Shown: piece by piece, positions 1-64,000 of the stretch
Position numbering within the stretch: position 1 is the stretch's first letter
Layout: each line of letters begins with the position of its first letter
NCBI GenBank assembly: GCA_964017065.1
Contig: OZ024789.1
Location: 8,312,191 to 8,376,190, forward strand
From: Haliclona indistincta
Taxonomy: Eukaryota > Porifera > Demospongiae > Haplosclerida > Chalinidae
Direction: 5' to 3'
DNA length: 64,000 nt
Notes under the pieces: generated by a model
Databases searched by the model: none
What the model was told of the DNA's origin: nothing
The model's input: the letters and a program-made list of their open reading frames with translations, nothing else
Translations under genes and position numbers: made by a program

Positions 1-173
1 CCAAAATACAGCTCTAAAATATGGCTTGGTTTCATGTATATGGAACGAATTTTCGCAAATTCTTTTGTTTGAGAAATATAAATGTTTGTGAAAGAAACTA
101 GCTCTATGATATTGTAATACATTTACATTGTAAAATCACCTCTCTTTCTTCCTCTCTCTCTCTCTCTCTTTAG

Positions 174-3100
174 CCAGCCAGTCGGCAGTTGTTCAATCGC
201 TACCAAGTGCTCTTGAGGTAATGTCCTTGTACCCAGACTTACATGTGTAGGTTATATCCCGCGTTAGCGGGATATACGACCCGTTATATCCCGCGGGAAA
301 GGGCGCGCTCAAGTAAAGTCGAGGAAGCGCCGAGGGCGAAGCCCGAAGCGTTTCCGAGACTTCACGAGAGCGCTAGCCCTTTCCCGAGGGATATAACGGG
401 TCGTACGTCCCGCCAACATGTGATATAACTTACTTGTACAATGCAAAAGACTGTTCTGATCTTGGGCACGTGACGCGGAGGGAAATATGACCCGTTATTA
501 TGGCAAGCCAAACCAGACAAAATTGGCAAACAAAAAACCAATGGCAAAATTTAAAAATAACAATGGCAAAATTAAAAAACCAATGGCAAAATTTATAAAA
601 CCAATGGCAAAATTAAAAAAACCAATGGCAAAATTAAAAAAACCAATGGCAAAATTAAAAAAACCAATGGCAAAATTAAAAAAACCAATGGCAAAATTAA
701 AAAAAAACCAATGGCAAAATAAAAAAAATCAATGGTAAAATAAAAAAAACTAATGGCAAAATAAAAAAAACCAATGGCAAAATAAAAAAAAAACCAATGG
801 CAAAATTTAAAAAAATCAATGGCAAAATAAAAAAAAACAATGGCAAAATTAATAAAAACCAATGGCAAAATTAATAAAAAACCAATGGCAAAATTAAAAA
901 CAACAATGGCAAAATTAAAAAACAAAATTAATGGCAAACTTAAAATGATATAATGACTTGTCATCCCGATGCAGTCTCAGGCCGGTGCACTCTCAGGCCA
1001 GTGCCACGCCCATCAGACTCTCAGGCCAGTGCTACGCCTACCTAACTTCCTGTCGGACACATGACCAGCGCATGGTTCAAGCAGCCTTCTAGTGATCAGC
1101 TATAGGCCGGGCTCAAGTGTACGCCAGCTTGCTCAACCTATGTCTCTTGACTGCAGTGTCTGTTTGCACACTGAATGACGACTACTAGGCCGGCACTGTA
1201 CTCCTCCACAGGCTAGCAGCCATACAGTCTCTACTGATCGAGTTGCAAAGCCAGCTAGACCTGTCATCTCTTGATGCACTCTCCATATCTCTCTATCAGA
1301 CCTGTCATCTCTTGATGCACTCTCCATATCTCTCTATGAGACCTGTTATCTCTTGATGCACTCTCAGGTTAGTCAATTCTCTATCAGACCTATCCACTCT
1401 TGATGCACTCTCAGGCCAGTGCTACGCCCACCAAACTTCCTGGCGAACACATGACCAGCGCACGGTTCAAGTCGCCTTCTCGTGATCGACACCGCTAGCA
1501 GCTCATTGCTCCATATAGATCTGGAATGGCATAAGACGATGGATCTAATACTGTGCATGCAGGCTCTGTTGTTAATGTGATATATCTACACCATGAAGTA
1601 TAGGCCGGTAAATGACAGTAATATCTGTTGATCTAGATCAATTGTGTTCTAGCTTTCCACATGATACATTCTATATCTCTCTTTATATAGAAATACAGCA
1701 TCTATGTCGTTCTTGACATATATGCTGTTAGTACCACACCCACCAAAATGTCCCTATATGGTACCCATCAGTTGTTGTATTTTGCAGTCTGCATCATACA
1801 GCCATTTTTAACAGTAAGAGACAGCTATAATTATAGCTACACATGTATTACTTTTGTTCTTCCATTGCAGTCAATCAGGAAATAGTTACTTCCCACCACC
1901 ATTATCTATGCCGGCACTATGAACTGATTAACATCTATAGTATTCATAGTCATGTACGTATGCAGTGCTTATTGTTCATTTTCACATTAGAATTGCATTA
2001 TAGCATCATAAATAAAAGTGTAAAAATGATCGTTATACATGTTGTAGTGGAATTTAATTATGGTATGTGCTAGCCAACAGCTGATTGATTCACCGTACGC
2101 GTCTTGTCAAGCAACTAGTAGATTTGGTGCCAGACTAGCTGCAGTGTTAATGCTGATGAATGACTGGAGTTCCAGCTTGCCCATGATGTTTTAGGTAAAA
2201 CCTCTTATTAACCAAATGTATTACAGACTGTCATGCACCGAAGACAGGCAACGAAACTGCCACTCATTAATCCACAAAATTAATAGCAGACCATTATTAT
2301 TTGAAAATTTCATACTTAACACCATACACTCAATAAAATGTGATTGATATTTGCAAGAAGGAAGTGGATGTGTTATACTGACAGTGTGAGAAATTCAGAT
2401 ATGACAGGTATACTACATGTTCGGCATGCAGGCATATAAATAAGGAATCATATGTGTCCTGAGACTAGCCTGCATGAGAGTGCATCAAGAGATGACAGGT
2501 CTGATAGAGAATTGACTAGCCTGAGAGTGCATCAAGAGATGACAGGCCTAGCTGGCTTTGCAACTCGATCAGTAGAGACTGTGTGGCAGCTAGCCTGTGC
2601 CGTGGAGGAGTACAGTGCCAGCCTAGTAGTCGTCATTCAGTGTGCATACAGACACTGCAGTCAAGAGAAATAGGTTGAGCAAGCTGGTATGCACTTGAGC
2701 CCGGCCTATAGATAGCTGATCACGAGAAGGCTGCTTGAACCATGCACTGGTCAATGTGTTCGACAGGAAGTTAGGTAGGCGTAGCCGAGCGTAGCACTGG
2801 CCTGAGAGTACGAGTGCATCTGATGGGCGTGGCACTGGCCTGAGAGTGCACCGGCCTGAGACTGCATCGGGATGACAAGTCCTTATCGTTTAAGTTTGCC
2901 ATTTGTTTTTTTAATTTTGCCATTGGTTATTTTTTAATTTTGCAATTGGTTTTTTTTATTTTGCCATTGGTTTTTTTAATTTTGCCATTGGTTTTTTTAA
3001 TTTTGCCATTGGTTTTTTTTTATTTTGCCATTGGTTTTTTTTAATTTTGCCATTGGTTTCTTGTTTTATTTTGCCATTGGTTTTTTAAATTTTGCCATTG

Positions 3101-6100
3101 GTTTTTTTTATTTTGCCATTGGTTTTTTTTTAATTTTGCCATTGTTTTTTTTTTTAATTTTGCCATTGGTTTTTTTTTATTTTGCCATTGGTTTTTTTAA
3201 ATTTTGCCATTGGTTTTTTTTTAATTTTGCCATTGGTTTTTAAATTTTGCCATTGGTTTTTGTTTGCCAATTTTGTCTGGTTTGGCTTGCCATACGTTAT
3301 ATCCCTCAAATAGCGCAATCTGATTGGTGAGAATAGTCTTAGTATGGTATAACACTCATTGTAGCTCAGGAAGCTCTAAGATCAAAGGCACCGCTAGTGG
3401 AATATATCCCATACCACTGCGGATTTCAGGGCAATACTTATACCCCTCAGGAAGTAGAACTACTTCCTGGGGATATATATATCGCCCACGAAGTCTCGCT
3501 CACTTCCTGGGGAATATATATATCCTCCAGGAAGTCAGCTGACTTCAAAAAGTTACCTCCCACTCGCGTTACCCCTCCGTACGAAGGAGGAGAGGCTGGC
3601 TTCACAGAGAGTGAAGCCGAAGTTGCCTTTGAAGAGATTGCGGCGATTTTATAGCACTAAAGTTTCATGACACTTGTGGGACTCAAATAGTGCGAAAAAA
3701 TGGCGTCTTGAACTTGTGGACAACAAAAATAAATCACTCGCGTACTCGACAAAGTTGGCTTATTCAGGTTAGTAAACGAACGAAAGTGTGCAGAAAGCCA
3801 GTCTTGCTGTTGGATCTTAGAGCTTCCTGAGCTACAAAATGGTTAACCCATGGGTTCCTCGGCAGTATGGAATAAGAATCCCACTATGCACCGCGAAGCC
3901 GGGGGGCGTGTCCCGTTTTCACGCCATCAAAGTTTAACATACAACTAAACCCTAAACCCTAAAAACCTTCTCCTAACTGCGCAAAGTCGGGAGGGTCGTC
4001 CTAACCCGGGCCTTCGGCCCTTGGTAAGCCTAAGGATCGTCGGGAGGGTCGTCCTAACCCGGGCCTTCGGCCCTTGGTAAACCTAAGGATCGTCGGGAGG
4101 GTCGTCCTAAACCGGGCCTTCGGCCCTTAGTAAGCCTAAGGATCGTCGGGAGAGTCGTCCTAAACAGGCCTCACTAAGGATACAGCTAAAACTTAAGTTT
4201 TATTGAAAGAAAAAAAAAACATGCATCCAGCGGGAATCGAACCCTAACCGATTGCATCACAAGCCATCATTCTAAACCACTGAGCCACCGAAACCAACTG
4301 ACCGGTTAGTGCTACAAACAAGCCTTTATAGTGATTCTATACGCGCGTGTACACGTAGAGTTAAATATTATTGACACGCCCCCGGGCTTCGCGGTGCATA
4401 GTGGGATTCATGGAGAATATACCCTCGGCGGTTAATTATACCGCCCTCGGGCGGTATAATTAACCAGCCTCGGGTATATCCCATACCGCCTCTGAACCCA
4501 TGGGTTAACCTATACGTAACACACTACTTGCTTGCACACAGCACTAAAGACCACACATGGTGTTGCAGTTTTACCAGGAGTCCATAATCAACCGCGCCTA
4601 CTAAGAGTAGGAGTGTGAATCGCCCACGCTTTGATTGGATTTTCTGCCAGCGAACTGTCGCTAGCGGATATACTATTTTTAGCGCAGTTAGACCGCACCT
4701 CCTTGAACATGGGCAACCTGAGAGCAACTGTATGTACTCGTGAAAGCATCTGATAGCCTATCCAGCCACATCGTGGCGTCGCTAGATCACCTGTACGTTC
4801 GTGGTTCGGCTATCTGATTGTTTCGAAGCTGTTTATCGCTCGATCATACAACTGGAACCTTGGAGCTACTGTGTTGACTTGTCAGCATAGCTGTTCCGCT
4901 TCAGTTATGTGTTGTATCGCTGCCACTAACCGTAACAACTACTGTTACAACTCAGGTAAGGAATGGAACTCTGAGAAACAGCTGACCAGTGATATGACAC
5001 GAAGCTTTGATCGAACGGAAGACAGCCACGCTCACGAGGATTGGCGAAGGCAACGACGGCCTTGTAAATCGAGCTAGAAATAGAGACCAGGATGCTTCCT
5101 CAGCGCTTAGATCATAGACAACTCTCTGTCTTCAGTATTGAGCTGCCATCTTCAAGCGCTAAAAATAGTATATCCGCTAGCGACAGTTCGCTGGCAGAAA
5201 ATCCAATTAAAGCGTGGGCGATTCACACTCCTACTCTTAGTAGGCGCGGTTGATTATGGACTCCTGGTTTTACTAATAACATTATATACTGCTATAGTTA
5301 GTTTGTCACTGCTGAGGTAGTCTGTTTGCATTTGATGATGATCAACTTGTTCTTTACATAGTTGCAGTTGTGTTTCTCAATACATGATAGACTGACAGAT
5401 GTACATGTAATGACAGTAATTTTTCAAGCACAAGTTTAAAAAAGTTGGAAATGCACAGTTGAAAAATGTTATTGTTGTCAGTTGTGAGTTGGTGCACCAC
5501 AAATTGTGCATGTTCATTTCTGAAAACTGTATTTTGATGCTGTGTGTGTTTCATTGCCTATACTATGTTCATAGATATGTTTTGTTTACAGTCACTTTGG
5601 TTCACAAGAGGAGCAAGTTGAGCTGTTGAAACAGCTGCTCAGTGAGGTAGTCACTCTTTGTGACAACTCCATGATAAGGTATGCTTAGTTCTTTCAAAAA
5701 TTTTGACATCTTCCTTGAATCATATTTTATGTTTAAAAATTTGTACAATGGTTGTGTAGTCATGTGACATTGTTTCAGTGCAGTCACATCGCTGGAACTT
5801 TTCGTGCCTTATCTCGGACTTCACATCGACCCAACTAATGCGGAGTACAGTCGATGCTCACTGCACAGAGCACGGCTATGTCACTGTGTCCATGTCACTA
5901 TGGGTGTGCTACAAAAACTGACTAGAAGAGAAATGGTAAAAATGCACACACAACTCACACAAGTCTGTGTTAAAGCTCTTTTTTATGTATCTATCTATAA
6001 CATTGTATATTTGAGAAGTTAAAGCTTCCTTTTTTGCAAAATGTATATAACCTACACCTAAACTAACTAGCAGGTAGTTACATGGGACAAACTAGCACAT

Positions 6101-9100
6101 GTCATTCAGCGCCAAAATGATGACTACCACTACTACAGACGCAAAAACACTGAATACCTGGAGTTAGACCACAACTTCCATGGTACCACTTTAGTGGATT
6201 TTTAAATGTAAAATTTTTTCACACTTGCCTTTGTTTTAATTTGGTGTTACACTGTAAAAATTTTAACTCTCCTTTTTGATGGTATGATGACTGTATAAAT
6301 ATTTTGATTTTGTTGTTCCTTAGACTCAGTGTAAAGCTGTTCCTAATCCTCCACTGTCTACTACTAGTACTCCTCATCCTAGTTTTCAATGTGTGATCCC
6401 TTTAGTAGTACAACTAGTACTGCCATTAATAAAGTAAGCAACGAACTTATCTATCCAGATCACTAAATAGCTCATTCACTCACTCACTCACTCACTCACT
6501 CACTCACTCACTCACTCACTCACTCACTCACTCACTCATTCACTCTCTCACTCTCACTCACTCACTCACTCACTCACTCACTCACTCACTCACTCACTCA
6601 CTCACTCACTCACTCACTCACTCACTCACTCACTCACTCACTCACACACAAACACACTCACACACACACTCACTCGCTCACTCAATCTTACTCAACCATT
6701 CAAACGTGTACATCATTGCACACTAACTCACTTGCTTACTCTTCTATCCAGAACACTCCATTTGTTATGGTCTAGTCATTCTGCTCCACTTCTCTCCGAG
6801 TTTTTTAAAGGCATCACTTCACTTCATGAGCTCGAGAAGAAAGCAATAGTAGGTTAGCATTTAAAATGCTCGCTCATTTGCCAAATTGTTTGCTAATGTA
6901 GGCGTGTCTCACCACGCCCTAGGGGAGGAGCCTGGTGAACTGAATAAAGTACACCATCAGTTATTATCATGCTATGATTTCTGGTAAGTTTCAAAAAACA
7001 AAAGTTGTAGTATGATATTTTGTGCTTTTTAATGTACGAATTTTATATAACTTTTTCTATGTTTACTGTATGTTGTTGTTGTTCTTTACAAACTTTTATT
7101 TGTTGTTTACTTGTTGTTGATACAGTGTCATGGCTGTTGGGTTTTCGTGGGTGGTGTATGGTCCTCAGTCCCTCGCAGAGTGTGGAGTGATCGACAGTAT
7201 ACTCCACAATGTGTTTGAGCATCTACTGGACTCCTTACCTCTCCGTATCAAACCTGTATTGCGCAATATGATTGTACCGATGGTGTCTAGCTGTCCCTCC
7301 AATCACTGGGCCTCCTCTCTACTCCCAATACTCACCCGAATCTTCTACATTACATTTTCAGTGAGTGAGTGAAGGAGAAAGAGGGAAAGAGAGTGAAAGG
7401 CAGAGAGAGTGGGACAGAGAGGGAAGAGGGAGGAGAGAGTTTCATGCTCAAAATTTTCTGGCTTATGTGTATGTGACAGAAGCACGCTAAAGGCTTTTCA
7501 AATAGTGTTGATTTTGTCAAGAATTGGTTTTTTTACCTGTGCAGTATTTGCAGCAGAGCTGGGATGGTATTTTACAGCGACTTTCACGCTCAGAACAAGA
7601 CAATGATGAGTAAGTGGAACTCTTAGTGGTGCCCATCTTGTTCTTATCTATCTTTCTATCTCTACATGGCAGTGAGCAACAAGCTTTATCTCAAGAGGTA
7701 TTAGAATACCAATTCATTGGTGATCTCACAAAACAGTACTCTCATGTTCTAGGTCAGCACATATAATATCATGACATTATAGCCTCTAGTACCCATTCAT
7801 TAGTAAGCTAATATCAAAATGATGAATGAAATTGCACATAAAAATGGGGCCATGACTGATGACTGGCATTATGTTCAAAACGTGTTCCAGAATGAAATTT
7901 GTAGCTAAGTGTCTCATCAAACAAAGCTAGAATTGTATTGTTTCTGATCTTTTAGAAATTATGTGTGCTTTTTACGCTGGGGTATAGGCTAGTTACAATG
8001 GTGATACCATTCTGCAGATGTGGTTTGCTTTTTGAAAGCAGACTCAGATGTCATGGAGAAAGATGCGATGGAGGATTTGTCTAAACCAGGAGCCTGGAGG
8101 AGCACATTGTTCCCTGGAGGAGGGAACAATGTGCTGTCTGGTCTTGCTCTGTGTCTGCTAGAAGATGAGGTCTGTTTCATGTGTGTGTGTGTGTGTGCGT
8201 GCGTGCGTGTGTGTGTGTGTGTGCGTGGGTGCCCTGGTGGTTCAACTGGTAGAGTCCTGGGTTTATGACCCAGAGGACACTGGAGGACACTGGTTCGAAT
8301 CCCAGGGCAGGAGGAAAAAAGAACAACAAAAACATCACAAGTACTCCAGCCCACCAGCCCACCCATCTGTAAAACGGGTACCTGGTCTTGTACTGGGGGA
8401 GCAAAGCACACCAACTGTGTCTCATTGTACCACTAATGGTAGTGGTGGGACTACAGGGTGCCCACACCGGCAGTGGGAGGCATGGTTGGTACCTCCTGCG
8501 AGTTCCTTGCCCGGACTCCAGGAGTGCTCATAGCACCGGCACATCGTACCTGCTTAGTGCACAGGTGCCCTGGCTTGTCCAGGAACGCGTGACCTGTAAT
8601 AGGCAGCGAGAGGCTTTGCTTTTGCGTGTGTGTGTGTGTGTGTGTGTGTGCCCTGGTGGTTCAACTGATAGAGTCTTGGGTTTGAAGTCCAGAGGACATT
8701 GGTTCGAATCCCAGAGCAGGAGAGAAAAAAATCACATGTACTCCAGCCCACCCATCTGTAAAACGGGTACCTGCTGACAGTGGGAGGTAGAGTTGGTACC
8801 TCCTGCGAGCTCCTTGCCCGGGCTCTGGCAGTGCTCATAGCACCGGCACATCGTACCTGCTTAGTGCGCAGGTGCCCTGGCTTGTCCAGGAACGCGTGAC
8901 CTGTAATAGGCAGTGGGAGGCTTTTTGTGGTTGTGACTTATTTTTATTTCCTTGTTATCATACTGTGTAGTGCATTTTGCATGTGAGCTTTCTACAAATT
9001 TAACGTGTACATACTACGCCAATCAGGTAACACGTCAGCTACTCCACTCATCTGTGTTCATGTCACTGACCTGGCGAGACAGCCTCTCTGTCAGAAGATG

Positions 9101-9986
9101 TGCTGCTATTGCAACCGCGATTATTGAAAAGGTTTGTTTAAACAGTAACTGCTAAGGTACGATTGCTTATGGCTCTTACAGACTGCATTTGATCAAGATT
9201 TGTTCAAGCAATTATTAGAGCAAGTTCTACTAGTAAGTACTAAGTAACATTTGGTGTGAGAGACACTGAGTTATCTGTGTGTTACTGGTCTCTAGTCACT
9301 TCAGATCCATGGAGCTGATGAGTCCATCAAACCACTCTTACTGGGACTAGCTCTACAGCTATATGAAGTGATGGTTAGTCAGACAATACCGATTTGTGAT
9401 CGCATATTTGTAGCTTGTACGATATTGTGGCGACAGAAACTTAACCCCTAGTGGTAGTCTGTTTGGTCTTGTTTCTATGCAGCTGCCCAATTGTCCTCAA
9501 GTTGTATCACTCCTCGCTGATCTTCCAGGCTGCAATCAAAAGAGAGTACTGGTAAGTAATGGTCGTCTCAATAGCCTGCTCTTGAGTCTTGCTTTGTCTT
9601 CTCTACTAGTCCTTTAACAATGGTGTTCTGTCCGGCAATAACAAACCACACACTGTGAAACCAACCAAGCTAGCCAAGTGGAAGAGAGACGAGTTCAAGA
9701 AATTGCTGTCAGGAATCATTGGAGTAAGTATACTGTACACATGTTGTAGAAACACACTGTACACATGAGAATCATGCAGTTTGTCAGCTACATGTATCTA
9801 GTACACCTACTCATTTACCCTCTCTTTTCTTTGTCTTAGAAGCCGATTGGTCAGTTGTATAGAAAGCCACCTCCTGTTCTCGACTTGCCTGATCTTGTTG
9901 TGAAGAAAGCTAGAAGAAAAACAGACAAATCAATCACAGATACACCTCTAAACCTCTCCTTACTCTTCTCTGATCAATCTTCATAG
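174..9986 (+). CDS. XPO5: Exportin-5 copy 1, partial (exons e9-e25)
   Basis: Exportin-5 is a karyopherin that carries double-stranded RNA such as pre-miRNA out of the nucleus with RanGTP. Exons seen (GT-AG, phases compatible): e9 174-217, e10 5592-5678, e11 5779-5935, e12 6074-6193 (donor uncertain), e13 6324-6433, e14 6752-6852, e15 6902-6983, e16 7126-7360, e17 7545-7609, e18 7673-7752, e19 8018-8169, e20 9027-9131, e21 9182-9232, e22 9296-9373, e23 9483-9551, e24 9610-9723, e25 9840-9986 with stop TAG. Typical peptides are MSLTWRDSLSVRR (e20) and DEFKKLLSGIIGKPIGQ (e24-e25), which match the exportin-5 C-terminus. e9 has a 60-nt in-frame internal deletion. e5-e8 are missing: the first 46 bases match the intron before e5 in copies 3 and 4, and the following bases match the intron before e9 at 16431-16548. 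The frame e9-e25 is open, but the 5' part lies outside the window. AATAAA follows at 10021. Confidence 0.78.
251..429. mobile_element. MITE with about 60-bp imperfect TIRs
   Basis: The ends are inverted copies: gttatatc...acgacccgttatatccc at the left and the reverse complement at 360-429. It lies in the e9-e10 intron of XPO5 copy 1. No coding capacity. The flanks (ttacatgtg / ttacttgta) may be a worn target duplication. Confidence 0.6.
538..930 (+). repeat. Minisatellite, accaatggcaaaattaaaa unit, left arm
   Basis: About 20 tandem units of 18-22 bp, each holding ACCAATGGCAAAAT, separated by A-runs of variable length. It is the outer part of the left arm of the foldback element. Confidence 0.85.
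2895..3268 (-). repeat. Minisatellite, same unit inverted, right arm
   Basis: Reverse-complement array (attttgccattggttttttt units), about 18 copies, mirroring 538-930. Confidence 0.85.
3359..3837. mobile_element. MITE with 25-bp perfect TIRs
   Basis: TIR ttgtagctcaggaagctcta + agatc at 3359-3383 is inverted at 3813-3837. The interior carries repeated aggaagt / acttcct motifs and AT dinucleotide runs. No transposase. Confidence 0.7.
3988..4180 (+). repeat. 53-bp tandem repeat, 3.4 copies
   Basis: Units start at 3988, 4041, 4094 and 4147 (cgggagggtcgtcctaaccc...). Each has a GC-rich palindromic core, gggccttcggccc, able to form a tight hairpin. Confidence 0.85.
4220..4298 (-). other. tRNA-derived (tRNA-Thr-like) sequence, SINE head
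   Basis: The minus strand reads GGTGGCTCAGTGGTTTAGA (A-box-like), a TGGCTTGTGATGC anticodon-like part and GGTTCGATTCC (B box), then a T-run at 4209-4218 that could end pol III transcription. The acceptor and anticodon stems pair poorly, so I call it a degenerate tRNA-derived repeat, not a functional tRNA. Confidence 0.5.
4574..5267. mobile_element. Foldback DNA element, about 120-bp TIRs, TTTTA target duplication
   Basis: TIRs at 4574-4690 and 5150-5267 (ccaggagtccataatcaacc and complement). The 5-bp duplication TTTTA flanks it at 4569-4573 and 5268-5272. The empty site is readable at about 16765-16780, where the same intron sequence runs gcagttttactaataac without interruption. Confidence 0.8.
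6475..6712 (+). repeat. (TCAC)n microsatellite
   Basis: About 50 TCAC units, with some imperfect ones at the ends, in the intron between e13 and e14 of XPO5 copy 1. The same array, shorter, is at the same place in copy 2. Confidence 0.95.
8101..8135 (+). repeat. Perfect 15-bp inverted repeat inside XPO5 exon e19
   Basis: Arms 8101-8115 (agcacattgttccct) and 8121-8135 (agggaacaatgtgct) are exact reverse complements around a 5-bp loop. Copy 2 lacks the left arm, so copy 1 gained 18 coding nucleotides in frame. Confidence 0.9.
8230..8622 (+). mobile_element. tRNA-derived SINE, full-length copy
   Basis: It starts TGCCCTGGTGGTTCAACTGG with a cloverleaf-like head: anticodon-type stem CTGGG/CCCAG around TTTATGA, B box GGTTCGAATCC, and AGGGCA closing the acceptor. 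A body with CATCTGTAAAACGGGTACC follows. It is inserted in the TG-repeat tract after e19 of XPO5 copy 1 and is absent from copy 2 at the same place (26545-26610). Confidence 0.75.
8649..8936 (+). mobile_element. tRNA-derived SINE, internally deleted copy
   Basis: Same family as 8230-8622, lacking about 100 bp of the body. The head reads TGCCCTGGTGGTTCAACTGA and has the B box GGTTCGAATCC. A TG-repeat tract separates the two SINEs, so the target microsatellite appears to have been duplicated on insertion. Confidence 0.75.
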
Positions 9987-10118
9987 CACACAAGAGCAGC
10001 ATAGCTTATACAGCTATACTAATAAAAAATACATAATTATCAGATAATTATTATTGTGTTTATGCATTAAACTAACGATATTCATAGCTTTATTAGAAGT
10101 GCTAGCTGCTCAGAATCA

Positions 10119-10127
10119 GGGCGGGGC
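10119..10127 (+). promoter_or_regulatory. GC box before the DD-ANK1 start
   Basis: GGGCGGGGC lies 12 bp upstream of the ATG. The same block (gggcggggctcgtaaagtaacATG) precedes the DD-only ORF and DD-ANK4, with one base changed in DD-ANK2. No TATA box is evident. The role as a core promoter or 5'UTR element is inferred from conservation only. Confidence 0.4.
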
Positions 10128-10139
10128 TCGTAAAGTAAC

Positions 10140-10460
10140 ATGTCAACAAAGCTTCTTGATACCGGCCTTCTTGTCCGAGAGCTGAAAGATGTGGAATGGG
10201 ACACACTCGGAACGTACCTGGGACTCAGCCAAGGCGAGATAAGAGAGATCGAACAAGATCACCAGAACACAGGGCGAAGGAGAATAGTGATGTTCGATAA
10301 GTGGTCGAGGCAAGAAGAGAATCCGTCCTGGGAGAAGATGATCGCTGCATTGAAGGACATGGGTGAAAATAACCTGGCAAGTAAGCTGAGAAAGAAGTAC
10401 CTGTACCAACAGCAACCACAAGACGTTGAGAGTCGAACTGACCAAACGCCCCGCACTATT
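10140..10460 (+). CDS. DD-ANK1, first part: Death domain (gene split by transposon)
   Basis: 107 codons from ATG. Residues about 9-88 form a Death domain (LKDVEWDTLGTYLGLSQGEI...FDKWSRQEENPSWEKMIAALKDMGENNLASKLR), with the typical W and L core of the six-helix fold. Death domains assemble signalling complexes by self-association in apoptosis and innate immunity. The frame is cut at codon 107 by a 1919-bp element with an 8-bp target duplication and continues at 12388; without the element and one duplication copy the two parts are in frame (1124 residues). As it stands, translation runs into the element and stops at 10472, giving a Death-domain-only product. Splicing at the element ends would not restore the frame. 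Confidence 0.85.
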
Positions 10461-10997
10461 GGTGGTTACTAAAACCCGGGACGGGACGGGACTCAGGCGG
10501 GATGTCCCGTCCCGTCCCGCATACTAAAATGCGGGACGAAAATAAAATCATTCATTATTACTGTATAGTCTAGCCTAGTACCTAGTCGCTGTCGTGAAAG
10601 GCCTCTATGTTGCAGGCATTTATCTACAGGTGCTGTCCGTGCAGTAATGTCTGCATACTGAAATTAATGTTGCATTGCTGCATGTTATTTCCGGGTAATA
10701 ATTATTATTATTGTGAGTTATTTCCCCAATAGCATATTATTGGAAAAGGTACATGCACTGAAATAAAACCGAAATTGTACATGTTGTACAATTGTGTGAT
10801 GACAAAAATAAAACTGAGCCATGACAGTGCACTAAGGGAACTAAGGGAGTGAGAAGAAAGTGTAGAAGAACAATTAAGAGTGTTTGAGCTTGTGACTTGA
10901 GGAGGAACGAGTGTTGATGAACAGAAACTAACATAGTCAAGGATATCAAAAGCAGAAGTTGGAGATCGAAGAGATTTAAAAAAGAACATAACGTCAT

Positions 10998-11369
10998 TTA
11001 GCTCCAGCAGTGCACTAAGGGAATCTCAGGAAGCTCAGAGTTCACAGCATAAACTATTGCCTGCTCTCTGTCTGTGACAAGTGGACATCTGGTCTTCTTA
11101 AGGCTCGGAATGTGTTTGGCGCACTCTCTGAACATATCCTGATGTGTTTCCTTGAACTTTCTCTCATGCAGAACTTCAAGGAACATTACTGGGATGCAAG
11201 GCTTCTCCTGAAAGACAGTGTGTCGGAAGACAAGTGGTGATACATAAAAATCACCTAAGAGAAACGTTGTATCGTAAGATAGTAACTGCGGAGTGTCATC
11301 TAGCTTAAGCACACGATCAGCTTCATCTAGCAATCCTATTAACGGAAAAGAAATGATGATAGAATGCAA
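10998..11369 (-). pseudogene. DDE transposase fragment, catalytic part
   Basis: Reads LSYDTTFLLGDFYVSPLVFR ... PLVTDREQAI ... PLVHCWS. I take YDTTF and VTDRE as the first and second acidic sites of a MULE-type DDE transposase; the third acidic site and the rest are missing. The sequence breaks after HCWS, and a similar PLVHC segment recurs at about 10826-10845, suggesting internal deletion and duplication. Superfamily assignment rests on motif memory. Confidence 0.6.
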
Positions 11370-11419
11370 TAGAAATGTTAGATGAATCTTACGGCTGCAT
11401 GCTCACACAAAGTCTCACA

Positions 11420-11890
11420 TCAATTTGTACTAGCTAAACACATAGTTTGCAAATGCATGCATTCACTTACTTGGAGACCGCATACGCAGATGAGATCCGG
11501 AAAAGTTGTTATCCTTCTTGTAAAACCGCTGATATCATAGGCAATTTCGTGGTTGTTGTATAGGTCATCACGTGAGAGTCTAAACTGCTGCAATTGTTTG
11601 TACCGCATATTTCTCAGCTGCTTCATGTCTCGAGGAATAGTCACGGGTATACTCTCAGGAGGGCAGTCTAGTGATCCCACCTCTTTCTTGTACACGATGT
11701 TGGCATGATCAATAGCACTTGCTTTTTCGAACTCCTTCACCTTGTATGGGAGAGTGTGAACAAAATTATGGTTGGATGATTTGGTAGAATTTCGGTGGCA
11801 GAAGTCAACAGCTGCACTTTGATCACCTTAATCGTGAACCAGAGTGAAGGTAGTTTCTCCTATGAGTTGATACCCATGTCGTTGAAATTC
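11420..11890 (-). pseudogene. DDE transposase fragment, N-terminal part
   Basis: Reads FYFDLDTPNGPSKEFQRHGY ... then, after an in-frame TAA at 11828-11830, KVKEFEKASAIDHANIVYKK ... RLSRDDLYNNHEIAYDISGF ... TTFPDLICVCG. It precedes the catalytic fragment in the same order as in related invertebrate transposon proteins. A further minus-strand exon-like stretch (VTEVVAILTRAKEQGLEQDG) lies near 12100-12240. Confidence 0.55.
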
Positions 11891-12387
11891 TTTGGATGGC
11901 CCATTTGGAGTGTCTAAATCAAAATAGAACTTTTTTACCAATGGTTCTTTTCTCGGAAGCTTGGTCACACCCTGATTTATCCAGCGATACTGATCACATC
12001 TCCAGTCATCTAATCAAACATAACATGATAGTAAATATCATAGATAAATTTCAAATTGTTTTAGGTTTATACCTTGCTTGGCATCATCAGTCGCCAGGAA
12101 CAAGTACACTGTCACCAGCCTTTGGCTTCTTTGGAGGACTAGTAATGATCATATCACCATCTTGCTCCAGTCCCTGTTCCTTTGCCCTTGTTAGAATTGC
12201 AACAACTTCTGTAACAGAAACAGATTTCTGGAGATCGAAGACTCTGTTCGAATAGCAAGCACGTGAGCGAAGGTACGAGTCACGCCCTCCCCACCCTTAT
12301 GAGTCCCGCATTTTAGTATGCGGGACGGGACGGGACATCCCGCCTGAGTCCCGTCCCGTCCCGGGTTTTAGTAACCACCGCACTATT

Positions 12388-15300
12388 GATCGATCAGACC
12401 CGTCAACGGAGAGTGTAGTGCTAAAAGTCGACAGGACACAACGGGTCGCTAGAGAGCTAGAGAGATTGGAGAGAATGTATGTTCGATTGGTAACAAGTGC
12501 ACAGGAGACGATGGAAGCTGCAAATCTATCAGTGATAAAACTGGAAAATTTCTCCACGTACTACTTTAACAATGAAGTGACAACAGTGAAAGAACTGTTT
12601 CAACTCATAAAACCGTTCTGTTTTCTAGACTATTCTTTACTCGAAACAGCTATTGAAGTACTCATTGATCCAGCTCATAGAGTAGTTAGTGATCTCAGTG
12701 AATATATTGAGCAACTGACCAACTTCAAGAAATCCACGACATTGAGAGATTTTATGGAAAGCATCGAAACAGCACAGAAATCATTAACCACGAAAGAGGA
12801 AGCTGGTGCATGCACTGTAAATCTTCGTCTCGTTGGTGGTTGGATACCAAAGACAATGGATGACTTGGACAAGCTACTGAAGGAGATATTTCAAGACAAG
12901 AGCTCGGTACTGGCTCACATCAGAATAATCAAAGGATCGATCATTGTGACATACCTCGCTCCACAATCAGAGACTGATTCACTCATCAAGCTAGCTGAAA
13001 CAAAGCTTTCCTTCATGCCCCAGGTTGGTGTGTGTGGACTACACATTGGACAGAGAACAATCATCAGTGAAGAAATAGACAATTTCTCATTTGAATCTTC
13101 TCTCATTACAGCAGTTGAGGATAATAATATCAATCTACTGACCTTTCTAATCAAAGTCAATACTAGTCCAGATGCTACTAATGATCGAGGAGTGACTGCT
13201 TTGATGTACGGTAGTTATTATGGTCGAGACAAAGCTGTTAGTATTCTTCTTCAAGCCAATGCCAATCCCAACCCTCAGCATGATGATGGTACTACACCTC
13301 TTTACATAGCAGCACAGATTGGGCACTCTGACATTGTTAGTATTCTTCTTCAAGCCAATGCCAATCCTAACCTTCAGTATGATGATGGTACTACACCTCT
13401 TTTCATGGCAGCACAGGAAGGGCACTCCGACATTGTTAGTATTCTTCTTCAAGCCAATGCCAATCCTAACCTTCAGCATGATGATGGTACTACACCTCTT
13501 GACATGGCAGCACAGGAAGGGCACTCTGACATTGTTAGTATTCTTCTTCAAGCCAATGCCAATCCTAACCTTCAGCGTGATGATGGTACTACACCTCTTT
13601 ACATGGCAGCACAGGAAGGGCACTCTGACATTGTTAGTATTCTTCTTCAAGCCAATGCCAATCCTAACCTTCAGAGTGATGATGGTACTACACCTCTTTT
13701 CATGGCAGCACAGAATGGGCACTCTGACATTGTTAGTATTCTTCTTCAATCCAATGCCAATCCTAACCTTCAGCGTGATGATGGTACTACACTTCTTTAC
13801 ATGGCAGCACAGAATGGGCACTCTGACATTGTTAGTATTCTTCTTCAAGCCAATGCCAATCCTAACCTTCAGCGTGATGATGGTGCTACACCTCTTTACT
13901 TTGTAACACACAAAGGGCACTCTCACATTGTTAATATTCTTCTTCAAGCCAATGCCAATCCTAACCTTCAGAGTGATAGTGGTGCTACACCTCTCTTCGT
14001 GGCAGCACAGAATGGACACTCTGACATTGTTAGTATTCTTCTTCAAGCCAATGCCAATCCTAACCTTAAGAGAGATAGTGGTGCTACACCTCTCTTTGTG
14101 GCAGCACAGAATGGACACTCTGACATTGTTAGTATTCTTCTTCAAGCCGATGCCAATCCTAACCTTCAGTGTGATGATGGTACTACACCTCTTTACATGG
14201 CAGCACAGGAAGGGCACTCTGACATTGTTAATATTCTTCTTCAAGCCAATGCCAATCCTAACCTTCAGAGTGATAGTGGTGCTACACCTCTCTTCGTGGC
14301 AGCACAGGAAGGGCACTCTGACATTGTTAGTATTCTTCTTCAAGCCAATGCCAATCCTAACCTTCAGAGAGATAATGGTACTACACCTCTTTACATGGCA
14401 GCACAGGAAGGGCACTCTGACATTGTTAATATTCTTCTTCAAGCCAATGCCAATCCTAACCTTCAGAGTGATAGTGGTGCTACACCTCTCTTCGTGGCAG
14501 CACAGGAAGGGCACTCTGACATTGTTAGTATTCTTCTTCAAGCCAATGCCAATCCTAACCTTCAGCATGATGATGGTACTACACCTCTTTACATGGCAGC
14601 ACAGGAAGGGCACTCTGACATTGTTAGTATTCTTCTTCAAGCCAATGCCAATCCTAACCTTCAGAGAGATAGTGGTGCTACACCTCTTTACATTGCAGCA
14701 CAGGATGGGCACTCTGACATTGCTAATATTCTTGTTCAAGCCAATGCCAATCCTAACCTTCAGAGTGATGGTGGTGCTACACCTCTTTTCGTGGCTGCAC
14801 AGAATGGACACTCTGACATTGTTAGCATTCTTTTTCAAGCCGATGCCAATGCTAACCTTCAGAGAAATGGTGGTGCTACACCTCTTTACATGGCAGCACA
14901 GAATGGACACTCTGACATTGTTAGTATTCTTCTTCAAGCCAATGCCAATCCTAACCTTCAGTGTGATGATGGTTCTACACCTCTTATGGCAGCATGCTAC
15001 CAAATGCAACCTAAAATTGTTCAGCTACTATTGTCAACCAAAGCTGATCCTAATCTACAACACTCTAATGGTTCAACTGCTCTTATGTCAGCTTGTCGTG
15101 TTGGATGCTTGGACTCTACTGAGCTGCTCTTGATGTCTGGTGCAAGCATAGTGGAATCAGAAGGACTAACTGCTCTTGACATGGCAGCTTCTTCAGGTCA
15201 TGATGACATTGTTGACTTGATTCAGGCAGTACAACTCAGTCAGTCCTCAACCACCTCACCTGCTCTCACAGCTACAGAGATTTCATCTAGCGTAGACAAC

Positions 15301-15441
15301 AAGACTATGGCAATTCTTAACAAGGCTATGGAGGACATGCTTGTTACCAAAGCAGAGTCTTATATTTCCACTTATTACAAGAAATTCAAGAGAACTCTTC
15401 CATCAAAATATGATCAAGAAGATGTACAAACCATTATCTGA
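12388..15441 (+). CDS. DD-ANK1, second part: middle region, about 22 ankyrin repeats, C-tail
   Basis: Continues DD-ANK1 after the transposon: 1017 codons and TGA. Order: helical segment (RELERLERMYVRLVTSAQE), a middle domain (FCFLDYSLLETAIEVLIDPA ... KGSIIVTYLAP ... GVCGLHIGQRTI), two degenerate ankyrin units (ESSLITAVEDNN; TALMYGSYYGRDKAV), 17 near-identical 33-residue units ending HSDIVSILLQANANPNLQ, three diverged units and a conserved tail (NKTMAILNKAMEDMLVTKAE). The canonical TPLH is TPLF/TPLY here. The antisense strand is also open across the array because the repeat length is a multiple of three. The part cannot be translated from the native ATG because of the transposon, unless an internal start is used. 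Confidence 0.85.
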   Translation, partial: DRSDPSTESVVLKVDRTQRVARELERLERMYVRLVTSAQETMEAANLSVIKLENFSTYYFNNEVTTVKELFQLIKPFCFLDYSLLETAIEVLIDPAHRVVSDLSEYIEQLTNFKKSTTLRDFMESIETAQKSLTTKEEAGACTVNLRLVGGWIPKTMDDLDKLLKEIFQDKSSVLAHIRIIKGSIIVTYLAPQSETDSLIKLAETKLSFMPQVGVCGLHIGQRTIISEEIDNFSFESSLITAVEDNNINLLTFLIKVNTSPDATNDRGVTALMYGSYYGRDKAVSILLQANANPNPQHDDGTTPLYIAAQIGHSDIVSILLQANANPNLQYDDGTTPLFMAAQEGHSDIVSILLQANANPNLQHDDGTTPLDMAAQEGHSDIVSILLQANANPNLQRDDGTTPLYMAAQEGHSDIVSILLQANANPNLQSDDGTTPLFMAAQNGHSDIVSILLQSNANPNLQRDDGTTLLYMAAQNGHSDIVSILLQANANPNLQRDDGATPLYFVTHKGHSHIVNILLQANANPNLQSDSGATPLFVAAQNGHSDIVSILLQANANPNLKRDSGATPLFVAAQNGHSDIVSILLQADANPNLQCDDGTTPLYMAAQEGHSDIVNILLQANANPNLQSDSGATPLFVAAQEGHSDIVSILLQANANPNLQRDNGTTPLYMAAQEGHSDIVNILLQANANPNLQSDSGATPLFVAAQEGHSDIVSILLQANANPNLQHDDGTTPLYMAAQEGHSDIVSILLQANANPNLQRDSGATPLYIAAQDGHSDIANILVQANANPNLQSDGGATPLFVAAQNGHSDIVSILFQADANANLQRNGGATPLYMAAQNGHSDIVSILLQANANPNLQCDDGSTPLMAACYQMQPKIVQLLLSTKADPNLQHSNGSTALMSACRVGCLDSTELLLMSGASIVESEGLTALDMAASSGHDDIVDLIQAVQLSQSSTTSPALTATEISSSVDNKTMAILNKAMEDMLVTKAESYISTYYKKFKRTLPSKYDQEDVQTII

Positions 15442-16132
15442 TGCATGCAGCTACAGAGACTTTTATTTCTGTATCCTTATACTTATTATGTATTAAAAAT
15501 ACAGTTTTGATAATAATTTAAGAGTTTTGAATCTAGTTTGCTAATTGCTTTACACATATAATTATTTGTTTCATTGATTAAGTTTATTCACTAAAATGCC
15601 TAATTATTGACAGTTTCAAGGAGTTATGACAGATAGAATTATTGTGCAGTACTTAGATCCACTGTACCCATCTGTTTTGTTATGAGATGATTATGTTACA
15701 GTGGTTTTATTACTTCTTGCAAGGTAAAGCGTAAACCGTAGAGTACTAATTTTTTGTGAATAAAATTAATACCAGTGACTTGAGTGACTGCAAGGTGACG
15801 TTTTACACTCAAATTGTCCTTGCAAGATGTAATAAAAACTCTGTTCTGTAGGTATCGATGGACCAGCTTACAGGTGACGATCAGACTGAGCTACGTAGAC
15901 ACATGCTCATGATCATCATGTACACACAAGATTATCTAGACTAGTACTACGTAACCGGGATAGTAAACGGGCTCACGTGAGCGCATAGTAACAATACGTT
16001 TTCGTGTAAACTTACGTGTACAGACCACGTGTTGTGCGCGAGGGTTGTGCGTGACTTCTTTGTCACCGTGTTCACTGTAGCGGTGCTAGCTTACACCTAT
16101 TGGCCTATAGTCTAGTGCTGTTTGTGTTGCAG
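15442..16132 (+). other. DD-ANK1 3' flank, no gene
   Basis: AT-rich. Shares tttattcactaaaatgcct and gacagtttcaaggagt with the 3' flanks of DD-ANK2 and 3. It holds a small MITE (15709-15835), then sequence repeated before XPO5 copy 3 (ctacgtaaccgggatag...cgggctcacgtg). No coding region seen. Confidence 0.6.
15709..15835. mobile_element. Small MITE, ttattactt(c)ttgcaagg ends
   Basis: The ends ttattacttcttgcaagg and ccttgcaagatgtaataa are inverted. Related copies: 63699-63852 and, partly, 58585-58647. Confidence 0.5.
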
Positions 16133-16652
16133 GTTCTCTGTCAGCATGCTCTGGATGTGTGGACCAGCTTCACTGTTCATCCTCTCATCAGGTGTTTAGC
16201 ATTCATGCATGCTCTGGATGCTATATAGCTAGGACAGGAAGAGGGAGATGGAGAAAGGGAGGAGGGACCGATAGAAAGAGAACAAAACCAAGTAAGGGAG
16301 AGAGAAGTGTACTATGGAACTTGTATGGGTTTGAGTGGGACATGACTGTGTATGAAGCCACACCCACTGGAGTATCAGTAATCCAGCTGTTATTAGACCA
16401 CACCCCTCAGGACTCACTAGATATTGATGAACGAATTCTCACAAATTTTTTTTGAGAAATCTATAAACGTTCGTGAAAGAAACTAGCTCTAGCTATGATA
16501 TTGCAATACCTTTACATTGTAAAATTACCTGATTCTCTCTCTCTCTAGCCAGCAGTCGGCAGTTTTTTCGATCACTACCAAGGCCTAGTGAGCAAGGATC
16601 AACTATTATACAATGAAAAAGGCTACTTTATTGAAGCATTTGTGCTCTTGAG
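16133..16652 (+). pseudogene. XPO5: Exportin-5 remnant 1b
   Basis: A collapsed XPO5 copy lying between DD-ANK1 and copy 2. It retains the start of e2 (16133-16191, VLCQHALDVWTSFTVHPLIR), part of the e5-e6 intron (gaaagggaggagg...), the start of e6 (16354-16419, EATPTGVSVIQLLLDHTPQD) and all of e9 (16549-16652). e9 has a 1-nt loss and a 1-nt gain close together that cancel out. All other exons are gone, so it cannot encode exportin-5. Its order matches the XPO5-DD-ANK-XPO5 pattern of the array. Confidence 0.8.
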
Positions 16653-18051
16653 GTATTGTCTTCGTACCCAGACTTACATCAGGGTACAGCTAGGTTCCTG
16701 TCCCACTCAGTAACACACTACTTGCTTGCACACAGCACTAAAGAGCACACACACACATGGTGATGCAGTTTTACTAATAACATTATATACTGCTATGTTT
16801 GTCACTGTGGAGGGACAGTGTTCCACACCACCCCATGTACAGGATTGGAAACAGCTCACGTGAGCAAATGCCCTAATACATTTTCACGCGGGCCGTCCGC
16901 GTTCGGGTTATCAGCGCCTATGTTGGTCTTGACCTCCAGCTAGATCGCCGCCAAAGAGGAAAAATATGGCTATTTCAGGCACCCAGGAACACTTTCGCTG
17001 GAGAGAAGCTCAGAGAACGTTGATAGATATGCCAGCGATCGTTTGGCAGTGCGTTAAATTGTGCTGGAGGCTTCATCGCAGCAGAATTGTCCTAGTCGCC
17101 GACGATCGCCGTTTCCACAGCTTAGTGTGGGACTAGAAGTCTCTTAGGAAAACAGCTACCCAAGTAAAAACACTGCTAGGATAAGCATGTGGCATCGGTG
17201 CGATAGGAAAACAGCCACATTAGCCGTTTGAACGTAGTTTGAGGAGCGTTTTGCTTGGTTTTACGCCTTGGCCGAGGTCGTAGGTGTGCTGTTTCTGTGG
17301 GACTGTAACTGTTCGAGTATACTTCTGTGCTCGATTCTACTTATACAGTTGGAAAGCCTGGTTCTTTGCGCGTTTAGTAAGAGTACTATGATGAGTATTG
17401 CTGATCTTAGTCTTGGAGTTCTGCAAGCACAAACATGGCCAAGTACGCGGGTTTTGTACAATTTTGACAAAAACTAACGACGTAGACAAGGAACATTGAG
17501 TTCAGAGTAATTTAGCCCGAACACGGAGTGCCCGCGCTAATGTGCAAATATTTCTCTGTTTCCAATCCTGTACATGGGGTATTTATCTATGTCCACACGA
17601 AGACGCTTGAAAACACTTTTTTGAACACTTGGCTCATTTTCTCCAAACTCAGTGGCCCCATGCACATATGCATATACCATCATGATGTTCTATCCTTTGT
17701 GAGTCTATTGCACCATATGGCTTCTCGTCACATGCTGCACAATGGCGGTATAGTCAACCATATAGAATACAACGTTAGTCACAAGATCTCTGTAATGGCT
17801 AGTAGTTAAGAGCTGCAATGGAGCACTAACCTTGGATGCAAACATACGAGTGGCATGAGAAGTCGCCATCTGCTATACTTTGGTAATAGGAAGCGAAAAA
17901 TAGCGTTTATGACATGCCCCGACGTGAGGCACAAGATCAGTGCACAGGTGTCCTGACTCTACCAGTGACTCTACACTCTTCTTAGTCCTAGCTCCCTTCT
18001 CTGGCTAGGGCAGCTTTGCTGTGTGTGATAGATGTGTTGTTCATTCTATAG
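16653..18051 (+). other. Intergenic stretch before XPO5 copy 2
   Basis: Contains the e9-e10 intron remnant up to 16830, a 749-bp inverted-repeat element (16831-17579) and about 470 bp of unplaced sequence. I looked for XPO5 N-terminal exons upstream of e1 and found none that I can support. Confidence 0.5.
16831..17579. mobile_element. Inverted-repeat DNA element, 749 bp
   Basis: Terminal ccccatgtacaggattggaa + acag is inverted at 17556-17579. Subterminal cgcgggc...cg..ttcggg pairs extend the arms to about 90 bp. The small ORFs inside (17261-17477, both strands) have no recognisable product. Confidence 0.65.
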
Positions 18052-21000
18052 GACACTGATCAGTTCAAGCCGCCTGATAATCTCGTTGGCTACCTCACTG
18101 TAATGTTGGAGTTCACCAAGCACCCTAGTCAGGTACACATGACCCATGTGTGACAATGTATTTGTTTTAATTTAGGTTTATAAGGAGTTAACATTATTTT
18201 TTGTTGAATAATAATGTTATTGTTGTGCTATTTTTTCGATGATTTGCTTTTTGTGTTGCAGGTTCTTTGTCAGCATGCTCTGGATGTGTGGAGCAGCTTC
18301 ACTGTCCATCCTCTCATCAGCTCTAACGGGGTGTTCCTCTCCTGTGTTCCTTCTCTGTTGACAGTGCTGAGACCAAAACAGCTCAAGGTAACCACCAGTG
18401 TAGCTTACTACAAGTTACAACTTTACTTACTGCATCTAGTTCAAACTTTAAATCGCTGTCTATTGTTCTCTTGTACCAACAAATTTACTGTGCTGCTTGT
18501 CATGAATCGATTTTGTGATAATATTTCATCTGGTTCATGGTTTTGAAGTTTTTTGTCTTAGAAAAATTTACCTTACCTTGCATGATGTATCAAAGTGGTT
18601 TTTATTGCTAAAGCCTAGTTCACAATATGTTGCTGCAGCATTTACAGTGCCGCGTCGCGCTGCAAGTAATAGAACTCGTTTCTATCCTCGCGTCGCATCA
18701 CACGGCAGTCAAAAACATGTGTTTCACCGCGCTGCATACGTGTTGTGACGTATTGTGAATGATTTTGCCGCATCGCGAGGGTTGGCAACTCATTGTGACT
18801 AGGCTTAAGTACCTGTGCTACAAATTATTTCTTGCTTGTCTTTACCAGGTTGGTGACCCAACCAGTGATGGTCACCAGTCATCATTCTACTCACGGATGG
18901 ACTTTGATGGACAACTAGAGCACGGAATATTCTTCTCAAGTAAGCTCAGTTTTGGTTGCAATACCAAGGACGGTGTCGTCACTCGTCACTGATCAACACA
19001 ATGTCATAGCATTGTTATATGTAGTAAATTTTTTTGTTTAGCTAGATTTGTCGTGAAAGAAATATAATGAAACCCACTTGCGCATGAATGATGTTAAATT
19101 TGCAGTTCACTGATTGTAGCTAAAGCCATGAAAATACTCAGAGAAAATATTTTTTCGCATCTGATCACCAGAACCAGATGATTCAATAATCTTGAAAATA
19201 ATAAGTTAACGGTAAAATGTCCTACTAAGCCCCAAATTTGTTCTGCCTTCTAAATGAGCTAGTCTTTTACTGTGCGTTTGTTCATTCTCTCGCAGGGTTG
19301 AAGGGGATCGTAAATCGGATACTAACAGCCACTATCAAACTGTGTCCAGCGGCTGGTAATCACGAGGCACAGCTCAGCTACTAGCACAACCACACACAGG
19401 TACATTCTAATATAGTAACTAGCAACAGTATAATTATAGTATACTACATGTGTACAGTGAGTATTAAAACCTCTTCTACGCATACATGTAATAATTCAAG
19501 CGGCTTGCATCAGCGACTCGCTTGTCTTAGCGCAAAAAGGTCACTGGTTCCACCGCTAGTTCATCCAAGAATTCCTCCCTTGCATAGCATGATTTTGTCA
19601 TTTTATATGTGTGACTTACTAGGCTTTGAGTCATTTGTGAGCGGATTTGAGAAAAGGGGACGTCAGTTTGCTCCTGCAATTTTTGAACGCACGCATGTTG
19701 TCAACTTGCTACCATTCATCCAAATTTAGTACCATGGCTCTAAAATTTTGATACACATCAAGCAGAATGATCAAATATTATACACATTGAGTTTTAGTAA
19801 AGTTTGAACGAGTAGCAGCCATTTGAAAACAGGTGTGCGTTCAACAATTGCAGAAGCGAAGTGACTCCTTTTCTCAAATCCGCTCACATTTTATACATAT
19901 AATTTTGTGATTCTTTTATTTTGTCTGTGCTGCTGTCAGGAGCTGACTGTGCTAGTCTTCTACTGGAGTGGGATGGGTTTGTTAGCTACATTGAATGCTG
20001 GACTCAAGCACTGGGCAGTGATGTGACCCTCCCAATTGTGAAGGTGAGAGAAAGGGAGGGAGGAAAGAGAGGGAGTCTGTGGAGGAGAAAGAAGCACGAA
20101 GGAGAGGACGAGGGAGAGAGGGGAGAAGGAGCAATGAATAAGCGTTGTCTGATAGAGGAAAAGATTGTGTGACTGAGTTCTTCACTGTAGGAAGCCACAC
20201 CTACTGGAGTATCAGTAATCCAGCTGTTATTAGACCACACCCCTCAGGACCCATTGACAGCAGCTGCTCACCTGAGAGTGCTTCATGGCGGGCTGGTCAT
20301 GTTCGTGACACTACAAGACCAGCTGTTACAGAAATACCTTGAAAAGGTAACTATTATTGAACTTCAAACTGGGTTTACTGCATAGAAAATGCTATGCTCT
20401 GCACTGTTGGTGCTTCATATTGTAACATTACCTAGTGCGGCTGCCAAATTTCCATAATATACAGGTACTCACATATGCAGTGTACACTGGTGGAGTGCCT
20501 AAAGACATGGTATGCATGACACACCCACTTTCTATACAACGGTGCTAATGTGGTTATTGTTTCTCTAGTTTAGTCTCACTCGTGATGAGCGTCAGGTGAG
20601 ACTCACAGCTCTGTACTGTCTCAACAGCGTCATCAAGAACCATGCAGCTGCTGTCCTGGTGAGTCAAGAGCTAACCTCTGATAGCCCTAGCTGTAGAAAC
20701 ACAGTACAAAGTAACGTGCATGAAGTTGCACACCAATTGAATTATTGTCATGCCTGTGTTATTACTCTTCACAAAATAATTAGCTCCCTACTTCTCTTCA
20801 TTCCTCCCTCCTTATCTTATTTCCTCCTCTTTTTCCTCTATTTTTCCCTCTTTTCTTCTCTCATTCCCTCTCTCCTTCCTTTCCTCGCTTCCTCCTTTCT
20901 TCTCTCCTTCCTTCTTTCCTTCCTTCCTTCCTTCCTTCCTTCCTTCCTTCCTTCCTTCCTTCCTTCCTTCCTTCCTTCCTTCCTTCCTTCCTTCCTTCCT

Positions 21001-24000
21001 TCCTTCCTTCCTTCCTTCCTTCCTTCCTTCCTTCCTTCCTTCCTTCCTTCCTTCCTTCCTTCCTTCCTTCCTTCCTTCCTTCCTTCCTTCCTTCCTTCCT
21101 TCCTTCCTTCCTTCCTTCCTTCCTTCCTTCCTTCCTTCCTTCCTTCCTTCCTTCCTTCCTTCCTTCCTTCCTTCCTTCCTTCCTTCCTTCCTTCCTTCCT
21201 TCCTTCCTTCCTTCTCTCCTTCCTTCTCTCCTTCCTTCCTTCTCTCCTTCCTCCTTTCTTTTTTCCCTCCCTCCCTCTCTTTCTCCCTCCCTTCTTCTCT
21301 CCCTCCCTTCTTCCCTCCCTCCCTCCTTTTTCTCTCCTTCCTTCTCTCCCTCTCCCTCCCTCCTTCTTTCCTCCCTCCCTCTCACTCTCTCTCTCTAGCC
21401 AGCCAGTCGACAGTTGTTCGATCACTACCAAGGCCTAGTGAGCAAGGATCAACTGTTATACAATGAAAAGGGATACTTTATTGAAGCATTTGTGCTTTTG
21501 AGGTGCTGTCCTCGTACCCAGACTGGGCAACTGGGTACAGGTGCCTGTCCCACTCATTTTCACACTACATGCACGATTCATATGGGTAATGCAGTAGTAA
21601 TGTCATCCAATGTCATCTGTCGCAATAAATGATGACTAAAGGATCGTTATTTATGAGAGAAAAAGCGTTAACCGCACTCATCGTTCGTCTCAACTCATGC
21701 ATAGTCGCCTTTCAGATCGCAGCACATGTGCAGGATAGTTTTCGATGTAGATTAGCATACCCTAGCAACGGTAGACAGCAGGACGGTGATGATTCCTGTT
21801 TCAGACGGCTGTCATGTTCGGATTTCACCATTGTATTGTGAGAATATCGGTCATTCACTGACTTTGTGAGCTCGATGTGGTCCTGATATAACCAATCATT
21901 TGTGTGGTGTGATTCAGTTCTAAACATGGTGGAATTTCACTTGTTTTAGAGCTGAACTTTTTTGGTCGACCTAGTTTATTTATGTGTATGTTTTGATACA
22001 CTCACAGTCACTTTGGTTCACAAGAGGAGCAAGTTGAGCTGTTGAAACAGCTGCTCAGTGAGGTAGTCACTCTTTGTGACAGCTCCATGATAAGGTATGC
22101 TTAGATCTTTCAAAAATTTCAACGTCTTCTTTAAATCACATTTTATGTTTTAAAATTTGTACAATGGTTGTGATAGTCATGTGACATTGTTTCAGTGCAG
22201 TCACATCGCTGGAACTTTTCGTGCCTTATCTCGGACTTCACATCGACCCAACTAATGCGGAGTACAGTCGATGCTCGCTGCACAGAGCACGGCTATGTCA
22301 CTGTGTCCATGTCACTATGGGAGTGCTGCAAAAACTGACAAGAAGAGAGATGGTAAACACAACTCTCACAAGTCTGTGTTAAAGCTCTGTATTTATTTGA
22401 GAAGTTAATGGTTCCTTTTTTGCACATGTCTATAACCTACTCCTAAACTACATGTAACTATACCACAACTTCTATGGTGCCACTTTACAGCTGTTTTCGG
22501 AGATCTTGCAAAAGCAGAGGTATGACGTTGGCCAATCAATTCACTTCTGTTCACGTGTATAGCTTCGGCTAGTTATGTGTATCCAACTTACGTGCGTTTG
22601 ATTGGCCAACGTCATACTTCCGCTTTTGTCTCGTTTATGCAAAACCATCGAAAACCGCTGTAGTGACTAGTGGATTTTTTAACTGTATAATTTTCACACT
22701 TGCAATTTAGTGTTACACTGTACAAATTGTATGATGACTGTATAAATTTGATTTTAGATTCAGTGTAAAGCTGTTCCCAATCCTCCACTGTCTAATACTA
22801 CTACTCCTCATCCCAGTTTTCAATGTGTGATCCCTTTAGTAGTACAACTAGTACTGCCATTAATAAAGTAAGCAACGAACTTATCTATCCAGATGACTCA
22901 TCACCCACTCACTCACTCACTCACTCACTCACTCACTCACTCACTCACTCACTCACTCACTCACTCACTCACTCACTCACTCACTCACTTACTCAATCTT
23001 ACTCAACCACTCATATGTGTACATCATTGCACACTAACTCACTTGCCTAGCAATGCCTACTCTTCTATCCAGAACACTCCATTTGTTATGGTCTAGTCAT
23101 TCTGCTCCACTTCTCTCCGAGTTTTTTAAAGGCATTACTTCACTTCATGAGCTTGAGAAGAAAGCAATAGTAGGTTAGCATTTTAAAATGCTTGCTCACA
23201 TACAAAGTTTGTTTGCTGATGTAGGCGTGTCTCACCACGCCCTAGGAGAGGAGCCTGGAGAACTGAACAAAGTACACCATCAGTTATTATCATGCTATGA
23301 TTTCTGGCAAGTTTCAAAGTTTTCAGCATGTTTAAGTTAATAATTTTTGTGTTCCAGTAATACTATTATAGCCTTGATCCCAGTAGCTTATGGTAGCAGC
23401 ACAGCCTGGTCATGTGTGCTTGATCCCAGTAGCTTATGGTAGCAGCACAGCCTGGTCGTGTGTGCTTGATCCCAGTAGCTCATGATAGCAGCACAGCCTG
23501 GTCTTGTGTGCTTGATCCCAGTAGCTTATGGTAGCAGCACAGCCTGGTCGTGTGTGCTTGATCCCAGTAGCTTATGGTAGCAGCACAGCCTGGTCATGTG
23601 TGCTTGATCCCAGTAGCTTATGGTAGCACAGCCTGGTCGTGTGTGCTTGATCCCAGTAGCTCATGATAGCAGCACAGCCTGGTCGTGTGTGCTTGATCCC
23701 AGTAGCTCATGATAGCAGCACAGCCTGGTCTTGTGTGCTTGATCCCAGTAGCTTATGGTAGCAGCACAGCCTGGTCGTGTGTGCTTGATCCCAGTAGCTT
23801 ATGGTAGCAGCACAGCCTGGTCGTGTGTGCTTGATCCCAGTAGCTTATGGTAGCAGCACAGCCTGGTCGTGTGTGCTTGATCCCAGTAGCTCATGAAAGC
23901 ACCACAGCCTGGTCGTGTGTGCTTGATCCCAGCAGCTTATGATAGCAGCACAGCCTGGTCGTGTGCTTGAATTTATACTTTTGTTGTTTACAAACTTGTA

Positions 24001-26565
24001 TTTATTGTTTACTTGTTGTTGATACAGTGTCATGGCTGTTGGGTTTGCGTGGGTGGTGTATGGTCCTCAATCTCTTGCAGAGTGTGGAGTGATCGACAGT
24101 ATACTCCACAATGTGTTTGAGCATCTACTGGACTCCTTACCTCTCCGTATCAAACCTGTATTGCGCAATATGATTGTGCCCATGGTGACTAGCTGTCCCT
24201 CCAATCACTGGGCCTCCTCTCTACTCCCAATACTCACCAGAATTTTCTACATTACATTTTCAGTGAGTGAGCGAAGGAGAAAGAGGGAAAGAGAGTGAAA
24301 GGCAGAGAGAGTGGGACAGAGAGGGGAGAGGGAGGAGAGAGCCTCATGCTCAAGATTTTCTAGCTTATGTGTATGTGACAGAAGCACGCTAAATGCTTTT
24401 CAAATAGTGTTGATTTTGTCAAGAATTGGTTTTTTTGCCTGTGCAGTATTTACAGCAGAGCTGGGATGGTATTTTACAGCGACTTTCACGCTCAGAACAA
24501 GACAATGATGAGTAAGTGGAACTCTTAGTGGTGCCCATCTTGTTCTTATCTATCTTTCAATCTCTATACATGGCAGTGAGCAACAAGCTTTATCTCAAGA
24601 GGTATTAGAATACCAGTTCATTGGTGATCTCACAAAACAGTACTCTCATGTTCTAGGTCAGCACATATATGACATTATAGTCTCTACCGTATAGCGGGTA
24701 ATTTTGGCGGGAGGAAACTTTGGCGAATTTGGCGAATCGTCATGCATTCGGCAAGATAAAATTCGCAAAAATCTGCTTTTCCTATTGCGGTAATACATGA
24801 GCCAGGCTCTTGACATCAAAATTAAATTCGCCAAAACGCAAAATCTGGGTCATTCGCCAAAATTTTGACCCTCCAAAATTACCCGCTATACGGTAGTACC
24901 CAGTCATTTTGTAAAAGACAATGCCTAATATCAAAATGAATGGAATTGCACATGAAAATGGGGCCATGACTGATGATTGGCATGAAAATAGTCAGTGTCT
25001 TTTTAGTTATAGTTATAATTTGTTAACAAGAAAATTGAGCACATTTAGTTTTAGTTATTGTGAATTGTTAATAGCGTGTTATTAGTATTAGTGAGCCGTG
25101 TTGCTTTTTAATAGAAATAACAGAATTACCTTCCTAGCTGTGATAAGGTCTTGAAACATGTTGTATTACAGCAATCACATAAAAAAGATGCTATCAATCA
25201 TGTCTCACAAGATTGGTTTTTGCCTCTTGAAACAGCTTTACAATAACTATTTGTTGGTCTAATTAAGTTAGTTATTAATAGGCCATTCCCTTTAAGAGCC
25301 TGAAGAATTTAATTAGCGATATTGGCTAGCGTAATTGGCTTCCAGGCTAGTTGGGGTGTGAGATGATTACGTAAGCGCTAAGATTAATACACAAATTTAT
25401 ATGGGGCTTATGGGAGAGATCGCGATACTTTCGACATCATTGTAGTGCTCTCCGTAAACTTGACAACCGCGTGGTCTTGCTGCTTGGGTTCCTCTACCTT
25501 CGCTCTGTCGAACGCAAAAGACTACGCGTGCACTGGCAGCAACGTTTTGGAGAAACAGGCGCGCAAAGAAGGCCTACTCGCACTATAAATCAAGCTAACA
25601 AAGGACTCAGTCTTCACAGTTCCAGTAACCACTGGCAGCAGTACAGTATACTCTTACAGTATCCAGCTTTACAAAATTGTTTCTCTCCAGAAAAATGCCC
25701 AACAAGCTTGCCATAGATAGCGTAACTTGGGCTTGTTTGCGCGCCCGTTTCTCCAAAACGATGTTGCCAATGCACGCGTAGTCTTTTGCGTTCGACAGAG
25801 CGAAGGTAGAGGAACCCAAGCAGCAAGACCACGCGGTTGCCAAGTTTACGGAGAGCACTACAAAGATGTCGAAAGTATCGCGATCTCTCCCATAAGCCCC
25901 ATATAAATTCGTGTATTAATGTTAGCGCTTACGTAATCATCTCACACCCCAGTGCTGTGGCCAGCAGAGCGGTGTGCCCACGCATACATTCCACGCATAC
26001 TTTGCTCTTACTGGGAATGGCCTATTGTAAAAGTAATCAGTCTGGTAATATTATCATTGCTGATCGGCAATGATATGTAGGGATCACCTCGAATTATTAG
26101 TTATAGTTTGTTATTGTTAACAATAATGATTTGACCAAAAATAGGTTTAGTTATTGTTAACAATTACAACACTACATGACTGGCATGAAAATAGTCATGA
26201 ATTATGTTCGAAACGTGTTCTAGATTAACTGTCTTTGCTCCTGATATTGACTCTTCATTATAATTGAAATTTGTAGCTAAGTGTCTCATCAAACAAAGCT
26301 AGAAGTGATGAGACTGTATTATTTCTGATCTTAGAATGTTGGAAATTCCGGGTGCTTTTTATGCTGGGGTATAGGCTAATTACAATGGTGATACCATTCT
26401 GCAGATGTGGTGTGCTTTTTGAAAGCAGACTCAGATGTCATGGAGAATGATGCGATGGAGGATTTGTCTAAACCAGGAGCTGCTGGAGGAGGGAACAATG
26501 TGCTGTCTGGTCTTGCTCTGTGTCTGCTAGAAGATGGGGTCTGTTTCATGTGTGTGTTTGTGCGT

Positions 26566-26604
<39 letters not shown>

Positions 26605-27671
26605 GTTGTGACTTATTTTATTTCCTTGTTATCATACTGTGTAGTGTATTTTGCATGTGAGCTTTCTACAAATTTAATGTGTACATACTATGCCAATCAG
26701 GTAACACGTCAGCTACTCCACTCATCTGTGTTCATGTCACTGACCTGGCGAGACAGCCTCTCTGTCAGAAGATGTGCTGCTATTGCAACCGCCATTATTG
26801 AAAAGGTTTAGGTTTAGACGATAACTTCTTAGACATGAAACTTTATGCTTCTGGCTCATATAGACTGCATTTGATCAAGATCTATTTAAGCAACTATTGG
26901 AGCAAGTTCTACTAGTAAGTACTAAGTAACATTTGGTGTGAGAGACACTGAGTTATCTGTGCATGTGTTACTGGTCTCTAGTCACTTCAGATCCATGGAG
27001 CTGATGAGTCCATTAAACCACTCTTACTGGGACTAGCTCTACAGCTATATGAAGTGATGGTTAGTCAGTCAAAAACCAATTTGTGATCGCATACTTGTAG
27101 CTTGTACAATATTGTGGCGAAAGAAACTTAACCCCTAGTGGTAGTCTGTTTGGTCTTGTTTCTATGCAGCTGCCCAATTGTCCTCAAGTTGTATCACTCC
27201 TCGCTGATCTTCCTGGCTGCAATCAAAAGAGAGTACTGGTAAGTAATGGTCGTCTCAATAGCCTGCTCTTGAGTCTTGCTTTTGTCTTCTCTAGGGTTTC
27301 AACAATGGTGTTCTGTCCGGCAATAACAAACCACACACTGTGAAACCAACCAAGCTAGCCAAGTGGAGGAGAGACGAGTTCAAGAAATTGCTGTCAGGAA
27401 TTATTGGAGTAAGTATACTGTACACATGTTGTAGAAACACACTGTACACATGAGAATCATGCAGTTTGTCAGCTACATGTATCTAGCACACCTACTCATT
27501 TACCCTCTCTTTTCTTTGTCTTAGAAGCCGATTGGTCAGTTGTATAGAAAGCCACCTCCTGTTCTCGACTTGCCTGATCTTGTTGTGAAGAAAGCTAGAA
27601 GAAAAACAGACAAATCAATCACAGACACACCTCTAAACCTCTCCTTACTCTTCTCTGATCAATCTTCATAG
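18052..27671 (+). CDS. XPO5: Exportin-5 copy 2, best preserved (exons e1-e25 without e12)
   Basis: Nuclear export receptor for pre-miRNA and other structured RNAs. Exons: e1 18052-18132, e2 18262-18387, e3 18849-18939, e4 19296-19355, e5 19940-20043, e6 20191-20346, e7 20465-20509, e8 20569-20658, e9 21399-21502, e10 22008-22094, e11 22196-22352, e13 22758-22867, e14 23073-23173, e15 23225-23306 (GC donor), e16 24028-24262, e17 24447-24511, e18 24577-24656, e19 26405-26538, e20 26701-26805, e21 26864-26914, e22 26982-27059, e23 27170-27238, e24 27295-27408, e25 27525-27671. Joined they give 823 open codons. Marker peptides: YLTVMLEFTKHPSQ (e1), SFYSRMDFDGQLEHG (e3), TWRDSLSVRR (e20). e12 is deleted, but e11 and e13 are both phase 0, so the frame survives. 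About 250 N-terminal residues expected for the family, including the Ran-binding region, are not found upstream. Whether it is functional is open. Confidence 0.82.
18611..18806. mobile_element. MITE, aagcctagttcacaat ends
   Basis: aagcctagttcacaatatg is inverted at the right as cattgtgactaggctt. GC-rich interior with cgtcgc/gcgcg motifs. Intron e2-e3 of XPO5 copy 2; absent from copy 3 at the same place. Confidence 0.6.
19637..19887. mobile_element. MITE, 251 bp, ATTT duplication
   Basis: gtgagcggatttgagaaaag is inverted at 19868-19887. The flanking ATTT on both sides is a probable 4-bp target duplication. Intron e4-e5 of XPO5 copy 2. Confidence 0.65.
20916..21213 (+). repeat. (CTTC)n microsatellite in a 600-bp pyrimidine tract
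   Basis: About 74 uninterrupted CTTC units inside an almost pure pyrimidine stretch (20790-21398) that makes up the e8-e9 intron of XPO5 copy 2. The tract ends directly in the e9 acceptor. Confidence 0.95.
22488..22660. mobile_element. TA-target MITE, 173 bp
   Basis: cagctgttttcg and cgaaaaccgctg are inverted ends with TA on both sides; the subterminal tatgacgttggccaatca pairs with its complement. It lies next to the site of the lost exon e12 in XPO5 copy 2. Confidence 0.75.
22901..22992 (+). repeat. (TCAC)n microsatellite
   Basis: About 22 units, in the same intron position as the longer array in XPO5 copy 1. Confidence 0.9.
23373..23970 (+). repeat. 46-bp minisatellite, 13 copies
   Basis: Units cttgatcccagtagcttatg...agcctggtcgtgtgtg repeat with a 46-bp period (starts 23373, 23419 ...). 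One unit is 3 bp short. It fills the e15-e16 intron of XPO5 copy 2 and is absent from copy 1. Confidence 0.95.
24687..24893. mobile_element. TA-target MITE, ccgtatagcgggtaattttg ends
   Basis: Inverted ends ccgtatagcgggtaattttg / caaaattacccgctatacgg with TA at 24685-24686 and 24894-24895. 207 bp. The interior has repeated ttcgcnaa motifs. In the e18-e19 intron of XPO5 copy 2. Confidence 0.85.
25281..26022. mobile_element. Foldback element, about 230-bp arms, TA target
   Basis: ggccattccc/gggaatggcc ends with TA on both sides. Long arms 25345-25572 and 25742-25972 are inverted copies (gatgattacgtaagcgcta ... tctgtcgaacgcaaaagact). The ORFs inside each arm are mirror images and not genes. Confidence 0.75.
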
Positions 27672-27800
27672 CACATAAGAGGCAGCATAGCTTATACCAC
27701 AGCTGCTGTTATTCTAAAATAACATTAAAATTATTCATTAAACTAACGATATTCATAGCTTTCTTGATTAGAAGCATTTGTGCTTTGCTGGGCAGAAGCA

Positions 27801-27809
27801 GGGCGTGGC
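27801..27809 (+). promoter_or_regulatory. GC-box variant before DD-ANK2
   Basis: GGGCGTGGC, at the position of GGGCGGGGC in the other copies, 12 bp before the ATG. Confidence 0.3.
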
Positions 27810-27821
27810 TGGTAAAGTAAC

Positions 27822-30800
27822 ATGTCAACAAAACCTCTTGATACCGGCCTTCTTGTCCGAGAGCTGAAGGATGTGGAATGGGACACACTCGGAACGTACC
27901 TGGGACTCAGCCAAGGCGAGATAAGAGAGATCGAACACGATCACCAGAACACAGGGCGGAGGAGAATAGTGATGTTCGATAAGTGGTCGAGGCAAGAAGA
28001 GAATCCGTCCTGGGAGAAGATCACTGCTGCCTTGAAGGACATGGGTGAAAATAACCTGGCGAGTAAGCTGAGAGAGAAGTACGTGCAGCAACAGCAACTA
28101 CAAGACGTAGAGAGTAGAACTTACCAAACGACCTCAATAGAAGACCTACATGTACACCCGTCATCGGAGAGTGTAGTGCTAAAAGTCGACAGACAAGAAC
28201 TGGTCGCTAGAGAGCTGGAGAGATTAGAGAGAAAGTATATTCGATTGGTAACAAGTGCACAGGAGACGATGGAAGCTGCAGATCTATCAGTGATAAAACT
28301 GGAAAATTTCTCCAAGTACTACTTGAACGACAAAGTGACAACAGTGAAAGAGCTGTTTGAACTCATAGAACCGTTCTGTTTTCTGGACTATTCTTTACTG
28401 GAAACAGCTATTGAAGTACTCATTGATCCAGCTCATAGAGTAGTTAGCGATCTCAGTGAATATATTGAACAACTGACCAACTTCAAGAAATCCACGACAT
28501 TGAGAGATTTTATGCAGACCATTGAAACAGCACAGAAATCTTTAACCACAAAAGAGGAAGCTGGTGCATGCACAGTCACTATCCGACTCGTCGGGAGATG
28601 GTTAGCAAAGACAATGGATGACTTGGACAAGCTACTGAAGGAGATATTTCAAGACAAGAGCTCGGTACTGGCTCACATCAGAATAATCAAAGGATCAATC
28701 ATTGTGACATACCTCGCTCCACAATCAGAGACTGATTCACTCATCAGGCTAGCTGAAACAAAGCTCTCATTCATGCCCCAGGTTGGTGTGTGTGGACTAC
28801 ACATTGGACAGAGAACAATCACCAGTGAAGAAATAGACAATTTCTCATTTGAATCTTCTCTCATTACAGCAGTTGAGGATGATAATATCAATCTACTGAC
28901 CTTCCTAATCAATATCAGCACTAGTCCTGATGCTACTAATGATCGAGGAGAGACTGCTTTGATGTATGGTAGTTATTATGGTCGAGACAAAGCTGTTAGT
29001 ATTCTTCTTCAAACCAATGCCAATCCTAACCTTCAGCGTGATGTTGGTACTACACCTCTTTACATAGCAGCACAGAATGGGCACTCTGACATTGTTAGTA
29101 TTCTTCTTCAAGCCAATGCCAATGCTAATCTTCAGAGAGATAGTGGAGATACACCTCTTTTCATGGCAGCACAGAAAGGGCACTCCGACATTGTTAGTAT
29201 TCTTCTTCAAGCCAATGCCAATCCTAACCTTCAACGTGATGATCGTACTACACCTCTTTTCGTTGCAGCACAGAATGGGCACTCTGACATTGTTAGTATT
29301 CTTCTTCAAGCCAATGCCATTCCTAACCTTCAGCATGATAATGGTACTACACCTCTTTTCATGGCAGCACAGAATGGGCACTCTGACATTGTTAGTATTC
29401 TTCTTCAAGCCAATGCCAATCCTAATCTTCAGAGAGATAGTGGAGATACACCTCTTTTCATGGCAGCACAGAAAGGGCACTCCGACATTGTTAGTATTCT
29501 TCTTCAAGCCAATGCCAATCCTAACCTTCAACGTGATGATCGTACTACACCTCTTTTCGTTGCAGCACAGAATGGGCACTCTGACATTGTTAGTATTCTT
29601 CTTCAAGCCAATGCCAATCCAAACCTTCAGTGTGATGATGGTAGTACACCTCTTTTCATGGCAGCACAGGAAGGGAACTCTGACATTGTTAGTATTCTTC
29701 TTCAAGCCAATGCCAATCCTAACCTTAAGAATGATGATGGTACTACACCTCTTTTCATGGCAGCACAGAAAGGGCACTCTGACATTGTTAGTATTCTTCT
29801 TCAAGCCAATGCCAATCCTAACCTTAAGAATGATGATGGTACTACACCTCTTTTGATGGCAGCACAGAAAGGGCACTCTGACATTGTTAGTATTCTTCTT
29901 CAAGCAGATGCCAATCCTAACCTTCAGCGTGATGTTGGTACTACACCTCTTTACATAGCAGCACAGAATGGGCACTCTGACATTGTTAGTATTCTTCTTC
30001 AAGCCAATGCCAATCCTAATCTTCAGAGAGATAGTGGAGATACACCTCTTTTCATGGCAGCACAGACAGGGCACTCCGACATTGTTAGTATTCTTCTTCA
30101 AGCCAATGCCAATCCTAACCTTCAACGTGATGATCGTACTACACCTCTTTTCGTTGCAGTACAGAATGGGCACTCTGACATTGTTAGTATTCTTCTTCAA
30201 GCCAATGCCATTCCTAACCTTCAGCATGATAATGGTACTACACCTCTTTTCATGGCAGCACAGAATGGGCACTCTGACATTGTTAGTATTCTTCTTCAAG
30301 CCAATGCCAATCCTAATCTTCAGAGAGATAGTGGAGATACACCTCTTTTCATGGCAGCACAGAAAGGGCACTCCGACATTGTTAGTATTCTTCTTCAAGC
30401 CAATGCCAATCCTAACCTTCAACGTGATGATCGTACTACACCTCTTTTCTTTGCAGCACAGAATGGGCACTCTGACATTGTTAGTATTCTTCTTCAAGCC
30501 AATGCCAATCCAAACCTTCAGTGTGATGATGGTATTACACCTCTTTTCATGGCAGCACAGGAAGGGAACTCTGACATTGTTAGTATTCTTCTTCAAGCCA
30601 ATGCCAATCCTAACCTTAAGAATGATGATGGTACTACACCTCTTTTCATGGCAGCACAGAAAGGGCACTCTGACATTGTTAGTATTCTTCTTCAAGCCAA
30701 TGCCAATCCTAACCTTAAGAATGATGATGGTACTACACCTCTTTTGATGGCAGCACAGAAAGGGCACTCTGACATTGTTAGTATTCTTCTTCAAGCAGAT

Positions 30801-31304
30801 GCCAATCCTAACATTCAGTGTGAAGATGGTACTACACCTCTTATGATAGCATGCTACCAAATGCATCCTGAAATTGTTCAACTACTATTGTCAAGCAAAG
30901 CTGATTCTAATTTACAACACTCTAATGGTTCAACTGCTCTTATGTTTGCTTGTCATGTTGGCTCCTTGGACTCTACTGAGCTGCTCTTGATGTCTGGTGC
31001 TGACGCCAGCATAGTGGGACCAGAAGGACTAACTGCTCTTGACATGGCAGCTTCTTCAGGTCATGATGACATTGTTGACTTGATTCAGGCAGTACAACTC
31101 AGTCAGTCCTCAACCACCTCACCTGCTCTCACAACTACAGAGATTTCATCTAGTGTAGACAACAAGACTATGGCAATTCTTAACAAGGCTATGGAGGACA
31201 TGCTTGTTACCAAAGCAGAGTCTTATATTTCCACCTATTACAAGAAATTCAAGGGAACTCTTCCATCAAAATATGATCAAGAAGATGTACAAACCATTAT
31301 CTGA
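27822..31304 (+). CDS. DD-ANK2: Death domain plus 23 ankyrin units, intact
   Basis: 1160 residues in one exon; the ATG sits in the conserved gtaaagtaacATG context 150 bp after the XPO5 copy 2 stop. Residues about 9-88: Death domain. About 121-150: charged helix (RELERLERKYIRLV). About 150-340: middle domain (FCFLDYSLLETAIEVLID; KGSIIVTYLAP; GVCGLHIGQRTI), a type I know from sponge Death-domain/ankyrin proteins without an established function. About 343-1091: ankyrin units, 18 of them near-identical, ending ANANPNLQ. About 1092-1160: tail with LNKAMEDMLVTKAESYISTY. Nine units (29037-29927) are repeated as a block at 29928-30818. No signal peptide or membrane segment, so probably a cytosolic adaptor or sensor. 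The antisense ORF over the repeats is a shadow. Confidence 0.9.
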   Translation: MSTKPLDTGLLVRELKDVEWDTLGTYLGLSQGEIREIEHDHQNTGRRRIVMFDKWSRQEENPSWEKITAALKDMGENNLASKLREKYVQQQQLQDVESRTYQTTSIEDLHVHPSSESVVLKVDRQELVARELERLERKYIRLVTSAQETMEAADLSVIKLENFSKYYLNDKVTTVKELFELIEPFCFLDYSLLETAIEVLIDPAHRVVSDLSEYIEQLTNFKKSTTLRDFMQTIETAQKSLTTKEEAGACTVTIRLVGRWLAKTMDDLDKLLKEIFQDKSSVLAHIRIIKGSIIVTYLAPQSETDSLIRLAETKLSFMPQVGVCGLHIGQRTITSEEIDNFSFESSLITAVEDDNINLLTFLINISTSPDATNDRGETALMYGSYYGRDKAVSILLQTNANPNLQRDVGTTPLYIAAQNGHSDIVSILLQANANANLQRDSGDTPLFMAAQKGHSDIVSILLQANANPNLQRDDRTTPLFVAAQNGHSDIVSILLQANAIPNLQHDNGTTPLFMAAQNGHSDIVSILLQANANPNLQRDSGDTPLFMAAQKGHSDIVSILLQANANPNLQRDDRTTPLFVAAQNGHSDIVSILLQANANPNLQCDDGSTPLFMAAQEGNSDIVSILLQANANPNLKNDDGTTPLFMAAQKGHSDIVSILLQANANPNLKNDDGTTPLLMAAQKGHSDIVSILLQADANPNLQRDVGTTPLYIAAQNGHSDIVSILLQANANPNLQRDSGDTPLFMAAQTGHSDIVSILLQANANPNLQRDDRTTPLFVAVQNGHSDIVSILLQANAIPNLQHDNGTTPLFMAAQNGHSDIVSILLQANANPNLQRDSGDTPLFMAAQKGHSDIVSILLQANANPNLQRDDRTTPLFFAAQNGHSDIVSILLQANANPNLQCDDGITPLFMAAQEGNSDIVSILLQANANPNLKNDDGTTPLFMAAQKGHSDIVSILLQANANPNLKNDDGTTPLLMAAQKGHSDIVSILLQADANPNIQCEDGTTPLMIACYQMHPEIVQLLLSSKADSNLQHSNGSTALMFACHVGSLDSTELLLMSGADASIVGPEGLTALDMAASSGHDDIVDLIQAVQLSQSSTTSPALTTTEISSSVDNKTMAILNKAMEDMLVTKAESYISTYYKKFKGTLPSKYDQEDVQTII
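29037..30818 (+). repeat. Two tandem 891-bp blocks, each nine ankyrin units
   Basis: The order of unit types (RDVG, RDSG, RDDR, HDNG, RDSG, RDDR, CDDG, NDDG, NDDG) in 29037-29927 recurs exactly in 29928-30818. Few substitutions separate the blocks. Confidence 0.95.
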
Positions 31305-32609
31305 TGCATGCAGCTACAGAGACTTTTCTTCAGTATTCTCACACACATGCTGAAGTAATATTCCTGCAGAATATTATAGTTAATGACATTGTGTATCTTA
31401 TCTGATATGTTTTGTCACTCTCATCTGAATCTATAGACTAAATTTAAAGTGTTGACTGTTACACATGCGAACTCTGCTAGTCTAGTGAGCTGATCACCCA
31501 CTTATTACATGAGCAGATGGTAATGATGGTGTGTCAAACTAGGGTCATGCATCACATAACTCATTCGAGGGACTATAATACCTTATCACATACCATGTTG
31601 CTAACGTTATTTAAAGGGTCATCTTGATCAGCTCACTAGAGTAGATGTGAATTTGTTAGAAGATAATTATGTTAAATCTTGTATGATTGGAATTAAGCTC
31701 AATCATTCTATATCTCAGTCGAACGTCTTATATATAGTCACTTGTATTCATTGAGTCACAAGCAGATTTCTTGCTTGAGTCCAGCATCAAACGTGGATGA
31801 GCTAACCATAAAATAGCATGCATTGAAACTGTATACGTCACAAATGGATTATTGTGGTCATGATGACAGTTACCACAACACTCAGTCAGTCATCTACTAG
31901 AGCACTTTTTGTTTCACACGATAGTGTTCATAAGTTTTAATAAAAGGTGTATAGGATGACGCTTGCAGGAAAAAGGAAAGGTACAAGATGGGATAATGCT
32001 GCAAAAGTGAAATGTATCAAAGTGCCTGCTTGAAGTATGCATCAGCAGCTTGTACATTAACGTTTTGAACTCGAACTGCGTCGAAAATGTGCACCGTATG
32101 CACCACAGGCTTAGGCATCGCTCATGCTACCATGTAGACCACAAAGGTGTTAGCTGTTAATAATGATAGCTAGACCTGTTGGACCTGTTAGTGTGTTACT
32201 CTAGCTTGTAGTGTTTGGCAATAATTATATGTCATTCAGTAAACTAATGTCACACACCTTCAAAAGAAATTTCCGTGAAACATTTGTTTCATATCAGTGA
32301 TGAAGTTTATTCACTAAAATGCCTTATTGACAGTTTCAAGGAGTCATGATAGATAGAATTATTATGCAGTAATTTGGACTTAGATCCAGCATAGATCCAC
32401 TGTATATGTCATGATCATCAATGTATGAGGTACACATTATTTAGACTACGTAACCGGGATAGGAAACGGGCTCACGTGGGCGCAAGCGTTTTCGTGTTCA
32501 GACCACGTGTTGTACGTGATCTCGACTTCTTTGTCACCTGTTGTTGACCGTGTTCTCTGTAGCGGTGCTAGCTTACACCTGTTGGCCTATATTGCTGTTT
32601 GTGTTGCAG
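31305..32609 (+). other. DD-ANK2 3' flank, no gene
   Basis: AT-rich. Contains an inverted pair ctagtgagctgatca / tgatcagctcactag (about 31485 and 31638), a worn piece of the 37628-38216 foldback family (about 31935-32060), then the block ctacgtaaccgggatag shared with the DD-ANK1 flank that leads into XPO5 copy 3. No coding region seen. Confidence 0.55.
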
Positions 32610-34600
32610 GTTCTCTGTCAGCATGCTCTGGATGTGTGGACCAGCTTCACTGTTCATCCTCTCATCAGGTGTTTCTCTCCTGTGTTCCTTCTCTGTTGAC
32701 AGTGCTGAGAACAAAACAGCTCAAGGTAACCACCAGTGAAGCTTACTACAAGTTACAACTTTACTTACTACATCTAGTTCAAATAATTTGTACTTTTATC
32801 GTATGAATTGTGCTTTGTCTTATAGACAAAAATTACTTTCCATTAGCACCCTTGCATGATGGCTATACATACAAGTGATACAGAATGTTCCTTGTACAGG
32901 GTTGGTGACCCAACCAGTGATGCTCACCAGTCATCATTCTACTCACGGATGGACTTTGATGGGCAACTAGAGCACGGAATATTCTTCTCAAGTCAGTCAC
33001 AATAACAAGGACGGTATCATCATTGATCAACACAATGTCCTAGCATTGTCATGTTACTACATGTGTATATGCAGTGGATTTTATACCTCAGTAGGCGGCA
33101 TACAGTAGTTCATTTGTTTAGGTAGATATGTGTCGTGAAGGACAATAATATAATGGAACACACATGCACATGAATGATGTTAAATGTTGCTTGAAGCTAC
33201 ATGTAAAGCCCTGAGAATCCACAGTCTCACAGAAATCACTTTTGTTCATTCTCTCGCAGGGTTCAAGGGATCGTGAATCGGATACTGACAGCTGTGTCCA
33301 GCGGCTGGTAATCACGAGGCACAGCTCAGCTACTAGCACAACCACACACAGGTACATTCTAATAATTATAGTAACTAGCAACAGTATAATTATAGTATAC
33401 TACATGTACGTTGTACATAAAACTTTTTCTAAATCATTTGATATTATGTCTTGCCTTAGTGCAAAGGGCACGGTTTCGTCCAAAATACAGCTCTAAAATA
33501 TGGCTTGGTTTCATGTATATGGAGTTATGTTTTGAGTAATTTTTATGCATGTATACTTTTGATGATCTGTTTGTTACTGACAGGAGCTGATTGTGCTAGT
33601 CTTCTACTGGAGTGGGATGGGTTTGTTAGCTACATTGAATGCTGGACTTACAGCAACTTTCATGCTCAGAACAAGACAATGATGAGTAAGTGGAACTCTT
33701 AGTGGTGCCCATCTTGTTCTTATCTATCTTTCTATCTCTACATGGCAGTGAGCAACAAGCTTTATTTTCAAGAGGTACTAGAATACCAGTTCATTGGTGA
33801 TCTCACAAAACAGTATTCTCATGTTCTAGGTCGGTACACATTCAAGATAGTGATGCATGTATTGTATACTGCATGTAGTACTCAGTTGTTTGTAAAGAGA
33901 AACGTCTAATATCAAAATGCATGGAATTGTGCACGAAAATGAGGCAGGACAGGTTTGAAAATGAAACGAATCTGTCATGAAACGTGTGCCAGATTGACTG
34001 TCTTGATTTGTTCCTCCTTACAGCTAATATCGACTCTTCATTATTACTTGAAATCTGTAGCTACACTGCAAAAAATATATTATTGCTGCTTTAACGGGTC
34101 ATTTGTTAGTAGAGATTTGATTGTAGTGAGTAATATAAATCAGCCATGTAGCATTAATTTTATTATTGTGCTTTTACAGGAGTACATGAGTGTGTTATGG
34201 CTACTGTGCAATCATGTGGAAGCAAAAATAACTGAGCTGAGCTAGTGTCCTCCAAATAGTGATAAAAAATATTCCATGCAACAAAATAGTGACTTATTAA
34301 AACACCGTTTGTTTGGAAATTCCTGTCTTTGAAACTAGCTTTTTACGCTGGGGTATAGGCTATTTACAGGATGATACCTTCTGCAGATGTGGTGTACTTT
34401 TTGAAAGCAGACTCAGATGTCATGGAGAATGATGCGATGGAGGATTTGTGGAGCTGCTGGAGGAGGGAAAAATGAGCTGCTGGAGCAATGAGCTGCTAGA
34501 GGAGGGGACCAGGAGCTGCTGGAGGAGGGAACAATGTGCTGTCTGGTCTTGCTCTGTGTCTGCTAGAAGATGGGGTCTGTTTCATGTGTGAGTGTGTGTG

Positions 34601-34643
<43 letters not shown>

Positions 34644-35718
34644 GTGTGTGTGTGGGTGGGTGTGTGTGCGTGTGTGGTTGTGACGTATTTTTATTTCCTT
34701 GTTATCATACTGTGTAGTGTATTTTGCATGTGAGCTTTCTACAAATTTAATGTGTACATACTATGCCAATCAGGTAACACGTCAGCTACTCCACTCATCT
34801 GTGTTCATGTCACTGACCTGGTGAGACAGCCTCTCTGTCAGAAGATGTGCTGCTATTGCAACCGCCATTATTGAAAAGGTTTAGACAATAACTTCTTAGA
34901 CATGAAACTTTATGCTTCTGGCTCATATAGACTGCATTTGATCAAGATCTATTTAAGCAACTATTGGAGCAAGTTCTACTGGTAAGTACATGTACTACTT
35001 TGGTGTGAGTTGTCTGTGTGTATTCTGCTGTGCATAGCTAGATCATAGTTTATTGCTGGTCTCTAGTCACTTCAGATCCATGGAGCAGATGAGTCCATTA
35101 AACCATTGTTACTGGGACTAGCTCTACAGCTATATGAAGTGATGGTCAGTGTCTTAGTGAGACGATAATTTTGTGATCGTCAATTTTTTAGCTGAAGGCG
35201 TACAATTTTGTCCTCGACTGATATAAATTTAACCTCTTCTTTTTCTCTCTGTTTGTAGCTGCCTAATTATCCTCAAGTAGTCTCACTCCTCGCTGATCTT
35301 CCTGGCTGCAATCAAAAAAGAGTACTGGTAAGTAATTAAACTATGTCATAGTTCAATGAAAAGTCTTGCTTTGTCTTCTCTACTAGTCCTTTAACAATGG
35401 TGTTCTGTCCGGCAATAACAAACCACACACTGTGAAACCAACCAAGCTAGCCAAGTGGAGGAGAGACGAGTTCAAGAAATTGCTGTCAGGAATCATTGGA
35501 GTAAGTACACATGTTGTCTAGAGTACACATGCTTTATCTACTCACTTACCGTCTATTTTCTTTATCTTAGAAGCCGATTGGTCAGTTGTATAGAAAGCCA
35601 CCTCCTGTTCTCGACTTGCCTGCATCTTGTTGTGAAGAAAGCTAGAAGAAAAACAGACAAATCAACCACAGACACACCTCTAAACCTCTTCTTACTCTTC
35701 TCTGATCACTCTTCATAG
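32610..35718 (+). pseudogene. XPO5: Exportin-5 copy 3, pseudogene
   Basis: Retains e2 32610-32725, e3 32900-32991, e4 33260-33307, fused e5/e17 33584-33685, e18 33749-33829, e19 34387-34574, e20 34774-34878, e21 34931-34981, e22 35067-35144, e23 35259-35327, e24 35387-35500, e25 35571-35718. Lesions: a 10-nt loss in e2 with stop at 32697, extra G at the e3 start, loss of 12 nt in e4 with an early TGA, deletion joining e5 to e17 (e6-e16 missing), +1 nt in e18, gagctgctggagga repeats in e19 with TGA at 34473, CGA to TGA at 34822 in e20, +1 nt in e25. Most splice sites are still readable, so decay is recent relative to the duplication. Confidence 0.88.
34582..34678 (+). repeat. (TG)n microsatellite
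   Basis: TG-rich tract after e19, also present in XPO5 copies 1 (8178-8226), 2 (26545-26604) and 4 (51522-51594). Confidence 0.9.
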
Positions 35719-35831
35719 CACACAAGGGTAACATAGATTCTAATAACAAAAACCACAAATTTGTGCATTAAACTAACGATATTCATAGCATGATTAGAAT
35801 CAGTGCTAGTTGCGCTAGCTGGGCAGAAGCA

Positions 35832-35840
35832 GGGCGGGGC
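35832..35840 (+). promoter_or_regulatory. GC box before the DD-only ORF
   Basis: GGGCGGGGC 12 bp upstream of ATG at 35853, as at the other module copies. Confidence 0.35.
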
Positions 35841-36359
35841 TAGTAAAGTAACATGTCAACAAAGCCTCTTGATACCGGCCTTCTTGTCCGAGAGCTGAAA
35901 GATGTGGAATGGGACACACTCGGAACGTACCTGGGACTCAGCCAAGGCGAGATAAGAGAGATTGAACGCGATCACCAAAACACACAGTCGAATCGCAACC
36001 GTACGGGAAATACATTATTGCGTTGAGGATTTATTTGCAACGGGTACGCCCACCCCAAATGTCGTTTTTGCGTTCAACGTGAGTCGTTATCTTTTTACCT
36101 GCCACGAGCGCATGGTTTGCACTACGGTTCCAAAATCACACCTCTTATTAGTTCAATCATACAGCTATAAAACAGTGAAGAAGTCGTGTTCATATAGCAG
36201 CTGTTAGTGAAGAATCACCAGAGTTAGTAAAGAAGGTAGGTTTTCAATCACCTCTACTTAGCTTAGGTACACTTTTGGTTTAAAGCAGCTACAGTCTTGA
36301 AATTAGCTTTATTCTCCAGAGTATTATCATTGCCGATAGGCAATGATATGTAGGGATGA

Positions 36360-36965
36360 CCTTGAATTAAGATGGCGGCTACTCATGTGTGAAAATGAGT
36401 TTTCGCACATATCTCTACTATTATACATCTATACTGCATTTTAACTATCTCTGAGTGACTCTGAAGTGTAAGCGCTTGTAGGACGTCTATGAAAGTCGCC
36501 GGGACTGCTTGTTTGACGACGAAAATCAAGACAGAGAGCATTTGCAGATCTTCGCTGTTATAGCGTTTCTCGAGATTCTAGACATCTAGGATTGATCAGG
36601 CGATTATTCTGAGCAAGAAAATACCTTTGGCGAAGCTGGCAGACGTTTCTAAAGTGGTAAACTGAAATCGCCGCCCACGCGAATTGTTCATCTTCTTTCT
36701 TCTTCTTCTTCTTCTTCTTCTTCTTCTTCTTCTTCTTCTTCTTCTTCTTGACAAGCATAGCGCTGTCATGAGTGAACGAATCACTACCAAACCTGCACCA
36801 TCGCATGTGTATATATCAGGGTTAGTGCACTTACTTCTTAGATAGGCATCAAACACTACCAGAAGCGAGTAATCCTTGAAAAACATGATTTTTGGACCGT
36901 TTTGGACTAGCGACTTCATTAATTAACCCTCTTGTCGCTTCTTATCATTAACTCCGCCCACATCG
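36360..36965 (+). repeat. Repeat family E, diverged copy
   Basis: Shares aagatggcggctac, ttttaactac/tc, gtaagcgctt, ggtggtaaac and gttcatcttctttc(TTC)n with 39374-46391 and 55686-54065. Includes (TTC)n at 36696-36750. No ORF that I can support. Confidence 0.55.
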
Positions 36966-37627
36966 GTTTTGCAGCTATCTCGCTACTGCGTTTTGTCTCT
37001 GCTCTGGACGCTTCAGCGCGCAAGCCAGAGGTATGAAAATGTGTCTAAACCAGTACTATACCCTAAATAACACTGATTTGTTCGTTAAAGCTTCAGATGG
37101 CGGGTTAAAGTTGACTTACACAGACGTGAACAACTTGAGTGTCTAGCCTGCTTACCGGCAGCAAGATTCTACGCACAGTAAGGTTCCTACACCACGCAGC
37201 GTAAGTTGCAAAGGACTAGAAGCCTCTGGGAGTGTGATATTGACTTCAACAAGATTCTACTAGGCGTGCTCCTACTATTTAGGCTCGCAGCATCATGAAT
37301 TGTCAGTACTAGTGCTAGTCTCTTCTTCATCCATTGCAATACTAACAAGTATCATGTTGTCAAATCATACCTGGACTTGACATTATGCTGTCTGCGTCCT
37401 CAACCTCTTTAACTATTTTAAACCTTTCAATGAATGATTATTCTTGTGATTGGTAATATTAAACATTTAAACCACACTCCTTACTCTCAAGAGGCTGTGC
37501 ACATTCACATCTCTGCTAGACTAGTATCTATATACTCCTCACAGATTTGTAAAAATGAAACAACATCTAACATAGAATACTATTAATAAGTTCAAACTGA
37601 TAGTGATCAAAAAAGTAACAGGAACAA

Positions 37628-38216
37628 GTAAAGTAAAAAATTTTTAATAAAAAACTGAAAAGTGTAGGGATGACTCTTAAAAAAGGAAAGGAACAAGATG
37701 GGATGATGCTTGCAAAAGTAAAGGAACAAGATGGAATAATGCTTGCAAATGTAAAAGTCCCAAGTATCCCTACATCAGCAGCTTGAAGGAGGACGCAGTC
37801 CGATGGAGTAATTGACGGTTGTGAATAACTAGAGGTATCTGTCTTTGGAGGACGCAGTCCGATGAAGTAATTGACGGTTGTATATAACTAGAGGCATCTG
37901 TGTTTAGGAGGACGCAGTCCGATGAAGTAGTTGACAGTTTTAAATAAGCTGCAGGTAGCTGTGTTTGGAGGACGCAGTCCGATGAAGTATTTGACGGTTA
38001 TAAAAGGTATAGGAAGAGGATTCCGCATTTGTCAGTAGTACGTCGTCGCAGCAAGCCGCTGATGTAGGGATACTTGGGACTTTTACATTTGCAAGCATTA
38101 TTCCATCTTGTTCCTTTACTTTTGCAAGCATCATCCCATCTTGTTCCTTTCCTTTTTTAAGAGTCATCCCTACACTTTTCAGTTTTTTATTAAAAATTTT
38201 TTACATTACTTTAGAT
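37628..38216. mobile_element. Foldback element, about 165-bp arms
   Basis: Left arm about 37628-37790 and right arm about 38050-38216 are inverted (gtagggatgactcttaaaaa ... gtcccaagtatccctacatc). The loop contains a 60-bp tandem repeat. A degraded relative is at about 31935-32060. Confidence 0.8.
37788..38010 (+). repeat. 60-bp tandem repeat, about 3.7 copies
   Basis: ggaggacgcagtccgatgaa units start at 37788, 37847, 37907 and 37967. Each contains the short hairpin ggac-gca-gtcc. Confidence 0.85.
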
Positions 38217-38314
38217 ATAGCTACAATCTGATGTAAAAAAATCTACTGTCCTCAATTCATAACAATTCTAAATTTAATTCACAAAATGAACAATAATTGA
38301 TGTATTGTTGTCAT

Positions 38315-38500
38315 AGTAATCTAAGGCAAATCAGCAGAATACGTCAGGAAAATGTGTGCTGTCTTTGTAGAAGATCCGGAGGATACATGGTACGCTTTGA
38401 ACACTGGAGTGAAGAAGAGAAACAGTATGTGTTAGTACACATGAGCACAATACCTCCCGCCAATAGCGTAACATGCAAAAAGATAAATAGAGGCTAAAAG
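38315..38500 (+). other. Possible relic exon with Cys-rich motif
   Basis: One frame reads ENVCCLCRRSGGYMVRFEHW ... VHMSTIPPANSVTCKK, protein-like with CCLC and later C/H residues. No confident splice partners. The longer minus-strand frame here (38331-38795) looks like a shadow. Could be a transposon zinc-finger relic. Confidence 0.2.
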
Positions 38501-39526
38501 ATGCTACCAAAAAGGAGAAATACCAAAAAGACACACAAACACAATCATAAGAGAGGTGCAAGCAAAAACATTTACATATGAGACATGCAAGCATTAAACA
38601 TAAACACACGATAGACGCAAGAACCAAACATGGATATATGAGAGACCCAAGAACCATAGGAGAGACGCAAGAAGTGCAAGCATGCACAAAACACAAGTCA
38701 ATAAACAGCACAGAATTCAAAATCATGCTTATACCAACTTTGTAATTCCAGAGGTAAAGAGTAAAATATAAGGAACAAGCACTTTTAGGAGCCATTTACA
38801 TTGGAATGAAGAAGGCTATGAAAAAATCACAACAAATACATACTGAAGTACTAGAAGAACTAATTTCATATATATTAGGTATTGTTTGATCAACTAGTCT
38901 ACCTGTACTTCTTTGTGTAACACTTAAACACAACAGTTGGGGCCAACTAAGTCATTGTATTACTACACAGTGCCCTTTGACTTAGGTACACTTTTGGTTT
39001 AACAGTCCAATTTCAATAAAACTTTCACACAAGATGCACGAAACATAGAAGAACGTGCAAAATGCATAAAAACAACTGTCCCGCTTACCAGAACAAAGTG
39101 TCCGTCCTTCTTGTCAAACTAGCATGATGGCGCCAAAGTTCTTCCTCGACTTCAAAGTCGTACGTCTCAGCAGTTAGCCACAAACACAGGCCGAAAACTA
39201 ACCAGAAAGATTCTTACATCCATATCCAAACGTTTTAGATAGTTTTATCGATCTAACTGAGACTTATAGAGCAGAAAAAATACATACTGTACGCCAACTG
39301 CATGCCAGTAAAAAGCGCCAAAATAGTAAGGACACGCCTCTTCCGCTTGCAAATTATGCCACGCGGTAGCAGTGGCATATTTAGGGTTGGGCGGAAAACA
39401 AGATGGCGGCTACACTTAGGCTAAACGCAATAATTCACGTATATCTTGGCTGTTGACGACATCAGGGGTATTTTAACTACCTAGGGGCTATCCTAAGAGG
39501 TAAGCGCTTACAATGAGTCTAATAAT

Positions 39527-39707
39527 TGTAACGCGTGACAAAATGTACTGTTCAGGGCTGCACAGCAGCAAAGACTGATTCTTAGCAAAAGTACAGATTC
39601 AGATATACAGGTTTACTCATGACGTACAAAACAATACAATTCATGTTCAGGGTTAAAACATACAGTCAACAACATGAGACCGTAGTACTAGTCTTGCTGG
39701 CGCTACA
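39527..39707 (-). repeat. 3' LTR of gypsy element
   Basis: 181 bp, identical by eye to 44907-45087. It contains the pol stop codon (39703-39705). Confidence 0.95.
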
Positions 39708-41808
39708 CCACTCCCTCCGGTAAATTGAAGGTCACTTTTCTTTTTCTCTTGGGTGGTGTCGAGGGCATAAACCAGTCTGGAGGTTTTCTCTTTCGGGGAG
39801 GATTCCGTCGAATATGTGATTCAGTAGATATCGTAGCAGGTGGAGACTGAGTAATCGCTGGCTGGGCAAACGTAGTAGAGGGTGGAGGTTGAGTACTGTG
39901 AATAGTCTTAGCTGGAAGTCGAATTAACGTAGTAGAGGGTTGAGCTGTAGGTGGTTCCTCTTCTGAATCTTCAACAAGCTCCAAATTCTGTCCAAACAGC
40001 TGTTGTGAAACAGGAGGTGATGTCTGGACGGGAGAAGGTACTTGACAAGCTTTAAGTCGGTTGAAATGTACCACTTTCTTTTTCCTATTTCGGAGATGTT
40101 GAATACAATAAGTAACTTCAGAAATTCGTTCGATGACTTTATATGGACCTGACCAGGGATGATTAAGTTTTCGTGAACACCCCGGCTTAATTGCCGGGTT
40201 GTGAAGCCACACCATATCACCCTTGCCATAAGGATCACCAAAAATCTTGGCATCATACAGATCTTTCTGTCTGGCCTGTTGACTCTGTGCGGTCTGACGA
40301 ACAATATCATAGGCATCAACTAAAGTTGATCGTAAGTCTCTAACAAACTCACTAGGACTTGAGAATGCCGTAGACTGGGAGTCTCCAAACATGACATCAA
40401 CAGGCAGCCGAGCTTCACGTCCATAGACAAGAAAAAATGGAGAATAACCAGTGGTTTCGTGAATACTGCTGTTGTATGCTAGACACACCTTACACAAGCT
40501 CTCTTCCCACTTGTGCGGATGATTCTTGGCTACCGTAGCTAACATGTTGAGAAGAGTACGGTTGAACCGTTCAACTTGACCATCTGACTGTGGGTGATAA
40601 GCAGTAGTTCGAGTTTTTTTTATATTCAACAGCTTACACACCTCAGCAATGAGCTCCGATTCGAATTGTCTCCCTTGGTCCGAGTGGAGTTGTTCTGGAA
40701 CAGAGAAACGGCAAATCCACTGGTCTACTAGTTTAAGAGCTACTGTAGACGCCTCTTGGTTAGGTAGTGGGTATGCCTCTGTCCATTTAGAAAAATAATC
40801 TGATATCACCAGGATGTATTTGTTACCTGCTCTGCTCTTTGGGAGTGGACCCACTATGTCCATCGCAACCTTGTGCATAGGGTATCCTGATGGAACAGAC
40901 TGCAAGGGTGCTCGTCTTCTTGGTACTGGCATCTTCCGTGTAGCACACTCCTGGCACGCTTGACAAAATATATGAACATCCTTCCAGTGACCAGGCCAAT
41001 AGTAACGTTGCTTTAACCGAGCCAGCGTCTTCTTTTCCCCAAGATGGCAACCTGAAACTCCACTGTGGAGCTCACTCAAAATCGAGTCACGGACCGATTT
41101 GGGAACAATAATTTGCTTCCTGATCAAAGAGCTAGTGGGATTTCTAAATTCTCTCAGCAATACTCTGTCTTCAACTCTCAACTGTTCCCACATCTCTAGC
41201 AGCTGTCTTGACTCTCGACTCAGCCGTTGAACTGCATCCCCCACCGGTTTCTTTCCTGCAAGTTTGGCACGGAGAATTGGTGCTATTGAAGGATATGATG
41301 CCTGAGCTTTCTGCCAATCATGTGAAGGAATAAACTGAGCAGAACTGGCGACTAAATGTTCCCTTGAATCACCAGCGATAGGAGCAGGGCCCTCGTTATG
41401 ATTCGATCTACCGCATTGTACACAAGGGTGTCTCGAAAGGGCATCTGCATTGTCATGCAATGTTCCGCGGCGATGGACAACTTCAAATGTGTATTCCTGG
41501 AGGACCTCCAACCAACGAGCAAGCTGCCCTTCTGGCTCCTTGAACCTCTGCAACCAAATGAGGCAGTTATGGTCAGTACGCAATAAAAATTCACGCCCTA
41601 GCAAATACGGCCTAAAATGCTTGATCATTGACACCATAGCTAACAACTCTTTACGCGTGGTGCAATAGTTACGCTCTGGCTTTGAAAGGGCTCTACTAGC
41701 ATAAGCAATAGGCCTCTCTTCTCCATTAATGCTCTGAGACAACACTCCACCCAATCCAAAATCACTAGCAAAATCACTAGCAAAATCCAAAATCACTAGC
41801 AAAATCAC
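39703..41808 (-). CDS. Gypsy pol, RNase H and integrase part
   Basis: 701 codons. RNase H: GLGGVLSQ ... TDHNCLIWL ... NADALSR. Integrase: HHCC zinc region (H-H then CQACQEC), then the DDE core with Asp in AMDIVGPLP, Asp in HSDQGRQFE and Glu in GQVERFNR; then a GPY-type motif (WSGPYKV) and a Ser/Pro-rich, basic C-terminus (PPRKRKPPDWF). The start of this frame is repeated sequence (SDFASDF) next to the inversion, so its first Met is not a real start; it was once continuous with the RT frame. Confidence 0.88.
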   Translation of the reverse strand: MILLVILDFASDFASDFGLGGVLSQSINGEERPIAYASRALSKPERNYCTTRKELLAMVSMIKHFRPYLLGREFLLRTDHNCLIWLQRFKEPEGQLARWLEVLQEYTFEVVHRRGTLHDNADALSRHPCVQCGRSNHNEGPAPIAGDSREHLVASSAQFIPSHDWQKAQASYPSIAPILRAKLAGKKPVGDAVQRLSRESRQLLEMWEQLRVEDRVLLREFRNPTSSLIRKQIIVPKSVRDSILSELHSGVSGCHLGEKKTLARLKQRYYWPGHWKDVHIFCQACQECATRKMPVPRRRAPLQSVPSGYPMHKVAMDIVGPLPKSRAGNKYILVISDYFSKWTEAYPLPNQEASTVALKLVDQWICRFSVPEQLHSDQGRQFESELIAEVCKLLNIKKTRTTAYHPQSDGQVERFNRTLLNMLATVAKNHPHKWEESLCKVCLAYNSSIHETTGYSPFFLVYGREARLPVDVMFGDSQSTAFSSPSEFVRDLRSTLVDAYDIVRQTAQSQQARQKDLYDAKIFGDPYGKGDMVWLHNPAIKPGCSRKLNHPWSGPYKVIERISEVTYCIQHLRNRKKKVVHFNRLKACQVPSPVQTSPPVSQQLFGQNLELVEDSEEEPPTAQPSTTLIRLPAKTIHSTQPPPSTTFAQPAITQSPPATISTESHIRRNPPRKRKPPDWFMPSTPPKRKRKVTFNLPEGVV
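39708..39719 (-). other. Polypurine tract
   Basis: Minus strand reads GGAGGGAGTGG next to the 3' LTR: the expected plus-strand priming site. Confidence 0.75.
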
Positions 41809-41809
41809 T

Positions 41810-41911
41810 CGTGGACAAAGGAATGTCAGGAGTCATTTGAGAAGCTTCGTTGCTTGTTGACCACCTCACCTACATTAGCTTTTCCTGACTTTTCTCATCC
41901 TTTTGTCCACG
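41810..41911 (+). other. Inverted 102-bp segment in gypsy pol
   Basis: Bounded by inverted repeats cgtggacaaagg and ccttttgtccacg. Read on the + strand, opposite to the element, the segment is open and protein-like with the spacing of the RT-RNase H connection; read on the element's own strand it has stops. A tandem duplication of aaaatcactagc lies beside it (41757-41805). Confidence 0.8.
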
Positions 41912-43766
41912 AAAATTTGTGATTCTTTTCTGTGAGACGATGAAGAGGCCTAGCAATAGCAGCAAAATGTTTAATAAATCTCCTGTAATAACCAGCCAGA
42001 CCAAGAAATTGTTGTACCTCCTGAGCCGACTTGGGAATAGGCCACGAAGCCACCTTTTCTGTTTTCGAAGGATCAGGACTCACTCCTCGTTCAGACACGA
42101 CATGGCCAAGATAACTGACTTCCTTTTGCAGCAAAAAACACTTCTGAGACTGTAACTTGAGTCCTGCTTGCCGCAAACGAGCAAAGACGGCGGCCAAGTT
42201 GTGTAAATGCGCACTAAATGTGTTGCCATAGACGATAATATCGTCCATGTAAACCAAACAGGCCGACCATTGAAGGCCGGAAAGCACAAGATCCATTAAC
42301 CGCTGGAAAGTTGCTGGCGCATTGCTCAGACCGAAAGGGAGGACCTTGAACTCAAATAAACCTTCAGGCGTACTGAAAGCTGTCTTCTCTTGTGCCTCCT
42401 TGCTCAACTCTACTTGCCAATATCCTGAGATCAAATCAAGGGTACTAAACCATTTGGCATTGCCCAGAGTATCAAGAGTGTCATCAATTCGTGGGAGCGG
42501 ATAAGCATCCTTCCTGGTCACAGCATTTAGTTTACGGTAGTCTACACAATACCGCAAACTGCCATTCTTTTTCCGTATCAAGACTACAGGAGAAGCCCAG
42601 GGACTGTTCGATTTCTTAATAACGTCACTATCCAGCATCTTTTTCAGCATCTCCTGGGCCTCTTGTCTGAAATGAGGAGGTGTTCTACGTGGAGGTTGGC
42701 GAATGGGACGGGCACCCCCAGTATCAATCTCGTGTCGTGCAATGTCCGTACGACCAAAATCTGCCGCATTCACAGCAAAGACATCTGCAAACTCCAAGAG
42801 AAGATGGTATAACTGTGTCCGTTGATCATCCGTGACCTCATTGCCACACTTTTGCACTAGTCCCCAAAGCAGATTCTGCTTCTCAATAGAGGGTTCCTGA
42901 GGGGAAGAAAGAGACACCTGATTGATTGGAACACTGTCCAATATTTCTACGCCTGATATTGGTTGCAATTGAGCCACTTTGTAGCCAGACGTCAACATAA
43001 TTTCCTCTGATCTAGGGTTTAACAACCGAACAGGGCAGCATCCAGAAACCGGAGACACAATCGCTCTAGCAGCAATGACCGCCCCTCTGGTGCTCAACGA
43101 CTCCACCAGCCACTGGTCATCGGACAGGTCCGATTCTGACACAGTTGCCATGACTTCAAGCTCACTAAGAGGAGGAATCACAACAGTATGCTGCAAAGCA
43201 ACAGTTATCCTAGCATCTGTGGGCTGCAATGGCGATTCACGTGAGGTACGTTTAAGTGGAATTTCCACCCGGAGGTTAGGAAGACGCAGTACTCGGTTAC
43301 CAGTATCAACACTACCATGATTGTAGTCTAAAAAGTCAAGCCCGAGTATACCCATTGCGGATAAATTTTCTACAACAATTACCTCCTGCTGAACCTTGAC
43401 CTCTTGAATAGCAATACTCAGCTTTGCTACTCCCAGAAATTGAACTGGAGATCCGTCCACGCTGATCAACTTGCTTCCGTTCCAAGGTTGAAGAGGACAA
43501 TTTTTTGTGTTTGCGCTATCCCAGACATCTTTTCTCAGCAGACAAACTGCAGCTCCAGTGTCCAAGACAAAATCGACTGAGATTCCATTGACAACACCCG
43601 AAATATAGTACGCTGCTACAGGATTAATAGGGAACACAGTAATAGCATCAGAATTAGTACACTTTATGTGGGTCTCAGTTTTAACATCACCCTCACGCGC
43701 TTGACCCGTGACTCGGAGGGTATCTAGTTTCCCTGTTGCTGCTGTTGCTGTCTTCGAGATGCGCAT
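41895..43766 (-). CDS. Gypsy pol, protease and reverse transcriptase part
   Basis: 623 codons. Protease with the DTGA active site near 43555 followed by a Leu-rich flap region. Reverse transcriptase: LRYCVDYRKLN, FSTLDLISGYWQ, LPFGLSNAPATFQ, catalytic YMDD (about 42235-42250), SYLGHVVS, QQFLGLAGYYRRFI. It overlaps gag by 43 nt in another frame, suggesting frameshift expression. It ends early in the inverted segment. Confidence 0.9.
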   Translation of the reverse strand: MRISKTATAATGKLDTLRVTGQAREGDVKTETHIKCTNSDAITVFPINPVAAYYISGVVNGISVDFVLDTGAAVCLLRKDVWDSANTKNCPLQPWNGSKLISVDGSPVQFLGVAKLSIAIQEVKVQQEVIVVENLSAMGILGLDFLDYNHGSVDTGNRVLRLPNLRVEIPLKRTSRESPLQPTDARITVALQHTVVIPPLSELEVMATVSESDLSDDQWLVESLSTRGAVIAARAIVSPVSGCCPVRLLNPRSEEIMLTSGYKVAQLQPISGVEILDSVPINQVSLSSPQEPSIEKQNLLWGLVQKCGNEVTDDQRTQLYHLLLEFADVFAVNAADFGRTDIARHEIDTGGARPIRQPPRRTPPHFRQEAQEMLKKMLDSDVIKKSNSPWASPVVLIRKKNGSLRYCVDYRKLNAVTRKDAYPLPRIDDTLDTLGNAKWFSTLDLISGYWQVELSKEAQEKTAFSTPEGLFEFKVLPFGLSNAPATFQRLMDLVLSGLQWSACLVYMDDIIVYGNTFSAHLHNLAAVFARLRQAGLKLQSQKCFLLQKEVSYLGHVVSERGVSPDPSKTEKVASWPIPKSAQEVQQFLGLAGYYRRFIKHFAAIARPLHRLTEKNHKFSWTKG

Positions 43767-44629
43767 CCACGTGCATAATGCCCCTCACGGCCACAGCGAT
43801 GACAGATAACGGGTGATCTGGGTTCCTGATTAGTCCCTTGAACTCGGCGTGCTGGGCGTCCTGAATTACCACGCTCCCTGTCAAGTCGGGTCTCCAGCTT
43901 ATCCATCCGGTTGACAATGCTCTCCATAAGCGAGACTAGACGGGTACCATCTTGTCCTACAGAAGCCATGGAAATTTGCTCTGTGGGGCCTCCCTCAACA
44001 GCCGGTGGTGTGGTCTCGTCCGCAGAGGATAGTTGATTCACCGGGGCTGTTCCAACATTCTGTCGCACCTTCGACATACTTGGGGTAGCATACGATTCCA
44101 TTTCGAGAGTAGCAGTAACAGCCTCATCCAAGTTCTTAGGACGACTCTGCTTCACGCTGAAAGCGATGTGAGGATTAGTAATTTGCCCCAGGAAATGAGT
44201 TAGAGAAATTTGCTCCCTTGCATCGTCCGGAAGATTGGGATACGCACTATCAGCTAGTAGACGAATATCCTCGGCAAATTCAGGCCAACCCTCATTGCGT
44301 TGCTTACAGCGAGCTTGCAATTCAGCCAAATAGAGTTCTTTCTTCGAATCCGGCTCGAATCTTTTCTTGAGCCCCTTCATAGAACGTTCGTAGCTCGTCT
44401 TCGTTTCTTCCGAGAACCGTTGATAAGCTGTACGCGCTCTTCCAGTCAGTCGCACTCTCAACCACAACAACTTAGCTGCTTCTTCCCAACTGTTGACCGC
44501 TGCCACGTCCTCGAAGTGTGACTCCCATTGAGACCAACTGCCATCTCCAGAGAACGGCTCGGGTAGTACGAGAGGGCGAACAGCCATCATGCGGCAATGT
44601 AGCACTGAGCAGGCTAAGGAATAGGACAA
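43724..44629 (-). CDS. Gypsy gag
   Basis: 301 codons from the first ATG, or 288 from the MMAVRP methionine. Retrotransposon capsid region (WSQWESHFEDVAAVN ... LWLRVRLTGRARTAYQRF) and one zinc knuckle, CHRCGREGHYARGC, followed by a Gln run at the end. Forms the particle that packages the RNA. Confidence 0.9.
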   Translation of the reverse strand: MSYSLACSVLHCRMMAVRPLVLPEPFSGDGSWSQWESHFEDVAAVNSWEEAAKLLWLRVRLTGRARTAYQRFSEETKTSYERSMKGLKKRFEPDSKKELYLAELQARCKQRNEGWPEFAEDIRLLADSAYPNLPDDAREQISLTHFLGQITNPHIAFSVKQSRPKNLDEAVTATLEMESYATPSMSKVRQNVGTAPVNQLSSADETTPPAVEGGPTEQISMASVGQDGTRLVSLMESIVNRMDKLETRLDRERGNSGRPARRVQGTNQEPRSPVICHRCGREGHYARGCASRRQQQQQQGN

Positions 44630-44886
44630 AAAAAAAAAGGAAAAACAAAACTATAATGAAGACCGAACACTCGCCTTTGTGAGCCCTTAACAAGGGCACT
44701 TTCAACTCCAGTACTAAAGGTGCTCCCACCAATCCAGCTGCTGGACTCTGTCCCCACGGCCAACCTAGGGCGTCGGGGCTCCTGGACAGCCGGACGGAGA
44801 GGAACACCAGATGACGGTCGGTACCAAGGAGGCGGAAGCTCAGTTCGCTCGGCAAAGTAGCAGCCCTAGCTGTCACGAAGTTCAGC

Positions 44887-44905
44887 AATCCTGCCGACTA
44901 CGCCA
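44887..44905 (-). other. Primer binding site, tRNA-Ser
   Basis: The plus strand reads aatcctgccgactacgcca, equal to the 3' end of a eukaryotic tRNA-Ser including CCA; one base separates it from the 5' LTR. Confidence 0.8.
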
Positions 44906-44906
44906 A

Positions 44907-45087
44907 TGTAACGCGTGACAAAATGTACTGTTCAGGGCTGCACAGCAGCAAAGACTGATTCTTAGCAAAAGTACAGATTCAGATATACAGGTTTACTCAT
45001 GACGTACAAAACAATACAATTCATGTTCAGGGTTAAAACATACAGTCAACAACATGAGACCGTAGTACTAGTCTTGCTGGCGCTACA
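44907..45087 (-). repeat. 5' LTR of gypsy element
   Basis: 181 bp, same as 39527-39707. Confidence 0.95.
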
Positions 45088-45306
45088 TAATGAAGACTAT
45101 AAGAGCAGTTGCTTTGGGCATGAAAAGATGGCGTCTCGCCTGGAGGCACTAAGTACGGCACTGCCATATCTTCGCCGTACGGGCGTTTCAAGCTAATCGA
45201 ACGTTCTGAAGCTCTTTGCACGATTTGTGCGATTATAAAGAGACCTTCAGAAGCAAAAGAAACCAGGTCTAAGGTGGTAAACCAGAGTTCACGTGGTCAC
45301 CCGTTT

Positions 45307-45535
45307 GTTCATCTTCTTTCTTCTTCTTCTTCTTCTTCTTCTTCTTCTTCTTCTTCTTCTTCTTCTTCTCCTTCTCCTCCTCCTCCTCCTCCTCCTCCTC
45401 CTCCTCCTCCTCCTCCTCCTCCTCCTCCTCCTCCTCCTCCTCCTCCTCCTCCTCCTCCTCCTCCTCCTCCTCCTCCTCCTCCTCCTCCTCCTCCTTCTTC
45501 TTCTTCTTCTTCTTCTTCTTCTTCTTCTTCTCCAG
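45307..45535 (+). repeat. (TTC)n(TCC)n(TTC)n microsatellite
   Basis: A long polypyrimidine tract in repeat family E: TTC, then about 43 TCC units, then TTC. The inverted family copy has only a short remnant near 54885-54910. The poly-Pro/poly-Leu/poly-Glu frames here are artefacts. Confidence 0.95.
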
Positions 45536-46105
45536 CCAGCCTAGGGCCGTGGCGAGTGAGCTATTCAAGACAAAACCTACACAGAAACTACACTAGTCGT
45601 TGTGAGCAGTGCACCTGATATCTATTTAAGTCTAAAACACTAGCAGAAGCGAGTATTTCCAAGAAAACAGCGATTTTTGGTCATAACAGACTCCATTCCA
45701 TCATTCTGTTTGAACTCCGTTACTAGGTTACGCCTACTTGCGCACGGCCGTGTATGTAAATATTCTAATACAAGCGCACCTTAGTACAAATTGCTTGTAA
45801 CCGAGTGCCGTGCTGCCACTAGCAGTGTTCACAGCAGACAACGAGCAAATCTTCACTGTTACACTGGATTTGTCTGTTCAGGCTTGTAAGAATGCTAGCT
45901 TAAGCTTAGCTAATGTTGCATGGTACGTGTTGAATGCATGCAGTGCAGAGTCGATCGCCATGAGCGGCATGCAGCCAGCTGAAATAGTTCAAGAGGCTCT
46001 TTACACTGTATTAGCATAAGTGCCAACTAAGTCATTAATAAAAAAAGAAAAGAAACAAATAATAAAAAAAAAAAATAAAAATAAAAATAAAAAAAAAAAA
46101 AAAAA

Positions 46106-46391
46106 AAGTAATAAAAACATTTTAACCAAAATGCAAGAGATTTAGGGTTGGTACATTTATCGAAAAAGTATGGAAACAAGATTTTGAAATGAAAAGGATT
46201 GTAACAATAGCAGTGTAATGCTACCTCCCTAAATTAACTGCTTTCGATAGTTGTTGTTAATTTAATAGGGAGGTAGCATTACACTGCTATTGTTACAATC
46301 CTTTTCATTTCAAAATCTTGTTTCCATACTTTTTCGATAAATGTACCAACCCTAAATCTCTTGCATTTTGGTTAAAATGTTTTTATTACTT
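46106..46391. repeat. 286-bp near-perfect palindrome
   Basis: Arms of about 125 bp (aagtaataaaaacattttaa ... gtaatgctacctccct) are inverted around a loop of about 38 bp. Forms the end of repeat family E. Confidence 0.9.
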
Positions 46392-46687
46392 GTAGAAAGT
46401 ACGGTTGCGATTCGACTGCACAGGGCGGAGGAGAATAGTGATGTTCGATAAGTGGTCGAGGCAAGAAGAGAATCCGTCCTGGGAGAAAATGATTGCTGCC
46501 TTGAAGGACATGGGTGAAAATAACCTGGCATGTAAGCTGAGAGAGAAGTACCTGTACCAGCAGCAACCCCAAGACGCCGAGAGTCAGACCCCGGCTGACC
46601 AAACCGACTCGACGCCCACTATTGAAGACCTAGAAGCGTCACTGTCACATTCCTAACTTGATTAGGAGGCGGTGCTTGTAAAGTGAC

Positions 46688-49583
46688 ATGTCGACCTCGA
46701 TGTCGACCGAGCTTCTTGATACAGGCCTTCTTGTCCGAGAGCTGAAAGATGTGGAATGGGACACACTCGGAACGTACCTGGGACTCAGCCAAGGCGAGAT
46801 AAGAGAGATCGAACACGATCACCAAAACACAGCGCGGAGGAGAATAGTGATGTTCGATAAGTGGTCGAGGCAAGAAGAGGAACCGTCCTGGGAGAAGATG
46901 ATTTCTGCATTGAAGGACATGGGTGAAAATAACCTGGCGAGTAAGCTGAGAGAGAAGTACCTGTACCAGCAGGAACCCCAAGACGTTGAGAGTTCAACTG
47001 CTAAGCGTACAGAAGAAGACTGTCCTCAAACTGCGATGGTGATAAAGGTTGACAAGCATGATCAGGTCACTAGAGAGCTCGAAAGACTCGAGAAAAAGTA
47101 TCTCAGACTAGTGATTGATACACGAAAGACAATGGAAGCTGCAAATCTATCAGTGATAGAACTGGAGAGTTTCTCACAGTTCTATACTTGAATGAGGAAG
47201 TAACAACAGTGAAAGAGCTGTTTCAACTTATAAAACCGTTCTGTTTTCTGGACTATTCTTTACTTGAAACAGCTATTGAAGTTCTCATTGATCCAGCTCA
47301 TAGAGTAGTTAGTGATCTCAGTGAATATATTGAACAACTGACAAACTTCAAGAAATCCACCACCTTGAGAGATTTTATGGAAAGCATCGAAACAGCACAG
47401 AAATCGCTAACCACAGAAGAGGGAACTGGAGCAGCATGCACAGTCACTATCCGTCTTGTCGGTGGTTGGCTAGAAAAGACAATGGATGACTTGGACAAGC
47501 TACTGAAGGAGATATTTCAAGACAAGAGCTCGGTATACTGGCTCACATCAGAATAGTCAAAGGATCAATCATTGTGACATACCTCGCTCCACAATCAGAG
47601 ACTGATTCACTCATCAAGCTTGCTAAAACAAAGCTCTCATTCGTGCCCCAGGTTGGTGTGTGTGGACTACACATTGGACAGAGAACAATCATCAGTGAAG
47701 AAATAGACAATTTCTCATTTGAATCTTCTCTCATTAGAGCAGTTTATGATGATAATATCAATCTACTGACCTTCCTAATCAATATCAACACTAGTCCAGA
47801 TGCCCAGGCTGCTAATGATCACAGTAGAGAGACTGCTTTGATGTATGGTAGTTATTATGGTCGAGACAAAGCTGTTAGTATTCTTCTACAAGCCAATGCC
47901 AATCCTAACCTTCAGACTGATGATGGTGTTACACCTCTTTTCAGGGCAGTACAGAAAGGGCACTCTGACATTGTTAGTATTCTTCTTCAAGCCAATGCCA
48001 ATCCTAACCTTCAGTGTGATAATGGTACTACACCTCTTTTCGTTGCAGCACAGAATGGGCACTCTGACATTGTTAGTATTCTTCCTCAAGCCAATGCCAA
48101 TCCTAACGTTCAGCGTGGTACTACACCTCTTTTCGTTGCAGCACAGAATGGGCACTCTGACATTGTTAGTATTCTTCTTCAAGCCAATGCCAATCCTAAC
48201 CTTCAGTGTGTTTATGGTGCTACACCTCTTTTCATTGCAGCACAGGAAGGGCACTCTGGCATTGTTAGTATTCTTCTTCAAGCCAATGCCAATCCTAACC
48301 TTCAGTGTGATAATGGTACTACACCTCTTTTCATGGCAGCACAGGAGGGGCACTCTGACATTGTTAGTATTCTTCTTCAAGCCAATGCCAATCCTAACCT
48401 TCAGTGTGATAATGTTAGTACACCTCTTTTCATGGCAGCACAGGAGGGGCACTCTGACATTGTTAGTATTCTTCTTCAAGCCAATGCCAATCCTAACCTT
48501 CAGCATGATGATGGTACTACACCTCTTTTCGTTGCAGCACAGGATGGGCACTCTGACATTGTTAGTATTCTTCTTCAAGCCAATGCCAATCTTAACCTTC
48601 AGTGTGTTTATGGTGCTACACCTCTTTTCGTAGCAGCACAGGAAGGGCACTCTGGCATTGTTAGTATTCTTCTCCAAGCCAATGCCAGTCCTAACCTTCA
48701 GAAAGTTAATGGTTCTACACCTCTTTTCATTGCAGCACAGGAAGGGCACTCAGACATAGTTAGTATTCTTCTTCAAGCCAATACTAATCCTAATCTTCAG
48801 CGTGATGATGGTACTACACCTCTTTTCATAGCAGCACAGAATGGGTACTCCGACATTGTTAGTATTCTTCTTCAAGCCAATGCCAAACCTAACCTTCAGC
48901 TTGATGATGGTACTACACCTCTTTTCATAGCAGCACAGAATGGGTACTCCGACATTGTTAGTATTTTTCTTCAAGCCAATGCCAATCCTAATCTTCAGTG
49001 CGATGATTGTGCTACTCCTCTTCTCATAGCAGCACTGAAAGGGCACACAGGCATTGTTAGTATTCTTCTTCAAGCCAATGCCAATCCTAACCTTCAGCGT
49101 GATGATGGTACTACACCTCTTATGATGGCATGCTACGAAATGCATCCTAAAATTGTTCAGCTACTATTGTCAAGCAAAGTTGATCCTAATCTAAAAAACT
49201 CTAATGGTTCAACTGCTCTTATGTTTGCTTGTTATGTTGGATGCTTGGACTCTACTGAGCTGCTCTTGATGTCTGGTGCTGACCCCAGCATAGTGGTACC
49301 AGAAGGACTAACTGCTCTTGACGTGGCAGCTTCTTTAGGTCATGATGACATTGTTGACTTGATTCAGGCAGTAAAACTTAGTCAGTCCTCAACCACCTCA
49401 CCTGCTCTCACAGCTACAGAGATTTCATCTAGTGTAGACAACAAGACTATGGCAATTCTTAACAAGGCTATGGAGGACATGCTTGTTACCAAAGCAGAGT
49501 CTTATATTTCTACCTATTACAAGAAATTCAAGAGAACTCTTCCATCAAAATATGGTCAAGAATGTGTACAAACCATTATCTGA
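46688..49583 (+). pseudogene. DD-ANK3, two frameshifts
   Basis: Starts MSTSMSTELLDTG. Death domain residues about 12-92, then middle region. Two 2-nt insertions break the frame: at 47183-47186 (tcTATActtg; siblings have ctacttg) and at 47534-47537 (ggTATActgg; siblings ggtactgg). After them the ankyrin part (47574-49583, about 18 units, e.g. DDGTTPLFIAAQNGYSDIVS) and the tail are open to TGA. Upstream, the only separation from the DD-only ORF is 32 bp. A tail-only product would need an internal start. The repeats are otherwise intact, so inactivation appears recent. Confidence 0.85.
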
Positions 49584-49848
49584 TTCATGCACATAATTAT
49601 TATACTTTACTTCTGTATCTTTACATATTACGTTTTAAAAATTAATGCAGTTTTGAATTAAGCTGGTTTGCTGATTGCTTTATACCGATTTGTTTCATTA
49701 ATGAAGTTTATTCACTAAAATGCCTAATTATTGACAGTTTCAAGGAGTCGTGACAGATAGAATTATTATTGCAGAAGTTTGGACTGTATATCTGTTTGTT
49801 ATGAGATGTGTTGTGTTACTGCAGTTTTATTACTTGTTGCTTATCTTG

Positions 49849-51554
49849 ACAAAACAGCTCAAGGTAACCACCAGTGTAGCTTACTACAAGGTACAACTTT
49901 ACTTACATCTAGTTCAAATTGGAAAATAACACGTCAAATTTCTTCAGCTTCAAAACCATGGACAAATTAAAATTACTTCATATACAGTGCTGTTTTACAT
50001 GTACATGAATCAATTTGTGATAATTTGTACTTTTTTCGTCAGAATTGTGCTTTGTCTTATAAACAAAACTTACCTTCCATTAGCACCCTTGCATGATGGC
50101 TATACATACAAGTGATACAGAATGTTCCTTGTACAGGGTTGGTGACCCAACCAGTGATGCTCACCAGTCATCATTCTACTCACGGATGGACTTTGATGGG
50201 CAACTAGAGCACGGAATATTCTTCTCAAGTCAGTCACAATAACAAGGACGGTATCATCGTTGATCAACACAATGTCCTAGCATTGTCCTGTTACTACATG
50301 TGTATATGCAGTGGATTTTATACCTCAGTAGGCGGCATACAGTAGTTCATTTGTTTAGGTAGATATGTGTCGTGAAGGACAATAATATAATGGAACACAC
50401 ATGCACATGAATGATGTTAAATGTTGCTTGAAGCTACATGTAGAGCCATGAAAATCCACAGTTTCACAGAAATCACTCTTGTTCATTCTCTCGCAGGGTT
50501 CAAGGGATCGTGAATCGGATACTGACAGCTGTGTCCAGCAGCTGATAATCACGAGGCACAGCTCAGCTACTAGCACAACCACACACAGGTACATTCTAAT
50601 ATAGTAACTAGCAACAGTATAATTATAGTATACTACATTGTATGTAAATCATTTTCTAAATCATTTGATATTATGTGTGTTGTATGATTGGTGACTGATC
50701 TTGCCTTAGTCCAAAGGGCACGGTTTCGTCCAAAACACAGCTCTAAAATATGGCTTGGTTTCATGTATATGGAGTTATGTTTTGAGTAATATTTATGCAT
50801 GTATACTTTTGATGATCTGTTTGTTACTGTCAGGAGCTGATTGTGCTAGTCTTCTACTGGAGTGGGATGGGTTTGTTAGCTACATTGAATGCTGGACTTA
50901 CAGCGACTTTCATGTTCAGAACAAGACAATGATGAGTAAGTGGAACTCTTAGTGGTTCCCATCTTGTTCTTATCTATCTTTCTATCTCTACATGGCAGTG
51001 AGCAACAAGCTTTATCTCAAGAGGTATTAGAATACCAGTTCATTGGTGATCTCACAAAACAGTACTCTCATGTTCTAGGTCAGCACACATTCAAGATAGT
51101 GATGCATGTATTGTATACTACATGTAGTACTCAGTTGTTTATAAAGAGAAACGTCTAATATCAAAATGCATGGAATTGCGCACAAAAATGGGGCAGGACA
51201 GGTATGATAATGAAACGAATCTGTCATAAAACGTGTGCCAGATTGACTGTCTTGATTTGTTCCTCTTTACAGCTAATATCGACTCTTCATTATTACTTGA
51301 AATTTGTAGCTAAGTGCCTCATCAAACAAAATATAGAATTGTTGTAACTGTACATGTATTATCTCTGGAATGTTTAGCTTTGGAATTAGCTTTTTACGCT
51401 TTGGTATAGGCTATTTACAGGATGATGCCTTCTGCAGATGTGGTGTACTGTCATAGAGAATGATGCGATGGAGGACTTGTCTAAACCAGGAGCTGCTGTA
51501 AACTAGAAGATGGGGTCTGTTTCATGTGTGTGTGCGCGCGTGTGCGTGTTTGTG

Positions 51555-51602
<48 letters not shown>

Positions 51603-53857
51603 ACTTGTTTTTATTTCCTTGTTATCATACTTTGTAGTGTATTTTGCATGTGAGCTGTCTACAAATTTAATGTGTATAATTATGTTACGACCTGATTCAC
51701 AACCTGACCCGTTTCGAAGCCGGCTGCCGGTTTTGAAACCAGTTAACCCAGTTTACAACCACATAACTCAGTTGGCCTGTTTTAAAACCGTTAACGCTTC
51801 AATGTTTCAGGGTGCCCACCTGCATGCTAGATCGACAGAACCTACATAGCTATAATAGCAGGAGAGCCGTCACGGTTATAGCTCAGTGCAGCACTGCAAG
51901 ACTGAAAAGTGTCAGCGGCGACGTTTTAGAGCATCATGTGCTACTATTCATCGACTGGAGCGTCGTTGTAGAGCGGTCGTTCAGCAACGCAGCGCAGCAA
52001 GAATGTTCTGTGCATGCTACAGTTGTTTTTAACAAAAATGCACCATTGGTGCGGATTATACCTCGGTGGATATTATTATTTAATTTTGCAAGTTTCTATA
52101 ACAGAGCAATGCTATAACATGACCGAGTCAGTAGGATTCATATTCAGCTGCCAACATTCAAATAGCACAAGCAGAAGCAATACAGCTATTTTAGTTATGC
52201 AATCAGAAGCCAAACAGTGCTAAGTAATATTAATTTAAATTTAACTGGGTGTGCCTACAATGGCAGTAGCCTGCCGGGTTCTGGTTATAAGTAGCTTCCT
52301 CGCGCAGTTTCTACGGACCTGCGCTGCCATCCTGTAGTATAAATCGAACTTACAAGCTACTAGGCAGTCTGCTGTGGGTAGTTTGTTTCCAGAGAAGTCC
52401 TGATCGTCAGCAAAAGCCATCTAGGTGAGCAAAACCACTCCATAACTCTGAAACAAAGCTTTGCATCGAACTTTCGCAAGTTCAAAACCGAGATACTATC
52501 AAGTTCTACCTGCATTGCAAGTTTCAGAGCTTACCTTTCAGCGTGCGCTGCAAAAATAGTGTAACAGACAGACAGACAACGCGATTATAGTATGTCTCGT
52601 GGCTCCGCCCACCGAGTCATAATCAAACTGCACTAAAATCCATAGAAACACGTCACAGCTTCTTCTTCACACAGAACAATCTGCACATGGAAGCAAATTA
52701 CAATATGCAATGTATATGGACACTCTTGCCTCGCTATAGAGTACAGGTTACATTAGTAGTCTATGACACGCGCACACTTAACTTGAGCGTTAAGCACGCA
52801 CGTTAATCCGGCTTTGAATCCGCGCACAGCTAACCCGCTTCGAAACCGGTCAACTGGTATTCGAAACGGGTCGAAGGCTGTGAATCAGGTCGTAACATAT
52901 ATACTATGCCAATCAGGTAACACGTCAGCTACTCCACTCATCTGTGTTCATGTCACTGACCTGGCGAGACAGCCTCTCTGTCAGAAGATGTGCTGCTATT
53001 GCAGCCGCCATTATTGAAAAGGTTTATTTAAACGGTGACTGCTAAGGTACGATTGCTTATGGCTCTTACAGACTGCATTTGATCAAGATTTGTTCAAGCA
53101 ATTATTAGAGCAAGTTCTGCTAGTAAGTACTAAGTAACATTTCGTGTGAAAGACACTGAGTTATCTGTGTGTTACTGGTCTCTAGTCACTTCAGATCCAT
53201 GGAGCTGATGAGTCCATTAAACCACTCTTACTGGGACTAGCTCTACAGCTATATGAAGTGATGGTTAGTCAGACAATACCGATTTGTGATCGCATACTTG
53301 TAGCTTGTACGATATTGTGGCGACAGAAACTTAACCCCTATAGTGGTAGTCTGTTAGGTCTTGTTTCTATGCAGCTTCCCAATTGTCCTCAAGTAGTCTC
53401 ACTCCTCGCTGATCTTCCTGGCTGCAATCAAAAGAGAGTACTGGTAAGTAATGGTCGTCTCAATAGCCTGCTCTTGAGTCTTGCTCTAGGGTTTCAACAA
53501 TGGTGTTCTGTCCGGCAATAACAAACCACACACTGTGAAACCCACCAAGCTAGCCAAGTGGAGGAGAGACGAGTTCAAGAAATTGCTGTCAGGAATTATT
53601 GGAGTAAGTATACTGTACACATGTTGTAGAAACACATTGTACACATGAGAATCATGCAGTTTGTCAACTACATGTATCTAGCACACCTACTCATTTACCC
53701 TTTCTTTTCTTTATCTTAGAAGCCGATTGGTCAGTTGCATAGAAAGCCACCTCCTGTTCTCGACTTGCCTGATCTTGTTGTGAAGAAAGCTATAAGAAAA
53801 ACAGACAAATCAACCACAGACACACCTCTAAACCTCTCCTTACTCTTCTCTGATTAA
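49849..53857 (+). pseudogene. XPO5: Exportin-5 copy 4, pseudogene
   Basis: Retains the last 15 nt of e2 (to 49863), e3 50137-50228 (extra G), e4 50497-50544 (donor GT changed to AT), fused e5/e17 50834-50935, e18 50999-51078, a shrunken e19 51438-51514, e20 52917-53021, e21 53072-53122, e22 53186-53263, e23 53375-53443, e24 53490-53603, e25 53720-53857 (CAA to TAA three codons early). It shares the e5/e17 junction, the extra G in e3 and the e4 loss with copy 3. A 1213-bp element sits in the e19-e20 intron. The exons from e20 on are still open. Confidence 0.88.
51684..52896. mobile_element. Inverted-repeat DNA element, 1213 bp
   Basis: gttacgacctgattcaca / tgtgaatcaggtcgtaac ends, with subterminal gacccgtttcgaa and ttcgaaacgggtc. 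The empty site is visible in copy 3 (34755-34762). ORFs inside (e.g. 51812-52117) have no recognisable product. Confidence 0.8.
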
Positions 53858-54064
53858 TCTTCATAGTACATAGGTTATACAGCTAATAACCAAACCAAAT
53901 TATTATTTATTGTGTTTATGCATTAAAGTAATGATATTCATAGTTTTATTTGAAGTAGGATTAGCAGGGTGGAACTCGTAAAGTACGGTACTCTGATCAA
54001 TCTTCATAGCACACTAGAGTACTTTATAACTGCTGCTTTTCTAATAACCCACACCACATAATTT
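53858..54064 (+). other. Second copy of the XPO5-to-DD-ANK spacer
   Basis: The spacer runs to ctcgtaaagta near 53987, where a DD-ANK start is expected, then jumps back to tctgatcaatcttcatagca, the end of XPO5 e25, at about 53994. A scar of unequal recombination between module copies. Confidence 0.6.
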
Positions 54065-54354
54065 ACAAGTAATAAAAACATTTTAACCAAAATGCAAGAG
54101 ATTTAGGGTTGGTACATTTATCGAAAAAGTATGGAAACAAGATTTTGAAATGAATAGGATTGTAACAATAGCAGTGTAATGATACCTCCCTATTAAATTA
54201 ACCACACTATCAAAAGCAGTTAATTTAGGGAGGTATCATTACACTGCTATTGTTACAATCCTTTTCATTTCAAAATCTTGTTTCCATACTTTTTCGATAA
54301 ATGTACCAACCCTAAATCTCTTGCATTTTGGTTAAAATGTTTTTTATTACTTGT
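54065..54354. repeat. 290-bp near-perfect palindrome
   Basis: Same palindrome as 46106-46391 in the inverted family-E copy; the loop is in inverted orientation, as expected. Confidence 0.9.
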
Positions 54355-55089
54355 TTCTTTTCTTTTTTATTAATGACTTAGTTGGCACTTATGCTAATAC
54401 AGTGTAAAAGAGAACTAGCTGTCACTGAGCTGACTGAATTCCGGCGATCAGGCGACTCCGCACTGAATATGCAACATGTATCATGCAACATTAGCTAAGC
54501 TTAGGCTAGCATTCTTACAAGCCTGAACAGACTAATCCAGTGTAACAGTGAAGATTTGCTCGTACAGACTGCTGTGAACACTGCAGCTAGTGGCAGCAGC
54601 ACTCGCGTTCCAAGCAATTTGTACTAAGGTGCGCTTGTATTAGAATAATTGCATACACGGGCGCGCGTGCGCGAGTAGGCGTAACCTAGTAACGGAGTTC
54701 AAACAGAATGAATGAATGGAGTCTGTCTGTTATGGACCAAAAATCGCTGTTTTCCTGAAAATACACGCTTCTGCTAGTGTTTTAGGCTTAAATAGATATC
54801 AGGTGCACTGCTCCCAACGACTAGTGTAGTTTCTGTGTAGGTTTTGTCTCGAATAGCTCACTAGCCACGGCGCTAGGCTCTCTGAAGAAGAATAAGAAGA
54901 AGAAAGAAGATGAACAAACGGGTGACCACGTGAACTCTGGTTTACCACCTTAGACCTGGTTTCTTGTGCTTCTGAAGGTCTCATTGTAATTGCACAAATC
55001 GTGTAAGGAGCTTCAGAACGTTAGATTAACTTGAAACGCCCGTACGGCGAAGATATGGCAGTGCCGTACTTAGTGCCTCCAGGCGAGAC

Positions 55090-55484
55090 GTACGTAGTCT
55101 CGCGCGCCAGACCCAACCCGGGTCTGGTAAAACGTTATTGAACGCGTTGTGCCACAGGATCGGAATGTGAAATATGCACCGTAGCCATGGTAACGTGCAC
55201 TAGTACGTACGCGCGCACTGCATTGAGACTGTACCAGACAAGAGTATACACGAGTCATGGGCCTTGGCAGTGCTATTTAACCTTCGTCTCCATTGAACTA
55301 GCTGGTCGGTCTACCGTGGTGCTCGCGGCGTACGTCCTACTCGACATGGCGACTCGTTAGTACTCGCGCGATACGTTGACAACGCACTTTGATTGGCTTG
55401 CCCGATTTCATGGCAAGGGACACAACTCGTTCAATAGCGTTTTACCAGACCCTTCCCTTGGGTTGGGTCTGGCGTGCGAGACTA
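55090..55484. mobile_element. hAT-like MITE, 8-bp duplication
   Basis: tagtctcgc..gccagaccca ends are inverted at the right (tgggtctggcgtgcgagacta). ggcgagac is duplicated at 55082-55089 and 55485-55492; the empty site is in the other family-E copy near 45132-45140. An 8-bp duplication suits the hAT superfamily. Confidence 0.75.
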
Positions 55485-55706
55485 GGCGAGACGCCATCTT
55501 TTCATGCCCGTACCAACTGGCCTTATAGTCTTTAATAGTAGACTCATTGTAAGCGCTTACCTCTGAGGATAGCCCCTAGGTAGTTAAAATACCCCTGATG
55601 TCGTCAACAGCCAAGATATACGCGAATTATTGCGTTTAGCCTAAGTGTAGCCGCCATCTTGTATTCCGCCCAACCCTAAATATGCCTTGAAAAGGAGGCA
55701 GAACAA

Positions 55707-55715
55707 GGGCGGGGC
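55707..55715 (+). promoter_or_regulatory. GC box before DD-ANK4
   Basis: GGGCGGGGC 12 bp upstream of the ATG; upstream of it the native spacer is replaced by repeat family E. Confidence 0.35.
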
Positions 55716-55727
55716 TCGTAAAGTAAC

Positions 55728-58421
55728 ATGTCAACAAAAACTCTTGATACCGGCCTTCTTGTCCGAGAGCTTAAAGATGTGGAATGGGACACACTCGGAA
55801 CGTACCTGGGACTCAGCCAAGGCGAGATAAGAGAGATCGAACGCGATCACCAAAACACAGGGCGGAGGAGAATAGTGATGTTCGATAAGTGGTCTAGGCA
55901 AGAAGAAAATCCGTCTTGGGAGAAGATGATTGCTGCATTGGAGGGCATGGGTGAAAATATCTTGGCGAGTAAGCTGAGAGAGAAGTACGTGTATCAGCAG
56001 CAACACCAGGACGCCAAGAGTCAAACCGACTCAATGCCCACTATTGAAGACCTAGAAGCGTCATCAGAGAGTGTGGTGCTAAAAGTGGACAGGCAAGAAC
56101 AGATCGCTAGAGAGCTGGAGAGATTAGAGAGAAAGTACCTCCGACTGGTAATTAATGCACAGAAGACAATGGAAGCTGCAAATCTATCAGTGATAGATCT
56201 GGAGAGTTTCTCAAAGTACTACTTGAATGACGAAGTGACAACAGTGAAAGAGCTGTTTCAACTCATAAAACCGTTCAGTTTTCTGGACTATTCTTTACTG
56301 GAAACAGCTATTGACGTTCTCATTGATCCAGCTCATAGAGTAGTTAGTGATCTCAGTGAATATATTGAACAACTGACCAACTTCAAGAAATCCACGACCT
56401 TGAAAGATTTTATGGAAAGCATTGAAACAGCTCACAAAATTCAGAAATCACTAACCACTTACGAGGGAACTGGAGCATGCACAGTCATCATCCGACTTGT
56501 CGGTGGGTGGCTAGCAAAGACAATGGATGACTTGGAGAAGCTACTGAAGGAGATGTTTCACGACAAGAGCTCGGTACTTGCTCACATCAGGATAATCAAA
56601 GGATCAATCATTGTGACATACCTCGCTCCACAATCAGAGACTGATTCACTCATCAAGCTTGCTGAAACAAAGCTCTCATTAATGCCCCAGGTTGGTGTGT
56701 GTGGACTACACATTGGACAGAGAACAATCATCAGTGAAGAGATACACAATTTTTCATTTGAATCTTCTCTCATTAGAGCAGTTGAGAATAATAATATCAA
56801 TCTACTGACCTTCCTAATCAATATCAACACTAGTCCTGATGCTACTAATGATCGAGGATGGACTGCTTTGATGTATGGTAGTTATTATGGTCAAGACAAA
56901 GCTGTTAGTATTCTTCTTCAAGCCAATGCCAATCCTAACCTTCAGAGAGATGATGGTACTACACCTCTTTTCATTGCAGCACAGAATGGGCACTCTGACA
57001 TCGTTAGTATTCTCCTTCAAGCCAATGCCAATTCTAACCTTCAGTGTAATGATAGTACTACACCTCTTTTCATGGCAGCACAGAAAGGGCACTCTGACAT
57101 TGTTAGTATTCTTCTTCAAGCCAATGCCAATCCTAACCTTCAGAAAATTAATGGTTCTACACCTCTTTTCATTGCAGCACAGAATGGGGACTCTGACATT
57201 GTTGGTATTCTTCTTCAAGCCAATGCCAATCCTAACCTTCAGAAAGTTAATGGTTCTACACCTCTTTTCTATGCAGCACAGAATGGGCACTCTGACATCG
57301 TTAGTATTCTCCTTCAAGCCAATGCCAATTCTAACCTTCAGTGTGATGATAGTACTACACCTCTTTTCATGGCAGCACAGAAAGGGCACTCTGACATTGT
57401 TAGTATTCTCCTTCAAGCCAATGCCAATTCTAACCTTCAGTGTAATGATAGTACTACACCTCTTTTCATGGCAGCACAGAAAGGGCACTCTGACATTGTT
57501 AGTATTCTTCTTCAAGCCAATGCCAATCCTAACCTTCAGAAAGTTAATGGTTCTACACCTCTTTTCATTGTAGCTCAGAATGGGCACTCTGACATTGTTA
57601 GTATTCTTCTTCAAGCCAATGCTAATCCTAACCTTCACCGTGATGATGGTACTGCTCCTCTTTACATGGCAGCACAGAATGGGCACTCTGACATCGTTAG
57701 TATTCTCCTTCAAGCCAATGCCAATTCTAACCTTCAGTGCAGTGATGATGGTAGTACACCTCTTTTCATGGCAGCACAGGAAGGGCACTCTGACATTGTC
57801 AGTATTCTTCTTCAAGCAAATGCCAATCCTAACCTTCAGAGTGATGATGGTACTACACCTCTTTTCATGGCAGCACAGAAAGGGCTATCCGACATTGTTA
57901 GTATTCTTCTTCAAGCCAATGGCAATCCTAACCTTCAGCGTGATAATGGTACTACACCTCTTATGATAGCATGCTACATAATGCATCCTAAAATTGTTCA
58001 GCTACTATTGTCAAGCAAAGCTGATCCTAATCTACAACACTCTAATGGTTCAACTGCTCTTATGTTAGCTTGTCGTGTTGGATGCTTGGACTCTACTGAG
58101 CTGCTCTTGATGTCTGGTGCTGACCCCAGCATAGTGGGACCAGAAGGACTAACTGCTCTTGACATGGCAGCTTCTTCAGGTCATGATGACATTGTTGACT
58201 TGATTCAGGCAGTACAACTCAGTCAGTCCTCAACCACATCACCTGCTCTCACAGTTACAGAGATTTCATCTAGCTTAGACAACAAGACTATGGCAATTCT
58301 TAACAGGGCTATGGAGGACATGCTTGTTATCAAAGCAGAGTCTTATATTTCCACCTATTACAAGAAATTCAAGAGAACTCTTCCATCAAAATATGATCAA
58401 GAAAATGTACAAACCATCTGA
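55728..58421 (+). CDS. DD-ANK4: Death domain plus about 15 ankyrin units, intact
   Basis: 897 residues, single exon, ATG in the family context gtaaagtaacATG. Death domain residues about 9-88, helical linker (RELERLERKYLRLVINAQK) about 115-150, middle domain to about 345 (FSFLDYSLLETAIDVLIDPA; KGSIIVTYLAP; GVCGLHIGQRTI), ankyrin units to about 830, conserved tail ending KYDQENVQTI. Ten near-identical units, fewer than in DD-ANK1 and 2, include types not seen there (KVNGSTPLF, CNDSTTPLF). Predicted cytosolic. Its promoter region has been replaced by a repeat, so expression may differ from its siblings. Confidence 0.9.
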   Translation: MSTKTLDTGLLVRELKDVEWDTLGTYLGLSQGEIREIERDHQNTGRRRIVMFDKWSRQEENPSWEKMIAALEGMGENILASKLREKYVYQQQHQDAKSQTDSMPTIEDLEASSESVVLKVDRQEQIARELERLERKYLRLVINAQKTMEAANLSVIDLESFSKYYLNDEVTTVKELFQLIKPFSFLDYSLLETAIDVLIDPAHRVVSDLSEYIEQLTNFKKSTTLKDFMESIETAHKIQKSLTTYEGTGACTVIIRLVGGWLAKTMDDLEKLLKEMFHDKSSVLAHIRIIKGSIIVTYLAPQSETDSLIKLAETKLSLMPQVGVCGLHIGQRTIISEEIHNFSFESSLIRAVENNNINLLTFLININTSPDATNDRGWTALMYGSYYGQDKAVSILLQANANPNLQRDDGTTPLFIAAQNGHSDIVSILLQANANSNLQCNDSTTPLFMAAQKGHSDIVSILLQANANPNLQKINGSTPLFIAAQNGDSDIVGILLQANANPNLQKVNGSTPLFYAAQNGHSDIVSILLQANANSNLQCDDSTTPLFMAAQKGHSDIVSILLQANANSNLQCNDSTTPLFMAAQKGHSDIVSILLQANANPNLQKVNGSTPLFIVAQNGHSDIVSILLQANANPNLHRDDGTAPLYMAAQNGHSDIVSILLQANANSNLQCSDDGSTPLFMAAQEGHSDIVSILLQANANPNLQSDDGTTPLFMAAQKGLSDIVSILLQANGNPNLQRDNGTTPLMIACYIMHPKIVQLLLSSKADPNLQHSNGSTALMLACRVGCLDSTELLLMSGADPSIVGPEGLTALDMAASSGHDDIVDLIQAVQLSQSSTTSPALTVTEISSSLDNKTMAILNRAMEDMLVIKAESYISTYYKKFKRTLPSKYDQENVQTI

Positions 58422-58647
58422 TGCATGCACAGATACTTTTACTTCTGTAGCCTTACATGTATTATTAAGTTATAAAAACGCAGTTTTGATTAATTATGAG
58501 CTTTTGAATTTGATTTGCTGATTGCTTTGTACCGATTTGTTTCATTGATGAAGTTTATTCACTAAAATTCCATTAATTCTTTGATCATGCTCCATTGTGT
58601 GAATAAATACCAGTGGCGTGACACATTTAAGCAAGAAGTAATAAAAC
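58422..58647 (+). other. DD-ANK4 3' flank
   Basis: Keeps the family 3' block tttattcactaaaa, then MITE-like sequence; interrupted by the element at 58648. It continues at 60303 with tatcgatggaccagcttac, as after DD-ANK1. Confidence 0.5.
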
Positions 58648-60296
58648 TACGGAAGCCCATAGCGGACATTCCACTTTCCAATTTCCATTTTGTAGAAAGT
58701 GCGGTAAAACACGCCAAAAACTGTAGAGCACACGTTGAAAGACGTATTTTAGGTTGAACCAGTAACCAGAGAGCGGTTATACCGGGGTGAGCCCTTCCAG
58801 GCTTCCGGCGAGTGTGTCTCGTGAGCCTGAGCGAGCACTCCTTTACAGTGTATCAGTAGGAGCGTAGATTTCATTTTACATGCAAATAAAACTAAAAACT
58901 AAAGCAGCTAGAAGTTTACAAAAGTTAATTTGGAATTAAAATTAATGGATGCAAACAGCATGCACGTAGCAGCATGCAGCCTTACAGCGGCATCATGTAG
59001 CATGCAGTACAGCGGCATCATGCAGAATGCAAACAACAGACAGCATGCAGGAATGGATCACTACAATGCATACATGCACACTTTAAATCTGGCATACCAT
59101 TGTTGGCGTGAAGCATTTATGCACTGTATCCTGGCACACAGCCACACACAACAGAGTTGTAGCCGCATAGATAAGCTTGTAGCCTGATCAGTCCTGCTAC
59201 TTATGCAGCGTTCACTGCACGCTGTTTGATAAAATAATTCAGTGTTCAGAGTTAACGTATGCATCTCAGTCGTAACTACAGTGACCCAGTGACCCTGCAT
59301 ATTTTTCATTGCACTGTGAGACGAAGGTTATGCTCGCTCAGGCTGATTCAAGGTAAATATGCATATTTCAACGTGTGCTCTACAGTAGCGATGCCAACGG
59401 CGTGGGCGTGGCGGTTAATTTTGCTTAACAGAACGTAATAAATTGCTCTACTTAATCTATTCATAACTCTACTTCTGCTTGTCGTATCTTATCGTTCTAT
59501 GGCTCAATTTACTCGCTTATGTCTATATTTTACTGCAGAATGAACAGTACTGTCAACAAACTTTGAAGCAGTTGTGCGAACTTCAATCAACTTTCCACAC
59601 CTGATGTCCGAATTTATATCCACTGTAATTTTTTTCTGTGAGTAGTCATAGGTAGTAGTTGTAGAAAATACTAGTTCGAAGTTGTTAAAGTTTTTAGTGA
59701 GTATTTTATCAACGAATTAAAAATTAAAATTAAATTTTCATCATGTTACATACATTGCACAAGATTCGAACTATTTTTTTTGGAATCAGCTATCTTTATT
59801 TGGGTGACAACAATGGATGAAATATTTTTTTAAGCTAAGGAAGGGGTGTGGGTTTTTAATTGATTCTTGTAAGTTCTACTTCAGACATAATAATAAAACT
59901 AAAGAAATATCTTAAAACGACTTATAAGTAAGACAGTCTCATGCTCCACACAGAGAGGAGTTGATTAATATCTGGATCACTGAAATCGGTCGAGAACAAC
60001 GAAGTTATCCATGGCAGAAGGGGCGGTGCCGTCAATCTCCACAAAATGTATTAATTTACTTCCTGTTACGCGAGGGTGCGTCTTCTCTGGCGTTTTTCTC
60101 AGCTTAGCGGCATCGGATGAAGAAACTTTTGGCCCGGTATCGTTCGATTCCTCTGATCGAGCCCTTTCTAATGATATCTACCAAATCTAGTGATTTATAA
60201 CTTTGAAAAACTGTTTGGAATCGCTATCTACAGTTTTTGCCTTGCTTTTTATAAAATGGAAAGTGGAAAATGGAATGTCCGCTTTGGGCTTCCGTA
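58648..60296. mobile_element. 1649-bp DNA element, TAAAAC duplication
   Basis: About 47-bp TIRs (tacggaagcccatagcggac ...) at both ends, TAAAAC at 58642-58647 and 60297-60302. A second inverted pair (gtagagcacacgttgaaa) at about 58724 and 59368 marks a nested element. A catgcag-rich stretch lies near 58955-59050. No transposase seen. Confidence 0.7.
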
Positions 60297-60393
60297 TAAA
60301 ACCCCTGTACTGCAGGTATCGATGGACCAGCTTACGAGGTGACGATCAGACCGGACCGAGCTACGTAGACACAACATACTCATGATCATCAAT

Positions 60394-61031
60394 GATTAAT
60401 TTTAACTCCTATCAAGGTAATGGATAGTTTTTGGGATGATGAATATCATTAAAGCCCCTGCATAATAGGCAGGGTATGCTTATGGCCAATGCATACCATA
60501 GGTTAACTCCTCCCATTCGCTGGGAGGGTAATTAGAACCAATTAACACCAAACACATTAGCCACACTTAATCCTTCGCTAGATCCCAAAATTCACGTCGA
60601 CTATACTCATCCAAATGAGCTCGACGGAGAAGATAACAAGTTGTAGGGTGGGTGGGAGGATGTTGATACAGTCCTTGGAGTAGCTGATTTGGTCCTACTG
60701 CTCAATATGGTGGCTGTTCCAGCCAGCTTCCTCGTGGTGATAGTTTATACGCATGCGTAGTTGGTCATTGATGACACACCCCCGTACTCATTCGGTGGCA
60801 TTTGCTAGTCGTACAATTAACTACGCTTAACTATGATCATAGTTAAACTGCATTTAATTTTAACTCCTATCAAGGTAATGGATAGTTTTTGGGATGATGA
60901 ATATCATTAAAGCCCCTGCGTAATAGGCAGGGTATGCTTATGGCCAATGCATACCATAGGTTAACTCCTCCCATTCGCTGGGAGGGTAATTAGAACCAAT
61001 TAACACCAAACACATTAGCCACACTTAATCC
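60394..61031 (+). repeat. Direct repeat of about 175 bp, two copies
   Basis: aattttaactcctatcaagg ... cacacttaatcc at 60394-60572 recurs at 60858-61033, about 464 bp apart, nearly identical. Confidence 0.9.
60567..60690 (-). other. Candidate 3'-terminal exon, unknown protein
   Basis: The minus strand reads GPNQLLQGLYQHPPTHPTTC ... EYSRREFWDLAKD and stop, preceded by a possible gagcag acceptor. The corresponding place after the second repeat copy (61031 on) reads FWESFAQWD and stop in one frame, a possible diverged relative with stops upstream. I do not recognise the protein. Confidence 0.25.
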
Positions 61032-61779
61032 CACTGAGCGAAGCTCTCCCAAAATTTTATCCACTACTCCATAATAATCACATACACCTTTTCCACACTC
61101 GTATAATGCTGACTCTGTTAAATTAGGTCTGCAACCTTTTTCCTCGTGATATGCCATGATGATAAGAGACAAAACAATTATGATATAATGTTGAAAACCT
61201 TTCGGATAATCACACTCCCGAAGGAATGGAGGTTGTTTTGATAAGTGAATACAAAATAGTAATGAATGACAATAAGTAAAATCTTAATGAGAGGAAAATA
61301 CCTATTCCAACACATCGGAATATTGTTGCTCTTTAAGTGTATGATTGAAATACCTCAATGTTTTCTTCCAATTATGTATCCACCAAAACCACCATTCCAA
61401 TGCATTCACCAACCATACTAGCCTCTTTTCTTAAGATGCTAATATGTGGCTGCAATGGTTATCTTTTAGGACAACTATAAGAGCTTAAGTACGATCGGTC
61501 GTTTTTCTGCTCAAGAGCAGACATTTGCAATTGTGTTTGGCTTTCTCATTTTTTCTCAGCTATTAATGAGCTTTTCTAAGTACATTTGTCACCAAACCAC
61601 AGTAGTAGATGCAAATACTGAGTGACAAACCAATTCATTGACACTATGAAAGCTGATTTGCTTTGACCAGAAAAAGGTGACTGAACAACCATTTGTTTGA
61701 CAAGACATTGAAGCACTTTGATTTGACAAATGTTTGATCGTCATAATTCTCACTGGCTAAGACCTGATTCTAATTGCAG

Positions 61780-61930
61780 GCTGTATGTGTTCGCATCAGC
61801 TCACCAGAGACTGAGTTATCGCCAACAGTTCAACCTTCACAACCTTCCTTTCCTATACTGAAGCCCAAGAAGTCATTATCTAACTTCACACTACACTTCC
61901 ACCCTATTCGCTATGTCTATCTGTATACAG
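61780..61930 (+). other. Candidate internal exon, unknown protein
   Basis: Open 151-nt stretch between a good acceptor (ctaattgcag) and donor (TACAG/gtagat): AVCVRISSPETELSPTVQPS ... LSNFTLHFHPIRYVYLYTG. Phase 0 in, phase 1 out. The next acceptor-like site (61997 on) meets a stop in that phase. Not recognised; a gene mostly outside the window or a relic. Confidence 0.35.
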
Positions 61931-62147
61931 GTAGATTATAATCATGTGCACCGTTCACCTGCTTAGCAGACTCAACTTGCTTGTAGAAAGATTGTCCTTT
62001 TACAGGGCCCACCTGATTAGTCCTTTTAAGTTGCTTTATTAGCACAATACCCTACTTAGTGGTTTTTATTATTGAGCACTATGACTCCAATGCCTGATAA
62101 TTTTTTTTTTCAACACCTTCATCTTCATCAAATCTTCTGCTCATGGT

Positions 62148-62438
62148 ATGGGCAGGTTTGTATTGCTAGCTCCTCAGCCGACAACAAGTTACCTCCTTGG
62201 TCTTTGCCCATTGGCACCTTCTCATGTTCACTTAGAAAGCTTGTATTGCTCTATGGGCAAGTACTATCGATCACTTTCCTTAGTAGACCCAAGTTACCCA
62301 GACAGCACACTCCCGGCACTTCGCCCACTATCAGCTAGCACAGTTTTACATCAATTAGACATTATTTCTGGCAACTTGGCAGCTCTAGACATAGACTCAG
62401 ACTGCCTTGTTGGCACAACTCGACTTCTGCCCCTTTAG
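62148..62438 (+). other. Open frame of 96 codons beside the satellite, doubtful
   Basis: MGRFVLLAPQPTTSYLLGLC ... to TAG. The DNA resembles a diverged run of the neighbouring minisatellite (cccattggcacc, tagtagacccaagttaccc), so I think it is fortuitous. Confidence 0.15.
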
Positions 62439-62479
62439 CAGGCCCATGCAGTCTTCCCACCTACCATGCTCGAGTTACC

Positions 62480-63450
62480 CATTCAGGACACTCAATTCTG
62501 CCCAATCGACGTTCACGTTTGGCAGGAATAGTCTACCTACATAATATAGTAGACTCGAGTTGTCCGATCGGACACTCAATCTTTGCCTAGTCGACACTCA
62601 ACTTCCGCTCCTTCGGCAGGAATAGTGTACCCTCAAGTAGACTCAAATTGCCCGATCGGCAGACTCAATTTTGCCCAATTGGCGGCAGGAATAGTCTACC
62701 CACAAGTAGACTGAAGATGCTCGATCGGCAGACTCAATTTTTCCCAATCGGGGCAGGAATAGTCTACCCACAAGTAGACTCAAGTTGCCCAATCGGCACA
62801 CTCAAATTTTGCCCAATCGGCACTTAACTGCTGCCCCTTCGGCAGGAATAGTCTACCCACAAGTAGACTCAAGTTGCCCAATCGGCAGACTCAATTTTTG
62901 CCCAATCATGCACTTAACTGCTGCCCCTTCAGCAGGAATAGTCTACCCACAAGTAGACTCAAATTGCCCAATCGGCACTTAACTGCTGCCCCTTCGGCAG
63001 GAATAGTCTACCCACAAGTAGACTCAAATTGCCCAATCGGCACTTAACTGCTGCCCCTTCGGCAGGAATAGTCTACCCACAAGTAGACTCAAGTTGCCCA
63101 CTCGGCAGACTCAATTTTTTGCCTAATCAGCCCTTAACTGCTGCCCCTTCAGCAGGAATAGTCTACCCACAAGTAGACTCAAATTGCCCAATCGGCACTT
63201 AACTGCTGCCCCTTTGGCAGGAATAGTCTACCCACAAGTAGACTCAAATTGCCCAATCGGCACTTAACTGCTGCCCCTTCGGCAGGAATAGTCTACCCAC
63301 AAGTAGACTCAAATTGCCCAATCGGCCCTTAACTGCTGCCCCTTCGGCAGGAATAGTCTACCCACAAGTAGACTCAAGTTGCCCAATCGGCAGACTCAAT
63401 TCTGCCCTATCGGCACTTAACTTCTGCCCCCTCGGCAGGAATAGTCCACC
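62480..63450 (+). repeat. Hairpin-rich minisatellite, 64/88-bp units
   Basis: About 12 units built from ctgccccttcggcag, gaatagtctacccacaagta and gactcaaattgcccaatcgg. Later units are 64 bp; some carry an extra block of about 24 bp (gcagactcaattttttgccc) to make 88. Early units (62480-62780) are degenerate. Confidence 0.95.
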
Positions 63451-63452
63451 CA

Positions 63453-64000
63453 TGGGTGGGCATTGAGGCAGGTTGGCTATGCCTCGTGCGGTTACGAAAG
63501 TAATGGATTGTGTTTACTATAGTAGACAACACAATCATCCCTGATAGCTAAACGGCCCCATTTGTGTTAATTACACATATTTGACTATACCTAGCATGCC
63601 ACAACATCTCTTTATCACTAAGTAAAAACGAATTATTGGCCAAGCCGCTAATTTGAACGTCTTGGACTGATTTTCAAGGAGTGTAGCGGCCTCGCTTTTC
63701 TTGCAAGGGTAAAACATAAACTGTAGACTGTAAGCATGAAGCACTAATGCATTACAATTCCATTACATATTCCATTGTGTGGATGGATACCAGTGACTTG
63801 ACACATTAGTAATGCTTTTTTACTAATATATTCCTTGCAACAAGTAATAAAATTTTTTCTCTAACCTAGCTGTTAGTATGAGTCAATTATCTGAGACATA
63901 CCAATCTGGTGACTAGAAGGCTTGACAAGTCAATAAAACCTTTTAAAACCTAGCTGTTAGTATGAGTCAATCATCCAAGACATAACTATCTGGTGACTAA
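63453..64000 (+). other. AT-rich end of window with small repeats
   Basis: Contains a MITE relative of 15709-15835 at 63699-63852 and a direct repeat cctagctgttagtatgagtc at 63865 and 63951. No gene seen. Confidence 0.5.

Follow-up and report, generated by a model that had tools for sequence, protein, structure and literature searches.

A tandem array in the sponge Haliclona indistincta combines 3′ parts of the exportin-5 gene (XPO5) with genes for proteins carrying a Death domain and ankyrin repeats (DD-ANK), and it has probably arisen by repeated segmental duplication in which the DD-ANK genes were the selected cargo and carried the XPO5 3′ part with them. The window, by which we mean the whole stretch of 64,000 nucleotides that was analysed (C7:8312191-8376190, + strand, in a genome of 144,033,363 bases and 46 contigs), holds part of this array. 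In window-relative coordinates, where negative values lie left of the window, the array spans -46 kb to +141 kb, extending about 46 kb to the left and about 77 kb to the right of the window. It was charted in an exon map that covered 264 kb at first and 284 kb after extension, between -120 kb and +164 kb, with 25 exon cores named in a series from c01 to c20 in which some names carry a letter (c02b, c06b, c08b, c08c, c16b, c17b). One complete-looking XPO5 gene stands at the left end, followed by truncated XPO5 copies that alternate with DD-ANK units; the map contains 12-13 5′-truncated copies and 15 Death-bearing units, all on the + strand, as well as a Death fragment at 46418-46604 and a 3′ fragment at 140886. 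The truncated stretches number 13 (Lb, La2, a, b, c, d, e, f, g, h, j, k and l), with k and l bordering a run of 5000 N and possibly representing one copy divided by the gap. Introns divide the XPO5 copies into two types, alpha and beta, that are hard to align with each other in places, the exons being nearly identical. No further XPO5 or DD-ANK match appears in the map to the right of the array as far as +164 kb or to the left as far as -120 kb. Chance similarity is excluded as the source of this pattern, because E-values of XPO5 exons reach down to 1e-38 and the ankyrin arrays stand at 1629 to 2949 in TRF. We found no description of an XPO5 array in sponges in the literature searched.

A first-pass annotation had described the window as four XPO5 copies and a remnant alternating with DD-ANK genes on one strand, two of these genes being open at full length, and the exon map bears out this layout: there are four partial copies, exportin-5 by sequence, two remnants and five DD-ANK units, two of them open, and every one of these features lies on the + strand. 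The start that it gave for the array (174) was not reproduced; XPO5 homology begins at 5266 and the first XPO5 exon inside the window at 5783. Partial copy a (alpha, 5266-9986) comprises c12 to c20 and ends in the XPO5 stop codon; no frame-changing lesion was found in c12-c20, and c16b carries one in-frame insertion of 18 bp. DD-ANK unit 1 is split by an insertion into a 5′ part with the start codon and Death exon (10140-10472), whose reading breaks off after 110 codons, and a remainder lacking the Death domain but with 16 regular ankyrin units (12256-15441); within the insertion lies a weak MULE transposase match on the - strand (10998-11402; PF10551, E 2.3e-5, 25.2 bits, below the cut-off of 27.6). 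A remnant at 15852-16650 (c02b, c06b, part of c09, and c11) precedes partial copy b (alpha, 17939-27671), which retains c06b and c07 to c20, is without frame-changing lesions in c10-c20, and has in c08b a 7-bp deletion relative to the complete gene that is common to the beta copies. Unit 2 (27822-31304) is open for 1160 codons with 18 regular ankyrin units. Partial copy c (beta, 32610-35718) consists of c06b, c08, c08b, c08c and c16-c20, with +1 shifts in c16 and c20 and a stop in c17, and unit 3 (35853-36026) is truncated after 57 codons. The Death fragment at 46418-46604, the 3′ half of a Death exon, lies just upstream of unit 4 (46700-49583), which is frameshifted into three overlapping ORFs and has no XPO5 in front of it. 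Partial copy d (a mosaic counted as beta, 50141-53866) has c08, c08c and c16-c20 with deletions in c16b; unit 5 (55728-58421), 1861 bp from the XPO5 stop, is open for 897 codons with 10 regular ankyrin units, and exon c02b alone forms the second remnant (60308-60395).

Several other elements share the window with these genes. A Ty3/Gypsy-type retrotransposon on the - strand (39703-44650), whose three open frames match capsid-like, protease, reverse transcriptase, RNase H and integrase sequences, lies between truncated unit 3 and frameshifted unit 4. An Rfam tRNA match on the + strand (8231-8309, 35.7 bits) in an intron region of copy a is perhaps a tRNA-derived short element. An inverted repeat (575-1324 and 2476-3261, about 750 bp, 88 per cent) has a minisatellite of 21-22-bp units in each arm, an intron of copy b contains a minisatellite of 13 copies of a 46-bp unit (23373-23965), long CTC and CTT runs of 43 and 13 units occupy 45368-45531, and a nested minisatellite with periods of 65, 90, 155 and 220 bp lies at 62600-63460. 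To the right of the window, at window-relative 67842-71798 and inside copy e, there is a 1319-codon open frame with a gag-like start.

XPO5, described in the first-pass annotation as normally a single-copy gene, is otherwise single in this genome, and the genome-wide search for a complete locus that it had recommended leads to one complete-looking gene, outside the window at the left end of the array. This gene (-46014 to -21612) has all 25 exon cores open and in order, the cores occupying -46014 to -21630. Its joined exon peptides match human exportin-5 (3a6p) at 1e-20 in phmmer, over stretches from residue 5 to residue 1160 of the human chain, and the next best match is exportin-1 at 6e-4; the C-terminal exons alone match exportin-5 at 2.1e-6. 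The Exportin-5 Pfam profile gave only seven weak single-exon matches in the genome (E about 0.02, below the cut-off), and PF08389 gave five, none of them in the array; exon peptides were therefore taken as queries. A search with c01-c06 returned 13 matches of 14 candidates: the six N-terminal exons have one match each genome-wide (C7:8266161-8274161), and the remaining matches are exon c02b. Exon c15 has seven genome matches and the last XPO5 exons have 52, all within the array. By both the exon map and the genome search, c01-c06 are missing from all truncated downstream copies, and thus none of the copies found can encode a complete exportin; a dosage role for them in small-RNA export, as considered in the first-pass annotation, is conceivable. 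In the complete gene the acceptors of c14 and c17, which had seemed to be lost, are present a few bases further on. Between c11 and c12 of this gene, an intronless frame of 462 codons (-28745 to -27360) encodes an aspartyl/asparaginyl beta-hydroxylase domain (E 2e-34).

Across the whole array, eight of the 15 DD-ANK units read through from the ATG to the tail. Two more (86784-89072 and 115458-118217) have open frames of 762 and 919 codons that end short of the tail, and five are broken early. The Death domain (PF00531) scores 4e-11 to 4e-9, above the cut-off in three of six pieces scanned, and the ankyrin families PF12796 and PF00023 are far above their cut-offs; regular ankyrin units number 10 to 18 per ORF in the four window ORFs counted. 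For the region between these parts the resemblance to TRADD-like_N (PF20694) stays under the curated cut-off of 23.7 bits, at 20.1 bits (E 5.9e-4) on a cut-out middle stretch and 17.6 bits on a longer piece. A predicted structure of the first 392 residues (mean pLDDT 68.5, pTM 0.44) places a strand-helix-strand-strand-helix-strand succession at residues 251-332 with low confidence. The best Foldseek matches of the model are Fas/FADD-type death domains (best E 0.036, none at or below 0.001), and no TRADD structure is among the 50 fold matches listed. The middle region has at least 150 matches of 405 candidates in the genome, and close relatives amount to 105 proteins in public contigs.

Changes among DD-ANK copies are distributed unevenly. 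The non-ankyrin parts have pN/pS of 0.24-0.38 (counting only matches with a coverage of 80 per cent or more of the piece in question). For the ankyrin part, 117 regular units were taken from 13 ORFs, and over all of them pN and pS are equal (0.110 and 0.115). Within the repeat, the largest excess of pN over pS is at positions 2 (0.31 versus 0.05), 4 (0.35 versus 0.07) and 13 (0.37 versus 0.10), and pN is 0 at positions 6, 7 and 14. Seven repeat positions are presumably those randomised in designed ankyrin proteins, and pN exceeds pS at four of them and not at the other three. This pattern fits, without proving, a diversification of a binding surface. The domain order appears to fit a published kind of protein, combining Death, TRADD-N and ankyrin parts, that is expanded in Amphimedon. 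A published survey reports 357 TRADD-N proteins in that sponge, mostly Death-like plus TRADD-N and often with ankyrin repeats, and proposes for such repeats a role in the recognition of invaders (PMC8195603). The DD-ANK product would be an intracellular signalling or recognition protein. It would recruit partners through its Death and TRADD-N-like parts and bind variable targets with its ankyrin repeats, and its genes would be the selected cargo of the array.

XPO5 exon c20 stands directly before 13 of the 15 DD-ANK units, in agreement with the earlier proposal that DD-ANK genes multiplied as a segment including the adjacent XPO5 part, and the distance from the XPO5 stop to the DD-ANK ATG is 93-161 bp in 12 units and 1861 bp in one. 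A spliced DD-ANK to XPO5 fusion was considered and set aside as unproven: XPO5 copies have a stop of their own ahead of the DD-ANK start, and no clear donor is visible by eye at the DD-ANK end. A second array 0.4 Mb away (C7:8866853-8907552) contains six close DD-ANK relatives, 88-95 per cent identical over the middle region, and genome searches with XPO5 exons gave no match in it (C7:8.867-8.907 Mb). In the one unit of the second array that was compared, shared sequence begins only 22 bases behind the ATG; the XPO5 end is therefore the 5′ flank of the units in the array studied here, and the related unit has another.

We suggest that the array began when a Death/TRADD-N-like/ankyrin gene came to sit about 130 bp behind the stop of a single XPO5 gene. 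The 5′ flank of the DD-ANK gene, and so presumably its promoter, would have been the XPO5 end, for which reason each DD-ANK amplification would have taken the XPO5 3′ part along. The array would then have grown by repeated segmental duplication, presumably with unequal crossing-over and conversion, and breaks inside XPO5 would have left the complete and presumably indispensable gene leftmost, followed on the right by headless copies. As a candidate cause of the co-amplification, a promoter within the XPO5 end is the simplest and the one that we prefer.

Some observations speak against this model. Unit 101010-103688 is open without adjacent XPO5 exons, about 165 bp of the shared flank being left, and unit 5 is open despite a 1.86-kb insertion in its XPO5-derived flank, so that these two intact units are independent of XPO5 exons at their side. 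The related units of the second array multiply without XPO5. Decay also affects the cargo, seven of the 15 DD-ANK units being broken or ending early, and the unit beside the complete XPO5 gene is itself frameshifted. The open unit 101010-103688 and the second array without XPO5 would also be expected if the XPO5 end had no promoter role and was enclosed by chance in the first duplication, and tandem duplication does not need a useful cargo. Retention of XPO5 ends at 13 of 15 units, though many copies have lost much of their other XPO5 sequence, tells against such simple hitchhiking, but this argument is weak, as physical linkage alone would suffice to keep the ends. Taken together, we consider hitchhiking without a promoter role a possible but rather doubtful account.

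The first-pass annotation had summarised the fate of the XPO5 copies as decay. This description suits the beta copies and is not supported for the alpha copies. Six of seven copies counted as beta have frame-changing lesions or stops in c16-c20, and beta copies Lb, c, d and e have in common a deletion that joins c08c to a later exon, out of frame as read. Two of the six alpha copies are damaged in c10-c20, copy f in c11 and c19 and copy La2 at the end of c10 (8 bp, with a lost acceptor); copies a, b and h and the short copy k have no such damage in these exons. The two types are not wholly separate, f, d, j and the start of c17b in b being alpha/beta mosaics. Over c10-c20, alpha copies compared with one another have a pN/pS of 0.12 (pairwise totals over truncated copies of 94 N against 233 S, in which the counts are small and the pairs non-independent). 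Their pS of 0.089 equals the alpha intron divergence of 0.089, and the constraint is therefore on amino acids and not on DNA. Beta copies over the same exons have a near-neutral pN/pS of 0.66 and a pN/intron ratio of 0.72.

Changes private to single copies follow the same division. They amount to 25 S:18 N in alpha copies (P 2.5e-5 for an expected synonymous share of 0.276, and P 6e-4 for a share of 0.33) and to 19 S:41 N in beta copies (P 0.28), a difference with a Fisher P of 0.009, or 0.015 without the mosaics. Leaving out f gives 21:16 for alpha (P 1.8e-4), and leaving out d and j gives 15:36 for beta (P 0.44). Leftover exons in seven truncated copies have pN/pS of 0.53 (c02b) and 1.75 (c06b), and c09-c11 have 0.22-0.31. 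By these measures c02b and c06b drift in the truncated copies, and the headless alpha copies have been protein-constrained for most of their divergence. In our reading the beta copies are dead, and the alpha copies have been under protein-level constraint in c10-c20 at least until recently. Most likely this constraint is a legacy of something functional, either earlier duplicates or diverse alleles of the complete gene, which conversion would have spread; that it reflects present use is our second choice.

Present use would mean that c10/c12-c20 of some headless copies are translated, as alternative 3′ halves or as C-terminal proteins, either by splicing to the one 5′ exon set of the complete gene or from internal starts. 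The exon order is the same as in the complete gene, and hence phases fit. The low alpha ratio with its pS at the level of the introns, and the drift of the leftover 5′ exons, would both be expected if c10-c20 were in use, as would the condition of copies a, b and h, which are without frame-changing lesions in the c10-c20 exons that they hold and whose private changes are 12 S:4 N (P 1e-4; 11:3 minus two changes beside an insertion). However, the counts are small and the pairs non-independent, and the frame-broken La2 and f, together with k, are also rich in synonymous changes (13 S:14 N, P 0.018), which use does not predict and which weakens the idea that constraint acts on usable copies only. 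Upstream exons are damaged in two of the candidates, with the 7 bp missing in c08b of copy b and 20 bp missing in c09 of copy h. Moreover, a similar signal can be produced by gene conversion together with a functional source that is diverse. Use of some headless copies is unlikely in our judgement, and quite improbable is the more specific scenario in which they form a bank of alternative 3′ halves or C-terminal exportins and so link variants of cargo export to an amplified cluster of immune receptors.

That parts of the array are allelic or misjoined, the assembly or haplotype artefact that the first-pass annotation had named as its refutation, is very improbable. In its favour are two gaps, one of 5000 N between about +129.5 and +134.5 kb and one of 200 N near +156.1 kb, and one identical stretch. 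Everything else, however, is part of a single contig of 13.08 Mb, the introns of different copies mostly diverge by 4 to 19 per cent, overall differences range from several to about 20 per cent, and the copies are unlike in structure, exon content, insertions and lesions, each bordering different sequence. The exception is a stretch of XPO5 sequence only, 22406-26809 in copy b, which has zero differences over 4404 bp from 110112-114515 outside the window, the neighbouring DD-ANK parts being 89 per cent identical. The latter stretch is a copy of b sequence that is inserted in copy h and interrupts it, and the identity appears to reflect either a very recent copy or an assembly fault.

The array ties a core microRNA-export gene physically to a fast-changing gene cluster of immune type in an early-branching animal, and it offers within itself a natural contrast between dead and constrained versions of one gene piece. 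Should the constrained headless copies be in use, there would be an exportin-5 with variable C-terminal halves, which to our knowledge is not known in any animal. If they are unused, a conserved neighbour would have been carried by an expanding family and neither lost nor inactivated. The position-specific amino-acid excess in the ankyrin repeats makes ligand recognition by DD-ANK proteins directly testable.

Among known systems, the DD-ANK proteins most resemble the NCOA6-clade TRADD-N proteins, which form a lineage-specific expansion in Amphimedon queenslandica (PMC8195603), as they have a Death-like N-terminus, a putative TRADD-N-like alpha/beta part and then ankyrin repeats, although their TRADD-like_N match is below the curated cut-off. 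Very many genome copies are likewise common to both species, and the passages on TRADD-N in the same source make no mention of a linkage to XPO5 such as the one present here (PMC8195603). The complete XPO5 copy matches its human counterpart in stretches along the chain. The organization of XPO5 here, with a complete gene and 12-13 5′-truncated tandem copies, differs from that in other animals, in which we know of XPO5 only as a single-copy gene. The kind of event is known, and the unusual part is the constrained headless XPO5 copies. Sdic of Drosophila, which is of chimeric origin, likewise consists of tandem units with parts of a neighbouring conserved gene. Unlike in Sdic, however, the piece of the neighbour in the sponge array is a separate frame with its own stop that stands before the amplified gene, and some of the XPO5 pieces appear to carry amino-acid constraint.
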